DNA of 64,000 nucleotides from Rhododendron vialii (taxonomy: Eukaryota; Streptophyta; Magnoliopsida; Ericales; Ericaceae): the NCBI RefSeq assembly GCF_030253575.1, contig NC_080569.1:1570001-1634000 (forward strand). Reading direction: 5' to 3'. Of this stretch, positions 1 through 64,000 are shown piece by piece. A program made the translations under genes and the position numbers. How positions within the stretch are numbered: the first letter of the stretch is position 1; every line of letters begins with the position of its first letter. The notes below the pieces were generated by a model. That model saw only the letters and a list, made by a program, of their open reading frames with translations, searched no databases and had not been told where the DNA came from.

Positions 1-249
1 AGTGATCAGATGCTTTAGAACATAGAGCAGAAAAGAAAAGGGCAAACAACAAATTCATAAATAGAGGGATGTTACCATTTAAAGTAAATATTCAACTCGA
101 CATCTTTAAACCTCTGAAAAACATATATAGAGTACATTGAAACATGACACAGTACAGCACCACTGGTCCTTATGGCAGAAAGCAGTTACTTGTATGACCA
201 AACAAGAAGTGAGCTAACATTCTTAAATTTCACCCCATGGTGTGGACAT

Positions 250-470
250 AAGTTTTTTTTAGATAACTCAGGTATCCGGGCAAGCTTACATGCACTTCAA
301 CTAATTCCAGGGGGCCAATCCCACTGTCCGCTAGCGAGAGGCCCAATTAAAGCTAGAACAAATGCCCCGAATGGATTGGCCCCAAAGGAGTTGATAACAC
401 CTAGGATGTTTCAAACCTAAGACCTTAGGAGAGAGCAAACTCCCAAGTCCCAGGCCTCGGATTTTTTGGA
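250..470 (-). mobile_element. SINE-like element (Au-type) in intron 1
   Basis: On the minus strand this reads through a B-box-like segment (TTAGGTTTGAAACATCC) and ends in a segment resembling the 3' end of plant Au SINEs (GTAAGCTTGCCCGGATACC, then a short A run at about 252-259). It lies inside intron 1 of the CW zinc-finger gene. The 5' end and target-site duplication are not clear. The family name is from recall of the 3' motif. Confidence 0.5.
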
Positions 471-1075
471 CATAACGTTCTAACACGAATGGTTATCATA
501 CAGGTTACTCTCTCTCTCTCTCCTGAAGGCAAGGGAAATAACTAGCATTAAATATCGCCAAGGTTCCCACAGTAATCGAGGCACATCACACAAGACATTA
601 AGGGGGATTTGAGCAAATAACCAAGAACTTGTCACTTTCATCAAACAACTCAGAGATTTTTTTTTGCCTTCACAAAAGTATGTACAACATTATTTTAAGA
701 TTCATGGGGAATACAGATTACAGAAAAACTGTCCCCTGTCATAACCAGCAAGGCCGAATTGCTGAAAACAAATTCTTGGCAACAACTTTTCTCACAACAC
801 AAAATAATTATCATGTTGACCAACGAATACCATCAAAAAGGTATCAAATTTATGAATCAACCAAGTTCAAGTAATCCAAACAATCAATACAACTTATAGA
901 AACATCCTAAAACTGTGGTTTACCATTTGATCTGATACAGCTAGTAGGTCAACACCAAATTAACGACAGAAGCAAAATTAGAAGTAAATGCCTAACACAA
1001 GATACATGACTATGAAAAGGAAAGATCAAAACTAGTTTGGAAATCAGGAAGTAAAAAAATGACAATTAAGCTTAC

Positions 1076-1234
1076 TATGTAAGAGAGAGCAACATCAGGG
1101 TCAATAGTAGAATAATCATCGGTCTGGTAAGAGCAAGCCTCGCCTTCTTCAAGCTCAGTTTCCTCCATATCTGAATCAGCACCAAACCCTAACCCTACCC
1201 CCTTCCTCCCATCTCTACTCCCCACAGAAATCAT
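1076..1234 (-). CDS. CW-type zinc-finger protein, first coding exon (partial gene)
   Basis: The exon encodes 53 residues starting MISVGSRDGRKGVGLGFG, with the acidic stretch MEETELEEGEACSY and then STIDPDVALSYI. From memory of the family this is the N-terminus of plant CW-domain zinc-finger proteins (CWZF/MORC-CW-like chromatin factors), where the next residues are normally DEKLQ. The frame is cut after ATA by a consensus donor (ATA|GTAAGC, GT at 1075-1074), so the remaining exons, including the CW domain that binds methylated histone H3, lie left of the window. The next exon is not visible in 1-1075. The ATG at 1234 is the family start. The call rests on the N-terminal motif only; the CW domain itself is not in view. 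Confidence 0.68.
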
Positions 1235-1700
1235 CCAAGTTTACAACCCAGACCATTTACTCACAAAAACACAAAAAACCATCCAACTAACCAATTACTT
1301 AGCAAAAACAAAAAACCCTTTTCACCAATCGAAGAGAATCGAAAACCCACCAAAACCCACCAACGAATTTCCCTGAATCGATCGAGATCTTCGATTTTAC
1401 CGACCAAACAACCCCCAACAGATGTTGAGGAATTAATTAAACAATACTCGGGGGGGAACTCTCTTTCAAGATCTGCGGTCAAAATTGGATGGCTTTGAAA
1501 CCAAATAGCTTGTACCGTCTTGTTCGATCCCAGAAGCTCAAATTGATGAGCAGAGAGAGAGAAAGAGAGAAGGGGGGGGGACAAGAAAGAGAGACTCTGG
1601 TTTTGGTTTATTGCAGCCGCGTTTTTTATTTTATTTTCTTTCCTTTTTCCTTTTTTTGGTTCTTTAGAGGAAAATAAAATACTATTTTTAATGTCCATTG
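1235..1700 (-). promoter_or_regulatory. 5' leader and promoter-proximal region of the CW zinc-finger gene
   Basis: Upstream of the ATG on the minus strand lies pyrimidine- and GA-rich DNA with a GA tract near 1552-1590, as is common in plant 5' UTRs. The 145-residue open frame at 1261-1698 is low-complexity and has no family resemblance, so I treat it as leader. The exact transcription start cannot be read from the sequence. Confidence 0.4.
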
Positions 1701-1834
1701 AGAGAAACTAAACTCACCAAACATCATAGCACACGCGGATCAAAAAAAAAAAAAAAATCATAGCACACAGAAGATAAATTAATTTCCTGAAAAAATAGAA
1801 GTAATTTGCACTTCATCTATTTCCTTTTTCTACT

Positions 1835-2123
1835 GGGCGCTGTCATTCGCAGCCCTCTATTTTCTTCCATAGCCCGTTAAAAATTTTCAATTATACTCGA
1901 CAGTTAGTTACCGAAATTGAGATATATTTTCAGCATCCAATTACCGAAATATAATATTTTTTTCAACAGTTATTTACCGAAAATGTATGTTCGACAGTTG
2001 TTTACCGAAAGTTGAACATATTTTCGACATATAGTTACCGAAATATAATCTTGTTTTAAATAGCAATTTACCGAAATGTAATGGGTTATGAGAGAAAATA
2101 AAAGGCTGCGAATAGCATCGCCC
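1835..2123. mobile_element. 289-bp MITE built of short tandem repeats
   Basis: The terminal inverted repeats are GGGCGCTGTCATTCGCAGCC on the left and, read inward from the right, GGGCGATGCTATTCGCAGCC (17 of 20 match). The flanking 8-mers TTTCTACT (1827-1834) and TTTCTATT (2124-2131) differ at one base and look like an aged target duplication. The interior is six degenerate copies of a roughly 33-bp unit containing a conserved TTACCGAAA core. Confidence 0.75.
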
Positions 2124-2131
2124 TTTCTATT

Positions 2132-4892
2132 TAAGTTTACCCATTGTAATTTTGCTTTTGTATAAATTACAATAAAAGCCCCCGTAAACTAGGATTATTT
2201 TTTTTAGTTATCTTTAATGTTAAAACTCAGACACTTTCTGTTACTGTACTTGGATTTTTTCACTTTGCATCTTCCATCACCAATACTTTGTGAGTTTGAA
2301 TGGAGAGTGTCATGTATACAACATGCTTAAAGGAGTGTTGTTTTACAAATAATGCTCTTCAATTCTTGAGCTTCGCTTTAAACATTTAAACATGGCCTTC
2401 ATATGTTATTGTTACTTCATAAGATTTTATGTTTCTCTAATGTTGTAGCGCACCATCTAACGTCGTCAACATACATTACTGTCGCCCCCAACATTGCCAT
2501 TCTCTCCAAATTCTTTTTCCCCCAACCAAAAGCCACACCCCTAAAATTAAAATGCATAATACCATGATTGTTAAAGTGGTAGAATTTTCTTGACGAAAGC
2601 GTCATTTGTGGTCCAGTTGACTCACGATGATGAAAAAGTGGCAGGAATAACGAACAATGAAGACTGAAAGTCCGTAAAAAGAAATTGCTAAAAACTTTAT
2701 TCTTTCTGCGGACAGAGATAGGAAGGCGATGGGTGTGGTTATAGGAGATGATGCTAGGGATTTTGGGATGATGCTATGGCCATAGTGAGAAGGGTAGAAA
2801 AGTTAATCAATGTAGACTATTGTCAAATGCATTTGACACATCACCAATTCCTATAGGTGGAGGGTTCAAGTAGCGCAGATTTGAACTTTAGGGGCAATAA
2901 AAGATAGTAGTAATATACGTCAAGGGAGTGTAATTTAGCCTTTCCTTTTTAGTACCACAAAACTTTGCCTCGTCGCGTGAAGCACACGCGGCTGGAATTT
3001 TTTCTTGTCCGAAGTCTGTCTGGATTTTTGAGATGGAAGTGCTTACGAGTTCAACTGCTGCTTTGGCTTGAATGTTCTCTCTCTGCCTTTAGTGCACCCT
3101 TTATCCCCCCAATCTGTCTGTTATACGGTAGTAAAACTCCTCTACTCTAAACACTCATGACCCATGTCACAACGGAGCCGGGACCTGTAGAGCGCGATCC
3201 AAGCCATTCTATCTTCATAATTAATCGTTCAGATTTCAAATAGCATCCTATAGGTAATATATGTAGAATATTAAAAGTACTTTTGGACGGTTCAGAATGC
3301 TCAAAATAAGGATGGTAATTTAACATTTATAGAGGCTTTCAGTGGTAAAAAGATTTAAGGTATTTGTACAACCTACAAGTACATGTAATAGTCTAATAGA
3401 TGGTGTTGGGTGTGTGTGATGTGCACAAATGTGCACAAATGCACAGCGCATGTGTTGTGCACTCGTTATAGGGAGTATCTCGAGTCTTATTCTTTAATTT
3501 GAATCATTAATTTCGTTTGTCTCGTCGAGTATGTAATTTTCGTTAAAATTTAGGTTGATCGGACATCCGTAACTATTTAAATTGATGAGCATTTAACTTA
3601 AAGTTTTGTAAAAAAAAAAAAAATCAAACAGCTGTTTATTTCTTGTCGAAGAAAAATGCATTATGAAAACTTATTTATCAATGTCTGATCAACTTGAATT
3701 TTTGGATGCATTACATATTTGACGAGACAAACAAAATGAATGGTTCGGATCAAATAATAGGACTTGGGGTGGGTCCCGTCCAATTATGAAACCCTTAAAA
3801 AAACGAATTGCCCGATTTCTTCTATGGGGAAGAAAGAAAATTAAAAAATCCGTAAATATTGGCAAAACTACAATAATTGTTAACCAAGGAAAAAAATTCA
3901 CGGTAAAGACAAGATACACTTAGACCAGAAAAATCTGTACTCGAAAAAAAAATTTAAAATATGTTATTCTCGAGCAGGGATTTTTTTCACCTATGCATTT
4001 TCTTATCATTTTCAATCGGAAAAAAACAAATCCATTTTTTTTCCACTAACGCACAACAGTACAACATGCATGTTATGCGCCACGTTGCCACCCTCCACCC
4101 CTTGTCAATGAGGGTAAAATCATTTACAAGAGGTGGGCCGACGAAGTTAGATACATCGACAAAGGAAAGCTAACTTTTCAAATATGCTTGAGCCTGTTCC
4201 GATTTTTTTTTTAAACATTTTTTTTCAAAAAGAAGGTAATTTCGAACTCACATATTATGGAAATGAAAAATAATTTTTCTATTTTTTCTTACATTGTTTA
4301 AAAAGATCTCAATGAGATCTATCAAATAAGATCCATATTGGTAGGAAAATTATTTGCGTAAACACATAATTTTTTAACTTAAAATTACCTTCCTTTTCAA
4401 AAAATTTTTTTAAAAAGAAAGTGATTTCTTGGGGAAGCTTTATGAAAATAACATATAATAAACCTTTATGTCAATTTATAAGTTACCGTTTTCTTGTTAT
4501 TAAATTTGGATCTTAGCGTGTAGATTACTAAACTGTCATTTATGGCAATTACTTGATATAAAATTAGATACCGAAAATAGGGTGTTGTTAATGCCAAAAT
4601 TGTTATGCATAAAAGACTTGTACCATGTGCAAAGTACAATACTTTTATAAACTACAGGTTTGACTCTAACAAAAATAATTTTGACACTAACAAAACGGAA
4701 TTGATACTATCACTTCCCGCCAAAATATTCCTATTTGATCAATTGGGTTCTATTGTCATAAACAATAAACAAACAATTACAAGCATGCCGGGAAATTACT
4801 TGTTTTCCTTCTTCTTATGATTCCCTTTCATGCGAGTATATGAAACATCTATAACTTGCATTTAATATAGATAATTTTTTTCATTTCACTAG
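2132..4892. other. Gene-free spacer with one foldback repeat
   Basis: AT-rich spacer with no coding signal. Apart from the foldback repeat at about 3471-3780, the only structure I see is a TGTGCACAAATGTGCACAAA direct repeat near 3420-3440 and homopolymer runs. Confidence 0.5.
3471..3780. repeat. Imperfect foldback (MITE-like) repeat
   Basis: Two arms of about 130 bp are inverted copies at roughly 70 percent identity. The shared core is TTTGTCTCGTC near 3520 on the plus strand, and its complement GACGAGACAAA is at 3721-3731. The loop lies around 3612-3640. The ends and target duplication are not resolved. Confidence 0.5.
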
Positions 4893-4901
4893 TGTCGTCT
4901 G

Positions 4902-5069
4902 CAACTCGGGGTGGGTGCTGTGCAATGGTGCACAGCACCTTCCGAATCGTTCATTTGGCAATCCAATGGTCTCTATTTAATCTCGGATGCTATACGGCCG
5001 AGATGAGTTCTGGACCGTTGGCTTGCGAAATGAACGGCTCAAATGATGCACAACACCATCCCCGAGTTC
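4902..5069. mobile_element. 168-bp palindromic MITE, Mutator-like
   Basis: The ends are AACTCGGGG and CCCCGAGTT, and the arms stay complementary through GTTCATTT and CCAATGGTC to a central palindrome around CTCGGATGCTATACGGCCGAG. The flanking 9-mers TGTCGTCTG (4893-4901) and TGTCGACTG (5070-5078) differ at one base. Nine bp is the duplication size typical of Mutator-like elements. Confidence 0.7.
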
Positions 5070-5534
5070 TGTCGACTGACACTCAAGTGTGATTTTAGGA
5101 TTTCTAACAAGTTCCTCTCAATCAACTGACACAACATGAAAAACAACTGCATGCTTATGTTTTCGAAAACAGTCTTTGAAAAGTGTTTCCAAAAGCTGCA
5201 TTCGAAACAACCACCCCACAGGTAAAAAACTTGAGGGAAGCAAACAAAACACAAGTACATTTGATTGACCCGAAATGTTGTGTCGATTTGGCCGCATAGG
5301 GCGGGGACGTCCAAGAAAGCTTGATAGGATCTCTAGATTCACAGAACTCATGTCAATCATTTGAAGCCCTTCGGATAATATCGAATCTGCTGGAAAAAGC
5401 TTCATTCCTAGCTTTCCAGACGATCATTCGTGTGCTCGGCAGCTCTAGGGAAAATTTAAGCACCACCAGCAAATGGGAGGTGCAATAGAACTGAACAGCT
5501 GCATCATTACTATTTCTCTTGCAATCCCGTTAAC

Positions 5535-6811
5535 TAGAGGTGGCAATTCAACCCTTTTTTTTTTGGTAAATTAGCTTGAAATTAAAAAAGGTTAACCGAA
5601 TGTACAGTCTACAAAGGACATACATCAGGAGAAAAATAAAAGGGAAGAAAAAAAGAAGACTGAAAAAATTTCAGTAACCCATGCACAATCCGGATGGAAA
5701 GTAAAACAAAATTTCATATGTTTGATATCTTACCCCCGTTGCACTAACCATCTATGAGGAAAGATAGTACAACGGGTATGAAACCTATGAAGTGATACGA
5801 GTAGTAATTAATACATGAAACCTGACTATTACCCTGGCACATCCCGCCAAGCTAAGAAATGAAATAAAGAGTTACGATCAGAAACGACCATGTAATAAAT
5901 CTTCACTGAGAACTAATGGGTTGGTATGGGTATTTATATGGGTTTAGATGTGTTAGAAATATATTCAATATGGGTTGAAAGTAAAAGACCCAAGTGCTTC
6001 ACGTATACTTCCATTTACCAAATGACGCATTCTCAGCTTCTCCTCTCGCTTCTTTCTCTATCTCTATGTAACAGTGTGAGTTTGCTTTTACAAGCTAGGT
6101 TGTTGCTATGACCAGTTTAGTTTGTTCTACTTCCAGGTTCCTACGTGTGCCGACATAACAAGTACAAAATTATCCTATATTCATGGTAGTGGTGGGAGCA
6201 ACAATTGACATGGAAATAGTCCTAATGCTTTGGCGTTATTGAACAAGAAACTCATAAAATTCCTTTTGGATGGCAATTGAATTGAATTAGAGATATATTT
6301 TTTCACCGAGGCTCGTTCACGGAGCGGCGCAAATGCACATACAATTCCAAATACAAATTACAATTTCTTCCAAATTTCAATCTCCAAAACACGACCCATG
6401 AATTGTGCATGCTTTCTCATATGTCAAAATATTTGGGTGAAAGTAAAAAAAAAAAAAAAAATTACTTTTCTGATTCCTCTCGTCAAGACGATCTATAAGG
6501 GTAAAAAGTTTCTCGCAAAATGAAACAATGCGAAAAAAAATTGAATTAGGACAAAACGGAAAAGGGGAGAAAATGGAAACGGGTCGGGGGAAAAGGGGAA
6601 GGGAAAGAAGGAAAGGAAAAAAGGAAGGGGAAAAGGAAAAAGAAAAAAAAGGGAAGGAAAACGGGTTGGGTCGGGCGGGTTTGGGTTTGACTTGACCAAT
6701 ATCCGACCCAACTCATTTCAACCCGTTTATAATTTGACCCGTATTTAACCCGTCCATATTTAACCCACGACCCGTTTCAACATGCCCAAACCCGCTCATT
6801 TGCCACATCTA
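5535..6811. mobile_element. 1.28-kb non-autonomous hAT transposon
   Basis: The inverted ends are TAGAGGTGGCAA and TTGCCACATCTA (11 of 12 complementary), with a perfect 8-bp target duplication CCGTTAAC at 5527-5534 and 6812-6819. Eight bp and these ends are typical of hAT elements. The right subterminal part is rich in the ACCCG-type words usual for this plant group. No transposase is encoded. A probable LINE tail is nested inside near the left end. The purine-rich open frame at 6493-6711 is low-complexity. Confidence 0.85.
5553..5915 (-). mobile_element. Probable LINE 3' end nested in the hAT
   Basis: A T run directly after the hAT left terminus, followed by sequence of the style seen in antisense plant LINE 3' regions, suggests a 5'-truncated insertion with its A-tail to the left. 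Typical hAT subterminal words resume after about 5915. No protein domain is retained, so the class is uncertain. Confidence 0.35.
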
Positions 6812-7258
6812 CCGTTAACTAAGGTCTTTCAAAGAAAACCAAAAACTAAGAGAAAATTGTGGACAGAAAGGCAGGGAGCTGCAGCTATCCAATGGGAAAA
6901 ATGTGCTCCTAATCCACTAATAAGTTGACTGTTGAAACACACGGTCCTTGTGATTGCACCAACCTCTGGAAAGAAACAAATGCACGTTCAAAACATGTTT
7001 CAATGACTGCCAAACCCAAATTGATGTTTTATCAGCATAACAAATGCAAGAGGAGGTCCATAATTCTCATTTTAAAATTCAAGAGTGCATATTTTAATAC
7101 TAAAAGCAGAGAAAAAAGATTACCAGAGAGTCCGATTAGGTCTGTCTAAATCTCCTATGTTAATCCTACGAACGAGAAAAATTTCAGAAAGGCCAGCAAC
7201 GCCCAGTTTAAAAGATCGAAATGGAATAAAAATCGATCAGCCTTGCCAAGTTGAGATG

Positions 7259-8468
7259 CTACGATAGTTTCCTCAGACATGTCTCATAATCGATGGCCAG
7301 TTCAGCAGGGCTCACTTTACCTGTAAAAACGTCCAACAACTGGGGAACTTCTTCAGCATACTTGGTGACATACCTATCTAAGAAGTATTTGTCGTTCCTA
7401 ATTAGAACACTGGAAAGGCACACATCTTTCGAAATTAAGCCTTTTAAGATAAGAACTTTCAGAATTGTACACCTTGGGATAATCCTCCTTTTCACACTAT
7501 ATCCAAGGACACATGGAACTTTTGCAATTGCAACTGGCTTCCAACCCATCTCGTTGACCAGAAAATCCATCGCGCTCGTTATTTTCTTCTCAGATAGACT
7601 CATACAAAGAGGGAACTTTTTCAATGCTAGTTGAAGATCATCCTCAGGCCAACCACACTTCCTAAAAACTTCCATTTTATGCTCCCAAGCTGAGTTACTA
7701 AGTCCAAGCATCATTGTCAAGATCGGTACAATCGCTTTTTCCCAAGGCTTAGGTTCCATTTCTACAACCTTCTTCAGTGTCTCATCAAACTTCTGGGAAC
7801 TCTGTAGTAGCACAGTCGGATGATGAGTGAACAAGGATGACAAACTAGAAGCAGGAACATTGAGTCCTCTCAAAGTCGCAACTTTGGGAACAATATACTT
7901 TTCCAAATTTGTACAGAACAAACGAGGTGAGTGCTTGAAAGATCTTCCTATTTGGTTATCATCCAGAAGGATTGCACTTTTCAGATAATTGTAAACAGGG
8001 ATAATCTGGTTGTTGAGGCTATGATCCAAGACATTTGGGTATGAAGAAATGATATTTGCAAGGTCAGCTGTTGGAATGCCTATGGACTGGAAAAATTCAA
8101 GTTTTGGCAAAAGGATGTGTTTGGGATCATATGAAAGTAAAAACGGGCGTATTCTGACAAGTTTGGAGATGTGGGTATCGGTGAAACCGTGATTTCGCAG
8201 AAGGGCGATGACAGAATCTGGTTTCTCTGCTGATCGAAAATTTGACCTTTTGGGATACATGAAGAGCAGTTTCAGTTTCTTGGGACAACCCATATGAGGA
8301 AATGAGATACGTAACTGTGAAAGATTGTTCATCAGCTTTGCTTCTCTTTGATGAGAATGATTTCACCGAATTAGTAATAGATGATCTAAGCAGTGTTTGG
8401 GGTGAGTGAGTGAGTCACGTGAAGCCGAACCATTTCTCAGCAAAACTAGCTGTATTTCTGCACAACAT
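7259..8468 (-). pseudogene. mTERF-family gene A, N-terminus disabled
   Basis: This is a single-exon mTERF-like locus closely related to gene B. The ATG at 8468 opens MLCRNTASFAEKWFGFT and aligns with the start of B, but a TGA stop follows at 8417-8415. A second break is one extra A in the run at about 8237-8240, which shifts the frame between KVKF and RSAEKPDS. From there the frame is open to the stop at 7259 (about 320 residues), covering the tandem mTERF helical repeats (PDSVIALLRNHGFTDTHISK, LLPKLEFFQSIG, GLISKDVC, KYAEEVPQLL). The ATG at 8332 starts in the wrong frame and is not the native start. The gene is probably dead, or expressed only as an N-terminally truncated product without a transit peptide. 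Sequencing error at the A run is possible, but the stop is independent. Confidence 0.8.
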
Positions 8469-8680
8469 TTGGTTGCTATAGGAAAATATTGAAGAAAGAC
8501 AGCTTACTGTGCTCAATACTTTGTTTTGTGACTCTTCCCTTCGTTTCCCCCAATATCCAAACCCACCCTTTGTCTGTTGTGCGTGCGAGAGGGAGAGAGA
8601 AATCAAGAAAAGGTAGTGAATAATAAACTTGTGAGTTAGGGTTTGGGTTGATGTTTGAGTCACCAATGAAAAATTGGGGT

Positions 8681-9054
8681 TTGGATCCCCTCAAGTGTGC
8701 TACAAGCCAGTATCATCCATTGTGTGGTTGGAATTTACTCAATTTATCAACTTTCATATCTATGGCTACACTTCTGCCACATGGACCAATTCATTCAATT
8801 TTTACTTTCCGTTTTTTTTGTTTTTTATCATCTATTGTGCGTTGGGACTGACCCGATAAAAAAGAAGGACCCGCCATATTAAGTTTTCAGGTACAAGAGG
8901 AAAATCAAAAACAAAGAAAAAGGAAAATAAAAATTGGATGAGCTGGTGCATGAGGCAAAAGTATAGCCGTAGATATGAAAGTGGATGGATTGAGTCAATC
9001 TCAACTACACAATGGATGTTACTGGCTTGTAGCACACTGGAGGGGAGCCGAACC
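8681..9054. mobile_element. 374-bp foldback element upstream of mTERF A
   Basis: Two arms of about 160 bp are inverted copies at roughly 80 percent identity. The shared motif is GTGTGCTACAAGCCAGTA on the left at 8695 and its complement near 9019-9036. The outer ends are TTGGATCCCC and GGGGAGCCGAA. The spacer is about 50 bp. Both arms give similar spurious open frames. It lies about 200 bp upstream of the start of gene A, so it would be within or next to its promoter. Confidence 0.65.
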
Positions 9055-9218
9055 CGAACAATTACAGTAGAACTCAAAGCCAGAAAAATCAGACCTTGTT
9101 CTGAGAGCAAATAGCAGCGGAAAGGCCCTCAATAGATTGCGCCATTGTGGAGATGGTTGATAAACCCCATTATATCTCGCACAACCTGTCTTCGAAGACT
9201 GAGAGCATCTCCAGCCTT

Positions 9219-9402
9219 TAGGAATGGCAATTTCGGCCGATCTGACCCAACCCGATCCGTTTCCCGCCCCAAATGGATAGGAGATTCGGGGATTATTTGG
9301 AGATCGGGTAGGGTATGGGGATAATTTTTTTTAAAAAAAGTGGGAAACGGGTAGGGAGTGGATATGAGTTAGTCCCGCCCCATCCCCGCCCCAAATCCCC
9401 GT

Positions 9403-9481
<79 letters not shown>

Positions 9482-10169
9482 AGAATTAAAAAGTTAGGCT
9501 TTCATTTATTTACGCGATTGCCACTAGCATACTATATATATACATAAGTTAGGGTTCCCAGAGACTTACGTCTTCTTCATCCAGTTCCAGTCTACTCCTC
9601 TCTACTCTAGTAAACTCTCTCTCTCTCCTGACTCACAGTCTTTGAGTCTCTCACACTATCTCACACACACACACTGACGCACACAAGTTCCAGTCTACTG
9701 ATGCTCTTGTTTCTACTGTATAGGCACTTCAAGTTTCAAGTTTGGTAACTGCATATGCTGAGAATCGATTGTTTGTGCTCCGTTTTTTAGAGTTCTCAAT
9801 GCTCTTGTTTGTTTGAAACTGTTTTCATTTCAATTTGATTTGTAATGCACTATGACAGTAACTATGTGACTGTTTTAATTTAAATTTGGTTTGTAATGGC
9901 ACTATGGCAGCAACTGTAGCTGTTTTCCTTGGCATTTGGTTTGTAATGGCAGCCTAGATTGTCTTTTATTTTTTTTTGAATTTGGTTTCATGGTTTATAT
10001 TTTGTAATAGTGGGTGACTTTTTTTTTTTTTTAAGTTTTGGAATCTTTGGATCCCCTGCAGGGATTCCCGTTCTCCGTTTGGGGCGGGGATGGAGGATAA
10101 AAATAAATGGCGGGATTTGGGTTTGGGGATAGTGGTATCCACCCCCGACCCTCCCAATTGCCATCACTA
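9219..10169. mobile_element. 0.95-kb non-autonomous hAT with a GC-rich end
   Basis: The ends TAGGAATGGCAATT and AATTGCCATCACTA are inverted repeats, flanked directly by GCCTT on both sides (9214-9218 and 10170-10174). The subterminal parts carry GGGGCGGGGATGG-type words common in plant hAT derivatives. The interior from about 9530 looks like the promoter and leader of an Ac-like hAT (pyrimidine-rich TCTCTCTC and CACACAC tracts) without a transposase. An AT/AC microsatellite lies at 9410-9482. Confidence 0.65.
9408..9482. repeat. (AT)n(AC)n compound microsatellite
   Basis: About 45 bp of AT dinucleotides run straight into about 25 bp of AC dinucleotides. Open frames through it encode only Ile-Tyr and Cys-Val runs and are not genes. 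Confidence 0.95.
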
Positions 10170-11150
10170 GCCTTGCACAAAATTTTGGTGGGTTAAAGTC
10201 CAGTCCTCCAGTATTTCTTACCTCCAGTCCGGTCCAGTTTTGGGCCTTTGTGGACCCTTCCGAGCCTACAACAATGATCGGAATTGTTCATTTTGTAAAG
10301 ATCGTTGAGAATAGTAAAACACGCAAAAAAATTAGCTTGATTGAACAACGATAGGTACATGAACGAAACAGATTTTTACAATTCCAAATACACAAAATAA
10401 TCACAGATCAGGTATTTCTCTTGTACACAGGCAACACTTGATGGCAATCAAAATATGGAAAAAATGTTTTCGATTATGGAATTGAAAACTCGCCCATGAA
10501 CAACTTTTTTATCTTTCCCAAAATAGGGGTCTATACACCCTACAATAACATGCATGAGGTACTATTTAAACATTGGCAGATAAAAGGGGGAAAAAATGGT
10601 TCGACAATGCCCATTGAATTCTCAAAAGTTGACCGGGGCTTAAACTCCAGTTAAAGAGATGTAAGAAATGAGGGTCCTAGTCCTATAAAGACGTTCAATC
10701 CACCTTTCAATTTTTGTTTAGACCATCTTTTTTGCTGGTTAGAGGTTGCAAGTCATTGGGTGTACATATAAAATCAGATGGATAAATACAAGTGCTATTG
10801 CCGTCTACTTTCAACCTATCAACGAGGCATCATCCAGCAATTGACAGGAAATATAATACTAGAATTTAACTCAACATATTCAAAAGAGTCCAAAAACACT
10901 CTCAAAACAACCCTGTTGGATTTGTTAGAGAGTAGAGACCTTCCAACAAAGAAGCTCATGAGCTCTCAAATATCTTAGAATGATACCAGTTTCTTTGATG
11001 AGTATAACCTCAGAACCTGATGGTAGCCAGCTTGAGCAATCTACGGATCGCATTAAGAATTTGCTCATGTCAAGGGAAGGTCATATGCTCGAAGAGCCAA
11101 AAGTATCAGATGGACGTATACAAATGGCTTCAACACGTGAAGTTGCAATG
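10170..11150. other. Spacer downstream of mTERF B
   Basis: No gene seen. 10195-10330 matches one end of the inverted-repeat element at 54993-55384 (shared words CCGGTCCA and AACAATGATCG), so it is a solitary end of the same family. The last 150 bp are probably the 3' UTR of gene B. Confidence 0.45.
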
Positions 11151-12350
11151 CTAAGATAGTTTCCTCGCACACTTTTCCTCAGATTCGCAACCTAGTTCAG
11201 CAAGGCTCATTTTTCCACTGAAAACATCCAACAACTCAGGAACATCTTCCTCATACTTGGTGACAAACTTATCAAGGAAGTACTTGTCATCTCCAATTAA
11301 AAAAGTGGCGAGGCTCACATCTTTCTTCATTAAGCCTTTCGATATAAGAACTTTGATAACTAAACACCTTGGAATAGTCCTCGTTTTCACACTACAAGAG
11401 AGAACTCTTGGAACTTTGGCAATTGCAGCTGGCTTCCAACCCATCTCGTTGACAAGGAAATCCATCGAGCTCATTATTTTCTCCTCAGATAGACCCATGA
11501 AAACTGGTTCCTTTCGGAATGCTTCTCGAAGATCATTCTCGGACCAACCGTACTTCCTAAAAACTTCCCTTTTACGCTCCAGAGTTGATTTACTAAATCC
11601 CAACATCATTTTCAGTACAAGGACAAACTTTGTTTCCGTTGGATGGAATCCCATTTCTACAACGTCCTTCACAGCCTCATCAAACTTCTTGCAACTTTGA
11701 AGTAGCACACCAGGATGATAAGTCACCAACATTGACATTTTGGAAGCAGGAGCACCTAGTTCTCTCAAAGCTGAAACTTTGGGAACAATTTTGTTTCCTA
11801 AATTTACAGAAAAAAACCGTGGCATGGCCTTCAAAATTTGTCTTACTTGCTTATCATCTAGAAAGATTACACTCTTCAGATAATTGTAAACAGGGATAAT
11901 CTGGTTTCTTAGGCTACTTTTCAAGAGAGTTGGGTATGAAGAGAAGATATTACCAAGGTCAGCTGTTTGAATCCCTATGGACTGGAAAAATTCAAGTTTG
12001 GGCAAAAGGGTGTTTTTGGGATCGGCCAAAAGCAAGTCAGGGCGCGACTTTGAGAGTTTGTAAATATGGCTATCAATGAAGCCATGATTTCTCAGGAGAG
12101 TGAGGACCGAATCCGGCTGCTCTGCGGATCGAAATTTCACCTTTCGGGATGCATTGAGAGCAGTTCCAGGGGATAACCCACATGAGGAAATGAGATATGA
12201 AACAGTGAAAGATTGTGCATCTGTTGTAAGTGTCTTCCATGAGAAGGATTTCGCAAAGAATGTAATCTGAGATACAGGGAGTGAATCGGGCAAGTTGCAT
12301 AAAGCCCTTCCATTTGTGAGCAAAACTAGTGATAGTCTTCTGCACGACAT
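11151..12350 (-). CDS. mTERF-family protein B (intact, 399 aa)
   Basis: The product is a predicted organelle-targeted mTERF protein; the family binds organellar nucleic acids through tandem helical repeats and acts in transcription, splicing or RNA processing. It is a single exon with ATG at 12350 giving MSCRRLSLVLLTNGRALC, a basic, hydroxylated N-terminus fitting a transit peptide (about residues 1-45). The mTERF repeats follow: SYLISSCGLSPGTALNASRK, PDSVLTLLRNHGFIDSHIYK, DPKNTLLPKLEFFQSIGIQT, LRELGAPASKMSMLVTYHPG, KREVFRKYGWSENDLREAF, FLVNEMGWKPAAIAKVPRVL, and a C-terminal KYEEDVPELLDVF. The roughly 400-residue length is usual for plant single-exon mTERFs. Its nearest relatives are A, C and D in the same strand block. 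No stop or frameshift is seen. Whether it enters mitochondria or plastids cannot be decided here. Confidence 0.9.
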   Translation of the reverse strand: MSCRRLSLVLLTNGRALCNLPDSLPVSQITFFAKSFSWKTLTTDAQSFTVSYLISSCGLSPGTALNASRKVKFRSAEQPDSVLTLLRNHGFIDSHIYKLSKSRPDLLLADPKNTLLPKLEFFQSIGIQTADLGNIFSSYPTLLKSSLRNQIIPVYNYLKSVIFLDDKQVRQILKAMPRFFSVNLGNKIVPKVSALRELGAPASKMSMLVTYHPGVLLQSCKKFDEAVKDVVEMGFHPTETKFVLVLKMMLGFSKSTLERKREVFRKYGWSENDLREAFRKEPVFMGLSEEKIMSSMDFLVNEMGWKPAAIAKVPRVLSCSVKTRTIPRCLVIKVLISKGLMKKDVSLATFLIGDDKYFLDKFVTKYEEDVPELLDVFSGKMSLAELGCESEEKCARKLS

Positions 12351-12379
12351 TAGGGTTTTGGTGGGTGTTCGATTGAATT

Positions 12380-13610
12380 ACTGAGAAAAACAGTTGAGGC
12401 ACTAAAAAGAGGAAAAAGGTTGAACGAAGCTTATACCTAGATGCGTAGCAGTAGAAAAGCCCAACAAAGGATTGCAGATATCGTTGAATCCCCAGCCAGC
12501 CAGCCAGCCACAATCGCTCATCAACAGCCTAAACCCACAACTTCAATTGACCCTATTCTTTATGCCTTGTTCCTCTAAAAAAGTTTACCGGCTTTTGTGC
12601 TTTTTTTGTTTTCACCCAATTCATTTTTTTTTTTTTCGCGTTTTTAAATTTTTTTTAGTTTTACATCAAATTTTTATGAATTATTATTTGGTTTTATCTG
12701 AACGAAATGGAAAGGCTTTATCTTATAGTATATTTTCAGTAAATATTAGGGTAAAAGTAAACACTTTATGGGTTCTCCTCTCAAAAATATTCTCTCCAAA
12801 ATTTTTGATTGTTTCATCATCCGTGTTTTTTCCGTTTTTGGTAATTTTTTTATCAGATTATTTATTTATTTATTTCATTTTTCGGAGGTATATAGTGTAC
12901 CCCTATTTAGAAAATAAAAGAATTTGTTAAAATATTTAAAAAATAGACTAAAGACGAAAAAATATGCAAACCTATAGAATTTTTTTATCTCATAATTGAC
13001 AATCAATTTTTTTTTTTTCATTTTTTCGATTGCTCTCTTCAAGGCGAATCAATAATTCACAAAAGTTTTGTACCAAAAAAGAAATTCATAAAAGTTTGGC
13101 ACGAAACTAACCCCAAAAGCTCTTAAGAGAAGTAGCCACTGCGGAACAATTGCCAACTTCGCTAATTCATCCATCAAGGTGAAAATTCGTGCTTCTGATG
13201 GCAATAATTTGGTGAAGACCAGTTTTGCAGGTTGTAGGCAGTAAAAGTCAAGAATCTCTTCTCTTTTCTTTTCCTTTTTTTTTTGAACTGAGTCAGAGAA
13301 TCTCTCGAGCCCTCACTTTGACACACGAATATGACCACATTACGCTAAGAAATCTGAAAAATTCTGCCAACACACTTAAACAACCAGTTTGAGCTTGTTA
13401 GAGACCTTCCGACAAACAAGCACGAGCCTTCAATATCATAGGATGTTGTTACTTTCTCTTCACAACAGTACAGCTTGAACAACTAATGGTAGCCAGCTGA
13501 AGAAATCAGAGGATTGCACTAAAAATTGCTTTGACACATGAAGTTCATACGGTGGAAGAACCTAAAGTATCAAATGGACCTATACGAATCGATAGTTGTC
13601 CGACACATGA
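12380..13610. other. AT-rich spacer between mTERF B and C
   Basis: 12351-12530 resembles the 5' flank of the other minus-strand members. A CCAGCCAG run lies at 12492-12510. From 12540 to 13610 the DNA is T-rich with no coding or transposon ends that I can define. Confidence 0.4.
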
Positions 13611-13619
13611 AGTTGTTAT

Positions 13620-14816
13620 GCCACATGTTCCTCAGATTCAAAGCCCCAGCTCAGCAAGTCTCCCTTTTCCATTGAAAACATGCAACAACTGGGGAATATC
13701 TTCCTCATACTTGGTGACAAACCTATCTGAGAAGCATTTCCGCTCCTGTAACAGTGGAACGACTCCAAACTTTTGAATTAAGCCTTTTGATATAAGAACT
13801 TTCATAACCAAACACCTTGGGACAGTCGCTTTCTTCCACACTATAAAGGAGAACTTTTCGAGCTCTTCCAAATGCAGCTGGCTTCCTACCCATCTTGTGC
13901 ACAATGAAGTCCATCGTGCCTGTTATTTTCTTCTCAGAAAGCCACATAAAAAGAGGGACTTTATTGAATGCTAGTTGAAAGTCATCTTCAGACCAACCAC
14001 ACTTCGTGGAAACTTCCATTTTATGCTCCTAGGATGATTTATTAAGTCCAAACATCATGCCTAAGACCTGTACAAACGTCTTTTCAAAGGATTAACTCCC
14101 ATTTATAAAACCTCTTTCACAATCATATCAAACTTCTTGGAATTCCATTGTAGCACAGACTGATTATGAGTCAACAAGACATGACAATGTGGAAGCGGGA
14201 ACATTGGGTTCTCCCCAAGTTGCAATTTCGGGAACAAGTTTCTTTTCTAAACTTGTAGCGAACAAACGTGGCGAGTACTTCAAAGATCTTCCCACTTGCT
14301 TAAAATCTAGAAGAAACATATTATTCAGATAATTGTAAACAGGGACAACCGGACAAGCTTGTTGCTTAGGCTACATCTGAAGAGAGTTGGGTGTGAAGAA
14401 AGGATCTTCGCGAGGTCAGCAGTGGGAATATGCCCATGGACTCGAAAATTTCTAGTTTGGGCAGAAGAGTGTGTTTAGGATCAGCTAAAAGTAAATCTGG
14501 GCGTGCCCTGATGAGTTTGGGGACATGGGTATCGGTGAAGCCATGATTTCTGAAAAGGGGGAGGACCGAATATGGTTGCTCTGCTGATCAAAAATTGACC
14601 TTTCGGGATGCACTGAGAAGATAACCAGTTTCAGGGGATAACCCACATGAGGAAATGAGATATGAAACTGTTGAAAGATTGTCCGTCTCTTGTGAGTGTC
14701 TCCAATGAGAAGGATTTCGTAAAGAATGCAATCTGAGATGTAGGGAGTAAATTGGGCGAGTCGCATAAAGTCATCGCACTTGTGAACAATACTAGTGATA
14801 ATCTTTTGCGCGAATT
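13620..14816 (-). pseudogene. mTERF-family pseudogene C
   Basis: This is a decayed full-length copy of the B/D type. Pieces in three frames align in order with gene B: KCGWSEDDFQLAFNKVPLF, LSEKKITGTMDFIVHKMG, VPRCLVMKVLISKGLIQK and KYEEDIPQLLHVFNGK. The start position reads ATT at 14815-14813 where B has ATG. There are at least four breaks, including frame changes inside the repeat region and a one-base change just before the normal C-terminus (LAELGL). No frame longer than 115 residues remains. It sits head-to-tail between intact genes B and D, so it is a dead tandem duplicate. Confidence 0.85.
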
Positions 14817-14829
14817 TTACAAAGACATA

Positions 14830-16120
14830 CACTAGTGGGTAAAGAGAGATTTGAAGGATTGAATTAGGGTTTTGGTGGATGTTTGAATTACTGACAAAAC
14901 AGTTGAAGCACTATAGAGAAAAAAAGAGTTTAAGTCATCTGGATATAAAGAAGACTATAATTGTTTTCCAATAAAAAATGCACCATTTTGATGTCAATAT
15001 CTAAGGTAGCTATTAGTTCACAAGAATGAAGATAGAATGGAATAAGCATACCTTTGAGATACTCGATCTATCTTCTTGTTCGTTAAACAACATAATTAAC
15101 GTCATCAATCGTGCCATAATATGGTGAATGACTGCTCATTCCACTCCTTCCCCAAAATCAATACCAAAGAACTGAAAACCACACAAGAGCTTTTGTTGGC
15201 TATGGTAAAATGATGATAGCTTTCTAACTAAACTAAGAACACCATTTTAGAAAATCTTGGAAAACGCCTTGGTAGTGACCATGAATTCACACACAATAGG
15301 TCACCGTTCCCCACAAAAGAATGGCAGAAGAAATGAATGACGAAATTCCATACATTACAGGTAATGGTAGTCTGTCTAATTCTCTTATTAAATGACCATT
15401 TCAAAATTTCTACAATGTACAAAAATGATGACATATAATAGCAGCACAGTCCAGAAAAATTTGTCTAGGTTGTAGCAACCAAAATCTGTTAACCTCTGCC
15501 TGGAAAAATGATAATGTCGCAACTGTGATAACCCTTTTTTGTCCCTGTAATTCAAGAGGACCACATATCATGAAAATTTTGCGCCACTTTGAAGACACAT
15601 CCAAGAAAAAAATACAAACTATTCACAAAGTGGTTCAACGACTCCCAATCTTTTCATCTTTGGATCGTAATTAAAAATGGAAAAACTGCACAGGAAAGTA
15701 TTTCCAAATACAGATAAACTTATCCAATTTAAAATGTGCAATTTAAATACTGGTAGATAAAAAAGATAAAGGATCCCTATCAAGTCATTTGAAATTCTCA
15801 CAAGCTTACCCTCGGAAATTTCCCACGTGGGCGCGAAAATTTCAATTCAATTAATATAAAGATTGAGAAATTGATTCACTAACCTCTTCTATATATTAGT
15901 ATAATTTATAAGTCAAAACCTTTTGTGGTTCAAAAAGCTGAAGGCAGCACGAACAGTATTGCGTTTGCTAGTGAAATAAACACAAACAAGTACAAGAGCC
16001 AACAAAATTACTTCCTAACCTGTTATGTCTTCCTCTGCTGCGAAGGACTATAACACTACAGCCTGAACTGAAAGGTAGCTAGTTGAAGCGAATCCAGGAT
16101 TCAATTATCAAATAGACTGA
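14830..16120. other. Spacer between mTERF C and D
   Basis: No gene or definable element. The short open frames show no family resemblance. The last 100-150 bp are probably the 3' UTR of D. Confidence 0.4.
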
Positions 16121-16129
16121 TGAAATTGC

Positions 16130-17350
16130 TCAGATGTGTGAAGCTGAGATGCTACAACTGTTTCCTCCTGATTCCTTCTTAGATTCAAGGCCCAGTTCAG
16201 CAAGACCCACTTCTCCATTGAAAACATCCATCAACTGGGGAACATCTCTCACATACTTGGTGACAAACTTATCCAAGAAGAATTTGTCGTCCATTGTTAA
16301 AACAATGGAGAAGAACACACTTTTTCCTATCAAGCCTTTCAACATCAAAACTCTGACAACCAAAAACCTTGGGATGGTCCTCTTTTTCAGATTATAATTC
16401 AAAACCGACGGAACATTGGCAATTGCAGCTGGCTCCCAACCCATATCATTCACAAAGAAATCCATAGCGCTTATTATTTTCTCCTCAGATGTACCCATGC
16501 ATTGAGGGCTCTTTTTGAATGCCAGTTGAAAGTCATCTTTAGACCATCCACAATTCCTAAAAACTTCAATTTTACGCTCCCATGTTGATTTACAAGTTCT
16601 AAGCATCATTTGTAGGACATAAACAAATGTTGTTTTCAAAGGATTGATTCCCAGTTTTACAACCTCCTTCGCAATATCGTCAAACCGGTTGCGATTTCCA
16701 ATGAGCACATGCGGATAGCTCATCAATATAATGACCAAATTAGACCCAGAAACTTCAAGTTTTCTTAAAGTTGCAATTTTGGGAACAATATCCGTTTCTA
16801 AACCCGTACCGAATAACCTCGATGAGGACTTCAAAGCTCTTCTTACTTGCTTATCATCGAGAAGAATAACACTCTTTAGATAATTGCAAAGAGGAATAAG
16901 TTGGTTGTTTAGGCTACGCATCAAAAGAGCTGGGTTTGAACAAAGGATATTGGTAAGGTCAGCAGTTGGAAACCCCAAAGACTGAAAAAATTCAAGCTTG
17001 GGCAAAAGGGTGCGAATGGGATCAGATACAAGCACATCCGGGCGTGTTCTAACAAGTTTGGAGATATGGGAATCGGTGAAGCCGTGGTTTCTGAGAAGGG
17101 TGAGGACAGAATCTGGTTGGTCTGCAGATTGAAACTTCACCTTTCGGGATACACTTAGAGCAGTTTCAGGTGACAACCCACATGAGGAAATGAGATAAGA
17201 AACTATGAAAGATTTGTTATCTAGGTTTTGACTCTTTGATGAGAAAGATTTGATAAAGAATGCAATCTGAGGTTTAACAAGTATTTTGGACAAGTCACAC
17301 AAAGCACTAGCATTTGGGACCAGAAGTAGCACTGCCGTTTTATGCGCCAT
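16130..17350 (-). CDS. mTERF-family protein D (intact, 406 aa)
   Basis: Intact single-exon mTERF gene. I place the start at the ATG at 17350 (MAHKTAVLLLVPNASALC), which aligns with MSCRRLSLVLLTNG of B; the open frame continues upstream to 17416 but without an ATG. The N-terminal 45 residues look like an organelle transit peptide. The repeats follow: SYLISSCGLSPETALSVSRK, PDSVLTLLRNHGFTDSHISK, RTLLPKLEFFQSLGFPTADL, LRKLEVSGSNLVIILMSYPH, KIEVFRNCGWSKDDFQLAFK, FFVNDMGWEPAAIANVPSVL and KYVRDVPQLMDVF. The C-terminus has an extra Ser/Lys-rich tail (KKESGGNSCSISASHI) absent from E-H. It is transcribed divergently from gene E across about 660 bp. The exact organelle and target RNA are unknown. Confidence 0.9.
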   Translation of the reverse strand: MAHKTAVLLLVPNASALCDLSKILVKPQIAFFIKSFSSKSQNLDNKSFIVSYLISSCGLSPETALSVSRKVKFQSADQPDSVLTLLRNHGFTDSHISKLVRTRPDVLVSDPIRTLLPKLEFFQSLGFPTADLTNILCSNPALLMRSLNNQLIPLCNYLKSVILLDDKQVRRALKSSSRLFGTGLETDIVPKIATLRKLEVSGSNLVIILMSYPHVLIGNRNRFDDIAKEVVKLGINPLKTTFVYVLQMMLRTCKSTWERKIEVFRNCGWSKDDFQLAFKKSPQCMGTSEEKIISAMDFFVNDMGWEPAAIANVPSVLNYNLKKRTIPRFLVVRVLMLKGLIGKSVFFSIVLTMDDKFFLDKFVTKYVRDVPQLMDVFNGEVGLAELGLESKKESGGNSCSISASHI

Positions 17351-18006
17351 TTGTTTATAGATCAAGAAATAGTATAGTGGAGGAGTAGAAGAGGGAGAGG
17401 TCAAAACAGAAAACAAACGAAATTTTGTTAGGGTTTAGGTTGTGCAGTGAACAGACTCAATTCGTGCATATAAATAAAAGATACAGAGATTTCACACAAG
17501 CCAAAGATGTTGTGGGAATACCTGTGTGTATGGCTGGAATACCATTGTAGAATTGATGGGTAAGATGGAGGGAGATTGCAGTGTCCGTGCCCTAGGTTGG
17601 GCAGTCTATACGAAGAGAAGAAGACGTGAATTTTTGGAGATCATAGAAAGGGCGTAATAGCCAGACACGCTTTTGTCGAAAGTAAGTAGTTAGCGTCATC
17701 ACCAAACACACTTTCAAAATAAACTCATTACCCCAAGGGGAAGGGTTCCGGTTGGGTATGTTTAGCAACGAGATAAACTTTCTTACGGATTGTATAGTAA
17801 CTCCATAGATTTTTACATTTCCTCCCTTCTCCTTCACTGCAAACAAACCCGAACTCTACGATGGCAATTGTACCCCAATTTCCCTCTAGACTTCATTAGT
17901 ACGCAGTGAATTCAAGATTCTAGCCTCCAGGACCACAGATTGAGAAATCCCAGTGACTTATTACAAGCACAGTGAGTTCTCCTATTCTCCACTCTACTGT
18001 GTCACT
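17351..18006. promoter_or_regulatory. Shared intergenic region of divergent mTERF genes D and E
   Basis: This 656-bp interval separates the ATGs of D (minus) and E (plus) and must hold both promoters and leaders. The right part, from about 17900 to 18000 (CCAGGACCACAGATTGAGAAATCCCAGTGAC-type words), recurs upstream of F, G and H, so it belongs to the duplicated unit of block two. It marks the join between the two orientation blocks. Confidence 0.6.
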
Positions 18007-19254
18007 ATGTTTTTTGCATTTCTTGATATCAAACTGTTCCCAATCAACAAGGCTGTAGTATATTCAACACCCCCACTTTTTTTCCTCCACACCAAGCCAT
18101 TGTTTCTCAGACCCATTTCCTCAGTCCCACTCTGTAGTAGCCTGACAAACACAAGTGGGTTGTATCCACAGACTGATTTGTCTCCGGTAACTTTAACTAA
18201 ATCCACTTCGTCAAATCAAGATTCATATGTTGTCTCCTACCTCATAGATTCATGTGGGTTGTCGCCAGAAATTGCTATTTCTGCTTCTAAGAAGTTGGAA
18301 TTTGAAACCCCAGAAAGGCCAGACTCCGTGCTTAACCTTCTTAGAACCTATGGATTTACAGATACCCAGATTTCCAAGCTTGTGCGGAAACAACCAAAGC
18401 TGCTTTTAGCCAACTCTGAGAAAACCCTTTTGCCCAAACTCGAGTTTTATCAGACCTTTGGTGTTTCAAGATCTGACCTTTTAAGAGTTCTTTCTGGAGA
18501 TGCAAACATGTTGTTAAGAAGCTTAGAGAATCACATCATACCTTCCTACAATTTCTTAAAGTCTGTGCTGAAATCTGATAAAAAGGTGCTTTATGCCATG
18601 AAGCGCACATCATGGAATGTTTCAGCAGATTATACGAATTATGTTGCTCCAAATATTGCTGTTTTGAGGGGATTTGATGTGCCCGAATCAAAGATTGGGT
18701 TGTTATTGACTCATCACCCTGAGGCTATATTGAAAAAGCCTGAGCACTTTAAGGAAATTGTTAACATGGTTAAGGAAATGGGGTTTGACCCTTCTAAATC
18801 GACATTTCTGCAAGCAGTGCATGCCATAGGGAAGAGTAACAAGGCCATTTGGGATCGATGCTGTGAATCATTTGGGAAGTGGGGTTGGTCTAGGGATGAG
18901 ATTCTCTCGGCATTCAAGAAGCAACCACATTGTATGATTCTATCAGAGAAGAAGATTGCAAGAGGAATGGACTTCATTGTGAACAAGATGGGGTGGTATT
19001 CCAAAGACGTTGCAAGAAATCCTACGATTCTGCTTTATAGCTTGGAAAAGAGGATTGTCCCGAGGTGCTTGGTTATTCAAGTCTTGTCATCGAAGGGCTT
19101 GCTAGAGAAAGATTTGAACTTGAGTACAATATTGATGCCACCAGAGAAGAGGTTCTTGGAGAGGTTTGTGATTAGTTATGAGAAGGAAGTTCCTCACCTG
19201 TTGGGTGTATATCAAAGGAAGGTGGATATTCTGGACTCTGGAGTTATAAATTGA
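18007..19254 (+). CDS. mTERF-family protein E (intact, 415 aa)
   Basis: Intact single-exon gene, first member of the plus-strand block. The ATG at 18007 (MFFAFLDIKLFPINKAVVYS) aligns with the starts of G, H and I; the frame is open further upstream but without ATG. Residues 1 to about 60 are rich in Leu, Pro and Ser with LFLRPISSVPLC, fitting a transit peptide. The repeats follow: SYLIDSCGLSPEIAISASKK, PDSVLNLLRTYGFTDTQISK, KTLLPKLEFYQTFGVSRSDL, LRGFDVPESKIGLLLTHHPE, CESFGKWGWSRDEILSAFKK, FIVNKMGWYSKDVARNPTIL and SYEKEVPHLLGVY. The family acts on organellar nucleic acids. It is closest to F, G and H, with which it forms a tandem segmental series. The C-terminus ends LDSGVIN. Confidence 0.92.
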   Translation: MFFAFLDIKLFPINKAVVYSTPPLFFLHTKPLFLRPISSVPLCSSLTNTSGLYPQTDLSPVTLTKSTSSNQDSYVVSYLIDSCGLSPEIAISASKKLEFETPERPDSVLNLLRTYGFTDTQISKLVRKQPKLLLANSEKTLLPKLEFYQTFGVSRSDLLRVLSGDANMLLRSLENHIIPSYNFLKSVLKSDKKVLYAMKRTSWNVSADYTNYVAPNIAVLRGFDVPESKIGLLLTHHPEAILKKPEHFKEIVNMVKEMGFDPSKSTFLQAVHAIGKSNKAIWDRCCESFGKWGWSRDEILSAFKKQPHCMILSEKKIARGMDFIVNKMGWYSKDVARNPTILLYSLEKRIVPRCLVIQVLSSKGLLEKDLNLSTILMPPEKRFLERFVISYEKEVPHLLGVYQRKVDILDSGVIN

Positions 19255-19869
19255 ACAGCGATGGGGTAAATTTGCTTTTTCCCAACCACTATAGGATATT
19301 CTTATTTGGATTGTTGTCTGTGCTAGAAATTGTAGGACTCTGATTTAATTATTTGAAGGTTATGTTTGGTAGGAGATGACTATTAACAAGGTTAAAGCTT
19401 GAACTCCTAAAGTTGTGTACTTTGTGCTCCGTGTATTGGCCTTACTCACCATTTAGCCTCTAGTTCAGGGCTCGTGTTACCTTTCTAGAGTCTTCTTTTT
19501 CTTCCTCATTTGAGTAATTTGATTGGCATTTCTGTCCTAGAACGGATGACTTGAACTCATCTCTTCAATTTGATTATCTTTAAAGGGTTTTAGGCCAAGG
19601 ATGTGGTCTATGTGGATTCAAAACTTCCATATAGGAAGCATGATCTGAAGTTTCTCCGATTCCTATCTGATTCACTAAGTACTCCATGCTTGCTTGTTTT
19701 TGCTTTAATGGCACCTTATCACGGTTGTTGTCTTGTTGAGTTTCTTGTTTTCATTCAACTAGAATTTTTTGTGTTATAGCATTCTACGGTTCTACCATGA
19801 AAATATGGACCTAAAGAACGTTTTTGATAGCTGTCTGGTTGTTCTTTGTTTCGTACTTATTGAGTGCAA
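19255..19869. other. 3' flank of mTERF E, part of the duplicated unit
   Basis: Non-coding sequence whose words (TAACGGTTATGTTTGG, ACTCCATGCTTGCTTG) recur after G (27690-28080) and partly after H (33870-34160). It shows that the duplicated segment extends well past the coding region. Confidence 0.6.
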
Positions 19870-20280
19870 GTTACCTTGAGGCAATAATGCAAAAACATGA
19901 GCTGTTTGACAGTTTGAGGTAATTGTTTGTGAGGTCAAGGAGAAGAGGTTTGACCCTTTGAAATTGGCCTTTGTCCCGGTGGCGCATGCCATTTTGGGAG
20001 GGGACGAAGGGTAACGAATAAAACACATCATATGAGATTCCCTCGGACTTCTTTGTGAACAAGATGGGTTAACCCTCTAAAAGGCATTTCAAGGTGGCAT
20101 GTGGTTCTGCTTTTTAGCTTGGATTGGAGGATCATCACGAGGTGTACAGTTAGTATGGAGTCTTGACATCGAAGGGCTTGGTAAAGAATGATCTGAGCTT
20201 GAATACACATAGGTGAGAATTGAGAAAGTGTTCTTTGGAAAAGCTTTATGACTAAATACAACAAGTTCCTCAACTATAGT
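19870..20280 (+). pseudogene. mTERF remnant 1 in unit E (5'-truncated)
   Basis: The remnant starts mid-protein at a segment matching EAIMQKHEQFKEIVNMVKE of the E-H group (here ATAATGCAAAAACATGAGC), continues through the VAHAI and NKM regions, and ends near the C-terminal EKVFLEKL part, with several frame changes and stops. The same remnant follows H (34310-34690) and, in shorter form, G (28205-28440), so it was part of the ancestral duplicated unit. It has no 5' half and cannot be functional. Confidence 0.8.
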
Positions 20281-21105
20281 ATGTGTACAAAGAAAATAGG
20301 TATAATTTGGACTTACAAATCTTTGATTGGCAACTCTCATTTTCAGTGCTTCATTGCTACTGTAACTTACGGTAGTGTTTGTGCAATTGTATCAAGTGTG
20401 CAAAATGTGTTTTGTGCTCAGCCACTGAAAAGATTTAGGTTCTTGAGCTTGAAGGGTGTGTTTGGAAGGAGATACTACTAACTTACTAACTTCCCAGCTT
20501 CAACTAACTGCGAATTTTGTGCTCTGTGTCCAAGGCCTACTCACCATTGGTCTCTAATTAAAGACTCAAATAGTGTTCGAGAATTTTGGGGCATTCAGTT
20601 TTCTTGGTCTGAGAGACATGAACTAATTATAAGAGAATCTGTGTTTTGCTTTTCTTCTTGGGCATTATGGTGACTTTCTTATTTCTGCCTGATTCATTTT
20701 ACTCCCCTGCTTGTTTTCCCTTTACAGAAACCTAATTATGGAATGTGGTCGTCTAAGTTTAGTTCTCCTTTGGCGAAATATTTTTTCTTCCTGTAGCATT
20801 ATGCCCTAAGAAATTTACCCTAAAGAAGACTTTAAATAGCTGTCTCTTTGTTATTCATTGCAGTTCCTGTTACCAATTGTAAACCCCAAAAGCAAAGAGT
20901 TGTAGTTTGCAAACAGGAGAATCAGAATATGAAGCACAGGGAAAGCTAAGCATCACTGCCCCTCTATTCCGGTGAGTTTCTTCCCCTTATTGCACGGGTT
21001 TTTTGTTACCATCGTTGAAACACTGTTTGCTTTCCTTCTCTACAGAACCCATTTCGAATTCAATATGGTTCTCTTTCGAATTCAAATGATTCTTTTCTTT
21101 TGTAT
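20281..21105. other. Spacer between remnants in unit E
   Basis: Non-coding. Parts are a repeat of the E 3' flank (GTGTTTGGAAGGAGA, TCTGTGTC-AAGG-CCTACTCACCATT), as expected if remnant 1 carries the 3' flank of its own parent gene. Nothing else is recognised. Confidence 0.4.
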
Positions 21106-21120
21106 TCCCTGAAAATTGAA

Positions 21121-21338
21121 TAAACCAAACCAAACCAAATTGAGCCTTATGTCCCAATCACTTGGGGTTGGTTACATGAATCCTTTTCTTCCATTGAGCT
21201 CTGTCAAGGGCCACTTGTTCACACAAACCCATTATACTGATATCTTTGCGCTTCACAGCATCTAATGTCAATTTAGGTCTACCCCTGCCCGTAGCATTGC
21301 TACCCAAAACTATCATATCCGCTCTCTTAACTACTGCA
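21121..21338 (-). mobile_element. RTE-type LINE, 3' fragment (218 bp)
   Basis: On the minus strand it encodes GRGRPKLTLDAVKRKDISI and ALDRAQWKKRIHVTNP, the C-terminal end of the RTE-clade reverse transcriptase protein. It ends in a short TTGGT-type simple repeat, as RTE elements do, rather than poly(A). A perfect 15-bp target duplication, TCCCTGAAAATTGAA, flanks it at 21106-21120 and 21339-21353. It is strongly 5'-truncated and dead. The same place in unit G (about 28550-28575) lacks it. Confidence 0.88.
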
Positions 21339-21359
21339 TCCCTGAAAATTGAACAAGTA

Positions 21360-22310
21360 CCAAAAAATTTAGAGCTTCTCGTACCAAAAAATTTAGAGCT
21401 TCTCAGAACCCTCTGGAACTGTGGATTCCCTAGCACCCACATCTCCAAACAGGTCAATGCATACCCAAAGGTCGTTTCTTGAGATCCACTGAAGAGTTGT
21501 TTCATTCAATAGGTTTATCGCCTACGGACCTTCCAAGAACTATCTGGGCATCCAATAGAAGCTTAGAAAAGCAGCTCATGCTGCTCATCCCTTGTTATAA
21601 TTTCCTGAAGAGTGTACCTTCAACCGATGAAAATGTCGTTAAAGTCTTAATGCATAGTTGCAGCATTCCTAGGCACAGCGTGGAAAAAAAGATTGCCCCA
21701 AATATATAGTGGCCTTGAGAGGAGCAGGGGCACCTGAGTCCATTATCTTGTGTACGCTGTATTGTTCCCCTGGCACACTGACTCATAGGAGTCAAAAATT
21801 TCAAGAAAGTGTCAGCAGGGGTATCAGAATGGGGTGTGAGCCGGGTAGTACGACATTCATTTACGTCGTCCAAGTGTTGTGTGAAATGCATGACTCAACA
21901 GGGGAAAAAAAACATGGGACCCGGAATTTGATGTACGCATTTTGATGTTTTCCGGAGATGGGGTAATGATAATATTATGGTGGCATTCTGATAGCACCTG
22001 TTTTGTATGTATTTCTGAAGGGAGAAGTTATGGGAACAATAGGTTTTCAAGTGGAAAATTTGGGTTGGCAGCTCTGAATTGTTCCCAGATAACTGCCCGA
22101 GCTCTTCTACAATCTGGAGAAGAGGATCATCCATGATGCAGGTTGATTAAAATACTAATGGAAAACAGAACTACTATTTTACTACGCAGTGAGAAATGCT
22201 TCTTGGATAAGTTTGCGAAGAATTGGTGGTCTGATGGATTTTTAACTGATTCTGGAACCGATATTCGGATACAAGACATGAAAAGAGCTGAAAACTTTTC
22301 GCATTTAAAT
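21360..22310 (+). pseudogene. mTERF remnant 2 in unit E (second mTERF lineage)
   Basis: Fragments in several frames show mTERF features of a lineage different from E-H: LRTLWNCGFPSTHISKQVNA, LEKQLMLLIPCYNFLKSV, VEKKIAPNI, VALRGAGAPESIILCTLYCS, a mid-repeat region, and a C-terminal LRSEKCFLDKFAKNW-like end. Stops and frame changes are frequent (at least five). The 5' part begins next to the RTE insertion. A 24-bp tandem duplication (GTACCAAAAAATTTAGAGCT...) lies at 21356-21403. A related remnant follows G and H. Confidence 0.75.
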
Positions 22311-23640
22311 CTTGTATGAATGTTAGTTTAACGCATCCATTTGACTGAACTTTTAGTTTTTCCTTGCATCACTGTTTTCTCTGGTTCCTGCCAGGGGAGT
22401 TTTGAGCCTTCTTTGGAAAAGCTATCCTTTCTCTTAGCCTTATTTGTAGTGTGAGTTTGGACAGTGGTAAAGGAATGTTTCTGCAATTTATGCTCGGACG
22501 AATTATTCTTTGGACCAGCTCCAGTTCAATTCTCATTCGCCTTGAAAAATGCAAAATTAGTTTTAGTTCATTAAGTATGAGCATTGTTACAAATACAGAT
22601 GTCCAAATGAAAATGCGTCTTGAATGGTTCGATGCACATAAGTTCCACACGATCCATATAAAATTCACTCTTTCAACAGCTCTAGATCTTGACATATCAG
22701 TGTCAAGATATGTTCCGGACACCTGCGTTTTAAAGTATTTTCTAATTTCACATTGTTTCTCCACTCATCTATTTTGAGACGTCCCCAATGTTTGTTTAAG
22801 TCTTCTGTACAAACCTTTTTCATTGTCCCTTCTTTGCAAGTGGAATGTCAATCAAGTAGTAGGCATCATGTACTTTCTATGCACTTGATAGAGATTTAAG
22901 ATTCACTCATTAAGACTAACAATGCTGACTTTCCCTGAGAAAAAAAAATCCCTCCTTTCGTTATGTAGCAAATAAACTCTAACTCTGTCTTGGGGTGATA
23001 AACGAGCTGAACAATATTGGGTAATCAAGCTTGGTTTAAATATTTAACGAGTTTTTAAAAAATGTTCAAAATTAGCATGTTTATGAAATGCGCAGATTTC
23101 AAATGAGCTTTAATCAAACCGAACACAAGTTGATCACGAGTAACTTGAGTTTTTTTACATCATAAGCCGAACAAGTTAAGTAATAGCTTCTTTGAGCTCT
23201 GTATGAGATTTTAAGGAGCTTTACAAAATGTTCAAGCTAATTTTTTTTGTATAATAAATACTCCTATATGTTTTTTTAGTGGAAGAATAAAAAAAACTTC
23301 AATGATGATAATAAAAATTACTACAACCTACTGTGTGTATTTAATACAATTAATAAAGACAAGATTAATAAAAATTACTACAACCTACTGTGTGTATTTA
23401 ATACAATTAATAAAGACAAGATAAATAAATAATAAAGAGACCTTAAGAAAGTTTTTAATAATCGAACTCGAAATCAAGTAACTTGAATCGTTCCGCGGCT
23501 CTTGGCTATGTCGACCTCATTAGTGTGGTCAGCGGTCGGGTCCGGATTACCGTTTAAAACCACCAAAATCCAAACCCGGTGACAAATTGATACTATCAGC
23601 CGATACGGGTTCAACAACAGCTACTCCTTTTCCCAGCTTG
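22311..23640. other. Spacer between units E and F
   Basis: Non-coding. 22790-23170 is repeated at 25320-25760 after F, which fixes the unit boundary. A near-perfect 57-bp tandem duplication starts near 23310 (TAATAAAAATTACTACAACC, second copy near 23368). The open frames here show no family resemblance. Confidence 0.5.
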
Positions 23641-23774
23641 TCACTGCACAGCTTTCCGCCGATGAAGAAGCACGACCTTTCAAGATAAGTTTTCCAGGGC
23701 CACAGATCGAGAAATCCCAGTAACTTGCAAGGTAAAGTTGAGCTCTTCTCTTCTCCACTCTACCATCGGCAACT

Positions 23775-25040
23775 ATGCCCTCTGCGCTTCATAGTATGAA
23801 ACTTGTCCAAATCAAGAAGACGGTAGTATATTCAATACCCCCACTTGTTTTCCTCCACACCAGGCCATTGTTTCTCAGACCCATTTCCTTAGTCCCACTC
23901 TGTAGCCTTACAATCTCACGTGGGACTGATTTGTCTCCGGCAACTCTAACTAAATCCACTTCGTCAAATGGAAATTCCTATGTTGTCGCCTACCTCATAG
24001 ACTCTTGTGGGTTGTCACCAGAAGGTGCTATTTCTGCTTTTAAGAAGTTAGAATTTGATACCAGAGAGAGACAAGACTCCGTGTTCGATGTATTTAGAAC
24101 CAGAGAAAGACCAGACTCCGTGCTTGACCTATTTAGAACCTATGGATTTACAGAGACCCAGATTTCCAAGCTTGTGCGGAAGCGACCAAAGCTGCTTTTA
24201 GCCGATCCTAAGAAAACCCTTTTGCCCAAACTCTGAGTATTTTTGGACCTTTGGTATTTCAAGATCTGACCTTGCAAGAATTCTTTCTGGACCCCAGTCA
24301 TCTTTGGAAGAAGCTTAGGGAATCACATCATACCTTCCTATAATTTCCTAAAGCCTGTGCTTCAATCTGATAAAAAGGTGCTCTGTGCCATGAATACCAC
24401 GTCATGGAAGCTTTCGGCGGATTATACAAAACATGTAGTTCCAAATCTTGCTGTTTTGAGGGAATTTAAAGTGCCCAAATCGAGTATTGGATTGTTATTT
24501 GCTAATCCTGCCTCTGTATTGAAAAAGCATGAGCAGTTTAAGGAAATGGTTAACATGGTAAAGGAGATGGGGTTCGAACCTTCTAAATCGACATTTGTGC
24601 TAGCGTTGCATGCCATTTCAGGGAAGGGTAACAACTCCATTTGGGATCGATGCTATGAATCATATGGGAAGTGGGGTTGGTCCAAGGATGAGATTCTCTC
24701 GGCATTCAAGAAGCAACCACAATGTATGGTTCTGTCGGAGAAGAAGATTGCAAGAGTAATGGACTTCCTTGTGAACAAGATGGGGCGGCATTCCAAATCC
24801 ATTGCAAATTATCCTACAATTATGCTTCTGAGCTTGGAAAAGATGATTGCCCCGAGGTGCTTGGTTATTCAAGTCTTATTATCGAAGGGCTTGCTCAAGA
24901 AAGATTTGAGCTTGAGTACGATAATGACGCCACCGGAGAAGTGGTTCTTGGGTAGGTATGTGATTAGATATGAAAAGGAAGTTCCTCAACTATTGAGTGT
25001 ATATGAAAGAAAGGTGGATGTTCTGGATGTTATAAATTGA
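23775..25040 (+). pseudogene. mTERF-family gene F (frame broken)
   Basis: A full-length copy of the E/G/H type. ATG at 23775 (MPSALHSMKLVQIKKTVVYS) is in the family position with an intact transit-peptide-like region. An in-frame 39-bp tandem duplication (about 24062-24139) repeats TRERQDSVFDVFR as TRERPDSVLDLFR. One extra base at CCCAAACTCTGAG (about 24230-24236) creates a stop, and one missing base about 50 bp later (near 24286) restores the frame. The remaining 227 residues (from 24357) are open and contain all C-terminal repeats (CYESYGKWGWSKDEILSAFK, RYEKEVPQLLSVYERK). Only these two indels disable it, so it is a young pseudogene or a null allele. It lacks the trailing remnants seen after E, G and H. 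Confidence 0.85.
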
Positions 25041-26290
25041 ACAGCGATGGGTAAAATTTTGAAGCAAATTTGCTTTTTCCCAACTCGTGGTTACTAATTA
25101 ATTTTCAGTGCTTCGTTGTATTATGACTTGGATTTATGTCTCTGCTATTCTAGGACTCTGATTTTAACGGTTATCTTTGGGCGAAACAAAACAACATTGT
25201 TCACCTTTACTGTTTATACTGTTGCTCTCGAGTTGGTAAATGGATTGCAAAATGTCTCAGGTGCTACTACAGCCTGTTGTTGAAGATACTCCTTAGATTG
25301 TTACTTTGTTATTTTCTCTTATTTTTCTTCACAAACAGAACGGGAAACTTTTTTAATTGTCCATTCTTTGCAATTGGAATGGTAATCAAGTGGTAGGCAA
25401 AATGTACTTCCATACATTTGGAAGAAATTCAAATTTTACTAACTAAGACCAACAATACTTTCACCGAGAAAAAGAAAATCCCTTGTTTCGTTATGTAGCA
25501 AACAACCCCTAACTCTGCCTAGGGGTGATAAACAAGACGAACAGTGGGTAATCAATCTTGATTTAAATATTTAACGAGTTTTAAAAATGCGTTCAACCTT
25601 AGCTTGTTTATGAGATGAGCCAATTTCAAATGAGTTTTAATTGAATCGAACACAAGCTGATCACGAGTAACTTGAGGTTTTTTTATACATTATAAGCCGT
25701 ACGAGTTAAGTAATAACTTATTCGAGCTTGGTATGAGATTTTAACGAGCTTTAAAAAATGTTAAACCTAATTTTATATTTCTATAATAAATTTTGTTTTA
25801 GTGAAAGAGTAATACAACTCATCTTACGTATTAAATATAAATGAAAAAACCTATCGCACATGAGTGAGACAATTGAAACAAATAATGAATTGATCTTAAA
25901 CAAGCAAATTCGACTTCATTAGCGTGGTCGGTGCTCGGGTCTTCATGCAAGCTCGGTTCAACACGGTTCATTAAGAGTGACTCGATTTGATTAAAGGGGC
26001 TCGTTTAGTGAATGACTCAGCTCGATAAAATAAGAGCTCGGCTCGAGCTCTAATTTTTGGCCGTTTAGTAAATGAGCCGAGCTCGCGCTCGAAAAGCTCG
26101 GCTCGGCTCGTTTACAGCCCTACCAGTGAATCGTGAGAAACTGATATACGTATCAGGCAACCCAGAATACGGGTCCAACCACAGGTATTCCTTTCCAGCT
26201 CGTCACAGCACATCTATCCGCCGATGAAAGAAGCACGACCTTTCAAGATAACATTGTAGCCTCCAGGCCACAGATTGAGAAATCCCAGTT
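25041..26290. other. Spacer between F and G
   Basis: 25180-25290 matches the tail of unit G (30920-31045: ACAAAACAACATTGTTCACC and GAGTTGGTAAAT). 25320-25760 matches the spacer after unit E. The right part holds the hAT-like remnant listed separately. No coding exon is seen. Confidence 0.5.
25519..26124. mobile_element. hAT-like remnant with GAGCTCGGCTCG end
   Basis: The right end reads GGCTCGGCTCGTTTACAGCC and the left end TAGGGGTGATAAACAAGACG. Read inward, both begin TAGGGSTG-like and then AAAC, as in common plant hAT derivatives. A related but shorter copy of the left part lies at about 22995. No clean 8-bp target duplication was found, so the borders are tentative. Confidence 0.4.
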
Positions 26291-26341
26291 ACTTACACTA
26301 GCACGGTGAGTTCTCCTATTCTCCACTCTACCATCGGAAAT

Positions 26342-27565
26342 ATGCTTTCTGCACTTCTTAATGTCAAACGGGTCCCAATCCAGAAGATTGTAATATATTC
26401 AACACCCCTGCTTGTTTTCCTCCGCACCAGGCCATTGTTTCTCAGACCGATTTCCTCAGTCCCACTCTGTAGCCTTGCAATCTCACGTGGGACTGATTTG
26501 TCTCCGGCAACTTTAACTAAATCCACTTTGCCAAAAGGAGATTCCTATGTTGTCTCCTACCTCATAGATTCATGTGGGTTGTCACCAGAAAATGCTATCT
26601 CTGCTTCTAAGAAGTTGGAATTTGAAACCCCAGAGAGACCAGACTCTGTGCTTGACCTACTTAGAACCTATGGATTTACAGAAACCCAGATTTCCAAGCT
26701 TGTGGGGAAACGACCAAGGCTGCTTGTAGCTGATCCTGAGAAAATCCTTTTGCCCAAACTCGAGTTTTTTCAGACCTTGGATGTTTCAAGATCTGACCTT
26801 GCAAGAATTCTTTCTGGATCCCCAATCATCTTTGGAAGAAGCTTAGAGAATCACATCATACCTTCCTACAATTTCCTTAAGTCTGTGCTTCAATCAGATA
26901 AGAAGGTGCTTTCTGCCATGAAGCACACGTCATGGAATGTTTCGGCAGATTATACGACATTTGGTGTTCCAAATCTCGCTATTTTGAGGGAATTTGAAGT
27001 GCCCGAATCGAGTATTGGGTTTTTATTGGCGCATCACCCTGAGGCTATATTGAAAAAGCATGAGCAGTTTAAGGAAATTGTTAACATGGTTAAGGAGATG
27101 GGGTTCGAACCTTCTAAATTGTCATTTGTGCTAGCGGTGCATGCCTTTTCAGGGAAGGGTAACAACTCCATTTGGGATCGATGCTTTGAATCATATGGGA
27201 AGTGGGGTTGGTCAAAGGATGAGATTTTCTCGGCATTCAAGAAGCAACCACATTGTATGGTTCTGTCGGAGAAGAAGATTACAAGAGTAATGGACTTCCT
27301 TGTGAACAAGATGGGGTGGCATTCCAAAGACATTGCAAGATATCCTACAACTATGCTTTTTAGCTTGGAAAAGAGGATTGTCCCGAGGTGCTTGGTTATT
27401 CAAGTCTTAGTATCGAAGGGCTTGGTCAAGAAAGATTTAAGCTTGGGTTCAATAATATCGCGACGGGAGGAGTGTTTCTTGGAGAGGTTTGTGATTAGGT
27501 ATGAGAAGGAAGTTCCTCAACTATTGAGTGTATATGAAAGAAAGGTGGATGTTCTGGAGTTATAA
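26342..27565 (+). CDS. mTERF-family protein G (intact, 407 aa)
   Basis: Intact single-exon mTERF gene. The ATG at 26342 (MLSALLNVKRVPIQKIVIYS) is the family start; the frame is open upstream but has no ATG. The transit-peptide-like N-terminus (LLVFLRTRPLFLRPISSVPL) is followed by SYLIDSCGLSPENAISASKK, PDSVLDLLRTYGFTETQISK, KILLPKLEFFQTLDVSRSDL, LREFEVPESSIGFLLAHHPE, CFESYGKWGWSKDEIFSAFK, FLVNKMGWHSKDIARYPTTM and RYEKEVPQLLSVYERK. It is very close to F and H over the last 200 residues, so paralogue mis-mapping is likely in RNA data. It is followed by two decayed mTERF remnants. Confidence 0.92.
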   Translation: MLSALLNVKRVPIQKIVIYSTPLLVFLRTRPLFLRPISSVPLCSLAISRGTDLSPATLTKSTLPKGDSYVVSYLIDSCGLSPENAISASKKLEFETPERPDSVLDLLRTYGFTETQISKLVGKRPRLLVADPEKILLPKLEFFQTLDVSRSDLARILSGSPIIFGRSLENHIIPSYNFLKSVLQSDKKVLSAMKHTSWNVSADYTTFGVPNLAILREFEVPESSIGFLLAHHPEAILKKHEQFKEIVNMVKEMGFEPSKLSFVLAVHAFSGKGNNSIWDRCFESYGKWGWSKDEIFSAFKKQPHCMVLSEKKITRVMDFLVNKMGWHSKDIARYPTTMLFSLEKRIVPRCLVIQVLVSKGLVKKDLSLGSIISRREECFLERFVIRYEKEVPQLLSVYERKVDVLEL

Positions 27566-28204
27566 AATGAATAGCGATGGGGTAAAATTTCGAAGCAAAA
27601 TTGCTTTTTCCCAACTCGTGGTTACTAATTTGCAGGGCTTCGTTGTTATTCTAACTTGGATTGATGTCTGTGCTATTCTAGGACTCTTGATTTTAACGGT
27701 TATGTTTGGAAGGAGATGACTATTAACAAGGTTAAAGTTTGAACTCGTAAATTGTGTACTTTTGCACCATGTTTTGGGCTTAGTCACCTTTGCCCTTAGT
27801 TTAAGGCTTGTGTTACTGTTTTAGAGTAAATAAGTTCTGGTTTGTCTTCTTACCAACAAAAGAAAAAGTTCCAGTTTTTCTTCTTCAATTGTTTAATCTA
27901 ATTGGCATTTCGTCCTTCTAGAACAGATGAATTGAACTCGTGTCTTCAGTTTTGTTATCTTGAAAGGGTTTTAGGTCAGGGATGTGGTCGATATGGATTC
28001 AAAACTTCCATATAAGAAGCATGATCTGAAGTTTTTCCGATTCCTATCTGATTGACTATGCACTCCATGCTTGCTTGCTTTCGCTTTAATGGCACCTTAT
28101 CACAGTTTTTGTCTTGTTGATTTTTTTTTTATTCTAATACGAAATTTCATGTTAAAGCATTGTACATGTATACCCTGAAAATTTTGACCTAAAGATTTGT
28201 ATAC

Positions 28205-28440
28205 CATTTTTCGGAAGGGTAAAGAATCAATTTGGGATCAGTGCTGTGAAGCACATATGAAGTGCGGTTGGACAGGTTGATCTAAGGATGAGCATCCCAT
28301 GGCATTCAAAAAGCAACCACATTGTATGATACCGCCGGACAAGAAGATTATGAGAGCAATGGACTTCTTTCCAACAAGAGGGGTGGGCACTCTAAAGATA
28401 CTACAAGCAACCACATCGTTGGTACTCGGTTAGTACTTTA
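28205..28440 (+). pseudogene. mTERF remnant 1 in unit G
   Basis: A short decayed piece matching SIWDQCCEA-x-MKCGW, KDEHPMAFKKQPHCM and MRAMDFF of the E-H group, with frame breaks. It corresponds to the second half of remnant 1 after E and H; the first half is missing here. Confidence 0.7.
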
Positions 28441-28559
28441 GTCAATTATCTATTTCTGATTGGGTCAGTTGAAACAATGTTTGCTTTCTTCTCTACCGAC
28501 ACCTTGATTTCAATATGGTTCGCTTTTCAGTTCAAAGAAATCTTCTCATTTGTGTTTCC

Positions 28560-29225
28560 CAAAAATTGAGGTAGTATCAAAAAATCCAGGGCTAGTCAAA
28601 ACCCTCCTGATGAACTACGGGTTCCCACATCTCCGAACTTGTCAATGCGTACCCAAAGGTCCTTTTTTGTGATCCATGGAAAACCCTTTTGCCCAAACTC
28701 GAATTCTTTCATTCAATAGGCTTATTGCCCACGGACCTTCCAGGAATTATCTGTGCATCCCAAGTCTATTGTGCCGAAGCTTAGAAAAGCAGCTCATCCC
28801 TTGCTATAATTTCCTCACTAGTGTACTTTCATTTGATGAAAAGCGTAGTTTTAGGATTTTTAAGCAATATGCATGGAAAAGAAGATTCCCCCGCGAATAG
28901 TGGTGCTGAGAGGAGCAGGGGTGCCTCAGTCCATTATCTTGTGTATGCTGTATTGTTCCCCTACCACAGTGACTTATGAGTAATGAGAGTCAAAAATTTA
29001 AAGAAAGTTCCAATAAGGCTATTGGAATGGGGTTCAATCCAGTTAAAACGACATTCGTTTACGCAGTCCAAGTGTGGGATTGTGTCAAATGTGTGACTCA
29101 ACATTGGAGCTGGGATTGACGTTTTCCTGAGATTGGGTTTATCTAATGATATGATGGCGGCATTCAGATCACACCCGCCGTGTGTGTATTTTTCTGAGGG
29201 CAAAATTATGGAAACAATTGGAGGT
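28560..29225 (+). pseudogene. mTERF remnant 2 in unit G, 5' part
   Basis: It aligns with remnant 2 of unit E: FPHLRTCQCVPK-like start, WKTLLPKLEFFHSIGLLPTD, RSLEKQLIPCYNFLTSVLSF, VLRGAGVPQSIILCMLYCSP, and RLLEWGSIQLKRHSFTQSK-like repeats. The reading frame is interrupted several times. It is separated from its 3' part (30170-30475) by inserted DNA. At the place where unit E carries the RTE LINE, this copy reads straight through. Confidence 0.7.
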
Positions 29226-30165
29226 TGTTTGGTAAAGGTTTTAAGGGAGGTTTCTTGGGTAAAAGTGGGGATAGATAGATATAGATAGTGATTTAAAAAG
29301 TGCACTTCGAAGCCAGGTGTGGGTATGGGGCTTCAACATGTTGAAGCGAGGCGCGGGTGGCAAAGTGCCGGTGAGGCGCATGAAGCGCGCGTTTAATGAT
29401 CAACTCTAAGAAATATGTCTTTAATTAGAACTGTTCATTGTTTGAAGTCAATCTAACGCTGAATAAGATCGAAAGAGCTTTTAATGAGATCAAAGCACCC
29501 AATCATAGCTCTTATAAAATGCCCTAAATCCTATTACGTTTTCCACTGGCGCTTCTTCTACAAAACTACTACTCTGCATATTAGACCGCTAGTAGCCAAC
29601 TATTACTTCATCACTCAATTCACGTTTCTAATTTCTAAAGCTAAACATTCAAATATTAGTTTTTGATGGATGTGTAGTATGTTCTTTTGTTATTGTTTCC
29701 TTGTTTCATATATGGTCACTTGATGTCATGTATGATTATTGACATTCTACCTTTTGAACTTCAAAGTATGGTACTTGGCTTATTATGTATGTTGCTTTCA
29801 ATAATAGTTGTAATATTTGATGATATTGGGTCATTTTATCATTTGGTAAGGTACATTATACTCTAATTTTTATCAATGTGCGCTTCACTTCAGTAAGGCG
29901 CGCGTTTCACGCTTCGTCGCTTAAGGGCCCTTGTCACTTCGATGCCCTTCGGTCTTTGTAAAACACTGGACAGAGATGAGTAATAAGTGAAGAGAAAACT
30001 AATTGAAAACCGTGCACAGAGAGGGGGCGGTTTGGGGAACCACATGTGAAGCAAGCCCCAGTTTTCTAGTGGAAAATATGGGTTGACATCTTGCAATTGT
30101 TGCACTTCTTGAAAGCTGTCCAGACAGAGAGGAGGTGGTTCAGGGAATTCCAAGTGAAACAAGCC
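29226..30165. mobile_element. Inserted DNA splitting remnant 2 of unit G, probably hAT-like
   Basis: Between the two halves of the remnant lies sequence with AAGTGCACTTCGAAGCC near 29298 and an inverted CTTCGATGCCCTTCGG...TTTGTAAAACACT end near 29937-29965, with GGCGCG-rich subterminal words (29345-29395 and 29895-29925). This pattern fits hAT-type plant elements. From about 30010 to 30165 a 90-bp segment (GAGG-GGTTC-GGGAA-CC, CAAGCCC-AGTTTTCTAGTG) is duplicated in tandem. No target duplication is certain. Confidence 0.45.
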
Positions 30166-30476
30166 CAGTTTTCTAGTGCAAAATACGTGTTGGCATCTTC
30201 CAATAGTTGCCAGATATCTGCCTATGCTCTTCTACAATCTGGACAATCCCAAGGTGCAGGTTGGTTAAAATACTGCTGGAAAATGGCCTGTTCACGAAAG
30301 ATTTGAGCTCAGGTAGTATTTTACTATGCAGTGAAAATTGTTTCTTGGATAAGTTTGTGAAGAAATATCAGTATGATGTTGCTGGTCTGACTGACATTTA
30401 CTTGGGACAACATATATTCTGGAACCGATATTGGGATCTAAGACATGAAAAGAACCCAAAACTGTTCGCATGGTAG
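30166..30476 (+). pseudogene. mTERF remnant 2 in unit G, 3' part
   Basis: It contains a frame resembling ICLCSSTIWTIPRCRLVKIL, then ENCFLDKFVKKYQYDVAGL and a terminal RYWDLRHEKNPK. This is the C-terminal end of the second mTERF lineage, matching 22080-22290 in unit E and 36510-36770 in unit H. It is not functional alone. Confidence 0.7.
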
Positions 30477-30492
30477 TTTAACACATCAGTTT

Positions 30493-30682
30493 TTTTTTTT
30501 TTTTTGGGGTAATGCTTGGTGTCCCCGGTTCAGGGTTTTCAATTCTCTTTTGCCTGCAATTACATCTTCTTACGTAAGCATGTGAAACAGCTCTCAGGAA
30601 GGGACTATACGTGTTAGCCTAAGGTACGCACAAATTGACTCGAGACACTTTGCATTACCGGTAAAAAAAAAAAAAACAAATT
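30493..30682 (+). mobile_element. SINE-like insertion in unit G
   Basis: A segment of about 190 bp bordered by a T run (30491-30506) and an A run (30661-30675) is absent from the matching site in unit E (near 22335-22345). It contains a B-box-like GGTTCAGGGTTTTCAA and ends with AAGGTACGCACAAATTGACT and ACCGGT before the A run, similar to plant Au-type SINE 3' ends. GGTAATGC is also found inverted near both ends, so a MITE is an alternative. Confidence 0.45.
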
Positions 30683-31045
30683 AGTTTGACTGAACTTTAG
30701 TTTTTCCTTGGCATTACTGCTTTTGGTTGGCTTCTTTATGTTAAACGGGGCTCAAACTGGTTGTCATGTCAAATGGTGGTGGATGGTGCCTGGAACAGAC
30801 GGTCACAAAAGGGGATAGCAGCTCGGGTTATCACAATCGACGAGCCTCACCTTGGAAAATGCTCCCTCTTCACTCTATCAGCGACAGCAGCGGAAGCGAT
30901 CGCTTGATTGGAAGCAATTCGATGGGCAAAACAAAACAACATTGTTCACCTTACTGTTTAAACAGGAGCTCTCGAGTTGGTAAATACAGTGCAAAATGTC
31001 TCAAGTGCTTACTCATTCCTACGGCCTGTTATTGAAGATGCTTTG

Positions 31046-32395
31046 TACTTGCTTGGAACTTGGAGAGAGGAAGAGAAAAGAAGGGAAAGTTTAAAAAAAT
31101 TCCTTTCTCGAGAAAATGGCAAAACAAGGTTCTAGGAATAGTAAAAAAAATTCCTTACTTTTCTCTCATTTTCCTTCTTGATTATTTTCAAACTCTTCTT
31201 TTTCCTCACTTTCTATGTTCCAGACAGATTAAGTATTGGTATAATATATACGATGAATTTCGTATAAAAAAAATATCACTTTATTTGCATCATCCCCACT
31301 GTTGAAGCAAACACAACCGCTAAGCTTAACAACGTGTTTGGAAGTTGTGGAAAAGAGACTGAAAGAACGAGAAATTAATTAAAGTCGACAGCTTATGAAA
31401 AAATTAAGAAAGAATGTAATGCACTCAATACTTGATTTTGTTATTTTCTCTTTTTCTAGAACCAAATGGGAAAACGAGTCTACCCCTTTTAAAGGTTTTA
31501 GAATTTGGATTCTAATCATTATCTTATTTCTCTTCAATCATTATTCTCATTTTTTTTCTCTATTTCTCTCTAATTATTATTCCTATTTTCAATTATTACT
31601 CTATTTTTTTCTACACTTATTACCTACAAAATCCAAATCCAAAATCACAAAACGAACAGGGTCGGCTAATGTGTTGCTCTACTAAGTACTTTTAGAGCAT
31701 TTATTTTATTTTATTTTTATTTAAATTTTTTTGCGTTCGTTAATTTTGTGCATCATTTTTTGGTTTTTCGATTTGTCGCATCGAGACGAAACGGAAAATT
31801 AGAAAATTATGATTTTTATTCAAATATTTTGAAAAAACCAAAAGTCAAAAAAATGACTTTTTTCTTTTGTGCTTAAAATTGAATATTTTTAAAAATATTT
31901 AAGGCTCCGTTTGTTTGGGCGTAAATTTTTTTCCAGTAAAATGTTTTACTTATTTTCCGGTGTTTGATTGTGTAAAAAATGAGGAAAACATTTTACTTGT
32001 AAAATATTTTGCATTAATTGGATGAAAATGACTTACCCTTAAATCTTCCGTAAGTTATTTTCTAATATGAACCCGCTACCTTCTACAGCAATTCTCATTG
32101 CTTAGTTTCCCTCGATCATCAATTCTGACCGACGTTCAATTCCAATACTTTCAGATATCTTCACCGTTTAAACCTCCTCTAGATCTTTCTACAATATTTT
32201 ATTGATTTCTGAAAATATTGATTTCTGAAAATATCTTCAAGTGCCAACCAAACACTTGAAAATAAAAGTTTGAAGTTCATTTTCTGAAAAAACATTTTAC
32301 GAAAAACATTTTAAATTGCAGAACATTTTACATCGAAACAGAGCTAAGTAGTAAAATATTTGGGATACTTCCTTCGTGAAATAAAGGCAACCAAG
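31046..32395. other. Spacer between units G and H
   Basis: No gene. 31330-31680 has sequence in the style of the CACAAACCGAAC MITE family near 60836 (CTCATTTTTTTTCTCTAT, AATCCAAATCCAAAATCAC). The Harbinger-like MITE at 31903-32344 is listed separately. Confidence 0.45.
31903..32344. mobile_element. 442-bp PIF/Harbinger-like MITE upstream of mTERF H
   Basis: The ends GGCTCCGTTTG and CGAAACAGAGC are imperfect inverted repeats flanked by TAA on both sides (31900-31902 and 32345-32347), as expected for Harbinger-type elements. It ends about 200 bp before the start codon of H. Confidence 0.6.
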
Positions 32396-32542
32396 AAGGC
32401 GGAGTTCAACAACAGGTATACCCTTTATCCAGCTCGTCACAGCACAGCTTTCCACGGATGAAGATTCTAGCCTCCAGGGCCATAGATTGAGCAATCCCAA
32501 GCACAGTGAGTTTTCCTAATCTCCACTCTTCCATCGACAACT

Positions 32543-33757
32543 ATGCTTTCTGCACTTCTTATGAAGATCGTAATATATTCAGCACCGCCACTTGTTTTCC
32601 TCCACACCAAGCCATTGTTCCTCAGACCCATTTCCTCAGTCCCACTCATTAGCCTTACAAACTCACTTGGGTTGTATCCACAGACTGATTTGTCTCCTGC
32701 AACTTTAACTAAATCCACTGCGTCGAATGGAGAATCCTATGTTGTCTCCTACCTCATAGATTCATGTGGGTTGTCACCAGAAATTGCTATTTCTGCGTCT
32801 GAGAAGATAAATTTCAAAACCCCAGAAAGACCAGACTCCGTGCTTAACCTACTAAGTACTCATGGATTTACAAAAACCCAGATTTCCAAGCTTATGGGGA
32901 AACGACCGCATCTGCTTTTGGCCAATCCTGAGAAAACCATTCTGCCCAAACTCAAGTTTTTTCAGGCCTTAGGTGTTTCGAGACGTGACCTTGCAAGAAT
33001 TCTTTCTGGAGCCCCAACCATCTTGGAAAGAAGCTTAGAGAAGCAAATCATACCTTCCTACAATTTCCTAAAGTCTGTGCTTCGGTCAGATAAGAAGGTG
33101 GTGTCTGCCATGAAGCGCACGGCATGGGTTTTTTCAGTACATTATACGAGATTTCTTGTTCCAAATCTCGCTATTTTGAGGGAATTTGATGTGCCCGAAT
33201 CAAGTATTGGGTTGTTATTGGCTCATCACCCTGAGGCTTTAATGCAAAAGCATGAGCAGTTTAAGAAAATCGTCAACATGGTTAAGGAGATGGGGTTTGA
33301 ACCTTCTAAATCGACATTTGTGCTAGCGGTGCATGCCATTTCAGGGAAGGGTAACAACTCAATTTGGGATCGATGCTATGAATCATATGGGAAGTGGGGT
33401 TGGTCAAAGGATGAGATTCTCTCGGCATTCAAGAAGCAACCACATTGTATGGTTCTGTCAGAGACAAAGATTACACGAGTAATGGACTTCCTTGTGAACA
33501 CGATGGGGTGGCGTTCCAAAGACATTACAAGATATCCTGCAATTATGCTTTTTAGCTTGGAAAAGAGGATTGTCCCGAGGTGCTTGGTCTATCAAGTCTT
33601 GTCATCAAAGGGCTTGCTAACGAAAGATTTGAGCTTGAGTACGATATTGACGCCACGGGAGGAGTGTTTCTTGGAGAGGTTTGTGATTAGATATGAGAAG
33701 GAAGTTCCTCAACTAATGAAAACGTATCAAGGAAAGGTGGATATTCTGGAGTTATAA
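32543..33757 (+). CDS. mTERF-family protein H (intact, 404 aa)
   Basis: Intact single-exon gene starting at ATG 32543 (MLSALLMKIVIYSAPPLVFL). Relative to G the N-terminus lacks about seven residues. The transit-like region (LFLRPISSVPLISLTNSLGL) precedes the mTERF repeats: SYLIDSCGLSPEIAISASEK, PDSVLNLLSTHGFTKTQISK, KTILPKLKFFQALGVSRRDL, LREFDVPESSIGLLLAHHPE, CYESYGKWGWSKDEILSAFK, FLVNTMGWRSKDITRYPAIM and RYEKEVPQLMKTYQGK. Differences from E and G are concentrated in surface positions of repeats 2 to 5. It is followed by the most complete set of decayed remnants. It faces gene I, 4.4 kb away, in convergent orientation. Confidence 0.92.
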   Translation: MLSALLMKIVIYSAPPLVFLHTKPLFLRPISSVPLISLTNSLGLYPQTDLSPATLTKSTASNGESYVVSYLIDSCGLSPEIAISASEKINFKTPERPDSVLNLLSTHGFTKTQISKLMGKRPHLLLANPEKTILPKLKFFQALGVSRRDLARILSGAPTILERSLEKQIIPSYNFLKSVLRSDKKVVSAMKRTAWVFSVHYTRFLVPNLAILREFDVPESSIGLLLAHHPEALMQKHEQFKKIVNMVKEMGFEPSKSTFVLAVHAISGKGNNSIWDRCYESYGKWGWSKDEILSAFKKQPHCMVLSETKITRVMDFLVNTMGWRSKDITRYPAIMLFSLEKRIVPRCLVYQVLSSKGLLTKDLSLSTILTPREECFLERFVIRYEKEVPQLMKTYQGKVDILEL

Positions 33758-34309
33758 ATTGAGCGGCGATGGGGTAAAATTTTGGATCAATTTTGCTTTT
33801 TCTCAACTCATGGTTGCTAATTTTCAGTGCTTCATTGTTATTCTGAGTTGGAATGATGTCTGTTCTATTGTAGGACTCATGATTTTAACTGTTGTGTACT
33901 TTGTGCTCCATGTTTTGGGCTTACTTACCATTTTCCCCTAGTTCAGGGCTTGTGTTAATGTTTAAGTTCTGCCTTTTGTTTTTTATTTGTCTACTTCAAT
34001 TGACATTTCAGTCCTTCTAGAACAAATTTGTTGAACTCATTGCTTCAGTTTGGTTATCTTTAACGGGTTTCAGGTCAAAGATGAGGTCGACACTTCCATA
34101 GGCATAGAGTAAGCTATTGAAGTTTTTCTGATTTCTATCGTATTCACTTTGTACTCCATGCTTGCTTGTTTTTGCTATAATGGCTCCTTATCCTAGTGGA
34201 TAAATTTTTGTTTTCATTCAACAATAAATTATTGTGTTGTAGCATTATACCCTGAATTTTTTCCCCTAAAGATGACTTTTTGATGTTTGTCTGGTTGTTC
34301 TTTGTTTCC

Positions 34310-34690
34310 TCTTTATTGGACATGAGTTACCCTGATGCTATTATGCAAAAACATTTTCAGTTTAAGGAAATTGTTAGCGAGGTTAAGGAGATGGGGTTTG
34401 ACCCTTTGAAGTCGACCTTTGTTCTGGTGGTGCATGCCATTCAGGGAAGAAGGAATAAACCATTTTGGGATCGGTGGTTATGAAGCATATATGACGTGGG
34501 GTTTGTCTAATGATGATTACCTCGGAACTCAAGAAGCAACCACACCGTTTGATTCTGAGGCACACGAAGATTAACTGAGAGCAATGGACTTCTTTGTGAA
34601 CAAGATGGGTTGGCACTCCAAAGACACTACAAGCTGCCCGACGGTTCTGCTTTTTAGCTTGAAGAATAGGTTGCCTTGGGTTCTTATGGA
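34310..34690 (+). pseudogene. mTERF remnant 1 in unit H
   Basis: It begins mid-protein with DAIMQKHFQFKEIVSEVKEM and GFDPLKSTFVLVVHAIQGRR, then shifts frame to read AMDFFVNKMGWHSKDTTSCP and VLLFSLKNR, after which homology changes abruptly. It has the same left border as remnant 1 after E, showing that both derive from one ancestral truncated copy. Confidence 0.8.
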
Positions 34691-35182
34691 GGATGTGGTA
34701 GAAAAAATTTCTCCAGCTGTGACAGTGTTGAGGCAACTTGGGGTGCCTCAGCCCTCTATCGAATCGTTACTCGTTACTATATCGATCTCATTGGATAATG
34801 GTTGAAAGCAGAGATAGGTTTGATCAGTTTCGAAGAGAGGTTGTTTAACCCTTTAAAAATATCGTTTAATGTAGTAATTCGTGTAATTTCTTGGACAAGT
34901 AAACCAACCTGGGCTCGAAAAGCTGAAGTCTTTAGGAGGTGGGGTTGGTCGGATGATGACGTTCGCTCGTTGCTCAGAAGATACCCCTTATGTATGGCTT
35001 TGTCTTTGGAAAAGATCGCGAATGGGATGCATTTTTTTAAGTGAATGAGAAGGGTTTCCAGCCTTCATCGATAGCTGGAAATCTGATAGTTCTTACTTAT
35101 GGTTTGGACAAGAGGGTCATTCCCAGATGCTATGTCATCAGAGTTCTGAGGCTGAGAGGATTGATAAAGAAGGATATATGCT
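34691..35182 (+). pseudogene. mTERF remnant 2 in unit H, part before the solo LTR
   Basis: Second-lineage mTERF: VEKISPAVTVLRQLGVPQPS, ISFNVVIRVISWTSKPTWAR, KAEVFRRWGWSDDDVRSLLR, RYPLCMALSLEKIANGMHFF, LDKRVIPRCYVIRVLRLRGL and IKKDIC, with two or three frame breaks. It is cut by a solo LTR; the same protein similarity continues at 35797. It begins directly at the end of remnant 1, which indicates an old deletion junction. Confidence 0.8.
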
Positions 35183-35796
35183 TGTAGTGGGCTGAACTGC
35201 TGAGCTAAGGTCCCAACCATGTGTCCTTGAGGAGCTTGGCGGGCTATGGGTCACGGAACGTGAAGTGATTGAGTTTGGCCGAACGATTGGTTGTTGCCGG
35301 AAGATATCCAACCGACTCTTGTGCTTATGTCTCGGAAGTCTCAAATCACGTTCAGGAATAGCCCGGGCTCCATACCCAAACCGTATGCTTTGGGTATAGC
35401 CGATCCGGGTCTGACTTGTCGTACCTGGGTGATTCACAAAAGGTGGTTCACACACATGGGTATAACCATTTTCCAGCCTATGTCATATGTGATGTTAGCT
35501 GAACTGCTGAAGTACCTCGCATGCTGAACACGTACATACTTGGAGGGCAAGTTTTGGAGGTTCTATATAAGGGACAAGGATAAACCCTGAAGAGGTACGC
35601 TGATCACTCTAACCTTAGTGCTTCCTTACTCTTCTCCTACTTCCATCCTGGTTGACTCCGACTCCAACTCCGACTCCGACTGGTTAGGCACTAATGGTGG
35701 GTGTTCATGGCGCAGGTCAGATCCTGTGGAGGAGCCCCAGCCCAAATCCAAGCCAGAGTACCACCGGGTACTACATCGATAAACCAGCACACCACA
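35183..35796. mobile_element. Solo LTR (614 bp)
   Basis: It starts TGTAGTGGG and ends CACCACA (TG...CA), and a perfect 5-bp duplication ATGCT flanks it (35178-35182 and 35797-35801). It contains a TATATAAG promoter-like box near 35564. It looks like a whole LTR left after recombination, with no internal region. Superfamily cannot be decided. It is younger than the decay of the mTERF remnant it interrupts, or of similar age. Confidence 0.85.
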
Positions 35797-35896
35797 ATGC
35801 TCAAGTACTTTTCGTATGTCTGCTGATAAATGCTTCCTAGAAAAATTTAAGACCGAATATGAGGATCGGTTTCCTCAACTGTGGAGCATTTATTAA
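35797..35896 (+). pseudogene. mTERF remnant 2 in unit H, part after the solo LTR
   Basis: It reads DKCFLEKFKTEYEDRFPQLW then SIY and a stop, a normal mTERF C-terminus of the second lineage, directly continuing the similarity that ends at 35182. Confidence 0.75.
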
Positions 35897-36489
35897 GAGA
35901 AACTAGGTTTTTTTAAAACCGGCATTTAACATGAGGGCACTGATAGGTTTATAAAGCTGTAGAGTATCTCACATTATGAACATCGCAATGATTAGCTGAT
36001 ATTGGGTTTCTAGTTGACAATTGTTGTTTTTCCAGTATATTAGATCTACTCCGGCATTCTTCAGTGTGGCGGCACAATTATTTAAGTCTTATTAGGGAAA
36101 TGGCTGTAAGTTGTTTATACCTTTTATGTGGAAGCTCTTCCAGAACCTATAAATTGTTGGAGACTGGAGGTGGTCGTTCCTCGCTTGAGCTAGCTTGCTG
36201 AACGATGGTGATTGACATGTATTATCAGTTTCCTGTACTTTTTGAGTTTGGCTTGTTCTTCTTCTCTTCCTATGTTTTGCAACGAGGTAGTTATTTCAGT
36301 GACATTGACTTGACATAATTTTTGTTCTTTCCCTGCTTTTCTAAATAGTGTATTCATGGTGGCGAGATAGATAGATTCTCTTTGACATCGATGATTTCTG
36401 TGGCTTTAATAGTGATTAAATCAGTTTGTTCCGAACTTGAGTGCTCATGGACTCATGGATTTCCTGTATGACAACTAATAGTAGTATGT

Positions 36490-36812
36490 GCAGAGATTTT
36501 GCGCGCACTCAGCCTTTGTGAGAGTCTTGTGCAATCTGGAGTGGACTATCATCCCAAGTTGAAGTTTTTGGTGATAAAATTTTGCTGGCAAAGGAAGATT
36601 CGTGCTGAAGTACCATTTTTTTTACTAAGTGAGAAATGCTTCTTTGATAAGTTTCTGAACAAACGAGGATATGATATTCTTGGTCTAATGAAATACTATC
36701 TATCAAGGGATAATTGGCATTCTGGAACCAAAATTGAGATCAAAGACATGAGAAGAGCCGAACACATTCCACACTCGATTCTTTCGTTAGTGTTGCATTG
36801 GTTAAAATTGTA
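36490..36812 (+). pseudogene. mTERF remnant 3 in unit H (C-terminal piece)
   Basis: A 104-codon open frame: LSLCESLVQSGVDYHPKLKF, FLLSEKCFFDKFLNKRGYDI, LGLMKYYLSRDNWHSGTKIE, IKDMRRAEH. It is the same C-terminal element as 22080-22290 and 30166-30476. It has no N-terminal repeats and no plausible start, so it is a relic despite being open. Confidence 0.7.
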
Positions 36813-38170
36813 AATCTGAACTTGAATTGCTCTTGGCTGTGTTAGGAGGATTTTGAGAGCTGTGTTATCTATCTCTTACGCTACAAGTTATTTTGTATAA
36901 CTCAAGGTGTTCGGGTCATGTTGCGAGCGCCTCGAACAATCACTAGGGAATGCTTTATTTGTTGCTTGCAGTTAGCTTCCAAGTGCCACATAAGTTCTGT
37001 TTTTAATCTTTACTCTCTTAAGCTTGTAGGACAAAAGGCCATCTGTTGTCAACCAGATTCAGGTCTCCAAGACGCTTTTTCTCAGAACGGTAAAACTGGT
37101 CGACAAATATGAAAAATAGATGTGTATTCGCTTTCCTTTCTGGTCCATTTTGCTTAAAATATGGCCTACTGAGCAAAATCTGACTGATGAGTGATCAATT
37201 TTTCCCATTGGGCAAGCCGGAATTGGTTGGATTAACAACTGATGTGTTTTAAATAACATGCGAGAAATGATTTTGACCATCGCACACCAGTGGTGGGATA
37301 GAATCTGACATGGGTAAACAGTGGTTTTAATTCAAAGATAAGTTCATCCATTCAATTTGTTTAATGTTCATCCATTCAAATTGTTTTAGGATTGATTTGA
37401 TGCTAGAGAAAATGTGGAATGGGAGAGACGGGAAAGGCCCCAGGTACACTGCCTTCATCACCCAAAATTGTGTTTGTTCTTCAAATACGTAGTATGTTAC
37501 ATCAGGTGGTTCAATAATAGCTGAAGAACGTTCTACAATAGCAACACATTTATCTCCCTTCTATGAACAGTCCAGTTTATTGAAGAAGATTAAAATCTTG
37601 AAGAAATTAGGTATACCCTTGAACAGATAATTTATGCTCATTAATTAGGAAACAAGGAGCAAGAAAACTATCCAAAAGCCTTCTTCGGGATAAATTTATC
37701 TCTTTGGTTAATAAGATCCAAGAGGTTTATCGATCCCTGGGGGTGCAGATCCATAATAGGCATGTCGAACTTATTGTAGGTCAAATAACATCAAAAGTGT
37801 TGGTTTCAGAAGATGGAATGTCTAATGTTTTTTAGGGGATAAATGCTCCAACACAAAAATTTCTTGTAGAATGAATCCCTAAAACAAAAAGAAGCAGGCA
37901 TCACATAGATAGTGAAACTTCACTATCATGCTTCCTTCATGGGAGTTGAATCCATATCAACAAAATCCTTGACCCAGAACGCTTTCAGATAACCAACCTG
38001 AAACCAATGATGAGTTCAACTCATCTGTTCTCAGAGAACAAAGTTCAAATTAAACCAGACAGATGACGATGAAAAAACAAAAACTTAGATTTTCTAAAGT
38101 TGCTGCATAAGCCTTGAATTAGAGGCTAATGGTGAGTAAGTACAAGACACGGCGCAAAATACTCAAGTTT
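36813..38170. other. Spacer between convergent mTERF H unit and mTERF I
   Basis: Nothing recognisable. The part next to 38170 is probably the 3' UTR of gene I. Confidence 0.4.
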
Positions 38171-38176
38171 TGGCGT

Positions 38177-39436
38177 TCAAGCTTGAACCTTATCAGTTGT
38201 TTCCCCTTCCAAACCTATACCCATATTAACATTTTCAGTTTCTGACTCCCAAATATCCACCTCTCCAAGGTACACGCTCATAAGTTCAGGAACTTCCTTC
38301 TCGTATTTAGTCACATACTTCTCCAAGAAAGACTCCTCAGATCCTGAACTTACTGAATGCCAGCTCATATCTTCCTTCAGCAAGCCCTTCGATAGCAAGA
38401 CTTTAATAACCGCAAATCGTGGCATAGTCCTGTTTTCCAAGCTAAACGTCAGAAGTAAGGGGTATCTAGCAAGGGCATTCAAAGGCCACCCCATCTTGTT
38501 CGTTAAGAATTCAATTACCCTTGCAATCTTATTCTCAGACACGTGCATACAATATGGGTCCTTTAAGTATGCCGAGCGTATATCATCCTCAGACCAACCC
38601 CACTTCCTGTATGCTGCATAGCACCTGTCCCAAAGGGATCTCATACCTCTCCCTGAAAGGCCATGTATCGCTTTGAGAAAAGCCCATGTCGACATATCAA
38701 ATCCCATTTCCTTAACCTGATTAACTACTTCCTTAAACTGCCTATGATTCTGTATCATAGCATCAGTGTAATGTAGCAATGCGTGATCAATCCTCGATTC
38801 TTCCACTCCAACTTCCCTCAAGAAAGCAATATTAGGAACAAGATTTGTTGTATGATGAGCTGTAAAAATCCATGGAGCTTTCTTTATAGCAGCAACCACC
38901 TTCTTATCTGTTTTAAGAATACTCTTGAGGAAATCATAGTACGGTATGATTCGATTCTCTAAGCTTCTAGTCAATAGTTTTGGATCTATAGTAATCAACC
39001 TTGTAAGGACCCTTTCTGAAACGCCAATATACTTAAAAAACTCCAGTTTGGGCAAAATGTCTTTCTCAAGATCGGCCACAAGCAGTGCTGGGTGTAACCT
39101 CAAAACCTTGGAAATTTGATAATTCGTAACTCCATGGGTTCTAAGAAGATTAAACCAAGCTTCTGTTTTTTCATGTAAATTCACATTCTCATAACCAGGA
39201 ACAGTAACTCGTCGTGACAATATAGGTAAAAAAAATTGATTTGGCGTACTATCTGTGGAGTTCTTTAAGGTTTCAGGAGATAAATCAGTATCTGGGTTGG
39301 ACCCAGATGGGTTTACACAAGAAGGTGCAACTGAGGAAATGGGTCGGAGATATAGTTGATTTTTGTTGGTGGGTTTTGAATCCACTGCCGTTTTCTTGAT
39401 TGGGAACAGATTAACCGAATGAAGTACAGAAAACAT
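38177..39436 (-). CDS. mTERF-family protein I (intact, 419 aa)
   Basis: Intact single-exon gene on the minus strand. The start is the ATG at 39436 (MFSVLHSVNLFPIKKTAVDS), which aligns with the starts of E to H; the frame is open a little further upstream without ATG. The transit-like region contains YLRPISSVAPSC. The first repeat is divergent: the usual YLIDSCGLSPE segment is replaced by LPILSRRVTVPGYENVNLHE. The rest is typical: FNLLRTHGVTNYQISK, KDILPKLEFFKYIGVSERVL, LREVGVEESRIDHALLHYTD, CYAAYRKWGWSEDDIRSAYL, FLTNKMGWPLNALARYPLLL, KYEKEVPELMSVYLGE. The C-terminal tail is longer than in E-H (to TTDKVQA). It is the most divergent intact member, so probably an early branch of block two placed in inverse orientation. 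Confidence 0.9.
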   Translation of the reverse strand: MFSVLHSVNLFPIKKTAVDSKPTNKNQLYLRPISSVAPSCVNPSGSNPDTDLSPETLKNSTDSTPNQFFLPILSRRVTVPGYENVNLHEKTEAWFNLLRTHGVTNYQISKVLRLHPALLVADLEKDILPKLEFFKYIGVSERVLTRLITIDPKLLTRSLENRIIPYYDFLKSILKTDKKVVAAIKKAPWIFTAHHTTNLVPNIAFLREVGVEESRIDHALLHYTDAMIQNHRQFKEVVNQVKEMGFDMSTWAFLKAIHGLSGRGMRSLWDRCYAAYRKWGWSEDDIRSAYLKDPYCMHVSENKIARVIEFLTNKMGWPLNALARYPLLLTFSLENRTMPRFAVIKVLLSKGLLKEDMSWHSVSSGSEESFLEKYVTKYEKEVPELMSVYLGEVDIWESETENVNMGIGLEGETTDKVQA

Positions 39437-40009
39437 AGTCACAGATGGTAAGAGTAGAGAAGAACTCACTGCCTTCGAGATTTGTTCAACTGGATTTTCT
39501 CACCGGCGACCATTGAATCTTGAAATGGTACTGTTTCTTCATCTGTGTGTATGTATGATTTTGAGCTGCTCATGCAGATTTCAAAGGATTGGGTTTTGCC
39601 CTTATCCAGTGGTTTGTGTAGGGAACTACTAGTGCACAGAAAAGGGGTTTGGCGATACCATCATCCTAAAGATCTGGACCCTTGATCTTTAACTTCCAAT
39701 CCTGGCCGTTGGTCACCTACATCCATTCCTATGGCCCGGCAAAAAGAGAGAGAACACTAGTAACAAAAGTATGAGGTGTGGCCGTGTGGGTTACTTAGAA
39801 AATTTGGGGTTGTGAATAGATAGTATCAGTGAGGAAAAAACAAGAGGTTTTTTTTTTTTTTTAATCTTTAAAAAAAAAAAAAGAGTTTGCTATTCAAACT
39901 CATTGTTTTGCTTCACGATAATGAAAAATTAGATAAATTACGTAGAATAAACGAAATTGTACATTGCAATGGTTATAAATACTCTAATTAGTATTACCCT
40001 AAACAATTC
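39437..40009. other. 5' flank of mTERF I
   Basis: Promoter and leader of gene I, with T and A runs at 39847-39882. No further element recognised. Confidence 0.4.
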
Positions 40010-40288
40010 AATGTCTGCAGAATGTGATTTTAAGGGTGCCCGCGAGAAATTAGCCAAAAAAATAACCGGAAAAGGCTTGATTTGAGCAATTTTTATTTGA
40101 ACCGTTCAGTAAAAAACTGTTCGAAACTGTTCGGATCAAGTCCTTCCCGGTCATTTTTTTGCTAATTTTTCGCGAGCACCCTTAAAATCACATTTTGATC
40201 ATATTAAGCGACTCGGATCATCAAATTTTGATCGGGAACTATGAGGTGTTTTTTTAGGTATTTTTTTTGGTGTCCCCGGAACCACCCC
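40010..40288. mobile_element. MITE (same family as 48825-49187), left end missing
   Basis: About 280 bp match the right three quarters of the full copy at 48825: AATGTGATTTTAAGGGTGCC, the CTGTTCG palindrome, AAATTTTGATCGGGAACTAT and the GTGTCCCCGGAACCACCCC end. The left terminus (GGGACGGTTC) is absent. It lies between the 5' flank of I and the 3' flank of the DUF255 gene. Confidence 0.75.
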
Positions 40289-40832
40289 GTAAACAAAAGG
40301 TCTCACTCCAAATCTCATTTTCCGTTGTTGTAATGAACCGTGACACCACGCATTTATAGCATTATAGTGCAACCTTACCAATTCAATTTTTATACCCCCA
40401 TCAAGCCATAAACGCGCTCTAGCGAGTCAACCGGCTCCAAAGATGTAGCAGAATATAGACGTCACTTTTCTCTCCACACAGGAGTCACAAGTAGTTTTCA
40501 AGTCAATACAGTCATCAGCATTTCTGGCCATGGAACCCAACTGATTATTGAAACTTATTCGGATACAAAAAGCAAGCATATTCACCTCCATATACTACTG
40601 AAAACACCATCAGACCAGTTGGAATCCGAAAACCCAGTACTAAACCAATTCCGAGGGAGCAAACTGGTCTCTGGTGCATACCAAATCATCACTGAGTTTT
40701 AACAGCACGTAACACCTTTTTTTTCGCTCGGCACATAACACAACACCTAACTTCTTACAGGAGTTGAACTTGCTTCCATGTACAGCTGTATGTTTTGGTA
40801 GGTTTTTTTTTTTTTGGGGGGGGGGAGGGAAA

Positions 40833-43800
40833 TTACGAGGAAGTGGAAGGTTTCTTGGAGAGGAGAGCTTCAAGAGATTTGGGATCAGTAACTGCAGGGC
40901 TGCAAGTGAAATTTTGACAGACGAGAGCTACCACCTTGCCAACAGCAAAAGTATTCCTTGCCATGGCGGTAATGTGACCGTTATTTTCTTCCCAAAATTG
41001 CAACTCTTCTTCATTGGCGGGGTCTATGTGGATGACCTGACAAAATTGCACCAGAAACAAAATTAGATTGCAGTGCAGAAAAGAAAATTGAGTATTCATT
41101 AAGTTTTTGTTTTCTCAACACTGCAAAGAAGTGGACTCAGGACACCAACAGCACAATTTGGTCACCTCACGGATGTTCTCTCAGTTCACTGAGTTCAGTT
41201 CATTTCATTTCAAGCCACTTTTGTGTGCAAGTAAACATCTTGAATGACTTCAGATCGGGAAAAAAATTCCGCCTGAAAAACATGTGCATGCATAACTGGA
41301 AGTTTAGAACTACCAAGGGCATTCGTTTAGTTTTGGTTTCCCTCACAAACAAGTGGACTTAGGACCCCAAGAGGGCTATTCTGTCATTACACAACTATAT
41401 CACTTCTATGTGGAAGTAAACATCTTCAATGAATTTATATGAACAAGCTTGACCTAGATTTTATATAGGCATAAGTCATAAGAAAGAACTCACAGTTTTG
41501 TTAGGATCATATGATGAATGAGCAGCCGCAAGCATGTTTTCGAACTCTAAGGAGGACTTGGGTCCAACCAAGACGACTTGCTTACGGGAAGGAACAGAAA
41601 GCATGTCCGCAGCACAGCACATTAAAGGCACAGCCACAGCCATTTCTTCCAATCTCTTCTCAAAAACTGCCTGTAAATCCAATTGAAAAAATACCTGACC
41701 GATCATTACTTCCCAAACATTATTGTGTATTTAATGTGGAAATTATTTAGATAAGCGAGCAAACCAGCAGATGCTCAGCAGTTTGTCTGCAATGATCAGA
41801 CCTATCACCAGAAACCATAGAGGCCAATCTAACCAGATTGATCACGGAGACCGAGTTTCCTGAAGGTTCCGCCCCATCATGATCTTCTTTTACTCTGAGT
41901 AGAACTGAAGGATCTTCCCCAGGGGTATTGAAATACCCACCTCCACTCCTATCAAGAAACAACTCATCCTGCAATAGAGAAAATTTCAAGAAATTCGTAT
42001 TTTAACAACAATCAAGGACTCCCTTTGTCCCTTCATCTTGGCAGTCCTGTCCTTTAATCAGATCAAAAATTTATGTTTTCACTAAAAAAATCAAAATTTG
42101 TCGACTAGTTAAAAGATCTCAATTAGTCCTGGTATTAAGTTTTCAAAATCATCTAAAAAGAGTTGAAAAATAAACATGCATAGTGTATACGATTTTTTAA
42201 GAAAACCAGATAGCACAAACAGACCAACAGTTTATGATAAAGCTACTACTAAGGGGAAATGAGATTGGGCAAATGGTTCTTGCCTGGATTTCTTGTAGTT
42301 CAATTGCCCAAACGAGCCAAAATATTTCACCACCATATTCATAAATATCCAGCAACCCCGATATTAGAAAAGCATAATCATCCAGAAATCCAGGCGCTTT
42401 AGATGGGCCATTCCTAAAGCTGTGTTGCAGCCTACGTGCTTGCTGGTTGTAAAGGTGCTTTCTGATAAATGAAGCAGCCTTTTCTGCCACTTGCATGTAT
42501 TCCTTTGGCTGAAATTGACAAACTTCTTACATGCATGATTGAGAGAAAAACCTTTTTACTAATCTACCCATAAAGAGCAACATAAGTATAAAAAGTTGAA
42601 ATCTCACATCAGAGCCAGCAACAGGGAAGTTGAATTCAGTCTCATCAGGTTCACCCTTCAGGATTTTAGAAGCTCTTGCGAAAGCAGAAATTGCAAGTCC
42701 ATTCCATGATACAATTACCTAGCAAGTAAATTATAAACCATACCATTCATCACAACTAAGAAGTTTTAACAGCATTATTATTCCTTTTGTACGAGGAACA
42801 TTTGATACCTTATCATCCAAATGTGGCCGTGGTCGTGTTGATCGAACAGAAAAAAGTTCCCTCCTACATGTACCCAGAGCATCTACGTACTTCTCAATAG
42901 GCATGCTGAATTTCGAAGCCATTGCATCAGTACTATTCCTCTCTATGAGTACATTTTTCCCCTCGAATTCATTATGAGGATCACTCATTCTAGAGAGGTC
43001 ACAATTCCCTGATGGTTTAACATAGTAATGCTCCTTAAAAAGGGTTGCATGCTCTCCAACTGTATCTTCCACCTTAAGGAAAAAGATAAGAAATGGAAAC
43101 AAAGACACCAGCATGTAATCTTAAGATATGTTCTCTTTCTTCTTGTTCAAACCTGTCACTAATAGAATACTGTATCCTCACCGTTCTATTTGAACTTGAA
43201 TAGTGTAGAATCAAACAACAGAGTAATGATTGAAGAAAGTATAGTACTACAGATGCTCAAGCTATCAAGGACTGTATTCTGTACATGGGACCCACAATGT
43301 CAAGCAGATGTAACAAAATACTAAGCAGTTGATTTGTATTACTAGAGAAAAAATTGATTTTTGAGATACAGCAAAAGCTATGTAGAAAAAGATATCTCCA
43401 TGATTGCCAAATGGGCATGTATAGACATGTATAGACTCTGGAAATCAATGAATGGACATTGTCTCATCGAAACCTAGGGGAAAACATAGTTGAATATACC
43501 TCACGGCTGGTCCAAACGTAGAAGGCACCTTCTTTTTTTCTTGTAGCGCCTTCAGCCTCTGCACTGTCAGCATCTTCTGCTGAAAAGATCTCTCCACTGG
43601 GCCCAATCATGTCTCTTCTCAAATAATCAAGAATATCGCGAGACACATTTGAGTAGTAGAGATCTTTGGTAATGGAAAAGGCATCTAAATAAACATTAGC
43701 AAGCTGCCCCTGGTCATACAACATTTTCTCAAAATGCGGAACTGCATAAAACAAAGCAGTTTCAACAACTTCGTTGCATTGAATAACCAAATATATGCAA

Positions 43801-46800
43801 ACTCAAAACGTAATCATGCATTTTTTAAGAGATTAAAAATGAATCCATGACAGAATATTCTTATTGATGACGAACCATGCCAGCACTCATCCACGCTGTA
43901 TCTGTGAAAACCCCCTCCAATGTGATCATGGACGCCTCCCCTTGCCATGCATTGCAAACTATATAAAACCATCTCTAAGTCTTCTTTTGCTTTACCCAAG
44001 TTCCCAGCTTCCTCTAACTTCTTTGAATGATACAGCATTAGTTGAATCTCAACTGGTCTAGGGAACTTGGGTGCAGAACCAAACCCACCGAACTTGGAAT
44101 CATAGGATCCAGCCAGCTATACAAAAGAGGAAGCAGAAAGGTTAGAAGAGGTGTACTGAAGATAAAAGTATTTACAGATGCAGAGAGAGAGAGAGAGAGA
44201 GAGATCCCTGTTTATGGATGAGGTGCTGCCATATCAGATAATCAAACTAACAGGAAAAAAGGAAAAGGGGTAATAAAATGAAACAAAGTTGGGACTAGTC
44301 CACATTGGACAAGTAGGAATTCCCCATTTTATCCACATACAACACATACGGTATGAATGGATTGTCATACATCAAGATCTTCACCCCAGAGAAATTTTGT
44401 CGCAATTAGACTCAAATGTGTCCCCAAGCAATATAAGCACAATATATCCAAAGTGAATGCCCAAAGGGTGAACAACTAGATTGCTAGTGTAATGCAGATG
44501 AGCTTTTCAAGGTCAATTATGAATAGCCATTTGTCAACGAGTACCGGATCATGTTCAAAAAAAAAACCTAGTACCTGATCGGTAAAGACTGAAAGTCCAT
44601 TCACAAAATAAGCCATAATCAAAAGAGAACGACTAACAAAGACCAAATGCCAGACACCCGTCTATCTGACCAGTACAGACTCATCCATGAAGTTTAAAAG
44701 GGATAAGCAGAGAAAGATGTAGCATTTCTCCTGACGCGATTAATCTCTTACCTGCTCGGCGCATAGTTCCAGCGCTTTCTGTGGAAGTCCATCTGGTAGA
44801 CTATTAGAATTTGCACTAGCAGATAATGCTTCCGATAGTTGTTCAATAGCAAAAGCTCCACTCTTAACAAGAACATCCCTCTTATTCTCCCAAGCCTCCT
44901 TCACCTTCCTGTTTCAAAAGATGGAAAAGTGTACAGAGAAAAAGACTTGTCTCAGGAGACGCAAATAAATAGAGAGGAATGCAGAAGAAATGACAAATAC
45001 TAACTAACAATGACATCTGCTCTAGAGAGGTTCAGAATACAGTCCTCAACAGTAACCCTTTATTGGACAATGCACTCAGCAGGTTTGGAGGTATCTACAG
45101 TTCCAAAATTAGATGGTGTTCTCACCTAAGTACAGTTTTAAACCCTGGTCTTCCGTAGTTATCATCTGGGGGAAAATAAGTTCCTCCCATCAGGGGCTTC
45201 AGATCTGGTGAAAGGAAGACGCTCAGTGGCCAACCTCCGCCACCATATAAAGCCTGCACATAAGTCATGTACACCTGGAAAAATCGAACAATTCATCAGC
45301 AGAGTAAAACAAGAGTCAGTGGAAAACATCTTCCAAATGCTTCTTTTACCTAATTGATGGACAAACTGTACAACAAGCCGCGCTCTTTTACCTATTTCTA
45401 TGTCAGTTCTCTAAATGATGAAACTTCACAGATAAAGACTACCCTTTACCAGTTCTAACTATGTTAACAAGGTATCTGAAAAATGAATTGCAGTAGAGAA
45501 ATTGTTAGGAACCCTCAAAGTCAAGAGAACAACTCCAAGAAAGTGATTCCAATATCTTCATAAGCTTATATATTTACCTTATCAACATCTGGCCGTTCTT
45601 CTCGATCTACCTGTTGCAACAATAAGAAACAAAAATTCTTTTCAGATTACACAAAAAAATTACCCACCCCAAATTGGATGAGATAGTTGGAACAACTCCT
45701 GTAATAAACAAGACACAAACTGACCTTGATACTAACAAACCAATCATTCAGCAATTTTGCAACCCCTTCATCCTCAAAGGATTCCACCTCCATTACATGA
45801 CACCTTTACAATAGTTTCCACCAATAAATCAGCCATTAACCATCAGCCAATTATAAGTTTTCATTAGACAATGAAGGATTAATCTCCAAAACAAAGGCCA
45901 AATCTCACCAGTGGCAGGTGCTGTATCCAACTAGTAGCCAGCAAAATTAAAAACCAATCACTGTTAGTATCACAATTCAGCACCTAGTCCTTTGCGGACA
46001 AAATGATTTAGAGATAGAATGTACTTGATAAGAAGATCGGAACGTCTCTGCTGCGAGCTTCTTTGAATGCTTCTTCACCCCATGGATACCAATTCACCTT
46101 CAGATTAGAAAAGACTCAGATGGGTATCGCAATCATGACTCAAATTTCAAGAAAAAAGCTAGAAAGCTGGAGAACGAAATTCAAATAATCTGAAACTTTA
46201 GACCCAGAAGCTTAAGCTATTTAGGTAGGGAGGTCACAACACTATATTAAGCGATCACTCATACCATCTCCAACCTATAATGGGATTAGATTCCTTAACA
46301 TTCCTCTCACATGCAACTGCATTCGAGGTATGTCATGTGTAACTTCTTTTGGGTCTATCATCGCGCACCCTTTTCGTTGAGCCTTTTTCGATACTCTGTA
46401 GTAACTTTAGATTCAACCCAAAAGCTTAAGCTATTAGGTGGGGAGGTCCCCACATTATAATGTTGAGTGATTGCTCATCTCATACCCAAGCAATCCGTGA
46501 TTGTATACCTTAACAATTGGATGGTGAGAAACTAAGGAAGAAAGGTTATAGTGAAACTTATCAGATTCCTTCCATTAGCAAAAAACCAAAATCCCCACAT
46601 CAACTAAGACCATCTCCAATTTTACCCTTCCTTTTATGTACTGATTTGGTTAAAGGCTTCATTTCCTATGAAAAATTCCAACTTCTTCATCAAATCTTTC
46701 AGAAAAAAAGTTCCCAACTTATTGGGATCCCATTTGTTCCTTGACAAATTAGGCTCTTCCTTAATTTAATACCACTTTTGTAAAAGGATTGGAGCTCTCA

Positions 46801-47605
46801 TCTTCCGCTCTTTTCCATCAAATCCAAGTTTGATAAAAACTTCGTGGATGATTGGAAGTGCCCTTAGCCACATACTTATTCGGACCCAGATACCAAAGGT
46901 TTCTTTATTCCTGCCCTCTACAGTCAATGAAAGGATAAGATCATCAGAGTTTCTTGCCAAAATCACTCATTTGGATGGAGTAATTTGGTGAGAAATGGAG
47001 AGAAATGTACAGAAATGATATTTTCCGATTGGTTCCTTCCCTTTTCTCACCAAATCTCACATGAATTTTGTGAGCAACCAAAAGGGTGTGATTTGGTGAG
47101 AAGGGCACTCCTTTCTTGTCACACCCTTTATCTCAATCCAAAGTAATGACAATTCGATAGGGCTCTCCTTTCTTGTCACACCCTTTCTCTCAATCCAAAG
47201 TAATGACATTTCGATAAATTGAGAAAATTCAATCTTACATACCGGGTTATGAGCATGTTGAAGAAGGTAGGGACTGTGCTCCGCGGCCAGACGATTAGTA
47301 TGCTTGTGGGTAGTCACTGAAACCGGCTTCTGGGACTGTTCAGCCATGGCAAAGACCTTGTGGGAGTGAATGGGTCGTCGAGATATGACCAAGAAGGGCC
47401 AAGAAAGTGACTGATTTCTCGCCCGAGTAATGAGCTGATGATGGTGGTGATTATGAGAGATGAAGTGGCGAAGAGATGGATGGAACAGTAGTCTTTTGAG
47501 GATCATAGAAGTGTGGAGAGAGAATGGGAAGGTGTTTTTTTTCAAGTGGGTTTTTATACGGAACAGAGTTGTTGGGGAGAGAGAATGCGGGAGGTGAGTT
47601 GCCAT
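40833..47605 (-). CDS. SPATA20/YyaL-like thioredoxin-domain (DUF255) protein, 15 exons, 847 aa
   Basis: Homologue of spermatogenesis-associated protein 20 (plant At4g03200 type). Exons, all minus: 47243-47605, 46025-46097, 45909-45930, 45725-45803, 45578-45610, 45126-45274, 44752-44908, 43876-44116, 43500-43741, 42809-43072, 42608-42718, 42284-42508, 41765-41968, 41494-41670, 40833-41036. All phases fit with no break. The N-terminus (to about residue 85) is basic and His/Ser-rich, fitting a mitochondrial or plastid transit peptide; MAEQSQKP at 47348 could be a second start. Then comes the thioredoxin-like domain: [40 protein letters not shown], the redox motif CHWC (Cys151, Cys154), [11 protein letters not shown] and [19 protein letters not shown]. 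The rest is the six-hairpin-glycosidase-like alpha/alpha barrel ([66 protein letters not shown]). The biochemical role is unknown. Intron 12 has a GC donor. Confidence 0.93.
44116..44752 (-). other. Intron 7 of the DUF255 gene with GA microsatellite
   Basis: About 635 bp without coding signal. A GA run lies at 44179-44203. The borders are a CAG|GTAAGAG donor at 44752 and a TATAG|CTGGCT acceptor before 44116. Confidence 0.7.
46098..47242 (-). other. Intron 1 of the DUF255 gene, with internal duplications
   Basis: 1145 bp between CCG|GTATGT and AAG|GTGAAT. It carries a roughly 80-bp direct repeat (AAGCTTAAGCTATT-AGGT, near 46208 and 46421) and a tandem copy of a 60-65 bp unit near the donor (TTCTTGTCACACCCTTT at 47113 and 47172). 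A possible MITE with ACCATCTCCAAT and an inverted ATTGGAG end lies at about 46606-46797. Confidence 0.55.
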
Positions 47606-48420
47606 TTTGGGTTAGAGGGTTTGGTAATTGGTAAAGATGATAATAGGGGTCAATGTGTGCCACTTGGAGCGGTTAGTCTTCCGGTCGTGGATGGATAATA
47701 GGATATTTGCCTCTTGATAAACTAAGGCTCTGTTTGGAATTTAAGAAAAGAAAAGGAAAGGAAAAGAAAAGAAAATTATAAAAAAATTCCCTCATATTAT
47801 TTAGTTGGAAGAGAAAGAGAGGAGAAAATAACGATTTTTGATTTTGTGAATAATAAATTTTCCTTCCCTTTTTCCTCTCATTTTCTTCCCATTTTATTTT
47901 ATTTTTCTTTCTTTTCTTTTCCATAGGTTCCAAACAGAGCCTAAACAAATCACTCGAGTTTTTTTTTTTTTTTTGATCCAAAATCACTCGAGTTTGAACT
48001 CACTTCGTTCGTTAAAAGTTGATTCAAGATCGATTTGTATAAAATTAACTTGAACATGTTAAGTTTTCACATAAAGGCAGAAAAAGTTATTACTTGACTC
48101 GATTGAGGTTAAAAATCACAAGACGTATGAGGTACTCGAGATACGTTCAAGCGAAACTCGTTCGAAATTAACTCGTCTCATAAACATTTTCGAATCAAAC
48201 TTCAACAATTAACTGTTTGGCTCGTTTGTCACCCTAGCTAGTATAAATAGGAGGCATAACCGTTTTGATGATCCGCCAGTTATTTATCCCTGATCCATTC
48301 TTCCCATCAGCCTCAAGAGCCATTTAAGCGTGCATTGCCATAAACTATTAAAAATGTCCATTCATCACAAATAAGAACAGTACTAAATCTCTCATTCAGG
48401 GAACTTTCTTATTCATGTAG
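47606..48420. repeat. Upstream region of the DUF255 gene, first copy of a direct duplication
   Basis: From about 47640 to 48420 this matches 49530-50090 in order: GGGGTCAATGTGTGCCACTT, TTTGCCTCTTGATAAAC, GAGTTTGAACTCA, AACTTGAACATGTTAA, AACTAACTGTTTGGCT-like, and CATTTAAGCGTGCATTGCCA. The first copy carries an extra Harbinger MITE and an extra T-rich insertion (about 47955-47990). The DUF255 promoter and leader are within 47606-47700. Confidence 0.75.
47726..47941. mobile_element. 216-bp PIF/Harbinger-like MITE
   Basis: Perfect inverted ends GGCTCTGTTTGGAA and TTCCAAACAGAGCC, flanked by TAA on both sides (47723-47725 and 47942-47944). The other copy of the duplicated region lacks it (GATGAACGAAACAAACCACC at about 49602), giving an empty site. 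The interior is A/G then C/T-rich and could form a hairpin. Confidence 0.85.
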
Positions 48421-48824
48421 ATTTAATATGGGGAAAAGCATAACTAGTTTTGTTTTCAACTAATGTTGTCCTTACATTATACTAACACGGATGATAATTC
48501 TGTGGCCTGCAGGTTTGTTAGGAAAGATAAAGACATCGATTTAAGAAATAAAATTCTTTTGCTTGATATTTTTTCTAAGGTGCTATTAATTTTTTTGGTT
48601 CATTATATACGAGGGCTTTTCAATTGAACCCTCTAGTAAAATTTGGAAAAAGATGAAGCAATTCAATTTGCGAATAAATTAAATCCCTTCAATTAAAGTA
48701 ACAGACAATATATTTGAGAGCTTATTTGTACGGATGGTCTCCAAAATATTTTTAAAATGTCAATTTGGCTCTTTAGAACTTTCTTCAAGTCAATATATGT
48801 ATATATATATATATATATATATAC
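48421..48824. other. Spacer left of the full MITE copy
   Basis: AT-rich with no gene. It ends in an AT microsatellite (48796-48823) into which the MITE inserted. Confidence 0.5.
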
Positions 48825-49186
48825 GGGACGGTTCAAGGGATACCCAAAAAAACACCTAAAAAAACACCCCAAATCTCAAACTCATAGTTCCAGATCAAAT
48901 TTTTATGATCCGAACCGTTCTATGTGTGCAGAATGTGATTTTAAAGGTGCCCGCGAGAAATTAACAAAAAAAATGATCGGGAAAGGCTTGATTTGAGCAG
49001 TTTTATTTGAACTGTTCAATAAAAAACTGTTTGAAACTGTTCGGATCAAGCCCTTCCCGGTCATTTTTTTTGCTGATTTCTCGTGGGTACCTTTAAAATC
49101 ACGTTCTGATCACATTGAGCGGCTCAGATCATCAAAATTTGATCGGGAACTATGAGGTGTTTTCTTGGGTGTCTCCGGAACCGCCC

Positions 49187-49187
<1 letters not shown>
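48825..49187. mobile_element. 363-bp palindromic MITE, full copy
   Basis: The ends are GGGACGGTTC and GAACCGCCCC, and the arms continue as ACCC-AAAAAAACACC and GGTGTTTTCTTGGGT, ATAGTTCC-GATCAAATTTT and AAAATTTGATCGGGAACTAT, and GGTGCCCGCGAGAAATTA and TTTCTCGTGGGTACC. The centre is AAACTGTTTGAAACTGTT. It is nearly palindromic over its full length. AT repeats on both sides hide the target duplication. Confidence 0.82.
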
Positions 49188-49229
<42 letters not shown>

Positions 49230-50181
49230 TAATCTTTCGCAATTTTAATCTTTAGAGTCCTCAGATGTACCGAAATTTCCATGTGAAGGGAATTTGGCAG
49301 AATTTTGAAAGGTCTTTAAAGGTTAGATTTCCACAGCTCTCGGATACGTGGAGGCTTGTGTGAATACTTGGAGGAAGTTCTGAAGGGCCTTTGACGTAGC
49401 TTTGATAGGTTGATTTTTAAAGCTTTCGGATGTATCAAAGCTTGTGATCGATGGAGACTTGGAGAAAGTTATGAAGTTCCTTCACACCTTCGATTAAGCT
49501 TATGATGGTGAACATATATATGATGATCATGATAATAGGGCCATAGGGGTCAATGGGTGCCACTTGGAGTCTTGCGATCGGTGGAAGGATATATATTTGC
49601 CTCTTGATGAACGAAACAAACCACCCGAGTTTGAACTCATTTCATTCTTTAAAAGTTGATTCAAAGATAGATTTGTATAAATTAACTTGAACATGTTAAA
49701 GTTTTCAAATTAAGCTGGAACAAGTTACTACTTGACTCGATCGACGTTAAAAATTACTAGTATAAGATATACAAGGTACGTGAGATACGTTCGATTAAAA
49801 CTCGTTCAAAATTAGCTCATTTCAAAAATATTTTCGAACCAAGTTTCAACAACTAACTGTTTGGCTGGTTTGTCACACAAGCAGAAATCTGGGGCATATA
49901 GCATGCCGTCGATGCCGACTGCCGTTTTGATTATCCGCCAGTTATTAGTTCCTGATCCGTTCTCCTCGTCAGACACTCAAGAGCCATTTAAGTGTGCATT
50001 GCCATAAACTTAATTAAAAGTGTCCATTCATGAGAAATAAGAACAGTACTATAAATCTCTCATTCAGGAAACTTTCTTACTTCCTAAATGATCGTTCACT
50101 ACGAAAAAATCTGCAATTTTTAGATTAAAAAATGAGGCTCTTCTGTGTATTAATTTTTTGATACCAAATTGAATAACTAAT
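49188..50181. repeat. AT microsatellite and second copy of the upstream duplication
   Basis: An AT repeat (49190-49222) is followed by spacer with short local repeats (AGCTTTCGGAT-like, 49330-49450), then 49530-50090, the second copy of the region at 47640-48420. No gene. Confidence 0.65.
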
Positions 50182-52428
50182 TGTCACGACCCAACTGAAA
50201 GGGTACATGACCGGCCAGTGAAATGAAATCACTCAAGGCCTTTTAAACTCTCAATTGCAAATATCTTTCTAATATATATATTTAATATCTATAAGTGGAA
50301 GCATAAATTAAAATACATTCAAAGTTGACTATTGTGCATACCAATTACAAACTTTGCCTAATGGCACTAGCTTACAATAATTGTGGGCCCCAAAATCTTG
50401 ATACTGTCGAATTAATTATAGTGCTAGCTTCCAACCGCCAAACCCCCTATAGAACAAAACTGAATCTCAATGTCTGACAGAAATGTCAATAAAATCACCA
50501 TCATTGAAAGGACCAGCTAAACTTGTGACGATCTGAAATGAGTGCGCACAAAACCATTTCAGTGAGAATTACAATATACAGAGGTTACATAATCGCATGA
50601 GAAAAATCAAATAAAACATGGCATAATCATAAACTTTCAACAACCAATGTAGTTATTACCAAATTCAAAAATCATATAATCTTCAGCGACTCAAATTTCA
50701 AATATGCAAATTATAAAATCTAGAATCCAATGATAGTTTTCAACTCAAAACTGTTAAACCAAAGAGATCCATCATGGGCGATAATCCGGTAGCTCAGGGA
50801 GCGACCTCAACATGCACAAAATAAGGAAAATAATCAAATCCAAAGGATACCTGACCATATCCTTACCCGCAATTCTATAGGTGCCAAGTTACATATAACT
50901 CATCAGAGCTCTTCGCCTAGATATTATATCAATAGGTTTAATCCACTTTTCCTTTTTAGATTAATCGATCTCATGCTTGTTTTTAAATTTATTTTTCACA
51001 ATTTATACATAACATATCTAGACTTATAACAACAATATTCACAAAACAATTTTGAAAGAATATTATGTAAGTAAGGTATATCGTACTCACCTCGATAGTG
51101 TGAACCATAAGTTACCAACTTACCATGGGTACGATTACCGATATGAACCCGCGCCTGTTGGAAAAATCCTCGGCGATGGGGTTATCTCACGAGCCCGCTC
51201 CTGAATCTTTTACCATGCATAACGAGGCTTTTAAAGGGAAAACAAGGGTGCTCTAAGGAAATTAGATGGCTGCCCACCACGGGTAGGAGGAAGGGTCACG
51301 GGAGAGTGCGAGAGAGGTGCGGAGGCTGCCCGGAGGTGAGCCCTGGTGGCGGTGGTGGTTTTTAGTTGCCAGTGAAAGATGCAGTGTTGTGCATTGGTGG
51401 TGGTGTTCATGGAGTTTGCCAAGAGAGAGAGAGAGAGTTTATGGGTGAAGAGGAGGGAGAGGGGAGGCCGTGGGCATTGGAGGTGGAGGTGGTCCAAGAG
51501 GTGGTGGCGGTACGGGCGGTGGTAGTTCGGGTGATATGGTGCTTCGGGTGTGATAGTGGTAATAATGAGGGGTGCCTGGGTGGTATTAATTGTATGGTGG
51601 TGGTTCAAGCTGCAGAAAGAGATTAATAAATTCTGTCCGGATGAGCCGGTGAACGGGGTTTTCCGTCAGCACCCTTGTGGGCTCTCTTCGCATATTTTTT
51701 TGGGCAATTCAAATCGTGCACTAGATAGAGCTTGTAAAATAATTAGCTACACCAAAAATCAGATTATTCGGACATTGATTGGTATGTCAAAAGTTGAGTT
51801 ATAAACGAAAAATGGACGGCCTAGATCTGTCAACTGTTTTTTAAGTCAAACTGTCCATAGCCGTTCATTTTATCGTCAAAAAACTTAACTTTTGATATAT
51901 CTATCGATGTTTGAACAAGCTGATTTTTTTGCATGGGTTCATTATTCTATAGGCCCTACAAGATACACAATTTGAATTACTAAAAAAAATGCGTGAAGGA
52001 AGCCCACAGAGAAGCGAAAAACCTTCCTTTTCCGGCTCATCCGGACAGAATTTACACTCGAGAAGAAGTAGAGAAAAGAGAGGGTGGTGCATGTGTGTCT
52101 TCTTGTGGGGGAAAAATACCCAGAGATCAAGTATTTATAATATGGCTAAAGTGAGAGGACATGAATACAAACCATCCACGTACTTCAGATATTTCATATC
52201 CATCTAATAGTTAATTGTTTCCCCAACCAATTCCTACCAGAAAGAATTGAGATCATTGGCTCGGGATAGGGTCTGGCCGACACTGAATAAGTTATTCAAG
52301 GGAAACTATCTTGCCGACAGTGCGTTCGATCCCCAATCGGGTCTCGTTGTTCGGACTCTGTTCTCAGAAAAATGTTCCAAAATTTACCATTGACGATGAA
52401 AATTATTTTGAATCTAACTGGGGTGACA
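50182..52428. mobile_element. Probable LTR of a gypsy-type retrotransposon, with nested MITE
   Basis: The left end TGTCACGACCC is a common start of plant gypsy-type LTRs. The following 1.4 kb has the look of such an LTR, including a purine-rich and GGT-rich part at 51330-51600. The right end is uncertain: GGGGTGACA near 52420-52428 is one candidate, but no target duplication was found. No internal protein domains are present, so it is a fossil solo LTR or fragment. The nested MITE is listed separately. Confidence 0.35.
51628..52053. mobile_element. 426-bp foldback MITE
   Basis: The perfect inverted ends of 22 bp begin AAATTCTGTCCGGATGAGCC and end GGCTCATCCGGACAGAATTT. Further inner pairs are TGTGGGCT-CTTCGCAT and ATGCGTGAAGGAAGCCCAC, and CAAAAGTTGAGTT and AACTTAACTTTTG. 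The open frames inside are not genes. Confidence 0.8.
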
Positions 52429-52930
52429 GAATTTGAAGATAGTTTGTCGATTATCGATTTTTTAAATGTTAAATTAAAATTGAGTTATCACACTAATTGC
52501 AAAGAAATTTAAAAAAATGATGCACAGAAGTGCTTTATTTTTTTATTCAAAAATTACACGTTTTCTCGTAATTATCTATCAATTGGAAACGGAAAGAGTA
52601 TTCATGTAGATTTATTAGACATCGGTACATGGCCACACAATTTAGTTACATTTGTCTTGAATGGTCTGTAGAAATGATTTTTTAAATGCATCATCTACTT
52701 AGTAGTATTTTTTTAGATAAATGCTGTCCTATTCCTATTGACAATAGTAATTAGTATCCAATGAAAAATATACTGTAGTATTTTTCATGAATATCTTCTA
52801 CGTGGCCCTAGATTAGAAACTTTTTCAATGATCATCTGGGGAGGACCTAAAATCTGACACATGTACCCTAAAATTCAACTGTCGAACATACCAACTGTCG
52901 AGCATTGTGGCCAATGACACTCTGCGTTTG
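52429..52930. other. Spacer left of the ASR promoter
   Basis: AT-rich DNA without coding or defined element. Confidence 0.4.
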
Positions 52931-53132
52931 GACACTCAGCCTTACCAATCCATTAAATAAATGAAACCATGCCTTAGGCTTCCACATAACAGTACTCAGC
53001 CTTGCCAATCCATTAGTATAAATATAACACCATGCCTTAAGCTTCAACATATCATTAAAACCCGATTCTCCATATAATCCACTTTACATACATTTACGAT
53101 CGACTAAACTTTTTTGCCACCACACCGCAAAA
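52931..53132 (+). promoter_or_regulatory. ASR promoter with duplicated core
   Basis: A 58-bp segment is repeated in tandem: ACTCAGCCTTACCAATCCAT starts at 52935 and ACTCAGCCTTGCCAATCCAT at 52993. Both continue to CACCATGCCTTA- or AACCATGCCTTA-like sequence. Only the second copy has a clear TATA box, TATAAATATA at 53017-53026, about 107 bp before the ATG. A CCAAT word lies in each copy. Confidence 0.7.
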
Positions 53133-53279
53133 ATGGCCGATAAGCTCTTCCACCACCACAACAAGGAGGAGGACAACAGCCCCCCCGATTATAAGAGGGA
53201 AGAGAAGGAGCACAAGCGTCATGAGCACCTTGGTGAGCTTGGTGCCGTTGGAGCTGGAGCCTATGCCTTGGTAATTAAC

Positions 53280-53328
<49 letters not shown>

Positions 53329-54190
53329 ATGTAATCAATTTATGGGGAGTGATTGGACCTAGGAATGTGGTTAGAAATTCAAATCTAGTACTCCTATTTA
53401 GATATCATCCCTCTTATATGTTCATATAACGAACAGAGAATTTTCATACTGTAATTGAGTTAGTATGTTTTAACTCTACGTGGGTTACTCACAATGAAAT
53501 GTTTTCATAGAAAGAAATGGTTCTCATAAACCATAAGGACTATCAAATTACACAATTCCACCACACCACGAGATGTGCTACTTTTTCGAATTTCATGTTT
53601 TAAATATATAAAAAAAAAAAAAGCGAATCTTTCTTTTTGAATTTTTTTAGCACAAACCTCTTATGTTTATAATGATGTGAGCGATGTCATCTTCGTAATT
53701 AAAAAGCATCAAGATGGGTCTTTGTTTGATCAGAAAATACTACAGTAGATATACAGAAACGTACCATAATTTACCAACTATAGTGTAGATTGATTTTGAT
53801 GTAAACATATATATCACTTGGGTAAGTTTCATAGACACTGCTCATCACTGTCTACATTTTTGTTATTAGTCTCTTTCTTTTTGTTTACATATACTCAAGT
53901 CTTTTTAGTCTCTCCGAGGAAACAACTCACGCAATTTGTGTCATTTTTTCTAACTATTTGGGTCGATACTTGCCTCATGAGGAGATTAAAATTTATGCAT
54001 GCAGGATGAGAAGCACAAGGAAAAGAAAGACCCAGAGCATGCTCACAAACACCAGCTAGAGGAAGAAGCGGCAGCCGCAGGTGCAGTTGGAGCCGGCGGC
54101 TATGGCTTCCATGAGCACCATGAGAAGAAAGATGACAAGAAAGAAGAGGAAGAGGCCGGTGGAAAGAAGCACCACCACCACCTCTTTTAA
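53133..54190 (+). CDS. ASR: ASR (abscisic acid-, stress-, ripening-induced) protein, two exons, 107 aa
   Basis: Small, very hydrophilic ABA/WDS-domain protein. The exons are 53133-53270 and 54005-54190, joined by TTG|GTAATT and GCATGCAG|GATGAG in phase 0. The N-terminus [15 protein letters not shown] gives the usual His-rich metal-binding start. The ABA/WDS core follows: [67 protein letters not shown]. The C-terminus is Lys/Glu-rich and ends [13 protein letters not shown] proteins act as zinc-dependent DNA-binding factors and as chaperone-like protectants under drought, and move between nucleus and cytosol. The 734-bp intron starts with an AT/GT microsatellite 10 bp after the donor. A polyadenylation signal candidate AATAAA is at 54388-54393. 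A decayed copy of the intron and 3' flank is at 60540-63800. Confidence 0.95.
53279..53326. repeat. (AT)n(GT)n microsatellite in the ASR intron
   Basis: It begins about 10 bp from the 5' splice site; length variation here could influence splicing. The minus-strand open frame through it is an artefact of the repeat. Confidence 0.9.
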
Positions 54191-54468
54191 TTTTTCAATT
54201 AATTGGTTATATGTCTATGTTTAAGTTTACTGAACATGTGTGCGGTAAGCTATTACCACCCTAAATAATGATGTACGTGATGCGTCATGTGTGTTTAATT
54301 TTATGTGTCATTTGTGCTTGCAGTTATGTTTGTTTTCTTAAGATCGAGTTTCTCCGTTGTTGGGATACACTGTATGAGTTCGTTATTAATAAAGAATACT
54401 TCCTTGTTCCTTTTCATTGATCCTTTTTTGATGAGTTGGGGAAAATATATACAACATTTTACTTGTAA

Positions 54469-54714
54469 GAGAAAATATTCGTTACGGCTGTTCCGTAAAG
54501 AAAAAGTTACGGAGGTCAATCACGATCGTTCAAAGTGTTTTTGGAACGATCCGGATTGAAAATCAATTATGATCGGTAATAATTAATTGTGATTAACTTT
54601 TTTCCGGAATAGTTTCAATAAAATCTGGACCGTCCTAAACCGAAACGGACTCGCATGATTGAACAGCTTTGTGAACATGATGTTCACGGAGGCTCCGTGA
54701 AAAAGACACTCTCT
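54469..54714. mobile_element. 246-bp MITE in the ASR 3' flank
   Basis: A perfect 8-bp target duplication ACTTGTAA (54461-54468 and 54715-54722) brackets the element. The inner ends carry imperfect inverted TTACGGCTGTTCCGTAA and TTCACGGAGGCTCCGTGAA. The relic ASR copy has a single uninterrupted ACTTGTAA at 63738-63745, which is the empty site. Eight bp suggests a hAT-type transposase source. Confidence 0.85.
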
Positions 54715-54992
54715 ACTTGTAATGATCATGTAGAATAACATTGCTGATCCCGAAAGAAAATGATGTTCAATCTTGGGTCTTTGTGATCTCCAGGTACTGT
54801 GACTAAATTTGTCAATGTTATGTAAAAAAAAAAATTACTTATTCCATTCCTATTATCGAGACGAATTAATTAATAATTCATAAAATTTGGCACAGAATTA
54901 ACTGCGAAAAAAATTTAAGTAAGGACAATTCTTATATTTAAGTTAAGTTCATAAGAATGCAGCCTAAACATGGGTACCTTCATTTGCCCCTG

Positions 54993-55384
54993 TCCAGTTT
55001 TTTTCCAACCTGTCCGGTCCAATTTTGGATCATTTGTGGGCACTTTCCGGGGCAACAACAATGATCGAAATTATTCACTGTTTAGCGCTCATCGAGAACA
55101 TTGAGTGTGTCAAAAATCACGTTGGTCTGATATAGTTTGATATGATATCTAAATTCATTTATATTCAAATAATTATATTAAATGGGATACAATTCAATGT
55201 TGCACATTTCTTCTTGCAAACTTAATGCATTTAGAAATTATATTAAACTAGTGATTTTTGGCGTGATCAATATTTTCGACTAACTCTAAAAAGTAAATAC
55301 TTTTGATCATTATTGACGTTCCGGAAAGTGTCTACAAATAATCCAAAATTCAACCAGACAGATCGGAAGAAAACTGGACAGGAC
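54993..55384. mobile_element. Inverted-repeat MITE, about 390 bp
   Basis: Left arm CTGTCCAGTTTTTTTCCAAC, then GGTCCAATTTTGGATCATTT, GGGCACTTTCCGG, and ATGATCGAAATTATTC. The right arm is the complement, ending GAAAACTGGACAG. The arms are about 90 bp with moderate divergence. A solitary end of the family lies at 10195-10330. The target duplication is unclear. Confidence 0.65.
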
Positions 55385-55399
55385 CCTTTCCATGGGTGG

Positions 55400-56698
55400 G
55401 CCTTCCCGCAGCCAGTGGGCTGAGATAAAAAGCCATGTAGACAGAGGTTTGCGCTTCTTTTGTCAAGCGTAGGCAGAGAGCATAAAAGTCTATATAATTT
55501 GGGAATTGATAATACTAAAATTATTTTTGTTGGTGTTAAAATTTCAGTAAATAAAATAAATAAAAATCTTGTACGTTGTAAATGGCACAAATCTTATGTT
55601 CACTAAAATTTTGGCACCAACAAAAACGGTTTTAGCATTATTATTTCCCTATATTTTTTGGTAAATTTTGAGTTTGAGGTTTGAGATGTGTCTACTCAAA
55701 ATGGATTTTTATCCAAAATTTGACTCAAATTTTGATTGTTTTACCAGTTTCCTCTGCTATTCAACCAATCAAATCATTTAATTTTGATTCTAACGCCATC
55801 TCTGTCTTAATCCTGTTTATCTCAAATTTCTACACTTGTTTCTTCCCTTCTTCAGCCCCCCCTCCCGCCCCCATAGCAGGGGTATGGGTTTCGAGATGAA
55901 CGCTGAGCTGATGGAGAAAGGGGCTGTTGAAGAACTCGTTCAATACGCTGTAATTTCTTGGATTCTGCCGTTTTTTTCCATAGTTGTTTCATTGTGATTT
56001 GTTGAGATGTGAGCAAAACTACTACAATCAATTCCGAATATCATGCTTTGTTTGGCTTGTCTAAAAAGGACAGCTTTTTGGAATGGAAAAGAAAATTTAG
56101 CCAAAATTATCACAAGATAGCTCAAAGAATTAGGGGGGAAAACAGCTAAAAGGGCTCCGCTTCTTTCTCAAAAAAGAAGAAGCCCACTCTTCATCTTTAT
56201 GAAGCCCGTACAGATCTTGATTTGTTTATTAATTTGGCAGAGGAGAAAATTCAGTGCTCCTCCCAGCTGCTAGGCAGAGTATAAGGCTCATGCGATTGAT
56301 CACTTTTGAGGCTCAATTTTGTTGCCCTTTTCCTTTTCCCTTCTTTTTCCTCCAAAAAAATGCAAAATCGTGAATTGCTTCGTGAAACCATGATGGTTGT
56401 TACCTTAGGTATGTGAAGGATATCATCTGTAATGCTTTTGGGCTTTATTTCTAGTGAATTATCTATGCCAACTGTAACAACAGTTTCCTGATAAGTTACA
56501 GTTGAGAACTTAGTAGCACAAAGCGGAGGCGGGTGCAGGGGAGCGGAGGCACCTAGAAGCTCCTAAGGTTGGGAGCTAAGAAGCGTATATAGATAATATA
56601 AAAATATATATATAAAATATCCTTAAATACTTGACCATTAAACAAAAAGTGATACTTACTGAAAGTTTTTCCGATCTTAAAGTGTAATTATTGAAAGT

Positions 56699-56754
<56 letters not shown>

Positions 56755-57938
56755 CGCGCGCGCTCAATTTGCAAAATTTCTTGACTAATATGATTCTCAT
56801 ATTCTTATTTCTACAATGGCATAACGCTCTTAAAAGTAAGAGAATAACTACCTTAATAGCCCGATAAACTCCCATCTTAGTTAGGAGCAAGCTCCCGTCA
56901 AGCTCCCATCTTGGGAGCGCCGATTCAAGCTTCCGTCTAGAGAGCGCACCCATTTTAGAAGGATCCTGCAACTAAGGTTGAGAAGTTTATTATTTCGACT
57001 TTGAGCCTCTAAATTCAATTGGAGTCCTATGAAGAGGTCAATAACTTCGAAATCTCAGAATTACATACTTAGAATATCTCATCAATATTGAGTAGGACTA
57101 GAATTTGTGAAAGGAAGTTACGAGTTGAGTATAAAGAGGGAGTATCTTGATCTATGGAAGCAACTGAAAGTAAAAATCAAGGTCATAATTTTTGTAGTAA
57201 TTATTCCGTAAGGATACGTAACGTGTGGAAAACTAGGTTCAGATTTTGAATGCCTTTGTTTGAAGCTGAGGTTGCCTTTGCAGAGGTTCAAGTTCATTGA
57301 TTGACGACTGAACGATGAACATGTTGTTCTCGCACCTCAATTTAAGAAAGCGTGGCAATATTGCCATTGGCTTATTAGTGGTGTTAAACATACTGATAAA
57401 GATCATAGTTGCAGCAGTTCTAGTTGTCTGTTTACACGATTTTACCTTCTACTTTATCCTGTTTTCCGGAAAAAATCTTGTGGAAGGTTGGTTGATTTGA
57501 AGCCCTGGCATGTATATTTGGTTAAATCTCATTCACATTTAGTATGTTCTTATTATTCCATGTATTGTAGATGTGGACATAGTTCGTCCGTTGAATTTCT
57601 GTTGGGAGTATAGTGCAAAATTTGCAAACCACAAGAGTGAAAGAAAACTATTATCGATACGCACAAAAAAAACACACACACATGAGAATATAGAGGCTAC
57701 CTCTGGAATTATTTGCCTTCCATTGGCATTGTAAAGACTATATGGTTGACAGAACTCATCTTCTAAGTTTAGTAGAATAACAATACTGGGAAAGAAGTTC
57801 TAGTAAGATATGCTAGCAAGTCAGTAACCTGGCTAGACAATATCCGAACTCAAAAACATATAGAAGGAGATAGATAGCCAGGTAACTAATTCTATAACGG
57901 GAACAATCTATTTGGTGAGTCATTAAACAGCTGCAACT
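55400..57938. other. Spacer between ASR and the UBC-like gene
   Basis: No convincing gene. 55893-55965 has an ATG-led stretch (MGFEMNAELMEKGAVEELVQ) ending at a GCT|GTAATT donor-like site, which could be a lost first exon, but no partner exon is recognised. 56531-56953 has GGGTGC-type inverted ends and repeated GGGAGC words, possibly a MITE, with an AT/GT/GC microsatellite at 56699-56763. The 61-codon frame at 57315 is hydrophobic but matches nothing I know. Confidence 0.4.
56699..56763. repeat. (AT)n(GT)n(GC)n compound microsatellite
   Basis: Three successive dinucleotide tracts, about 22, 24 and 18 bp. The run of alternating purine and pyrimidine could adopt Z-DNA. Confidence 0.92.
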
Positions 57939-58841
57939 TCAGGCTAGCGAATCTGCCAGGTTCTTCGCTTTAGTAAAAACCCTCGAGAAAATCCCATAAT
58001 TTGTGCTTCTTTCATCCATACTCACCTTTTCTAAAATTTCCTGACTGAGGTGATGCTTACAGTAGGCTCCCGTCCCCTCCAACGCCCTCAAGAGCTTGAT
58101 GAACAGCTGCGTCACTCCCTTGCTCTCATCCATGTGCTCTTTATAGTTCATGAGAATTGCATGAGCCCTCTGCCTAAAGTGCCCTGCCACAAAGTCTTCA
58201 AAGTCCCTTGGTGGCCTCTCAAGGGTTCGAACAATTGCCTCAGAGGTAAATATGATAGCGTTCCTGTTATATTCCCGTTTCTCCAATTCCGTGAAATAAG
58301 GTTTGAAATTCAAAGCCAGTCGTTGAATCGCAACAAGTACTTGGAGAAGGTTGGATTGGTTAGGATCCCAACACTCTCCAGTCTCTAGAAGCCTTAAAAA
58401 GAGCTTTCCATCCGGTTGCAAACTGGGGTGGTTCAAATCAAGTCCCTGAGATTGGCAAAAGAGTTTCGGTGGGCAAGTTGGGTAATTGCTTGGGAAGAGG
58501 ATGTCAAAGAAGAAGAGGACGTGGTAATAAGGGGTTTTGGGAGGGCCCATTATGACTGCTCTCATTAGATCAGTTCTGTTTTCGTAAGCTCTGACGAGGA
58601 TCGAATTGGGTAGATTGGCTTCCAGAATTACACTTTCTTCTTGAAGCTTTTCGGTTAGTTGGCTACTGATTCCAAGGGGTGAATGCTTGTTTATGGGCTT
58701 CTTCTTGTCGAATAGGCAATAGAATGGAAGGTCACTAATGATGTCGAATTTCTTGAAATTCTTGAATCGCTTGTCGATTTCGTCTTGAATCTCTTCAATC
58801 TCTCCGTACGTGGGGTTTGCTTCTAACCCATTCACATCCAT
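57939..58841 (-). CDS. UBC-fold protein of the UBE2O/PHO2 (UBC23-25) group, catalytic Cys replaced, 300 aa
   Basis: Single-exon gene, ATG at 58841. The N-terminal 65 residues (MDVNGLEANPTYGEIEEIQD, KKFDIISDLPFYC) lead into a UBC domain at about 66-235: LPNSILVRAYENRTDLMRAV, IMGPPKTPYYHVLFFFDILF, PSNYPTCPPKLFC, GECWDPNQSNLLQVLVAIQ, LALNFKPYF, then RPPRDFEDFVAGHFRQRAHA. These are signatures of the large-E2 group that includes PHO2/UBC24. In that group the active site reads DGKVCLSLL; here it reads DGKLFLRLL, so residue 148 is Phe (TTT, codon 58400-58398) instead of Cys. A thioester cannot form there, so the product is probably a pseudo-E2 or ubiquitin-binding variant. The protein is much shorter than PHO2. 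A TATAAATT box is at 58906-58899 on this strand, about 60 bp before the ATG. The frame is fully open, arguing for constraint or a recent change. Confidence 0.88.
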   Translation of the reverse strand: MDVNGLEANPTYGEIEEIQDEIDKRFKNFKKFDIISDLPFYCLFDKKKPINKHSPLGISSQLTEKLQEESVILEANLPNSILVRAYENRTDLMRAVIMGPPKTPYYHVLFFFDILFPSNYPTCPPKLFCQSQGLDLNHPSLQPDGKLFLRLLETGECWDPNQSNLLQVLVAIQRLALNFKPYFTELEKREYNRNAIIFTSEAIVRTLERPPRDFEDFVAGHFRQRAHAILMNYKEHMDESKGVTQLFIKLLRALEGTGAYCKHHLSQEILEKVSMDERSTNYGIFSRVFTKAKNLADSLA

Positions 58842-59271
58842 TGCAGTTCTTCTAACTTGCTTGATCTCTTGATATTTTCTATTATATGTCGAACCCTAAA
58901 TTTATAAGGTGTGTTTGATCAAGGCCAGATTTCAATAATAGTTTTTGAGTTGGAGCAGTAGTAGTAGGAGTCTAATACAGTATGATTCAGTTATCCATGT
59001 GATTAATCCAAATAAGGATATCTGATGCAAATTCCATAGACTAGCTTTCCTACTCGGTGCCTCTTACTTCTTCGCCCTAGTCATAAGGCAATCATCATCC
59101 TACTTACTACTACTATTTTTTAGGGGTTTTTCTTGTCGTGTAATCCAGCAATTCAATGGAGGGTTTTTATTCATGTTCTACTTATTTTTTATTTTATTTT
59201 GAAATCTAGTAAGGACTTCAATATCCGTCAATTTTTCTAATTTTTAGAAACTAAATAGAAAATTTCTAAAA
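58800..59271. repeat. Left arm of a 0.47-kb inverted duplication (UBC promoter and start)
   Basis: This arm holds the first 14 codons, leader, TATA box and promoter of the UBC-like gene. It is repeated in inverse orientation at 59441-59911 with about 98 percent identity. The spacer is about 170 bp. Confidence 0.92.
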
Positions 59272-59440
59272 ACATTACTATAAATATAAAAAAAGGAATA
59301 TGTTAGGTGATGTGATTTTTTCTATTAATCGGTCAAGATCGAGGAAAGAATACACCTAATTGAAATTTTCTAATTCAAAAAAAAAACCGAGTAATTAAAT
59401 AAAGTATACAAAGATTGAGAAACGAAATTTTTGTAAATTT

Positions 59441-59911
59441 TTTAGAAATTTTCTATTTAGTTTCTAAAAATTAGAAAAATTGACGGATATTGAAGTCCTT
59501 ACTAGATTTCAAAATAAAATAAAAAATAAGTAGAACATGAATAAAAACCCTCCATTGAATTGCTGGATTACACGACAAGAAAAACCCCTAAAAAATAGTA
59601 GTAGTAAGTAGGATGATGATTGCCTTATGACTAGGGTGAAGAAGTAAGAGGCACCGAGTAGGAAAGCTAGTATAAAGAATTTGCATCAGATATCCTTATT
59701 TGGATTAATCACATGGATAACTGAATCATACTGTATTAGACTCCTACTACTACTGCTCCAACTCAAAAACTATTATTGAAATCTGGCCCTGATCAAACAC
59801 ACCTTATAAATTTAGGGTTCGACATACAATAGAAAATATCAAGAGATCAAGCAAGTTAGAAGAACTGCAATGGTTGTGAATGGGTTAGAAGCAAACCCCA
59901 CATACAGAGAG
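59441..59911. repeat. Right arm of the inverted duplication, a promoter copy facing right
   Basis: It contains a plus-strand copy of the UBC promoter with TATAAATT at 59805-59812 and an ATG at 59870. The copied frame reads MVVNGLEANPTYRE and then leaves the homology, stopping after 22 codons (MVVNGLEANPTYREKLHISF then NP). The duplicated promoter therefore drives no UBC domain. Confidence 0.92.
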
Positions 59912-60539
59912 AAATTGCATATATCTTTCAATCCATAATATTTTAGGCGATTTTTTGAACTTTGTTTAATAGAACAAATTAAAATTTATCAAAGAGGATC
60001 CATATTGCTTATAAAAAACATTATAGATTAAAAGATATAGTTAATATTTTCATAGGATTGGAATAGTAAAAATGCCAAACTTTATGGGATGGGGGGGAGT
60101 AATAATCTGAATAGAAATTTTAACTTGACTCAAAGTTAAAATTTGAATTTCATTTCGAATAGAAAATTTGCCAAACTTGACTCAAACTTTTAACTTTTCG
60201 AATGTCATTTCGAATAGAAAATTTGAAATTTCCATTACCTATGGTTTTGGACTAATCAATATGAAATTCAATTCTCCTCGCTCTTATGATTTGGAGAATA
60301 AGAACTCTTCTGTTTACTGAATTCTGAAAAAAAAACTTTTTTTCTTGTATCTTCTGTTTATTCTTTTTGCGAAAATAAAAATAAATCCACTATACTTTCG
60401 TGGAACATTCTAAAACCACAACCACATTACACAAACCAATGCACACCACAGTCACATGGGTGTGCGGGTGGGTTCCACAACCCATGTGAGTGTTTGTGTA
60501 TTTGTTGTGTGTATTTGTTGTGTAACGTGTTTGGGATTG
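59912..60539. other. Spacer right of the inverted duplication
   Basis: AT-rich. 60120-60240 has short repeats of AATTTGAAATTT- and CGAATAGAAAATTTG-type words. No gene. Confidence 0.45.
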
Positions 60540-61264
60540 TAGAATGATATTGACTCTTAGATATCATCACTCTATTTAGATGCTAACAAATAGAGAATTT
60601 TCATGTTGTAATTGACTTGGTATGTTTTAACTGTGGTTTACTCTTACGTTTATAATGATGTGAGCGATGTCATCCTTGTAATTAAAATGCATCAAGATGG
60701 GTCTTTGTTCAGAAAATACTACATACACAGAAAATGTACCATAATTTACTGACTATAGTGTAGATTGATTTTGATGTAAACGCAGGGTAAGTTTAATGAG
60801 TCACTCTGCTCATCATTGTCTACATTTTTTGTTATTAGTTCGGTTGTGGATTTGGAAAATTTTTGGATTTGGTTTTTGGATAATGAGTGAGGAGAGAAAA
60901 TAGGATAATAATTGGGGATAGGGGTAATAAGTAAAGAGAGATAGAGAGAGAAATGAGATTAATGATTGGATATGGGGGTAATGAGTGGAAAGAGAAATGA
61001 AGTAATGATTGAAAATATAGGTAATGAGTGGATTTGGGTTTGAAATTTTTTTTCCAAATCCACAACCGAAGAAGGGTAAGTGTTTCCTTTTAGTCTTTCC
61101 CTGGAAACAGCTAAGAGAAATGAAGTAATGATTGAAAATATAAGTAATGAGTGGATTTGGATTTGAAATTTTTTTTCCAAACCCACAACCGAACAAGGGT
61201 AAGTGTTTCCTTTTAGTCTTTCCCTGGAAACAGCTCACACAACTTGTGTCATTTTATCTAGCTA
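60540..61264 (+). pseudogene. Relic of the ASR intron, with a nested MITE
   Basis: 60560-60835 matches the ASR intron (GTTTATAATGATGTGAGCGA, GCATCAAGATGGGTCTTTGT, TAGTGTAGATTGATTTTGAT). 61215-61264 matches its later part (GGAAACAGCTCAC-CAA-CTTGTGTCATTTT). Between them sits a MITE listed separately. Neither ASR exon was found, so this is a non-coding remnant of a duplicated ASR locus. Confidence 0.75.
60838..61215. mobile_element. MITE with GTTCGGTTGTGGATTTGG ends and an internal tandem copy
   Basis: The left end is TTCGGTTGTGGATTTGGAAA; the complementary right end TCCAAATCCACAACCGAA occurs at about 61050-61070 and again, as TCCAAACCCACAACCGAA, at about 61176-61194. The roughly 125-bp segment containing the right end and adjacent host sequence (AGTCTTTCCCTGGAAACAGC) is duplicated in tandem. 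The interior is rich in AATGAGTG and GGAGAG words. Confidence 0.65.
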
Positions 61265-62402
61265 CTAGTGGATGTTCGTGCCTGAAGGCACGACGCAACG
61301 CATTCTAAACACATTTTAAAGGTACGGCGCGACACATTTTTGGAAACAACTGGAGTAAATTGATCATTGCCCTGTTTCTCTCTTCTTCTTCTTCTTTTTA
61401 TGGAAACATGTTTCTTTTTGGGTTTTTTTTTTTTAATCAAATACCACTAGACATGAATTTCTTTTCCCTTCCCCGCAGTGTTTATCTTTTTCTTTCTCTT
61501 ATTTGCAATTGTTCCCTTTTGTTTTTCCCTAGCCATTGCTTCAGCCTTTCTGACAAAAAAGAGTACAATCTATATCAAAAAATTTAATGTATAAACCAAG
61601 AACCCATATGCTACCAAGCTACAGAAATTGGCTATATATAGGTCGTGACATGAAGAACTCATATACTACCAAGCCTAATAATCGTTTTATTCAACCTCTA
61701 GAACTAACACATCAATATACCAATCAAAGGCTGAAACTTCAATACACTAACACACCAATCAATACACCAATCAAAGGCTGAAACTTCAATACACTAACAC
61801 ACACTTCAATACACCAATCAAAGGCTAAAACTTCAATACACTAAACTTTTTCATGGATTAAACAGAAATTTAAAATACCAAGCTTGGTAATAGTATTTTT
61901 TTTCCTTATGTTTTTTCTTTGTTTTGAAGATTAAACAGTAATTTAGAAAAACCCTAATCTAGTGCTGGGGGTGGAGGATTCTTACCGGGGAGAGAGAACC
62001 AAATGGATTTTTTCATAGATATGGAGAAGATGTGTACAGAGATTGAGTTGATCAATCGGCGACGAATTGAGAGGGGGCTGCAACCCGAAACGTCGAATGA
62101 GTTGGTGGGCGCTAAGTGTTTCGTTGTGCGCCAAGGAGTGGGTGCTGAGTGTTTCGTTGTGCGCCAAGGAGTGGGTTCTGAGAGAGAGAGAGAGAGAGAG
62201 AGAGAGTAACTATTGAGGGAGAGAGGAAGACAGAAACGACTGTAACCTATTGAAAACAGGTTGAAACGGGTTGAGACTTGTTAACAGGTTGGAATCAATG
62301 ATTCAATCCAACAACTGTAACCTATTGGAATTTCGATCTGACGGCTAAGGAAGTGCTTTTGTTTGTATGGGTAAACAAAAATCACTTTTATAATATAGAA
62401 GA
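61265..62402 (-). mobile_element. Non-autonomous Helitron, 1.14 kb, apparently complete
   Basis: Read on the minus strand it begins TCTTCTATATTATAAAAGTG at 62402 and ends with the hairpin CGTGCCTTCAGGCACG, nine bases, then CTAG at 61265. The flanking host bases are A before and T after, as for Helitron insertion between A and T. It has no Rep/helicase. Inside are about three copies of an ACCAATCAAAGGCTGAAACT-type unit (61717-61850) and a GA tract (62180-62206). A second Helitron 5' end of the same kind lies near 62590-62660. Confidence 0.8.
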
Positions 62403-62589
62403 TTGGCAACAAAAAAAGAAAAAGAAAACATTATTGTAGGTCTACAGTGTGAATGGAAAAATTAAAAGGCAATCACAATTTGAAAACCAAATTGTCGTGC
62501 ATGTTATTGTAGTCGTTAGTGTTGGCTAATAGATAAGATTCTCTTGTATCTGTCAAAGGAGAAATAACTAGACTATGATCTTAATTAGA

Positions 62590-62665
62590 GGCGATCGGAT
62601 GGCTATAGAGGTGCTCGTGTTTGTATAGGTAGATAAAAACCGTTCTGTTTTATAGTACTCCTTTG
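62590..62665 (-). mobile_element. Solitary Helitron 5'-end fragment
   Basis: On the minus strand this reads TATAAAACAGAACGGTTTTT, then CTATACAAACACGAGCACCT and CTATAGCCATCCGATCG. It parallels the first 80 bp of the Helitron at 62402 (TATACAAACAAAAGCAC-TTCC-TTAGCCGTC). The rest of the element is not seen. Confidence 0.55.
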
Positions 62666-63036
62666 TTCCTTAATTTTCATTGATCCCTTTTTGACGTGCA
62701 TCTAATCAGCTCGATGAATATTGTAATCTTATGAATATTTTTCAAATGTTCTTTACCAATCAAAAGATCCCAATTAGCCCTTCTTGTAGATAAATGAAAT
62801 CATGTACAGTAAATAATTTTTGAGATGTCCAAAACAAAAGAAATAGACAGATTACGGAAAAGAGAATGGCATGAAGCTCAATTATCTTTTCCTCCAAAGG
62901 CTAGCTAAACCTCTTACTTATAGTAGTATTTTGTTATACAAATTTGTGCTAAATTTGGCACGGTGTCGATAGGTAAAATTTGAGGAGTTCTTCGCCTCTT
63001 CATCTTTTCCGAGCCACCTGCATATCACTTGTCATT
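62666..63036. other. Spacer with possible ASR 3'-flank similarity
   Basis: TTGTTCCTT-TTTTCATTGATCC near 62657-62690 resembles the ASR 3' UTR at 54401-54422, but is also a common MITE word. No gene. Confidence 0.35.
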
Positions 63037-63037
63037 T

Positions 63038-63335
63038 AGCATTTTTTTTTTTTTTTACCAGACAGAAAATGCAAATATTATATATAAAAAAACAGTACAA
63101 TAAAAGCGGACACTACCGGTCCGAAAATATAGAAACAACAAAACCAAAAAAGAAAAACCTCCTAGACACACGACATTGGAGCCGGACCCGTCGAACACAC
63201 TCGTGAAGAGGGGGATTGGTGAGGCCGCCGTTGAGAGGCCAAGTATGAACACAAAATAGACCCTCCTGGATGACCCGCCGCACCAACTCAAACTCATCCC
63301 GCCGCAGACTGAAGGCAGAAACCGCCACAATACAA
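63038..63335 (-). mobile_element. LINE (L1-like) 3' end fragment
   Basis: A T run on the plus strand (63042-63057) is the A-tail of a minus-strand copy. Upstream of it, on the minus strand, come a CTGTCTGGTAA-tail region and a stretch with GGCGGTTTCTGCCTTCAGTC and TTTTTGGTTTTGTTGTTTCT, in the style of plant L1 3' UTRs. ATTTAG-like words on both sides (63030 and 63337) are weak candidates for a target duplication. It is a dead fragment. Confidence 0.45.
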
Positions 63336-63689
63336 ATTTAGTGCAAGTGTTTATACTTAAAAATGTCTGGCCAATGGAAGGCTAATTTTTAAGCATGAGC
63401 TAAGGTAACTCCACAAATTCGAAACATAGCCTCGCGTTTGAATCTCCTGTAGTTCTACATTACCCTTTTAGTTGTAGATTCAAATGGATGGCGATGTCGT
63501 AGAAAAAGTTGTCTAATCTTCGTAATTAGTAAAGGCGTCAAAGCAATGCCCTCGCTTCCGAGGTATTTATGGTCCAAATAAGAACCCTTAAAAGAAGGTG
63601 AAACCCACAGAATAGCACACAACACAATGACTATATAGGACCAATCTCATGAGATTACTCTATGACAAGTATAACACGATGAACAAATA

Positions 63690-63960
63690 GAAGTAATCTT
63701 TGATGGGGAAAATCAAGAAAGACATATACAGCACTTTACTTGTAATGATGTAGAATAACATTGCTGATCCCAAAAGAAAAGTGAAGTTCGATCTTTCCAA
63801 ACTCTTATATGGTTTACACCCCAGTAGTGACATCCAACACTTGAGTCATACCCTGCCAATGCATCCCAATGATCAAGAGAAACATCAATTTCACATTACA
63901 TTGACAAATTTAGTCATAGTACGTCACAGTACCTGGAGATCGCAAAGACGCGCCATGGCA
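63690..63960 (+). pseudogene. Relic of the ASR 3' flank
   Basis: GGGGAAAATCAAGAAAGACA, CTTTACTTGTAATGATGTAG and AATAACATTGCTGATCCCAA match the ASR 3' flank at 54438-54470 and 54715-54755. GTACCTGGAGATC, inverted relative to GATCTCCAGGTAC at 54788, and TGACAAATTTAGTCA-like words, also inverted, lie near 63900-63940. The relic includes the empty site for the MITE at 54469. Confidence 0.65.
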
Positions 63961-64000
63961 TCTGTATTTCAGTTGTTAGTTGAATAGAAGGTGAGTGAAT

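Follow-up and report, generated by a model that had tools for sequence, protein, structure and literature searches.

Does a tandem array of mTERF genes in a plant genome duplicate and decay in place, and does it retune the binding of its products as it does so? This question is raised by a 64,000-nt stretch of the Rhododendron vialii genome (532.6 Mb, 13 contigs), located at C13:1570001-1634000 and hereafter termed the window.

Layout and coding content of the array

Nine full or near-full mTERF loci, detected by tblastn and an iterated profile, span 7.26-39.44 kb of the window (Table 1) and contain 9 of its 11 ORFs with 150 aa or more. The Pfam scan took 10 of the 11, all but the first half of F. 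All eight proteins submitted from the mTERF loci match PF02536 (E 2.4e-19 to 6.5e-45; cut-off 23.1 bits). The remaining two scanned ORFs comprise one UBC and one weak DUF255, neither of which matches PF02536, and no PPR motif was found among the 10 scanned ORFs. The initial annotation had counted six intact loci (B, D, E, G, H and I) and three broken ones (A, C and F). This count holds for the six and for C and F, whereas the domain ORF of A is open. The leader of A, which extends upstream to about 8414, sits in a different frame from this ORF, and A is better called N-terminally damaged than broken. Copy F is closest to G, with 86% DNA identity, flanks included. The eight decayed pieces listed by the same annotation were all found; as separate copies, however, the relics number perhaps five or six, because 28574-29221 and 30168-30471 are jointly collinear with 21381-22304 in the self-comparison.

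Table 1. mTERF copies, inter-block spacer and decayed mTERF pieces in the window.
Feature	Position	Strand	Basis or remark
Copy A	7259..8332	-	open 357-aa ORF, continuous mTERF domain
Copy B, intact, 399 aa	11151..12350	-	ORF, Pfam
Copy C, pseudogene, pieces across three frames	13590..14813	-	tblastn, profile
Copy D, intact, 406 aa	16130..17350	-	ORF, Pfam
D-E start-codon spacer, 656 bp, candidate divergent promoter	17351..18006	.	orientation blocks meet here
Copy E, intact, 415 aa	18007..19254	+	ORF, Pfam
Decayed piece	19848..20315	+	tblastn
Decayed relic	21312..22304	+	tblastn, profile, self-comparison
Copy F, pseudogene, two in-frame TGA	23775..25040	+	profile
Copy G, intact, 407 aa	26342..27565	+	ORF, Pfam
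Decayed piece	28191..28407	+	tblastn, profile, self-comparison
Decayed piece, probably first part of a relic	28574..29282	+	tblastn, profile, self-comparison
Decayed piece, probably second part of the relic begun at 28574	30167..30471	+	tblastn, profile, self-comparison
Copy H, intact, 404 aa	32543..33757	+	ORF, Pfam
Decayed piece	34310..34675	+	tblastn, profile, self-comparison
Decayed piece	34668..35184	+	tblastn, profile
Decayed piece, perhaps end of the 34668..35184 piece	35795..35923	+	tblastn, profile
Copy I, intact, 419 aa	38177..39436	-	ORF, Pfam; tree

Copy H serves as the reference for residue numbering and for the structure model (mean pLDDT 76). Nine anchors, located 32-39 residues apart, mark the repeats, and six of them are Pro in H. 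Short helices begin at six of the nine anchors in the model (122, 158, 194, 230, 300 and 332), and leader residues 1-62 are of low confidence. The leaders of the six intact copies contain few acidic residues (0-2 within residues 1-45); an N-terminal leader of the mitochondrial type is predicted for these copies, on sequence features that are suggestive only.

Clades and gene sets

The minus block (A, B and D) forms a clade with support of 100/100, and the plus block (E, G and H) forms a separate clade with I, also at 100/100. The annotated agreement between subfamilies and orientation blocks is thus upheld, with I located on the minus strand and belonging to the plus clade. The genome contains at least five mTERF arrays beside the window array (arrays on C13, C4, C2 (two), C10 and C8). 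The C4, C10 and C2:13.1 groups are likewise clades in the mTERF tree. There, a 21-row group supported at 95/95 brings together the genes of C13, C4, C2 and C9, and C10 stands apart on a long branch. The trees and codon sets were built from 34 genes; genes with no ORF of at least 330 aa or with less than 360 bits were dropped, a filter that removed the whole C8 array from both. Rows at C2 13.60 Mb, C13 5.24 Mb, C12 30.22 Mb and C9 34.76 Mb are present in the trees and stand outside the codon sets.

Five codon sets were defined, namely E/G/H/I, A/B/D, C4, C2 and C10, with pseudogenes C and F left out and all columns containing a gap removed. The C2 set merges two arrays, and one gene of the C10 set lies 1.4 Mb away from the C10 array. 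These sets are separate clades or arrays within one genome, not separate species.

Amino-acid change concentrates at three positions of the repeat

In all five gene sets, amino-acid change concentrates at offsets -1, +1 and +4, counted from the groove-lining proline. These offsets outranked all others in every one of the five leave-one-set-out rounds, with held-out p values of 7.5e-7 (E/G/H/I), 3.8e-5 (A/B/D), 9.8e-8 (C4), 8.8e-6 (C2) and 3.8e-9 (C10). This is the unbiased test; an enrichment of 19/20 used offsets picked after the sites were seen. A circular shift per repeat gives p 0.0002. The pattern is present in nine of nine repeats (mean rank 0.63-0.88 at the three offsets vs 0.42-0.54), and shifting the register by up to 12 steps in either direction reduces the value from 0.763 to at most 0.627. 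A model-free count of amino-acid differences within arrays again places -1, +1 and +4 on top, at 0.53-0.59 compared with at most 0.44 elsewhere. The positional diversification is firm. The pattern is weak in the C8 array, a more distant subfamily of which five genes were used (p 0.016) and in which the high-posterior sites scatter over many offsets. We found no description of such repeat-position diversification for mTERF proteins in the open-licence literature searched.

The three offsets also differ in composition. Acidic residues are scarce (4.3% vs 11.6%) and His, Trp and Tyr are frequent (12.6% vs 3.3%); the composition is at the same time near the neutral expectation. The composition test was set aside, as it did not distinguish selection from relaxation.

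The sequence profile of these proteins matches the MTERF1, MTERF3 and MTERF4 structure chains. In human MTERF1, prolines line the DNA groove, and five base-reading residues have been published (PMC4705650). Four of the five were mapped: R162 at Pro-2, R202 and R350 at Pro+1, and R251 at Pro+9, with R387 unplaced. Only a single one of the shifts 0-89 fits all four. Offset +1 thus coincides with an MTERF1 base-reading position in the alignment, which used the sequence of PDB chain 3mva, and a form of the test set out in the initial annotation, for elevated rates at base-contacting helices, is supported, with amino-acid change raised at and beside this position. Offsets -1 and +4 are absent from the four mapped contacts, and they may also have a contact role.

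Selection and relaxed constraint

With dS fixed, omega pooled over the three offsets reaches 2.00, compared with 0.53 elsewhere; with dS free it is 1.34 (2ΔlnL 4.2 against 1). The free-dS estimates are 2.07 for -1 alone (2ΔlnL 8.3) and 0.88 for +1 alone. By set, the plus block E/G/H/I shows no excess (0.74 at the three offsets vs 0.72 in the rest), and the other four sets give 1.61, 1.71, 1.16 and 1.53, with no set significant alone. Gene-wide dN/dS was rejected as a test; it falls below 1 in 91 of 93 within-set pairs and masks the positional pattern. The synonymous rate appears raised at +1.

M2a is preferred over M1a with 2ΔlnL of 68.3 (C10), 28.9 (C4), 12.9 (E/G/H/I), 9.0 (A/B/D) and 7.9 (C2). 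The A/B/D value was obtained with the frameshifted start of copy A masked and is inflated to 14.3 when unmasked. The maxima of 25 null simulations, run for all sets except C2, are 5.3 (C10), 4.2 (C4), 9.9 (E/G/H/I) and 3.0 (A/B/D). A model with site-rate variation, applied to the same four sets, fits better than M2a and reduces 2ΔlnL to 11.1 for C10 and 5.3 for C4, with 2.1 and 2.3 left in the two window blocks. E/G/H without I gives no significant site-model result (2ΔlnL 4.7). In the window sets, the posterior exceeds 0.9 at only three sites. Two C10 sites above this posterior, at H residues 13 and 24, belong to the leader, outside the 316 repeat sites.

These values bear on an alternative in which the copies are redundant and -1, +1 and +4 are the least constrained positions, drifting near neutrality while the fold is kept. 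Measured against local dS, omega is indeed near 1 (0.96 and 1.04 by counting, in addition to the pooled 1.34 and the plus-block 0.74), the window blocks lose significance once rate variation is allowed, the residue composition is close to neutral, and C and F are pseudogenes. However, C10 keeps its signal under rate variation, omega at -1 stays above 2 with dS free, and there is no obvious reason for synonymous mutation to track a protein repeat. Nine disjoint pairs compared with gene-wide dS give a ratio of 1.50 at the three offsets (95% interval 1.20-1.84); the five youngest pairs alone give 1.44 (0.89-2.14). Multi-base codon changes are twice as frequent at the three offsets (38/115 vs 102/648), and other polar offsets, such as -9, +8 and +9, are less variable. 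We regard relaxed constraint as unlikely, although it retains appreciable weight. Omega above 1 at the three offsets is moderately supported, and weakly so within the window blocks themselves. For these blocks the site-model test passes under a uniform synonymous rate but not under site-rate variation, and with local dS the plus block shows no excess at the three offsets; adaptive expansion over locally relaxed constraint is the less supported part of the reading given in the initial annotation.

Age of the copies and recombination

The youngest intact pair in the window is E-G, with dS of 0.134. Pairs among A, B and D have dS of 0.54-0.66, and the two blocks differ by 1.8-3.7. Pairwise omega is 0.77-1.06 among E, G and H and 0.55-0.57 among A, B and D. 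An old, static cluster, retained for dosage or tissue-specific use without retargeting, would accord with the age of A/B/D and the distance between blocks. This alternative is very improbable, because the nearest relatives of each block's copies in the genome are other copies of the same block, C and F are dying, and the youngest pairs have whole-gene omega of 0.58-1.06. Birth and death of copies is supported, but describing it as in progress is a little strong given the dS of E-G.

Recombination was detected in C10, C4, C2 and the whole window set (p 0.002 each), half-gene trees differ from each other, and these facts, with the apparent rise of the synonymous rate at +1, could point to an artefact of alignment, recombination or codon model. 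Such an origin is extremely doubtful, since the signal survives in sum when halves are placed on their own trees in the three sets tried (64.5 for C10, 31.1 for C4 and 14.6 for E/G/H/I, to which the 3' half contributes only 0.4), E/G/H/I lacks a recombination signal (p 0.47), and the model-free difference and the register sliding agree on the three offsets. The artefact reading is largely refuted for the positional pattern and possible for omega above 1. Recombination as the sole cause of the pattern was rejected; it may still affect omega above 1.

Proposed mechanism

We favor, as the probable explanation, a tandem single-exon mTERF array that duplicates and decays in place and retunes binding at -1, +1 and +4; our confidence is lowered by the plus block, which shows no excess at these offsets under local dS. 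In each intact copy, a putative mitochondrial-type leader precedes roughly nine mTERF repeats, each 32-39 residues long. The duplicated unit, of about 2 kb, comprises the gene together with a short 5' flank and as much as 0.9 kb of 3' flank. It was presumably copied by unequal exchange, as suggested by the flanks common to the copies, and some copies died. Binding of organellar DNA or RNA is the most likely function predicted for the products. Duplication and changes at the three offsets would then shift the target sequence of each copy, in the manner of restorer-like PPR proteins. The likeliest driver would be a conflict with CMS-type mitochondrial genes, a suggestion that we make tentatively. 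Overall, the observation behind the initial annotation is confirmed, and its reading of the array is partly supported.

It is also conceivable, though we would not put it beyond a possibility, that -1, +1 and +4 constitute an mTERF specificity code and that the arrays represent a PPR-independent nuclear rewriting of recognition against the plant's own mitochondrial genome. No recognition code for eukaryotic mTERF proteins was found in the literature searched. If the code reading is true, natural array variation would suffice for decoding and reprogramming mTERF proteins. The fast-changing positions, fixed within the repeat, provide a short, testable residue list that includes a base-reading position of human MTERF1. 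If the three offsets set specificity, mTERF arrays would be a further front of nuclear-mitochondrial conflict beside the restorer-like PPR genes, and mTERF repeats would be candidate programmable binders of organelle DNA or RNA.

Comparison with known systems

The initial annotation held that such clusters are best known from restorer-like PPR genes, which is contradicted by published tandem mTERF clusters (PMC3471360, PMC3981765, PMC8319850); clustered mTERF genes are already known from Arabidopsis, cereals and the RFL-mTERF clade. Arabidopsis chromosome 1 carries nine locally tandem-duplicated mTERF genes in 70 kb, several listed as mitochondrial (PMC3471360), compared with at least six arrays, plus relics, in the genome studied here. 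Tandem mTERF clusters are also reported in maize (PMC3981765). In barley, subfamily IX expanded in tandem within one subfamily, as here; that study reports gene-wide Ka/Ks of 0.15-0.57, read as strong purifying selection (PMC8319850), whereas repeat positions are analysed here.

The cereal RFL-mTERF clade, so named in PMC10226603, is expanded, clustered and described as evolving like restorer-like PPR genes; unlike the window array, its clusters are reported to adjoin or intermix with RFL-PPR clusters (PMC7759465, PMC10226603). Among the 71 of 1037 candidates scored, no RFL-like PPR match lies within 1.6 Mb of the window array (E <= 1e-60), and the nearest one on C13 lies at 3.30 Mb, a distance of 1.7 Mb. 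The PPR query is one that we take to be RFL-like from its tandem array and by resemblance. Small mTERF fragments on C4, near 36.45 and 36.52 Mb, are separated from RFL-like matches by 1.3-1.4 kb.

Human MTERF1 shares the repeat with its groove-lining proline, and its base-reading residues fall either on a diversifying position (two at Pro+1) or next to one (Pro-2); it differs in being a single gene with a mapped termination site and no array, and in also reading a base from +9 (PMC4705650). Prokaryotic pTERF proteins bind DNA with mTERF-like repeats, and their authors raise reprogrammability via repeat arrangements, but they are distant homologues that lack the mTERF proline/leucine features; we found no description of diversifying positions for them (PMC11417379). 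The RFL genes likewise form clusters, and they encode rapidly evolving, organelle-targeted repeat proteins whose diversity peaks at base-recognising repeat positions, a pattern that the three mTERF offsets may parallel; they belong to another family, in which RNA is read through PPR positions 5 and 35 under a known code (PMC5075784). The PPR code was once hinted at by selection patterns in RFL genes, and the repeat-position pattern found here may offer a similar discovery route for mTERF.

Composition and growth of the mTERF array

The array genes are mTERFs, with nine loci (A to I) spanning 7.26-39.44 kb of the window. Six are intact single-exon ORFs of 399–419 aa. The initial annotation had counted six open and three broken copies (A, C and F); the six intact copies and the breakage of C and F are borne out, but A has an open ORF with its leader out-of-frame. 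All eight decayed pieces that it had described were located within the same interval, but self-comparison joins some as parts of the same relic, which makes five or six a better estimate of the number of relic copies. Tandem mTERF clusters and an expanded subfamily are already described in earlier reports (PMC3471360, PMC3981765, PMC7913399, PMC8319850, PMC7759465, PMC10226603).

E, G and H share 80–90 bp near the start codon (E-G, 90% over 84 bp; E-H, 78% over 82 bp) and 0.5–0.9 kb 3´ of the stop codon; a 450-bp stretch lying farther upstream is also common to F and G. Because these flanks are common to the copies, the repeated unit is approximately 2 kb. The proposal that subfamilies follow the two orientation blocks is upheld by protein trees, in which A, B and D form one clade and E, G, H and I another (100/100 each). 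The two clades may be sisters exclusive of other arrays (support of 73/43 in one tree and 84 in another). The dS values are 0.13–0.19 among E, G and H, 0.54–0.66 among A, B and D, 0.56–0.67 for I versus E, G and H, and 1.8–3.7 between the blocks.

A PF02536 search of the genome (532.6 Mb, 13 contigs; window at C13:1570001-1634000) returned 170 partial matches, and those listed include at least five further arrays. In trees built without C8 genes, the C4 genes, the C10 genes (one of them 1.4 Mb from the rest) and those of the C2:13.1 group form clades with support of 100; the C2:1.06 group is joined strongly for only two of its three genes.

Coordinates of further mTERF arrays, RFL-like PPR matches and other features
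Feature	Position	Remark
Further mTERF array	C4:41.16-41.26 Mb	PF02536 search, among the matches listed
Further mTERF array	C2:1.06-1.08 Mb	PF02536 search, among the matches listed
Further mTERF array	C2:13.07-13.14 Mb	PF02536 search, among the matches listed
Further mTERF array	C10:31.40-31.79 Mb	PF02536 search, among the matches listed
Further mTERF array	C8:4.57-4.61 Mb	PF02536 search, among the matches listed
RFL-like PPR matches	C4:33-39.5 and C2:3.7-6.8 Mb	48 of 58 (best 71 of 1037 candidates)
Short mTERF fragment	C4:36451856-36452065	1.3-1.4 kb from RFL-like PPR match
Short mTERF fragment	C4:36515244-36515447	1.3-1.4 kb from RFL-like PPR match
Inverted 480-bp arm	window 58799-59278	
Inverted 480-bp arm	window 59433-59912	
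UBC-like ORF	window 57939-58841	UQ_con, E 2.9e-16
ORF	window 47057-47605	weak DUF255/Thioredox_DsbH match, below cut-off; 57-bp duplication inside
Dispersed repeat	window 40007-40291	
Dispersed repeat	window 48918-49170	
Dispersed repeat	window 48822-49118	

Elsewhere in the window, two inverted arms (97.7% identical, ~150 bp apart) are a possible source of a long hairpin, and one overlaps the start of the UBC-like ORF. The ORF with the weak DUF255/Thioredox_DsbH match is perhaps the first exon of a larger gene. The short dispersed repeat, present in both orientations with 88% and 74% identity, is perhaps a small transposable element.

Diversification at three repeat positions

Offsets within each repeat are counted from its conserved proline or the residue equivalent to it, at H residues 90, 122, 158, 194, 230, 265, 300, 332 and 371; in H, six of these nine anchors are Pro and the others are N90, A194 and A265. 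In one or more of five codon sets (E/G/H/I, A/B/D, and one each from C4, C2 and C10), 20 of the 316 repeat sites have a posterior >0.9 for omega >1. All but one of the 20 lie at offsets -2, -1, +1, +4, +5 or +6, which were picked afterwards and comprise 53 of the 316 sites. The window sets supply three of these calls (H123 and E162 in E/G/H/I; Q299 in A/B/D); two more high-posterior sites of C10 are in the leader, outside the repeats. In the unbiased version, the top three offsets from four sets predict the fifth, and -1, +1 and +4 were the top three in every round (held-out p: E/G/H/I, 7.5e-7; A/B/D, 3.8e-5; C4, 9.8e-8; C2, 8.8e-6; C10, 3.8e-9). A per-repeat circular shift gave p 0.0002, and plain amino-acid difference within arrays is also highest at these offsets (0.54, 0.53 and 0.59; next offset, 0.44). 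The positional diversification at -1, +1 and +4 is firm. We found no report of it in mTERFs in the open-licence literature searched, a scope outside which most subscription papers fall.

Tests of positive selection

Within arrays, pairwise omega is 0.47–1.06, window block-versus-block pairs excluded. With a purpose-written codon-likelihood program, M2a improved on M1a by 2dlnL of 12.9 (E/G/H/I), 9.0 (A/B/D, with A masked over its frameshifted start), 28.9 (C4), 7.9 (C2) and 68.3 (C10); E/G/H without I gave 4.7, which is not significant. The maxima of 25 null simulations for each of four sets were 9.9 (E/G/H/I), 3.0 (A/B/D), 4.2 (C4) and 5.3 (C10). Recombination was detected in C10, C4 and C2 as well as in the window set taken whole (p 0.002 each) and not in E/G/H/I (p 0.47). 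When the 5´ and 3´ halves of three sets are each given a separate tree, the summed 2dlnL is 64.5 (C10), 31.1 (C4) and 14.6 (E/G/H/I, nearly all from the 5´ half).

When dS is set to that of the gene, omega is 2.00 at the three offsets versus 0.53 at the other positions; with dS free, the two values are 1.34 (2dlnL 4.2 against 1) and 0.59. The dS-free values per set are 0.74 (E/G/H/I, versus 0.72 at its other positions), 1.61 (A/B/D), 1.71 (C4), 1.16 (C2) and 1.53 (C10), none significant alone. With dS free, offset -1 alone still exceeds 1 (omega 2.07, 2dlnL 8.3), and +1 alone does not (0.88). Across the mTERF arrays, the apparent synonymous rate at +1 is 2.2x the average, and the three offsets show a twofold excess of multi-base codon changes (38/115 versus 102/648). 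Relative to gene dS, Nei-Gojobori counts give 1.50 (1.20–1.84) for nine disjoint pairs and 1.44 (0.89–2.14) for the five youngest; relative to local dS, the values are 1.04 and 0.96. Letting rates vary among sites gives a better fit than M2a; 2dlnL in the four sets run this way is 11.1 (C10), 5.3 (C4), and 2.1 and 2.3 for the window blocks. For the adaptive expansion previously proposed for this array, the excess of change at repeat positions -1, +1 and +4 is firm, and the case for positive selection is moderate for the mTERF family and weak for the window copies by themselves.

Relation to the base-reading residues of MTERF1

Human MTERF1 lines the major groove with its conserved prolines and reads bases directly through R162, R202, R251, R350 and R387 (PMC4705650). 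We mapped the first four by profile alignment to chain 3mva, for which only one of the numbering shifts 0-89 gives Arg at all four; R387 lies beyond the part of the alignment that was displayed. R162 falls at Pro-2, R202 and R350 at Pro+1, and R251 at Pro+9, which indicates that +1 is a base-reading position and that -2 adjoins -1; -1 and +4 are not among the contacts of these four mapped residues. F243, which we take to be a stacking residue, also maps to +1. In a structure model of H (mean pLDDT 76, seven sequences), a short helix begins at the anchor in six of the nine repeats, where +1 and +4 would thus be one turn apart on the helix and -1 in the preceding turn. Offset +9, occupied by R, K, H, N or Q in 51% of cases across mTERF arrays, evolves more slowly (omega 0.56, dS fixed) in contrast to -1, +1 and +4.

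Comparison with RFL genes

RFL-like genes were searched for with one C4 PPR gene, counted as RFL-like by its tandem array and presumed by us to resemble RFL; the best 71 of 1037 candidates were scored, and a weaker nearer match could escape. Among these, the nearest match on C13 is 1.7 Mb from the window array, which thereby differs from RFL-mTERF genes, a feature of which is proximity to RFL-PPR clusters. The two short mTERF fragments on C4 may perhaps be copies of one mixed unit of the kind reported in cereals. Earlier work places mTERF genes among the candidates at rye and barley restorer loci (PMC8035072, PMC8431178, PMC7154926), states that the PPR code was found through certain RFL-PPR motif residues with high substitution (PMC5075784), and raises reprogrammability for distant prokaryotic mTERF-like proteins (PMC11417379). 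In their behavior, the window mTERFs are like RFL-mTERF or RFL-PPR genes.
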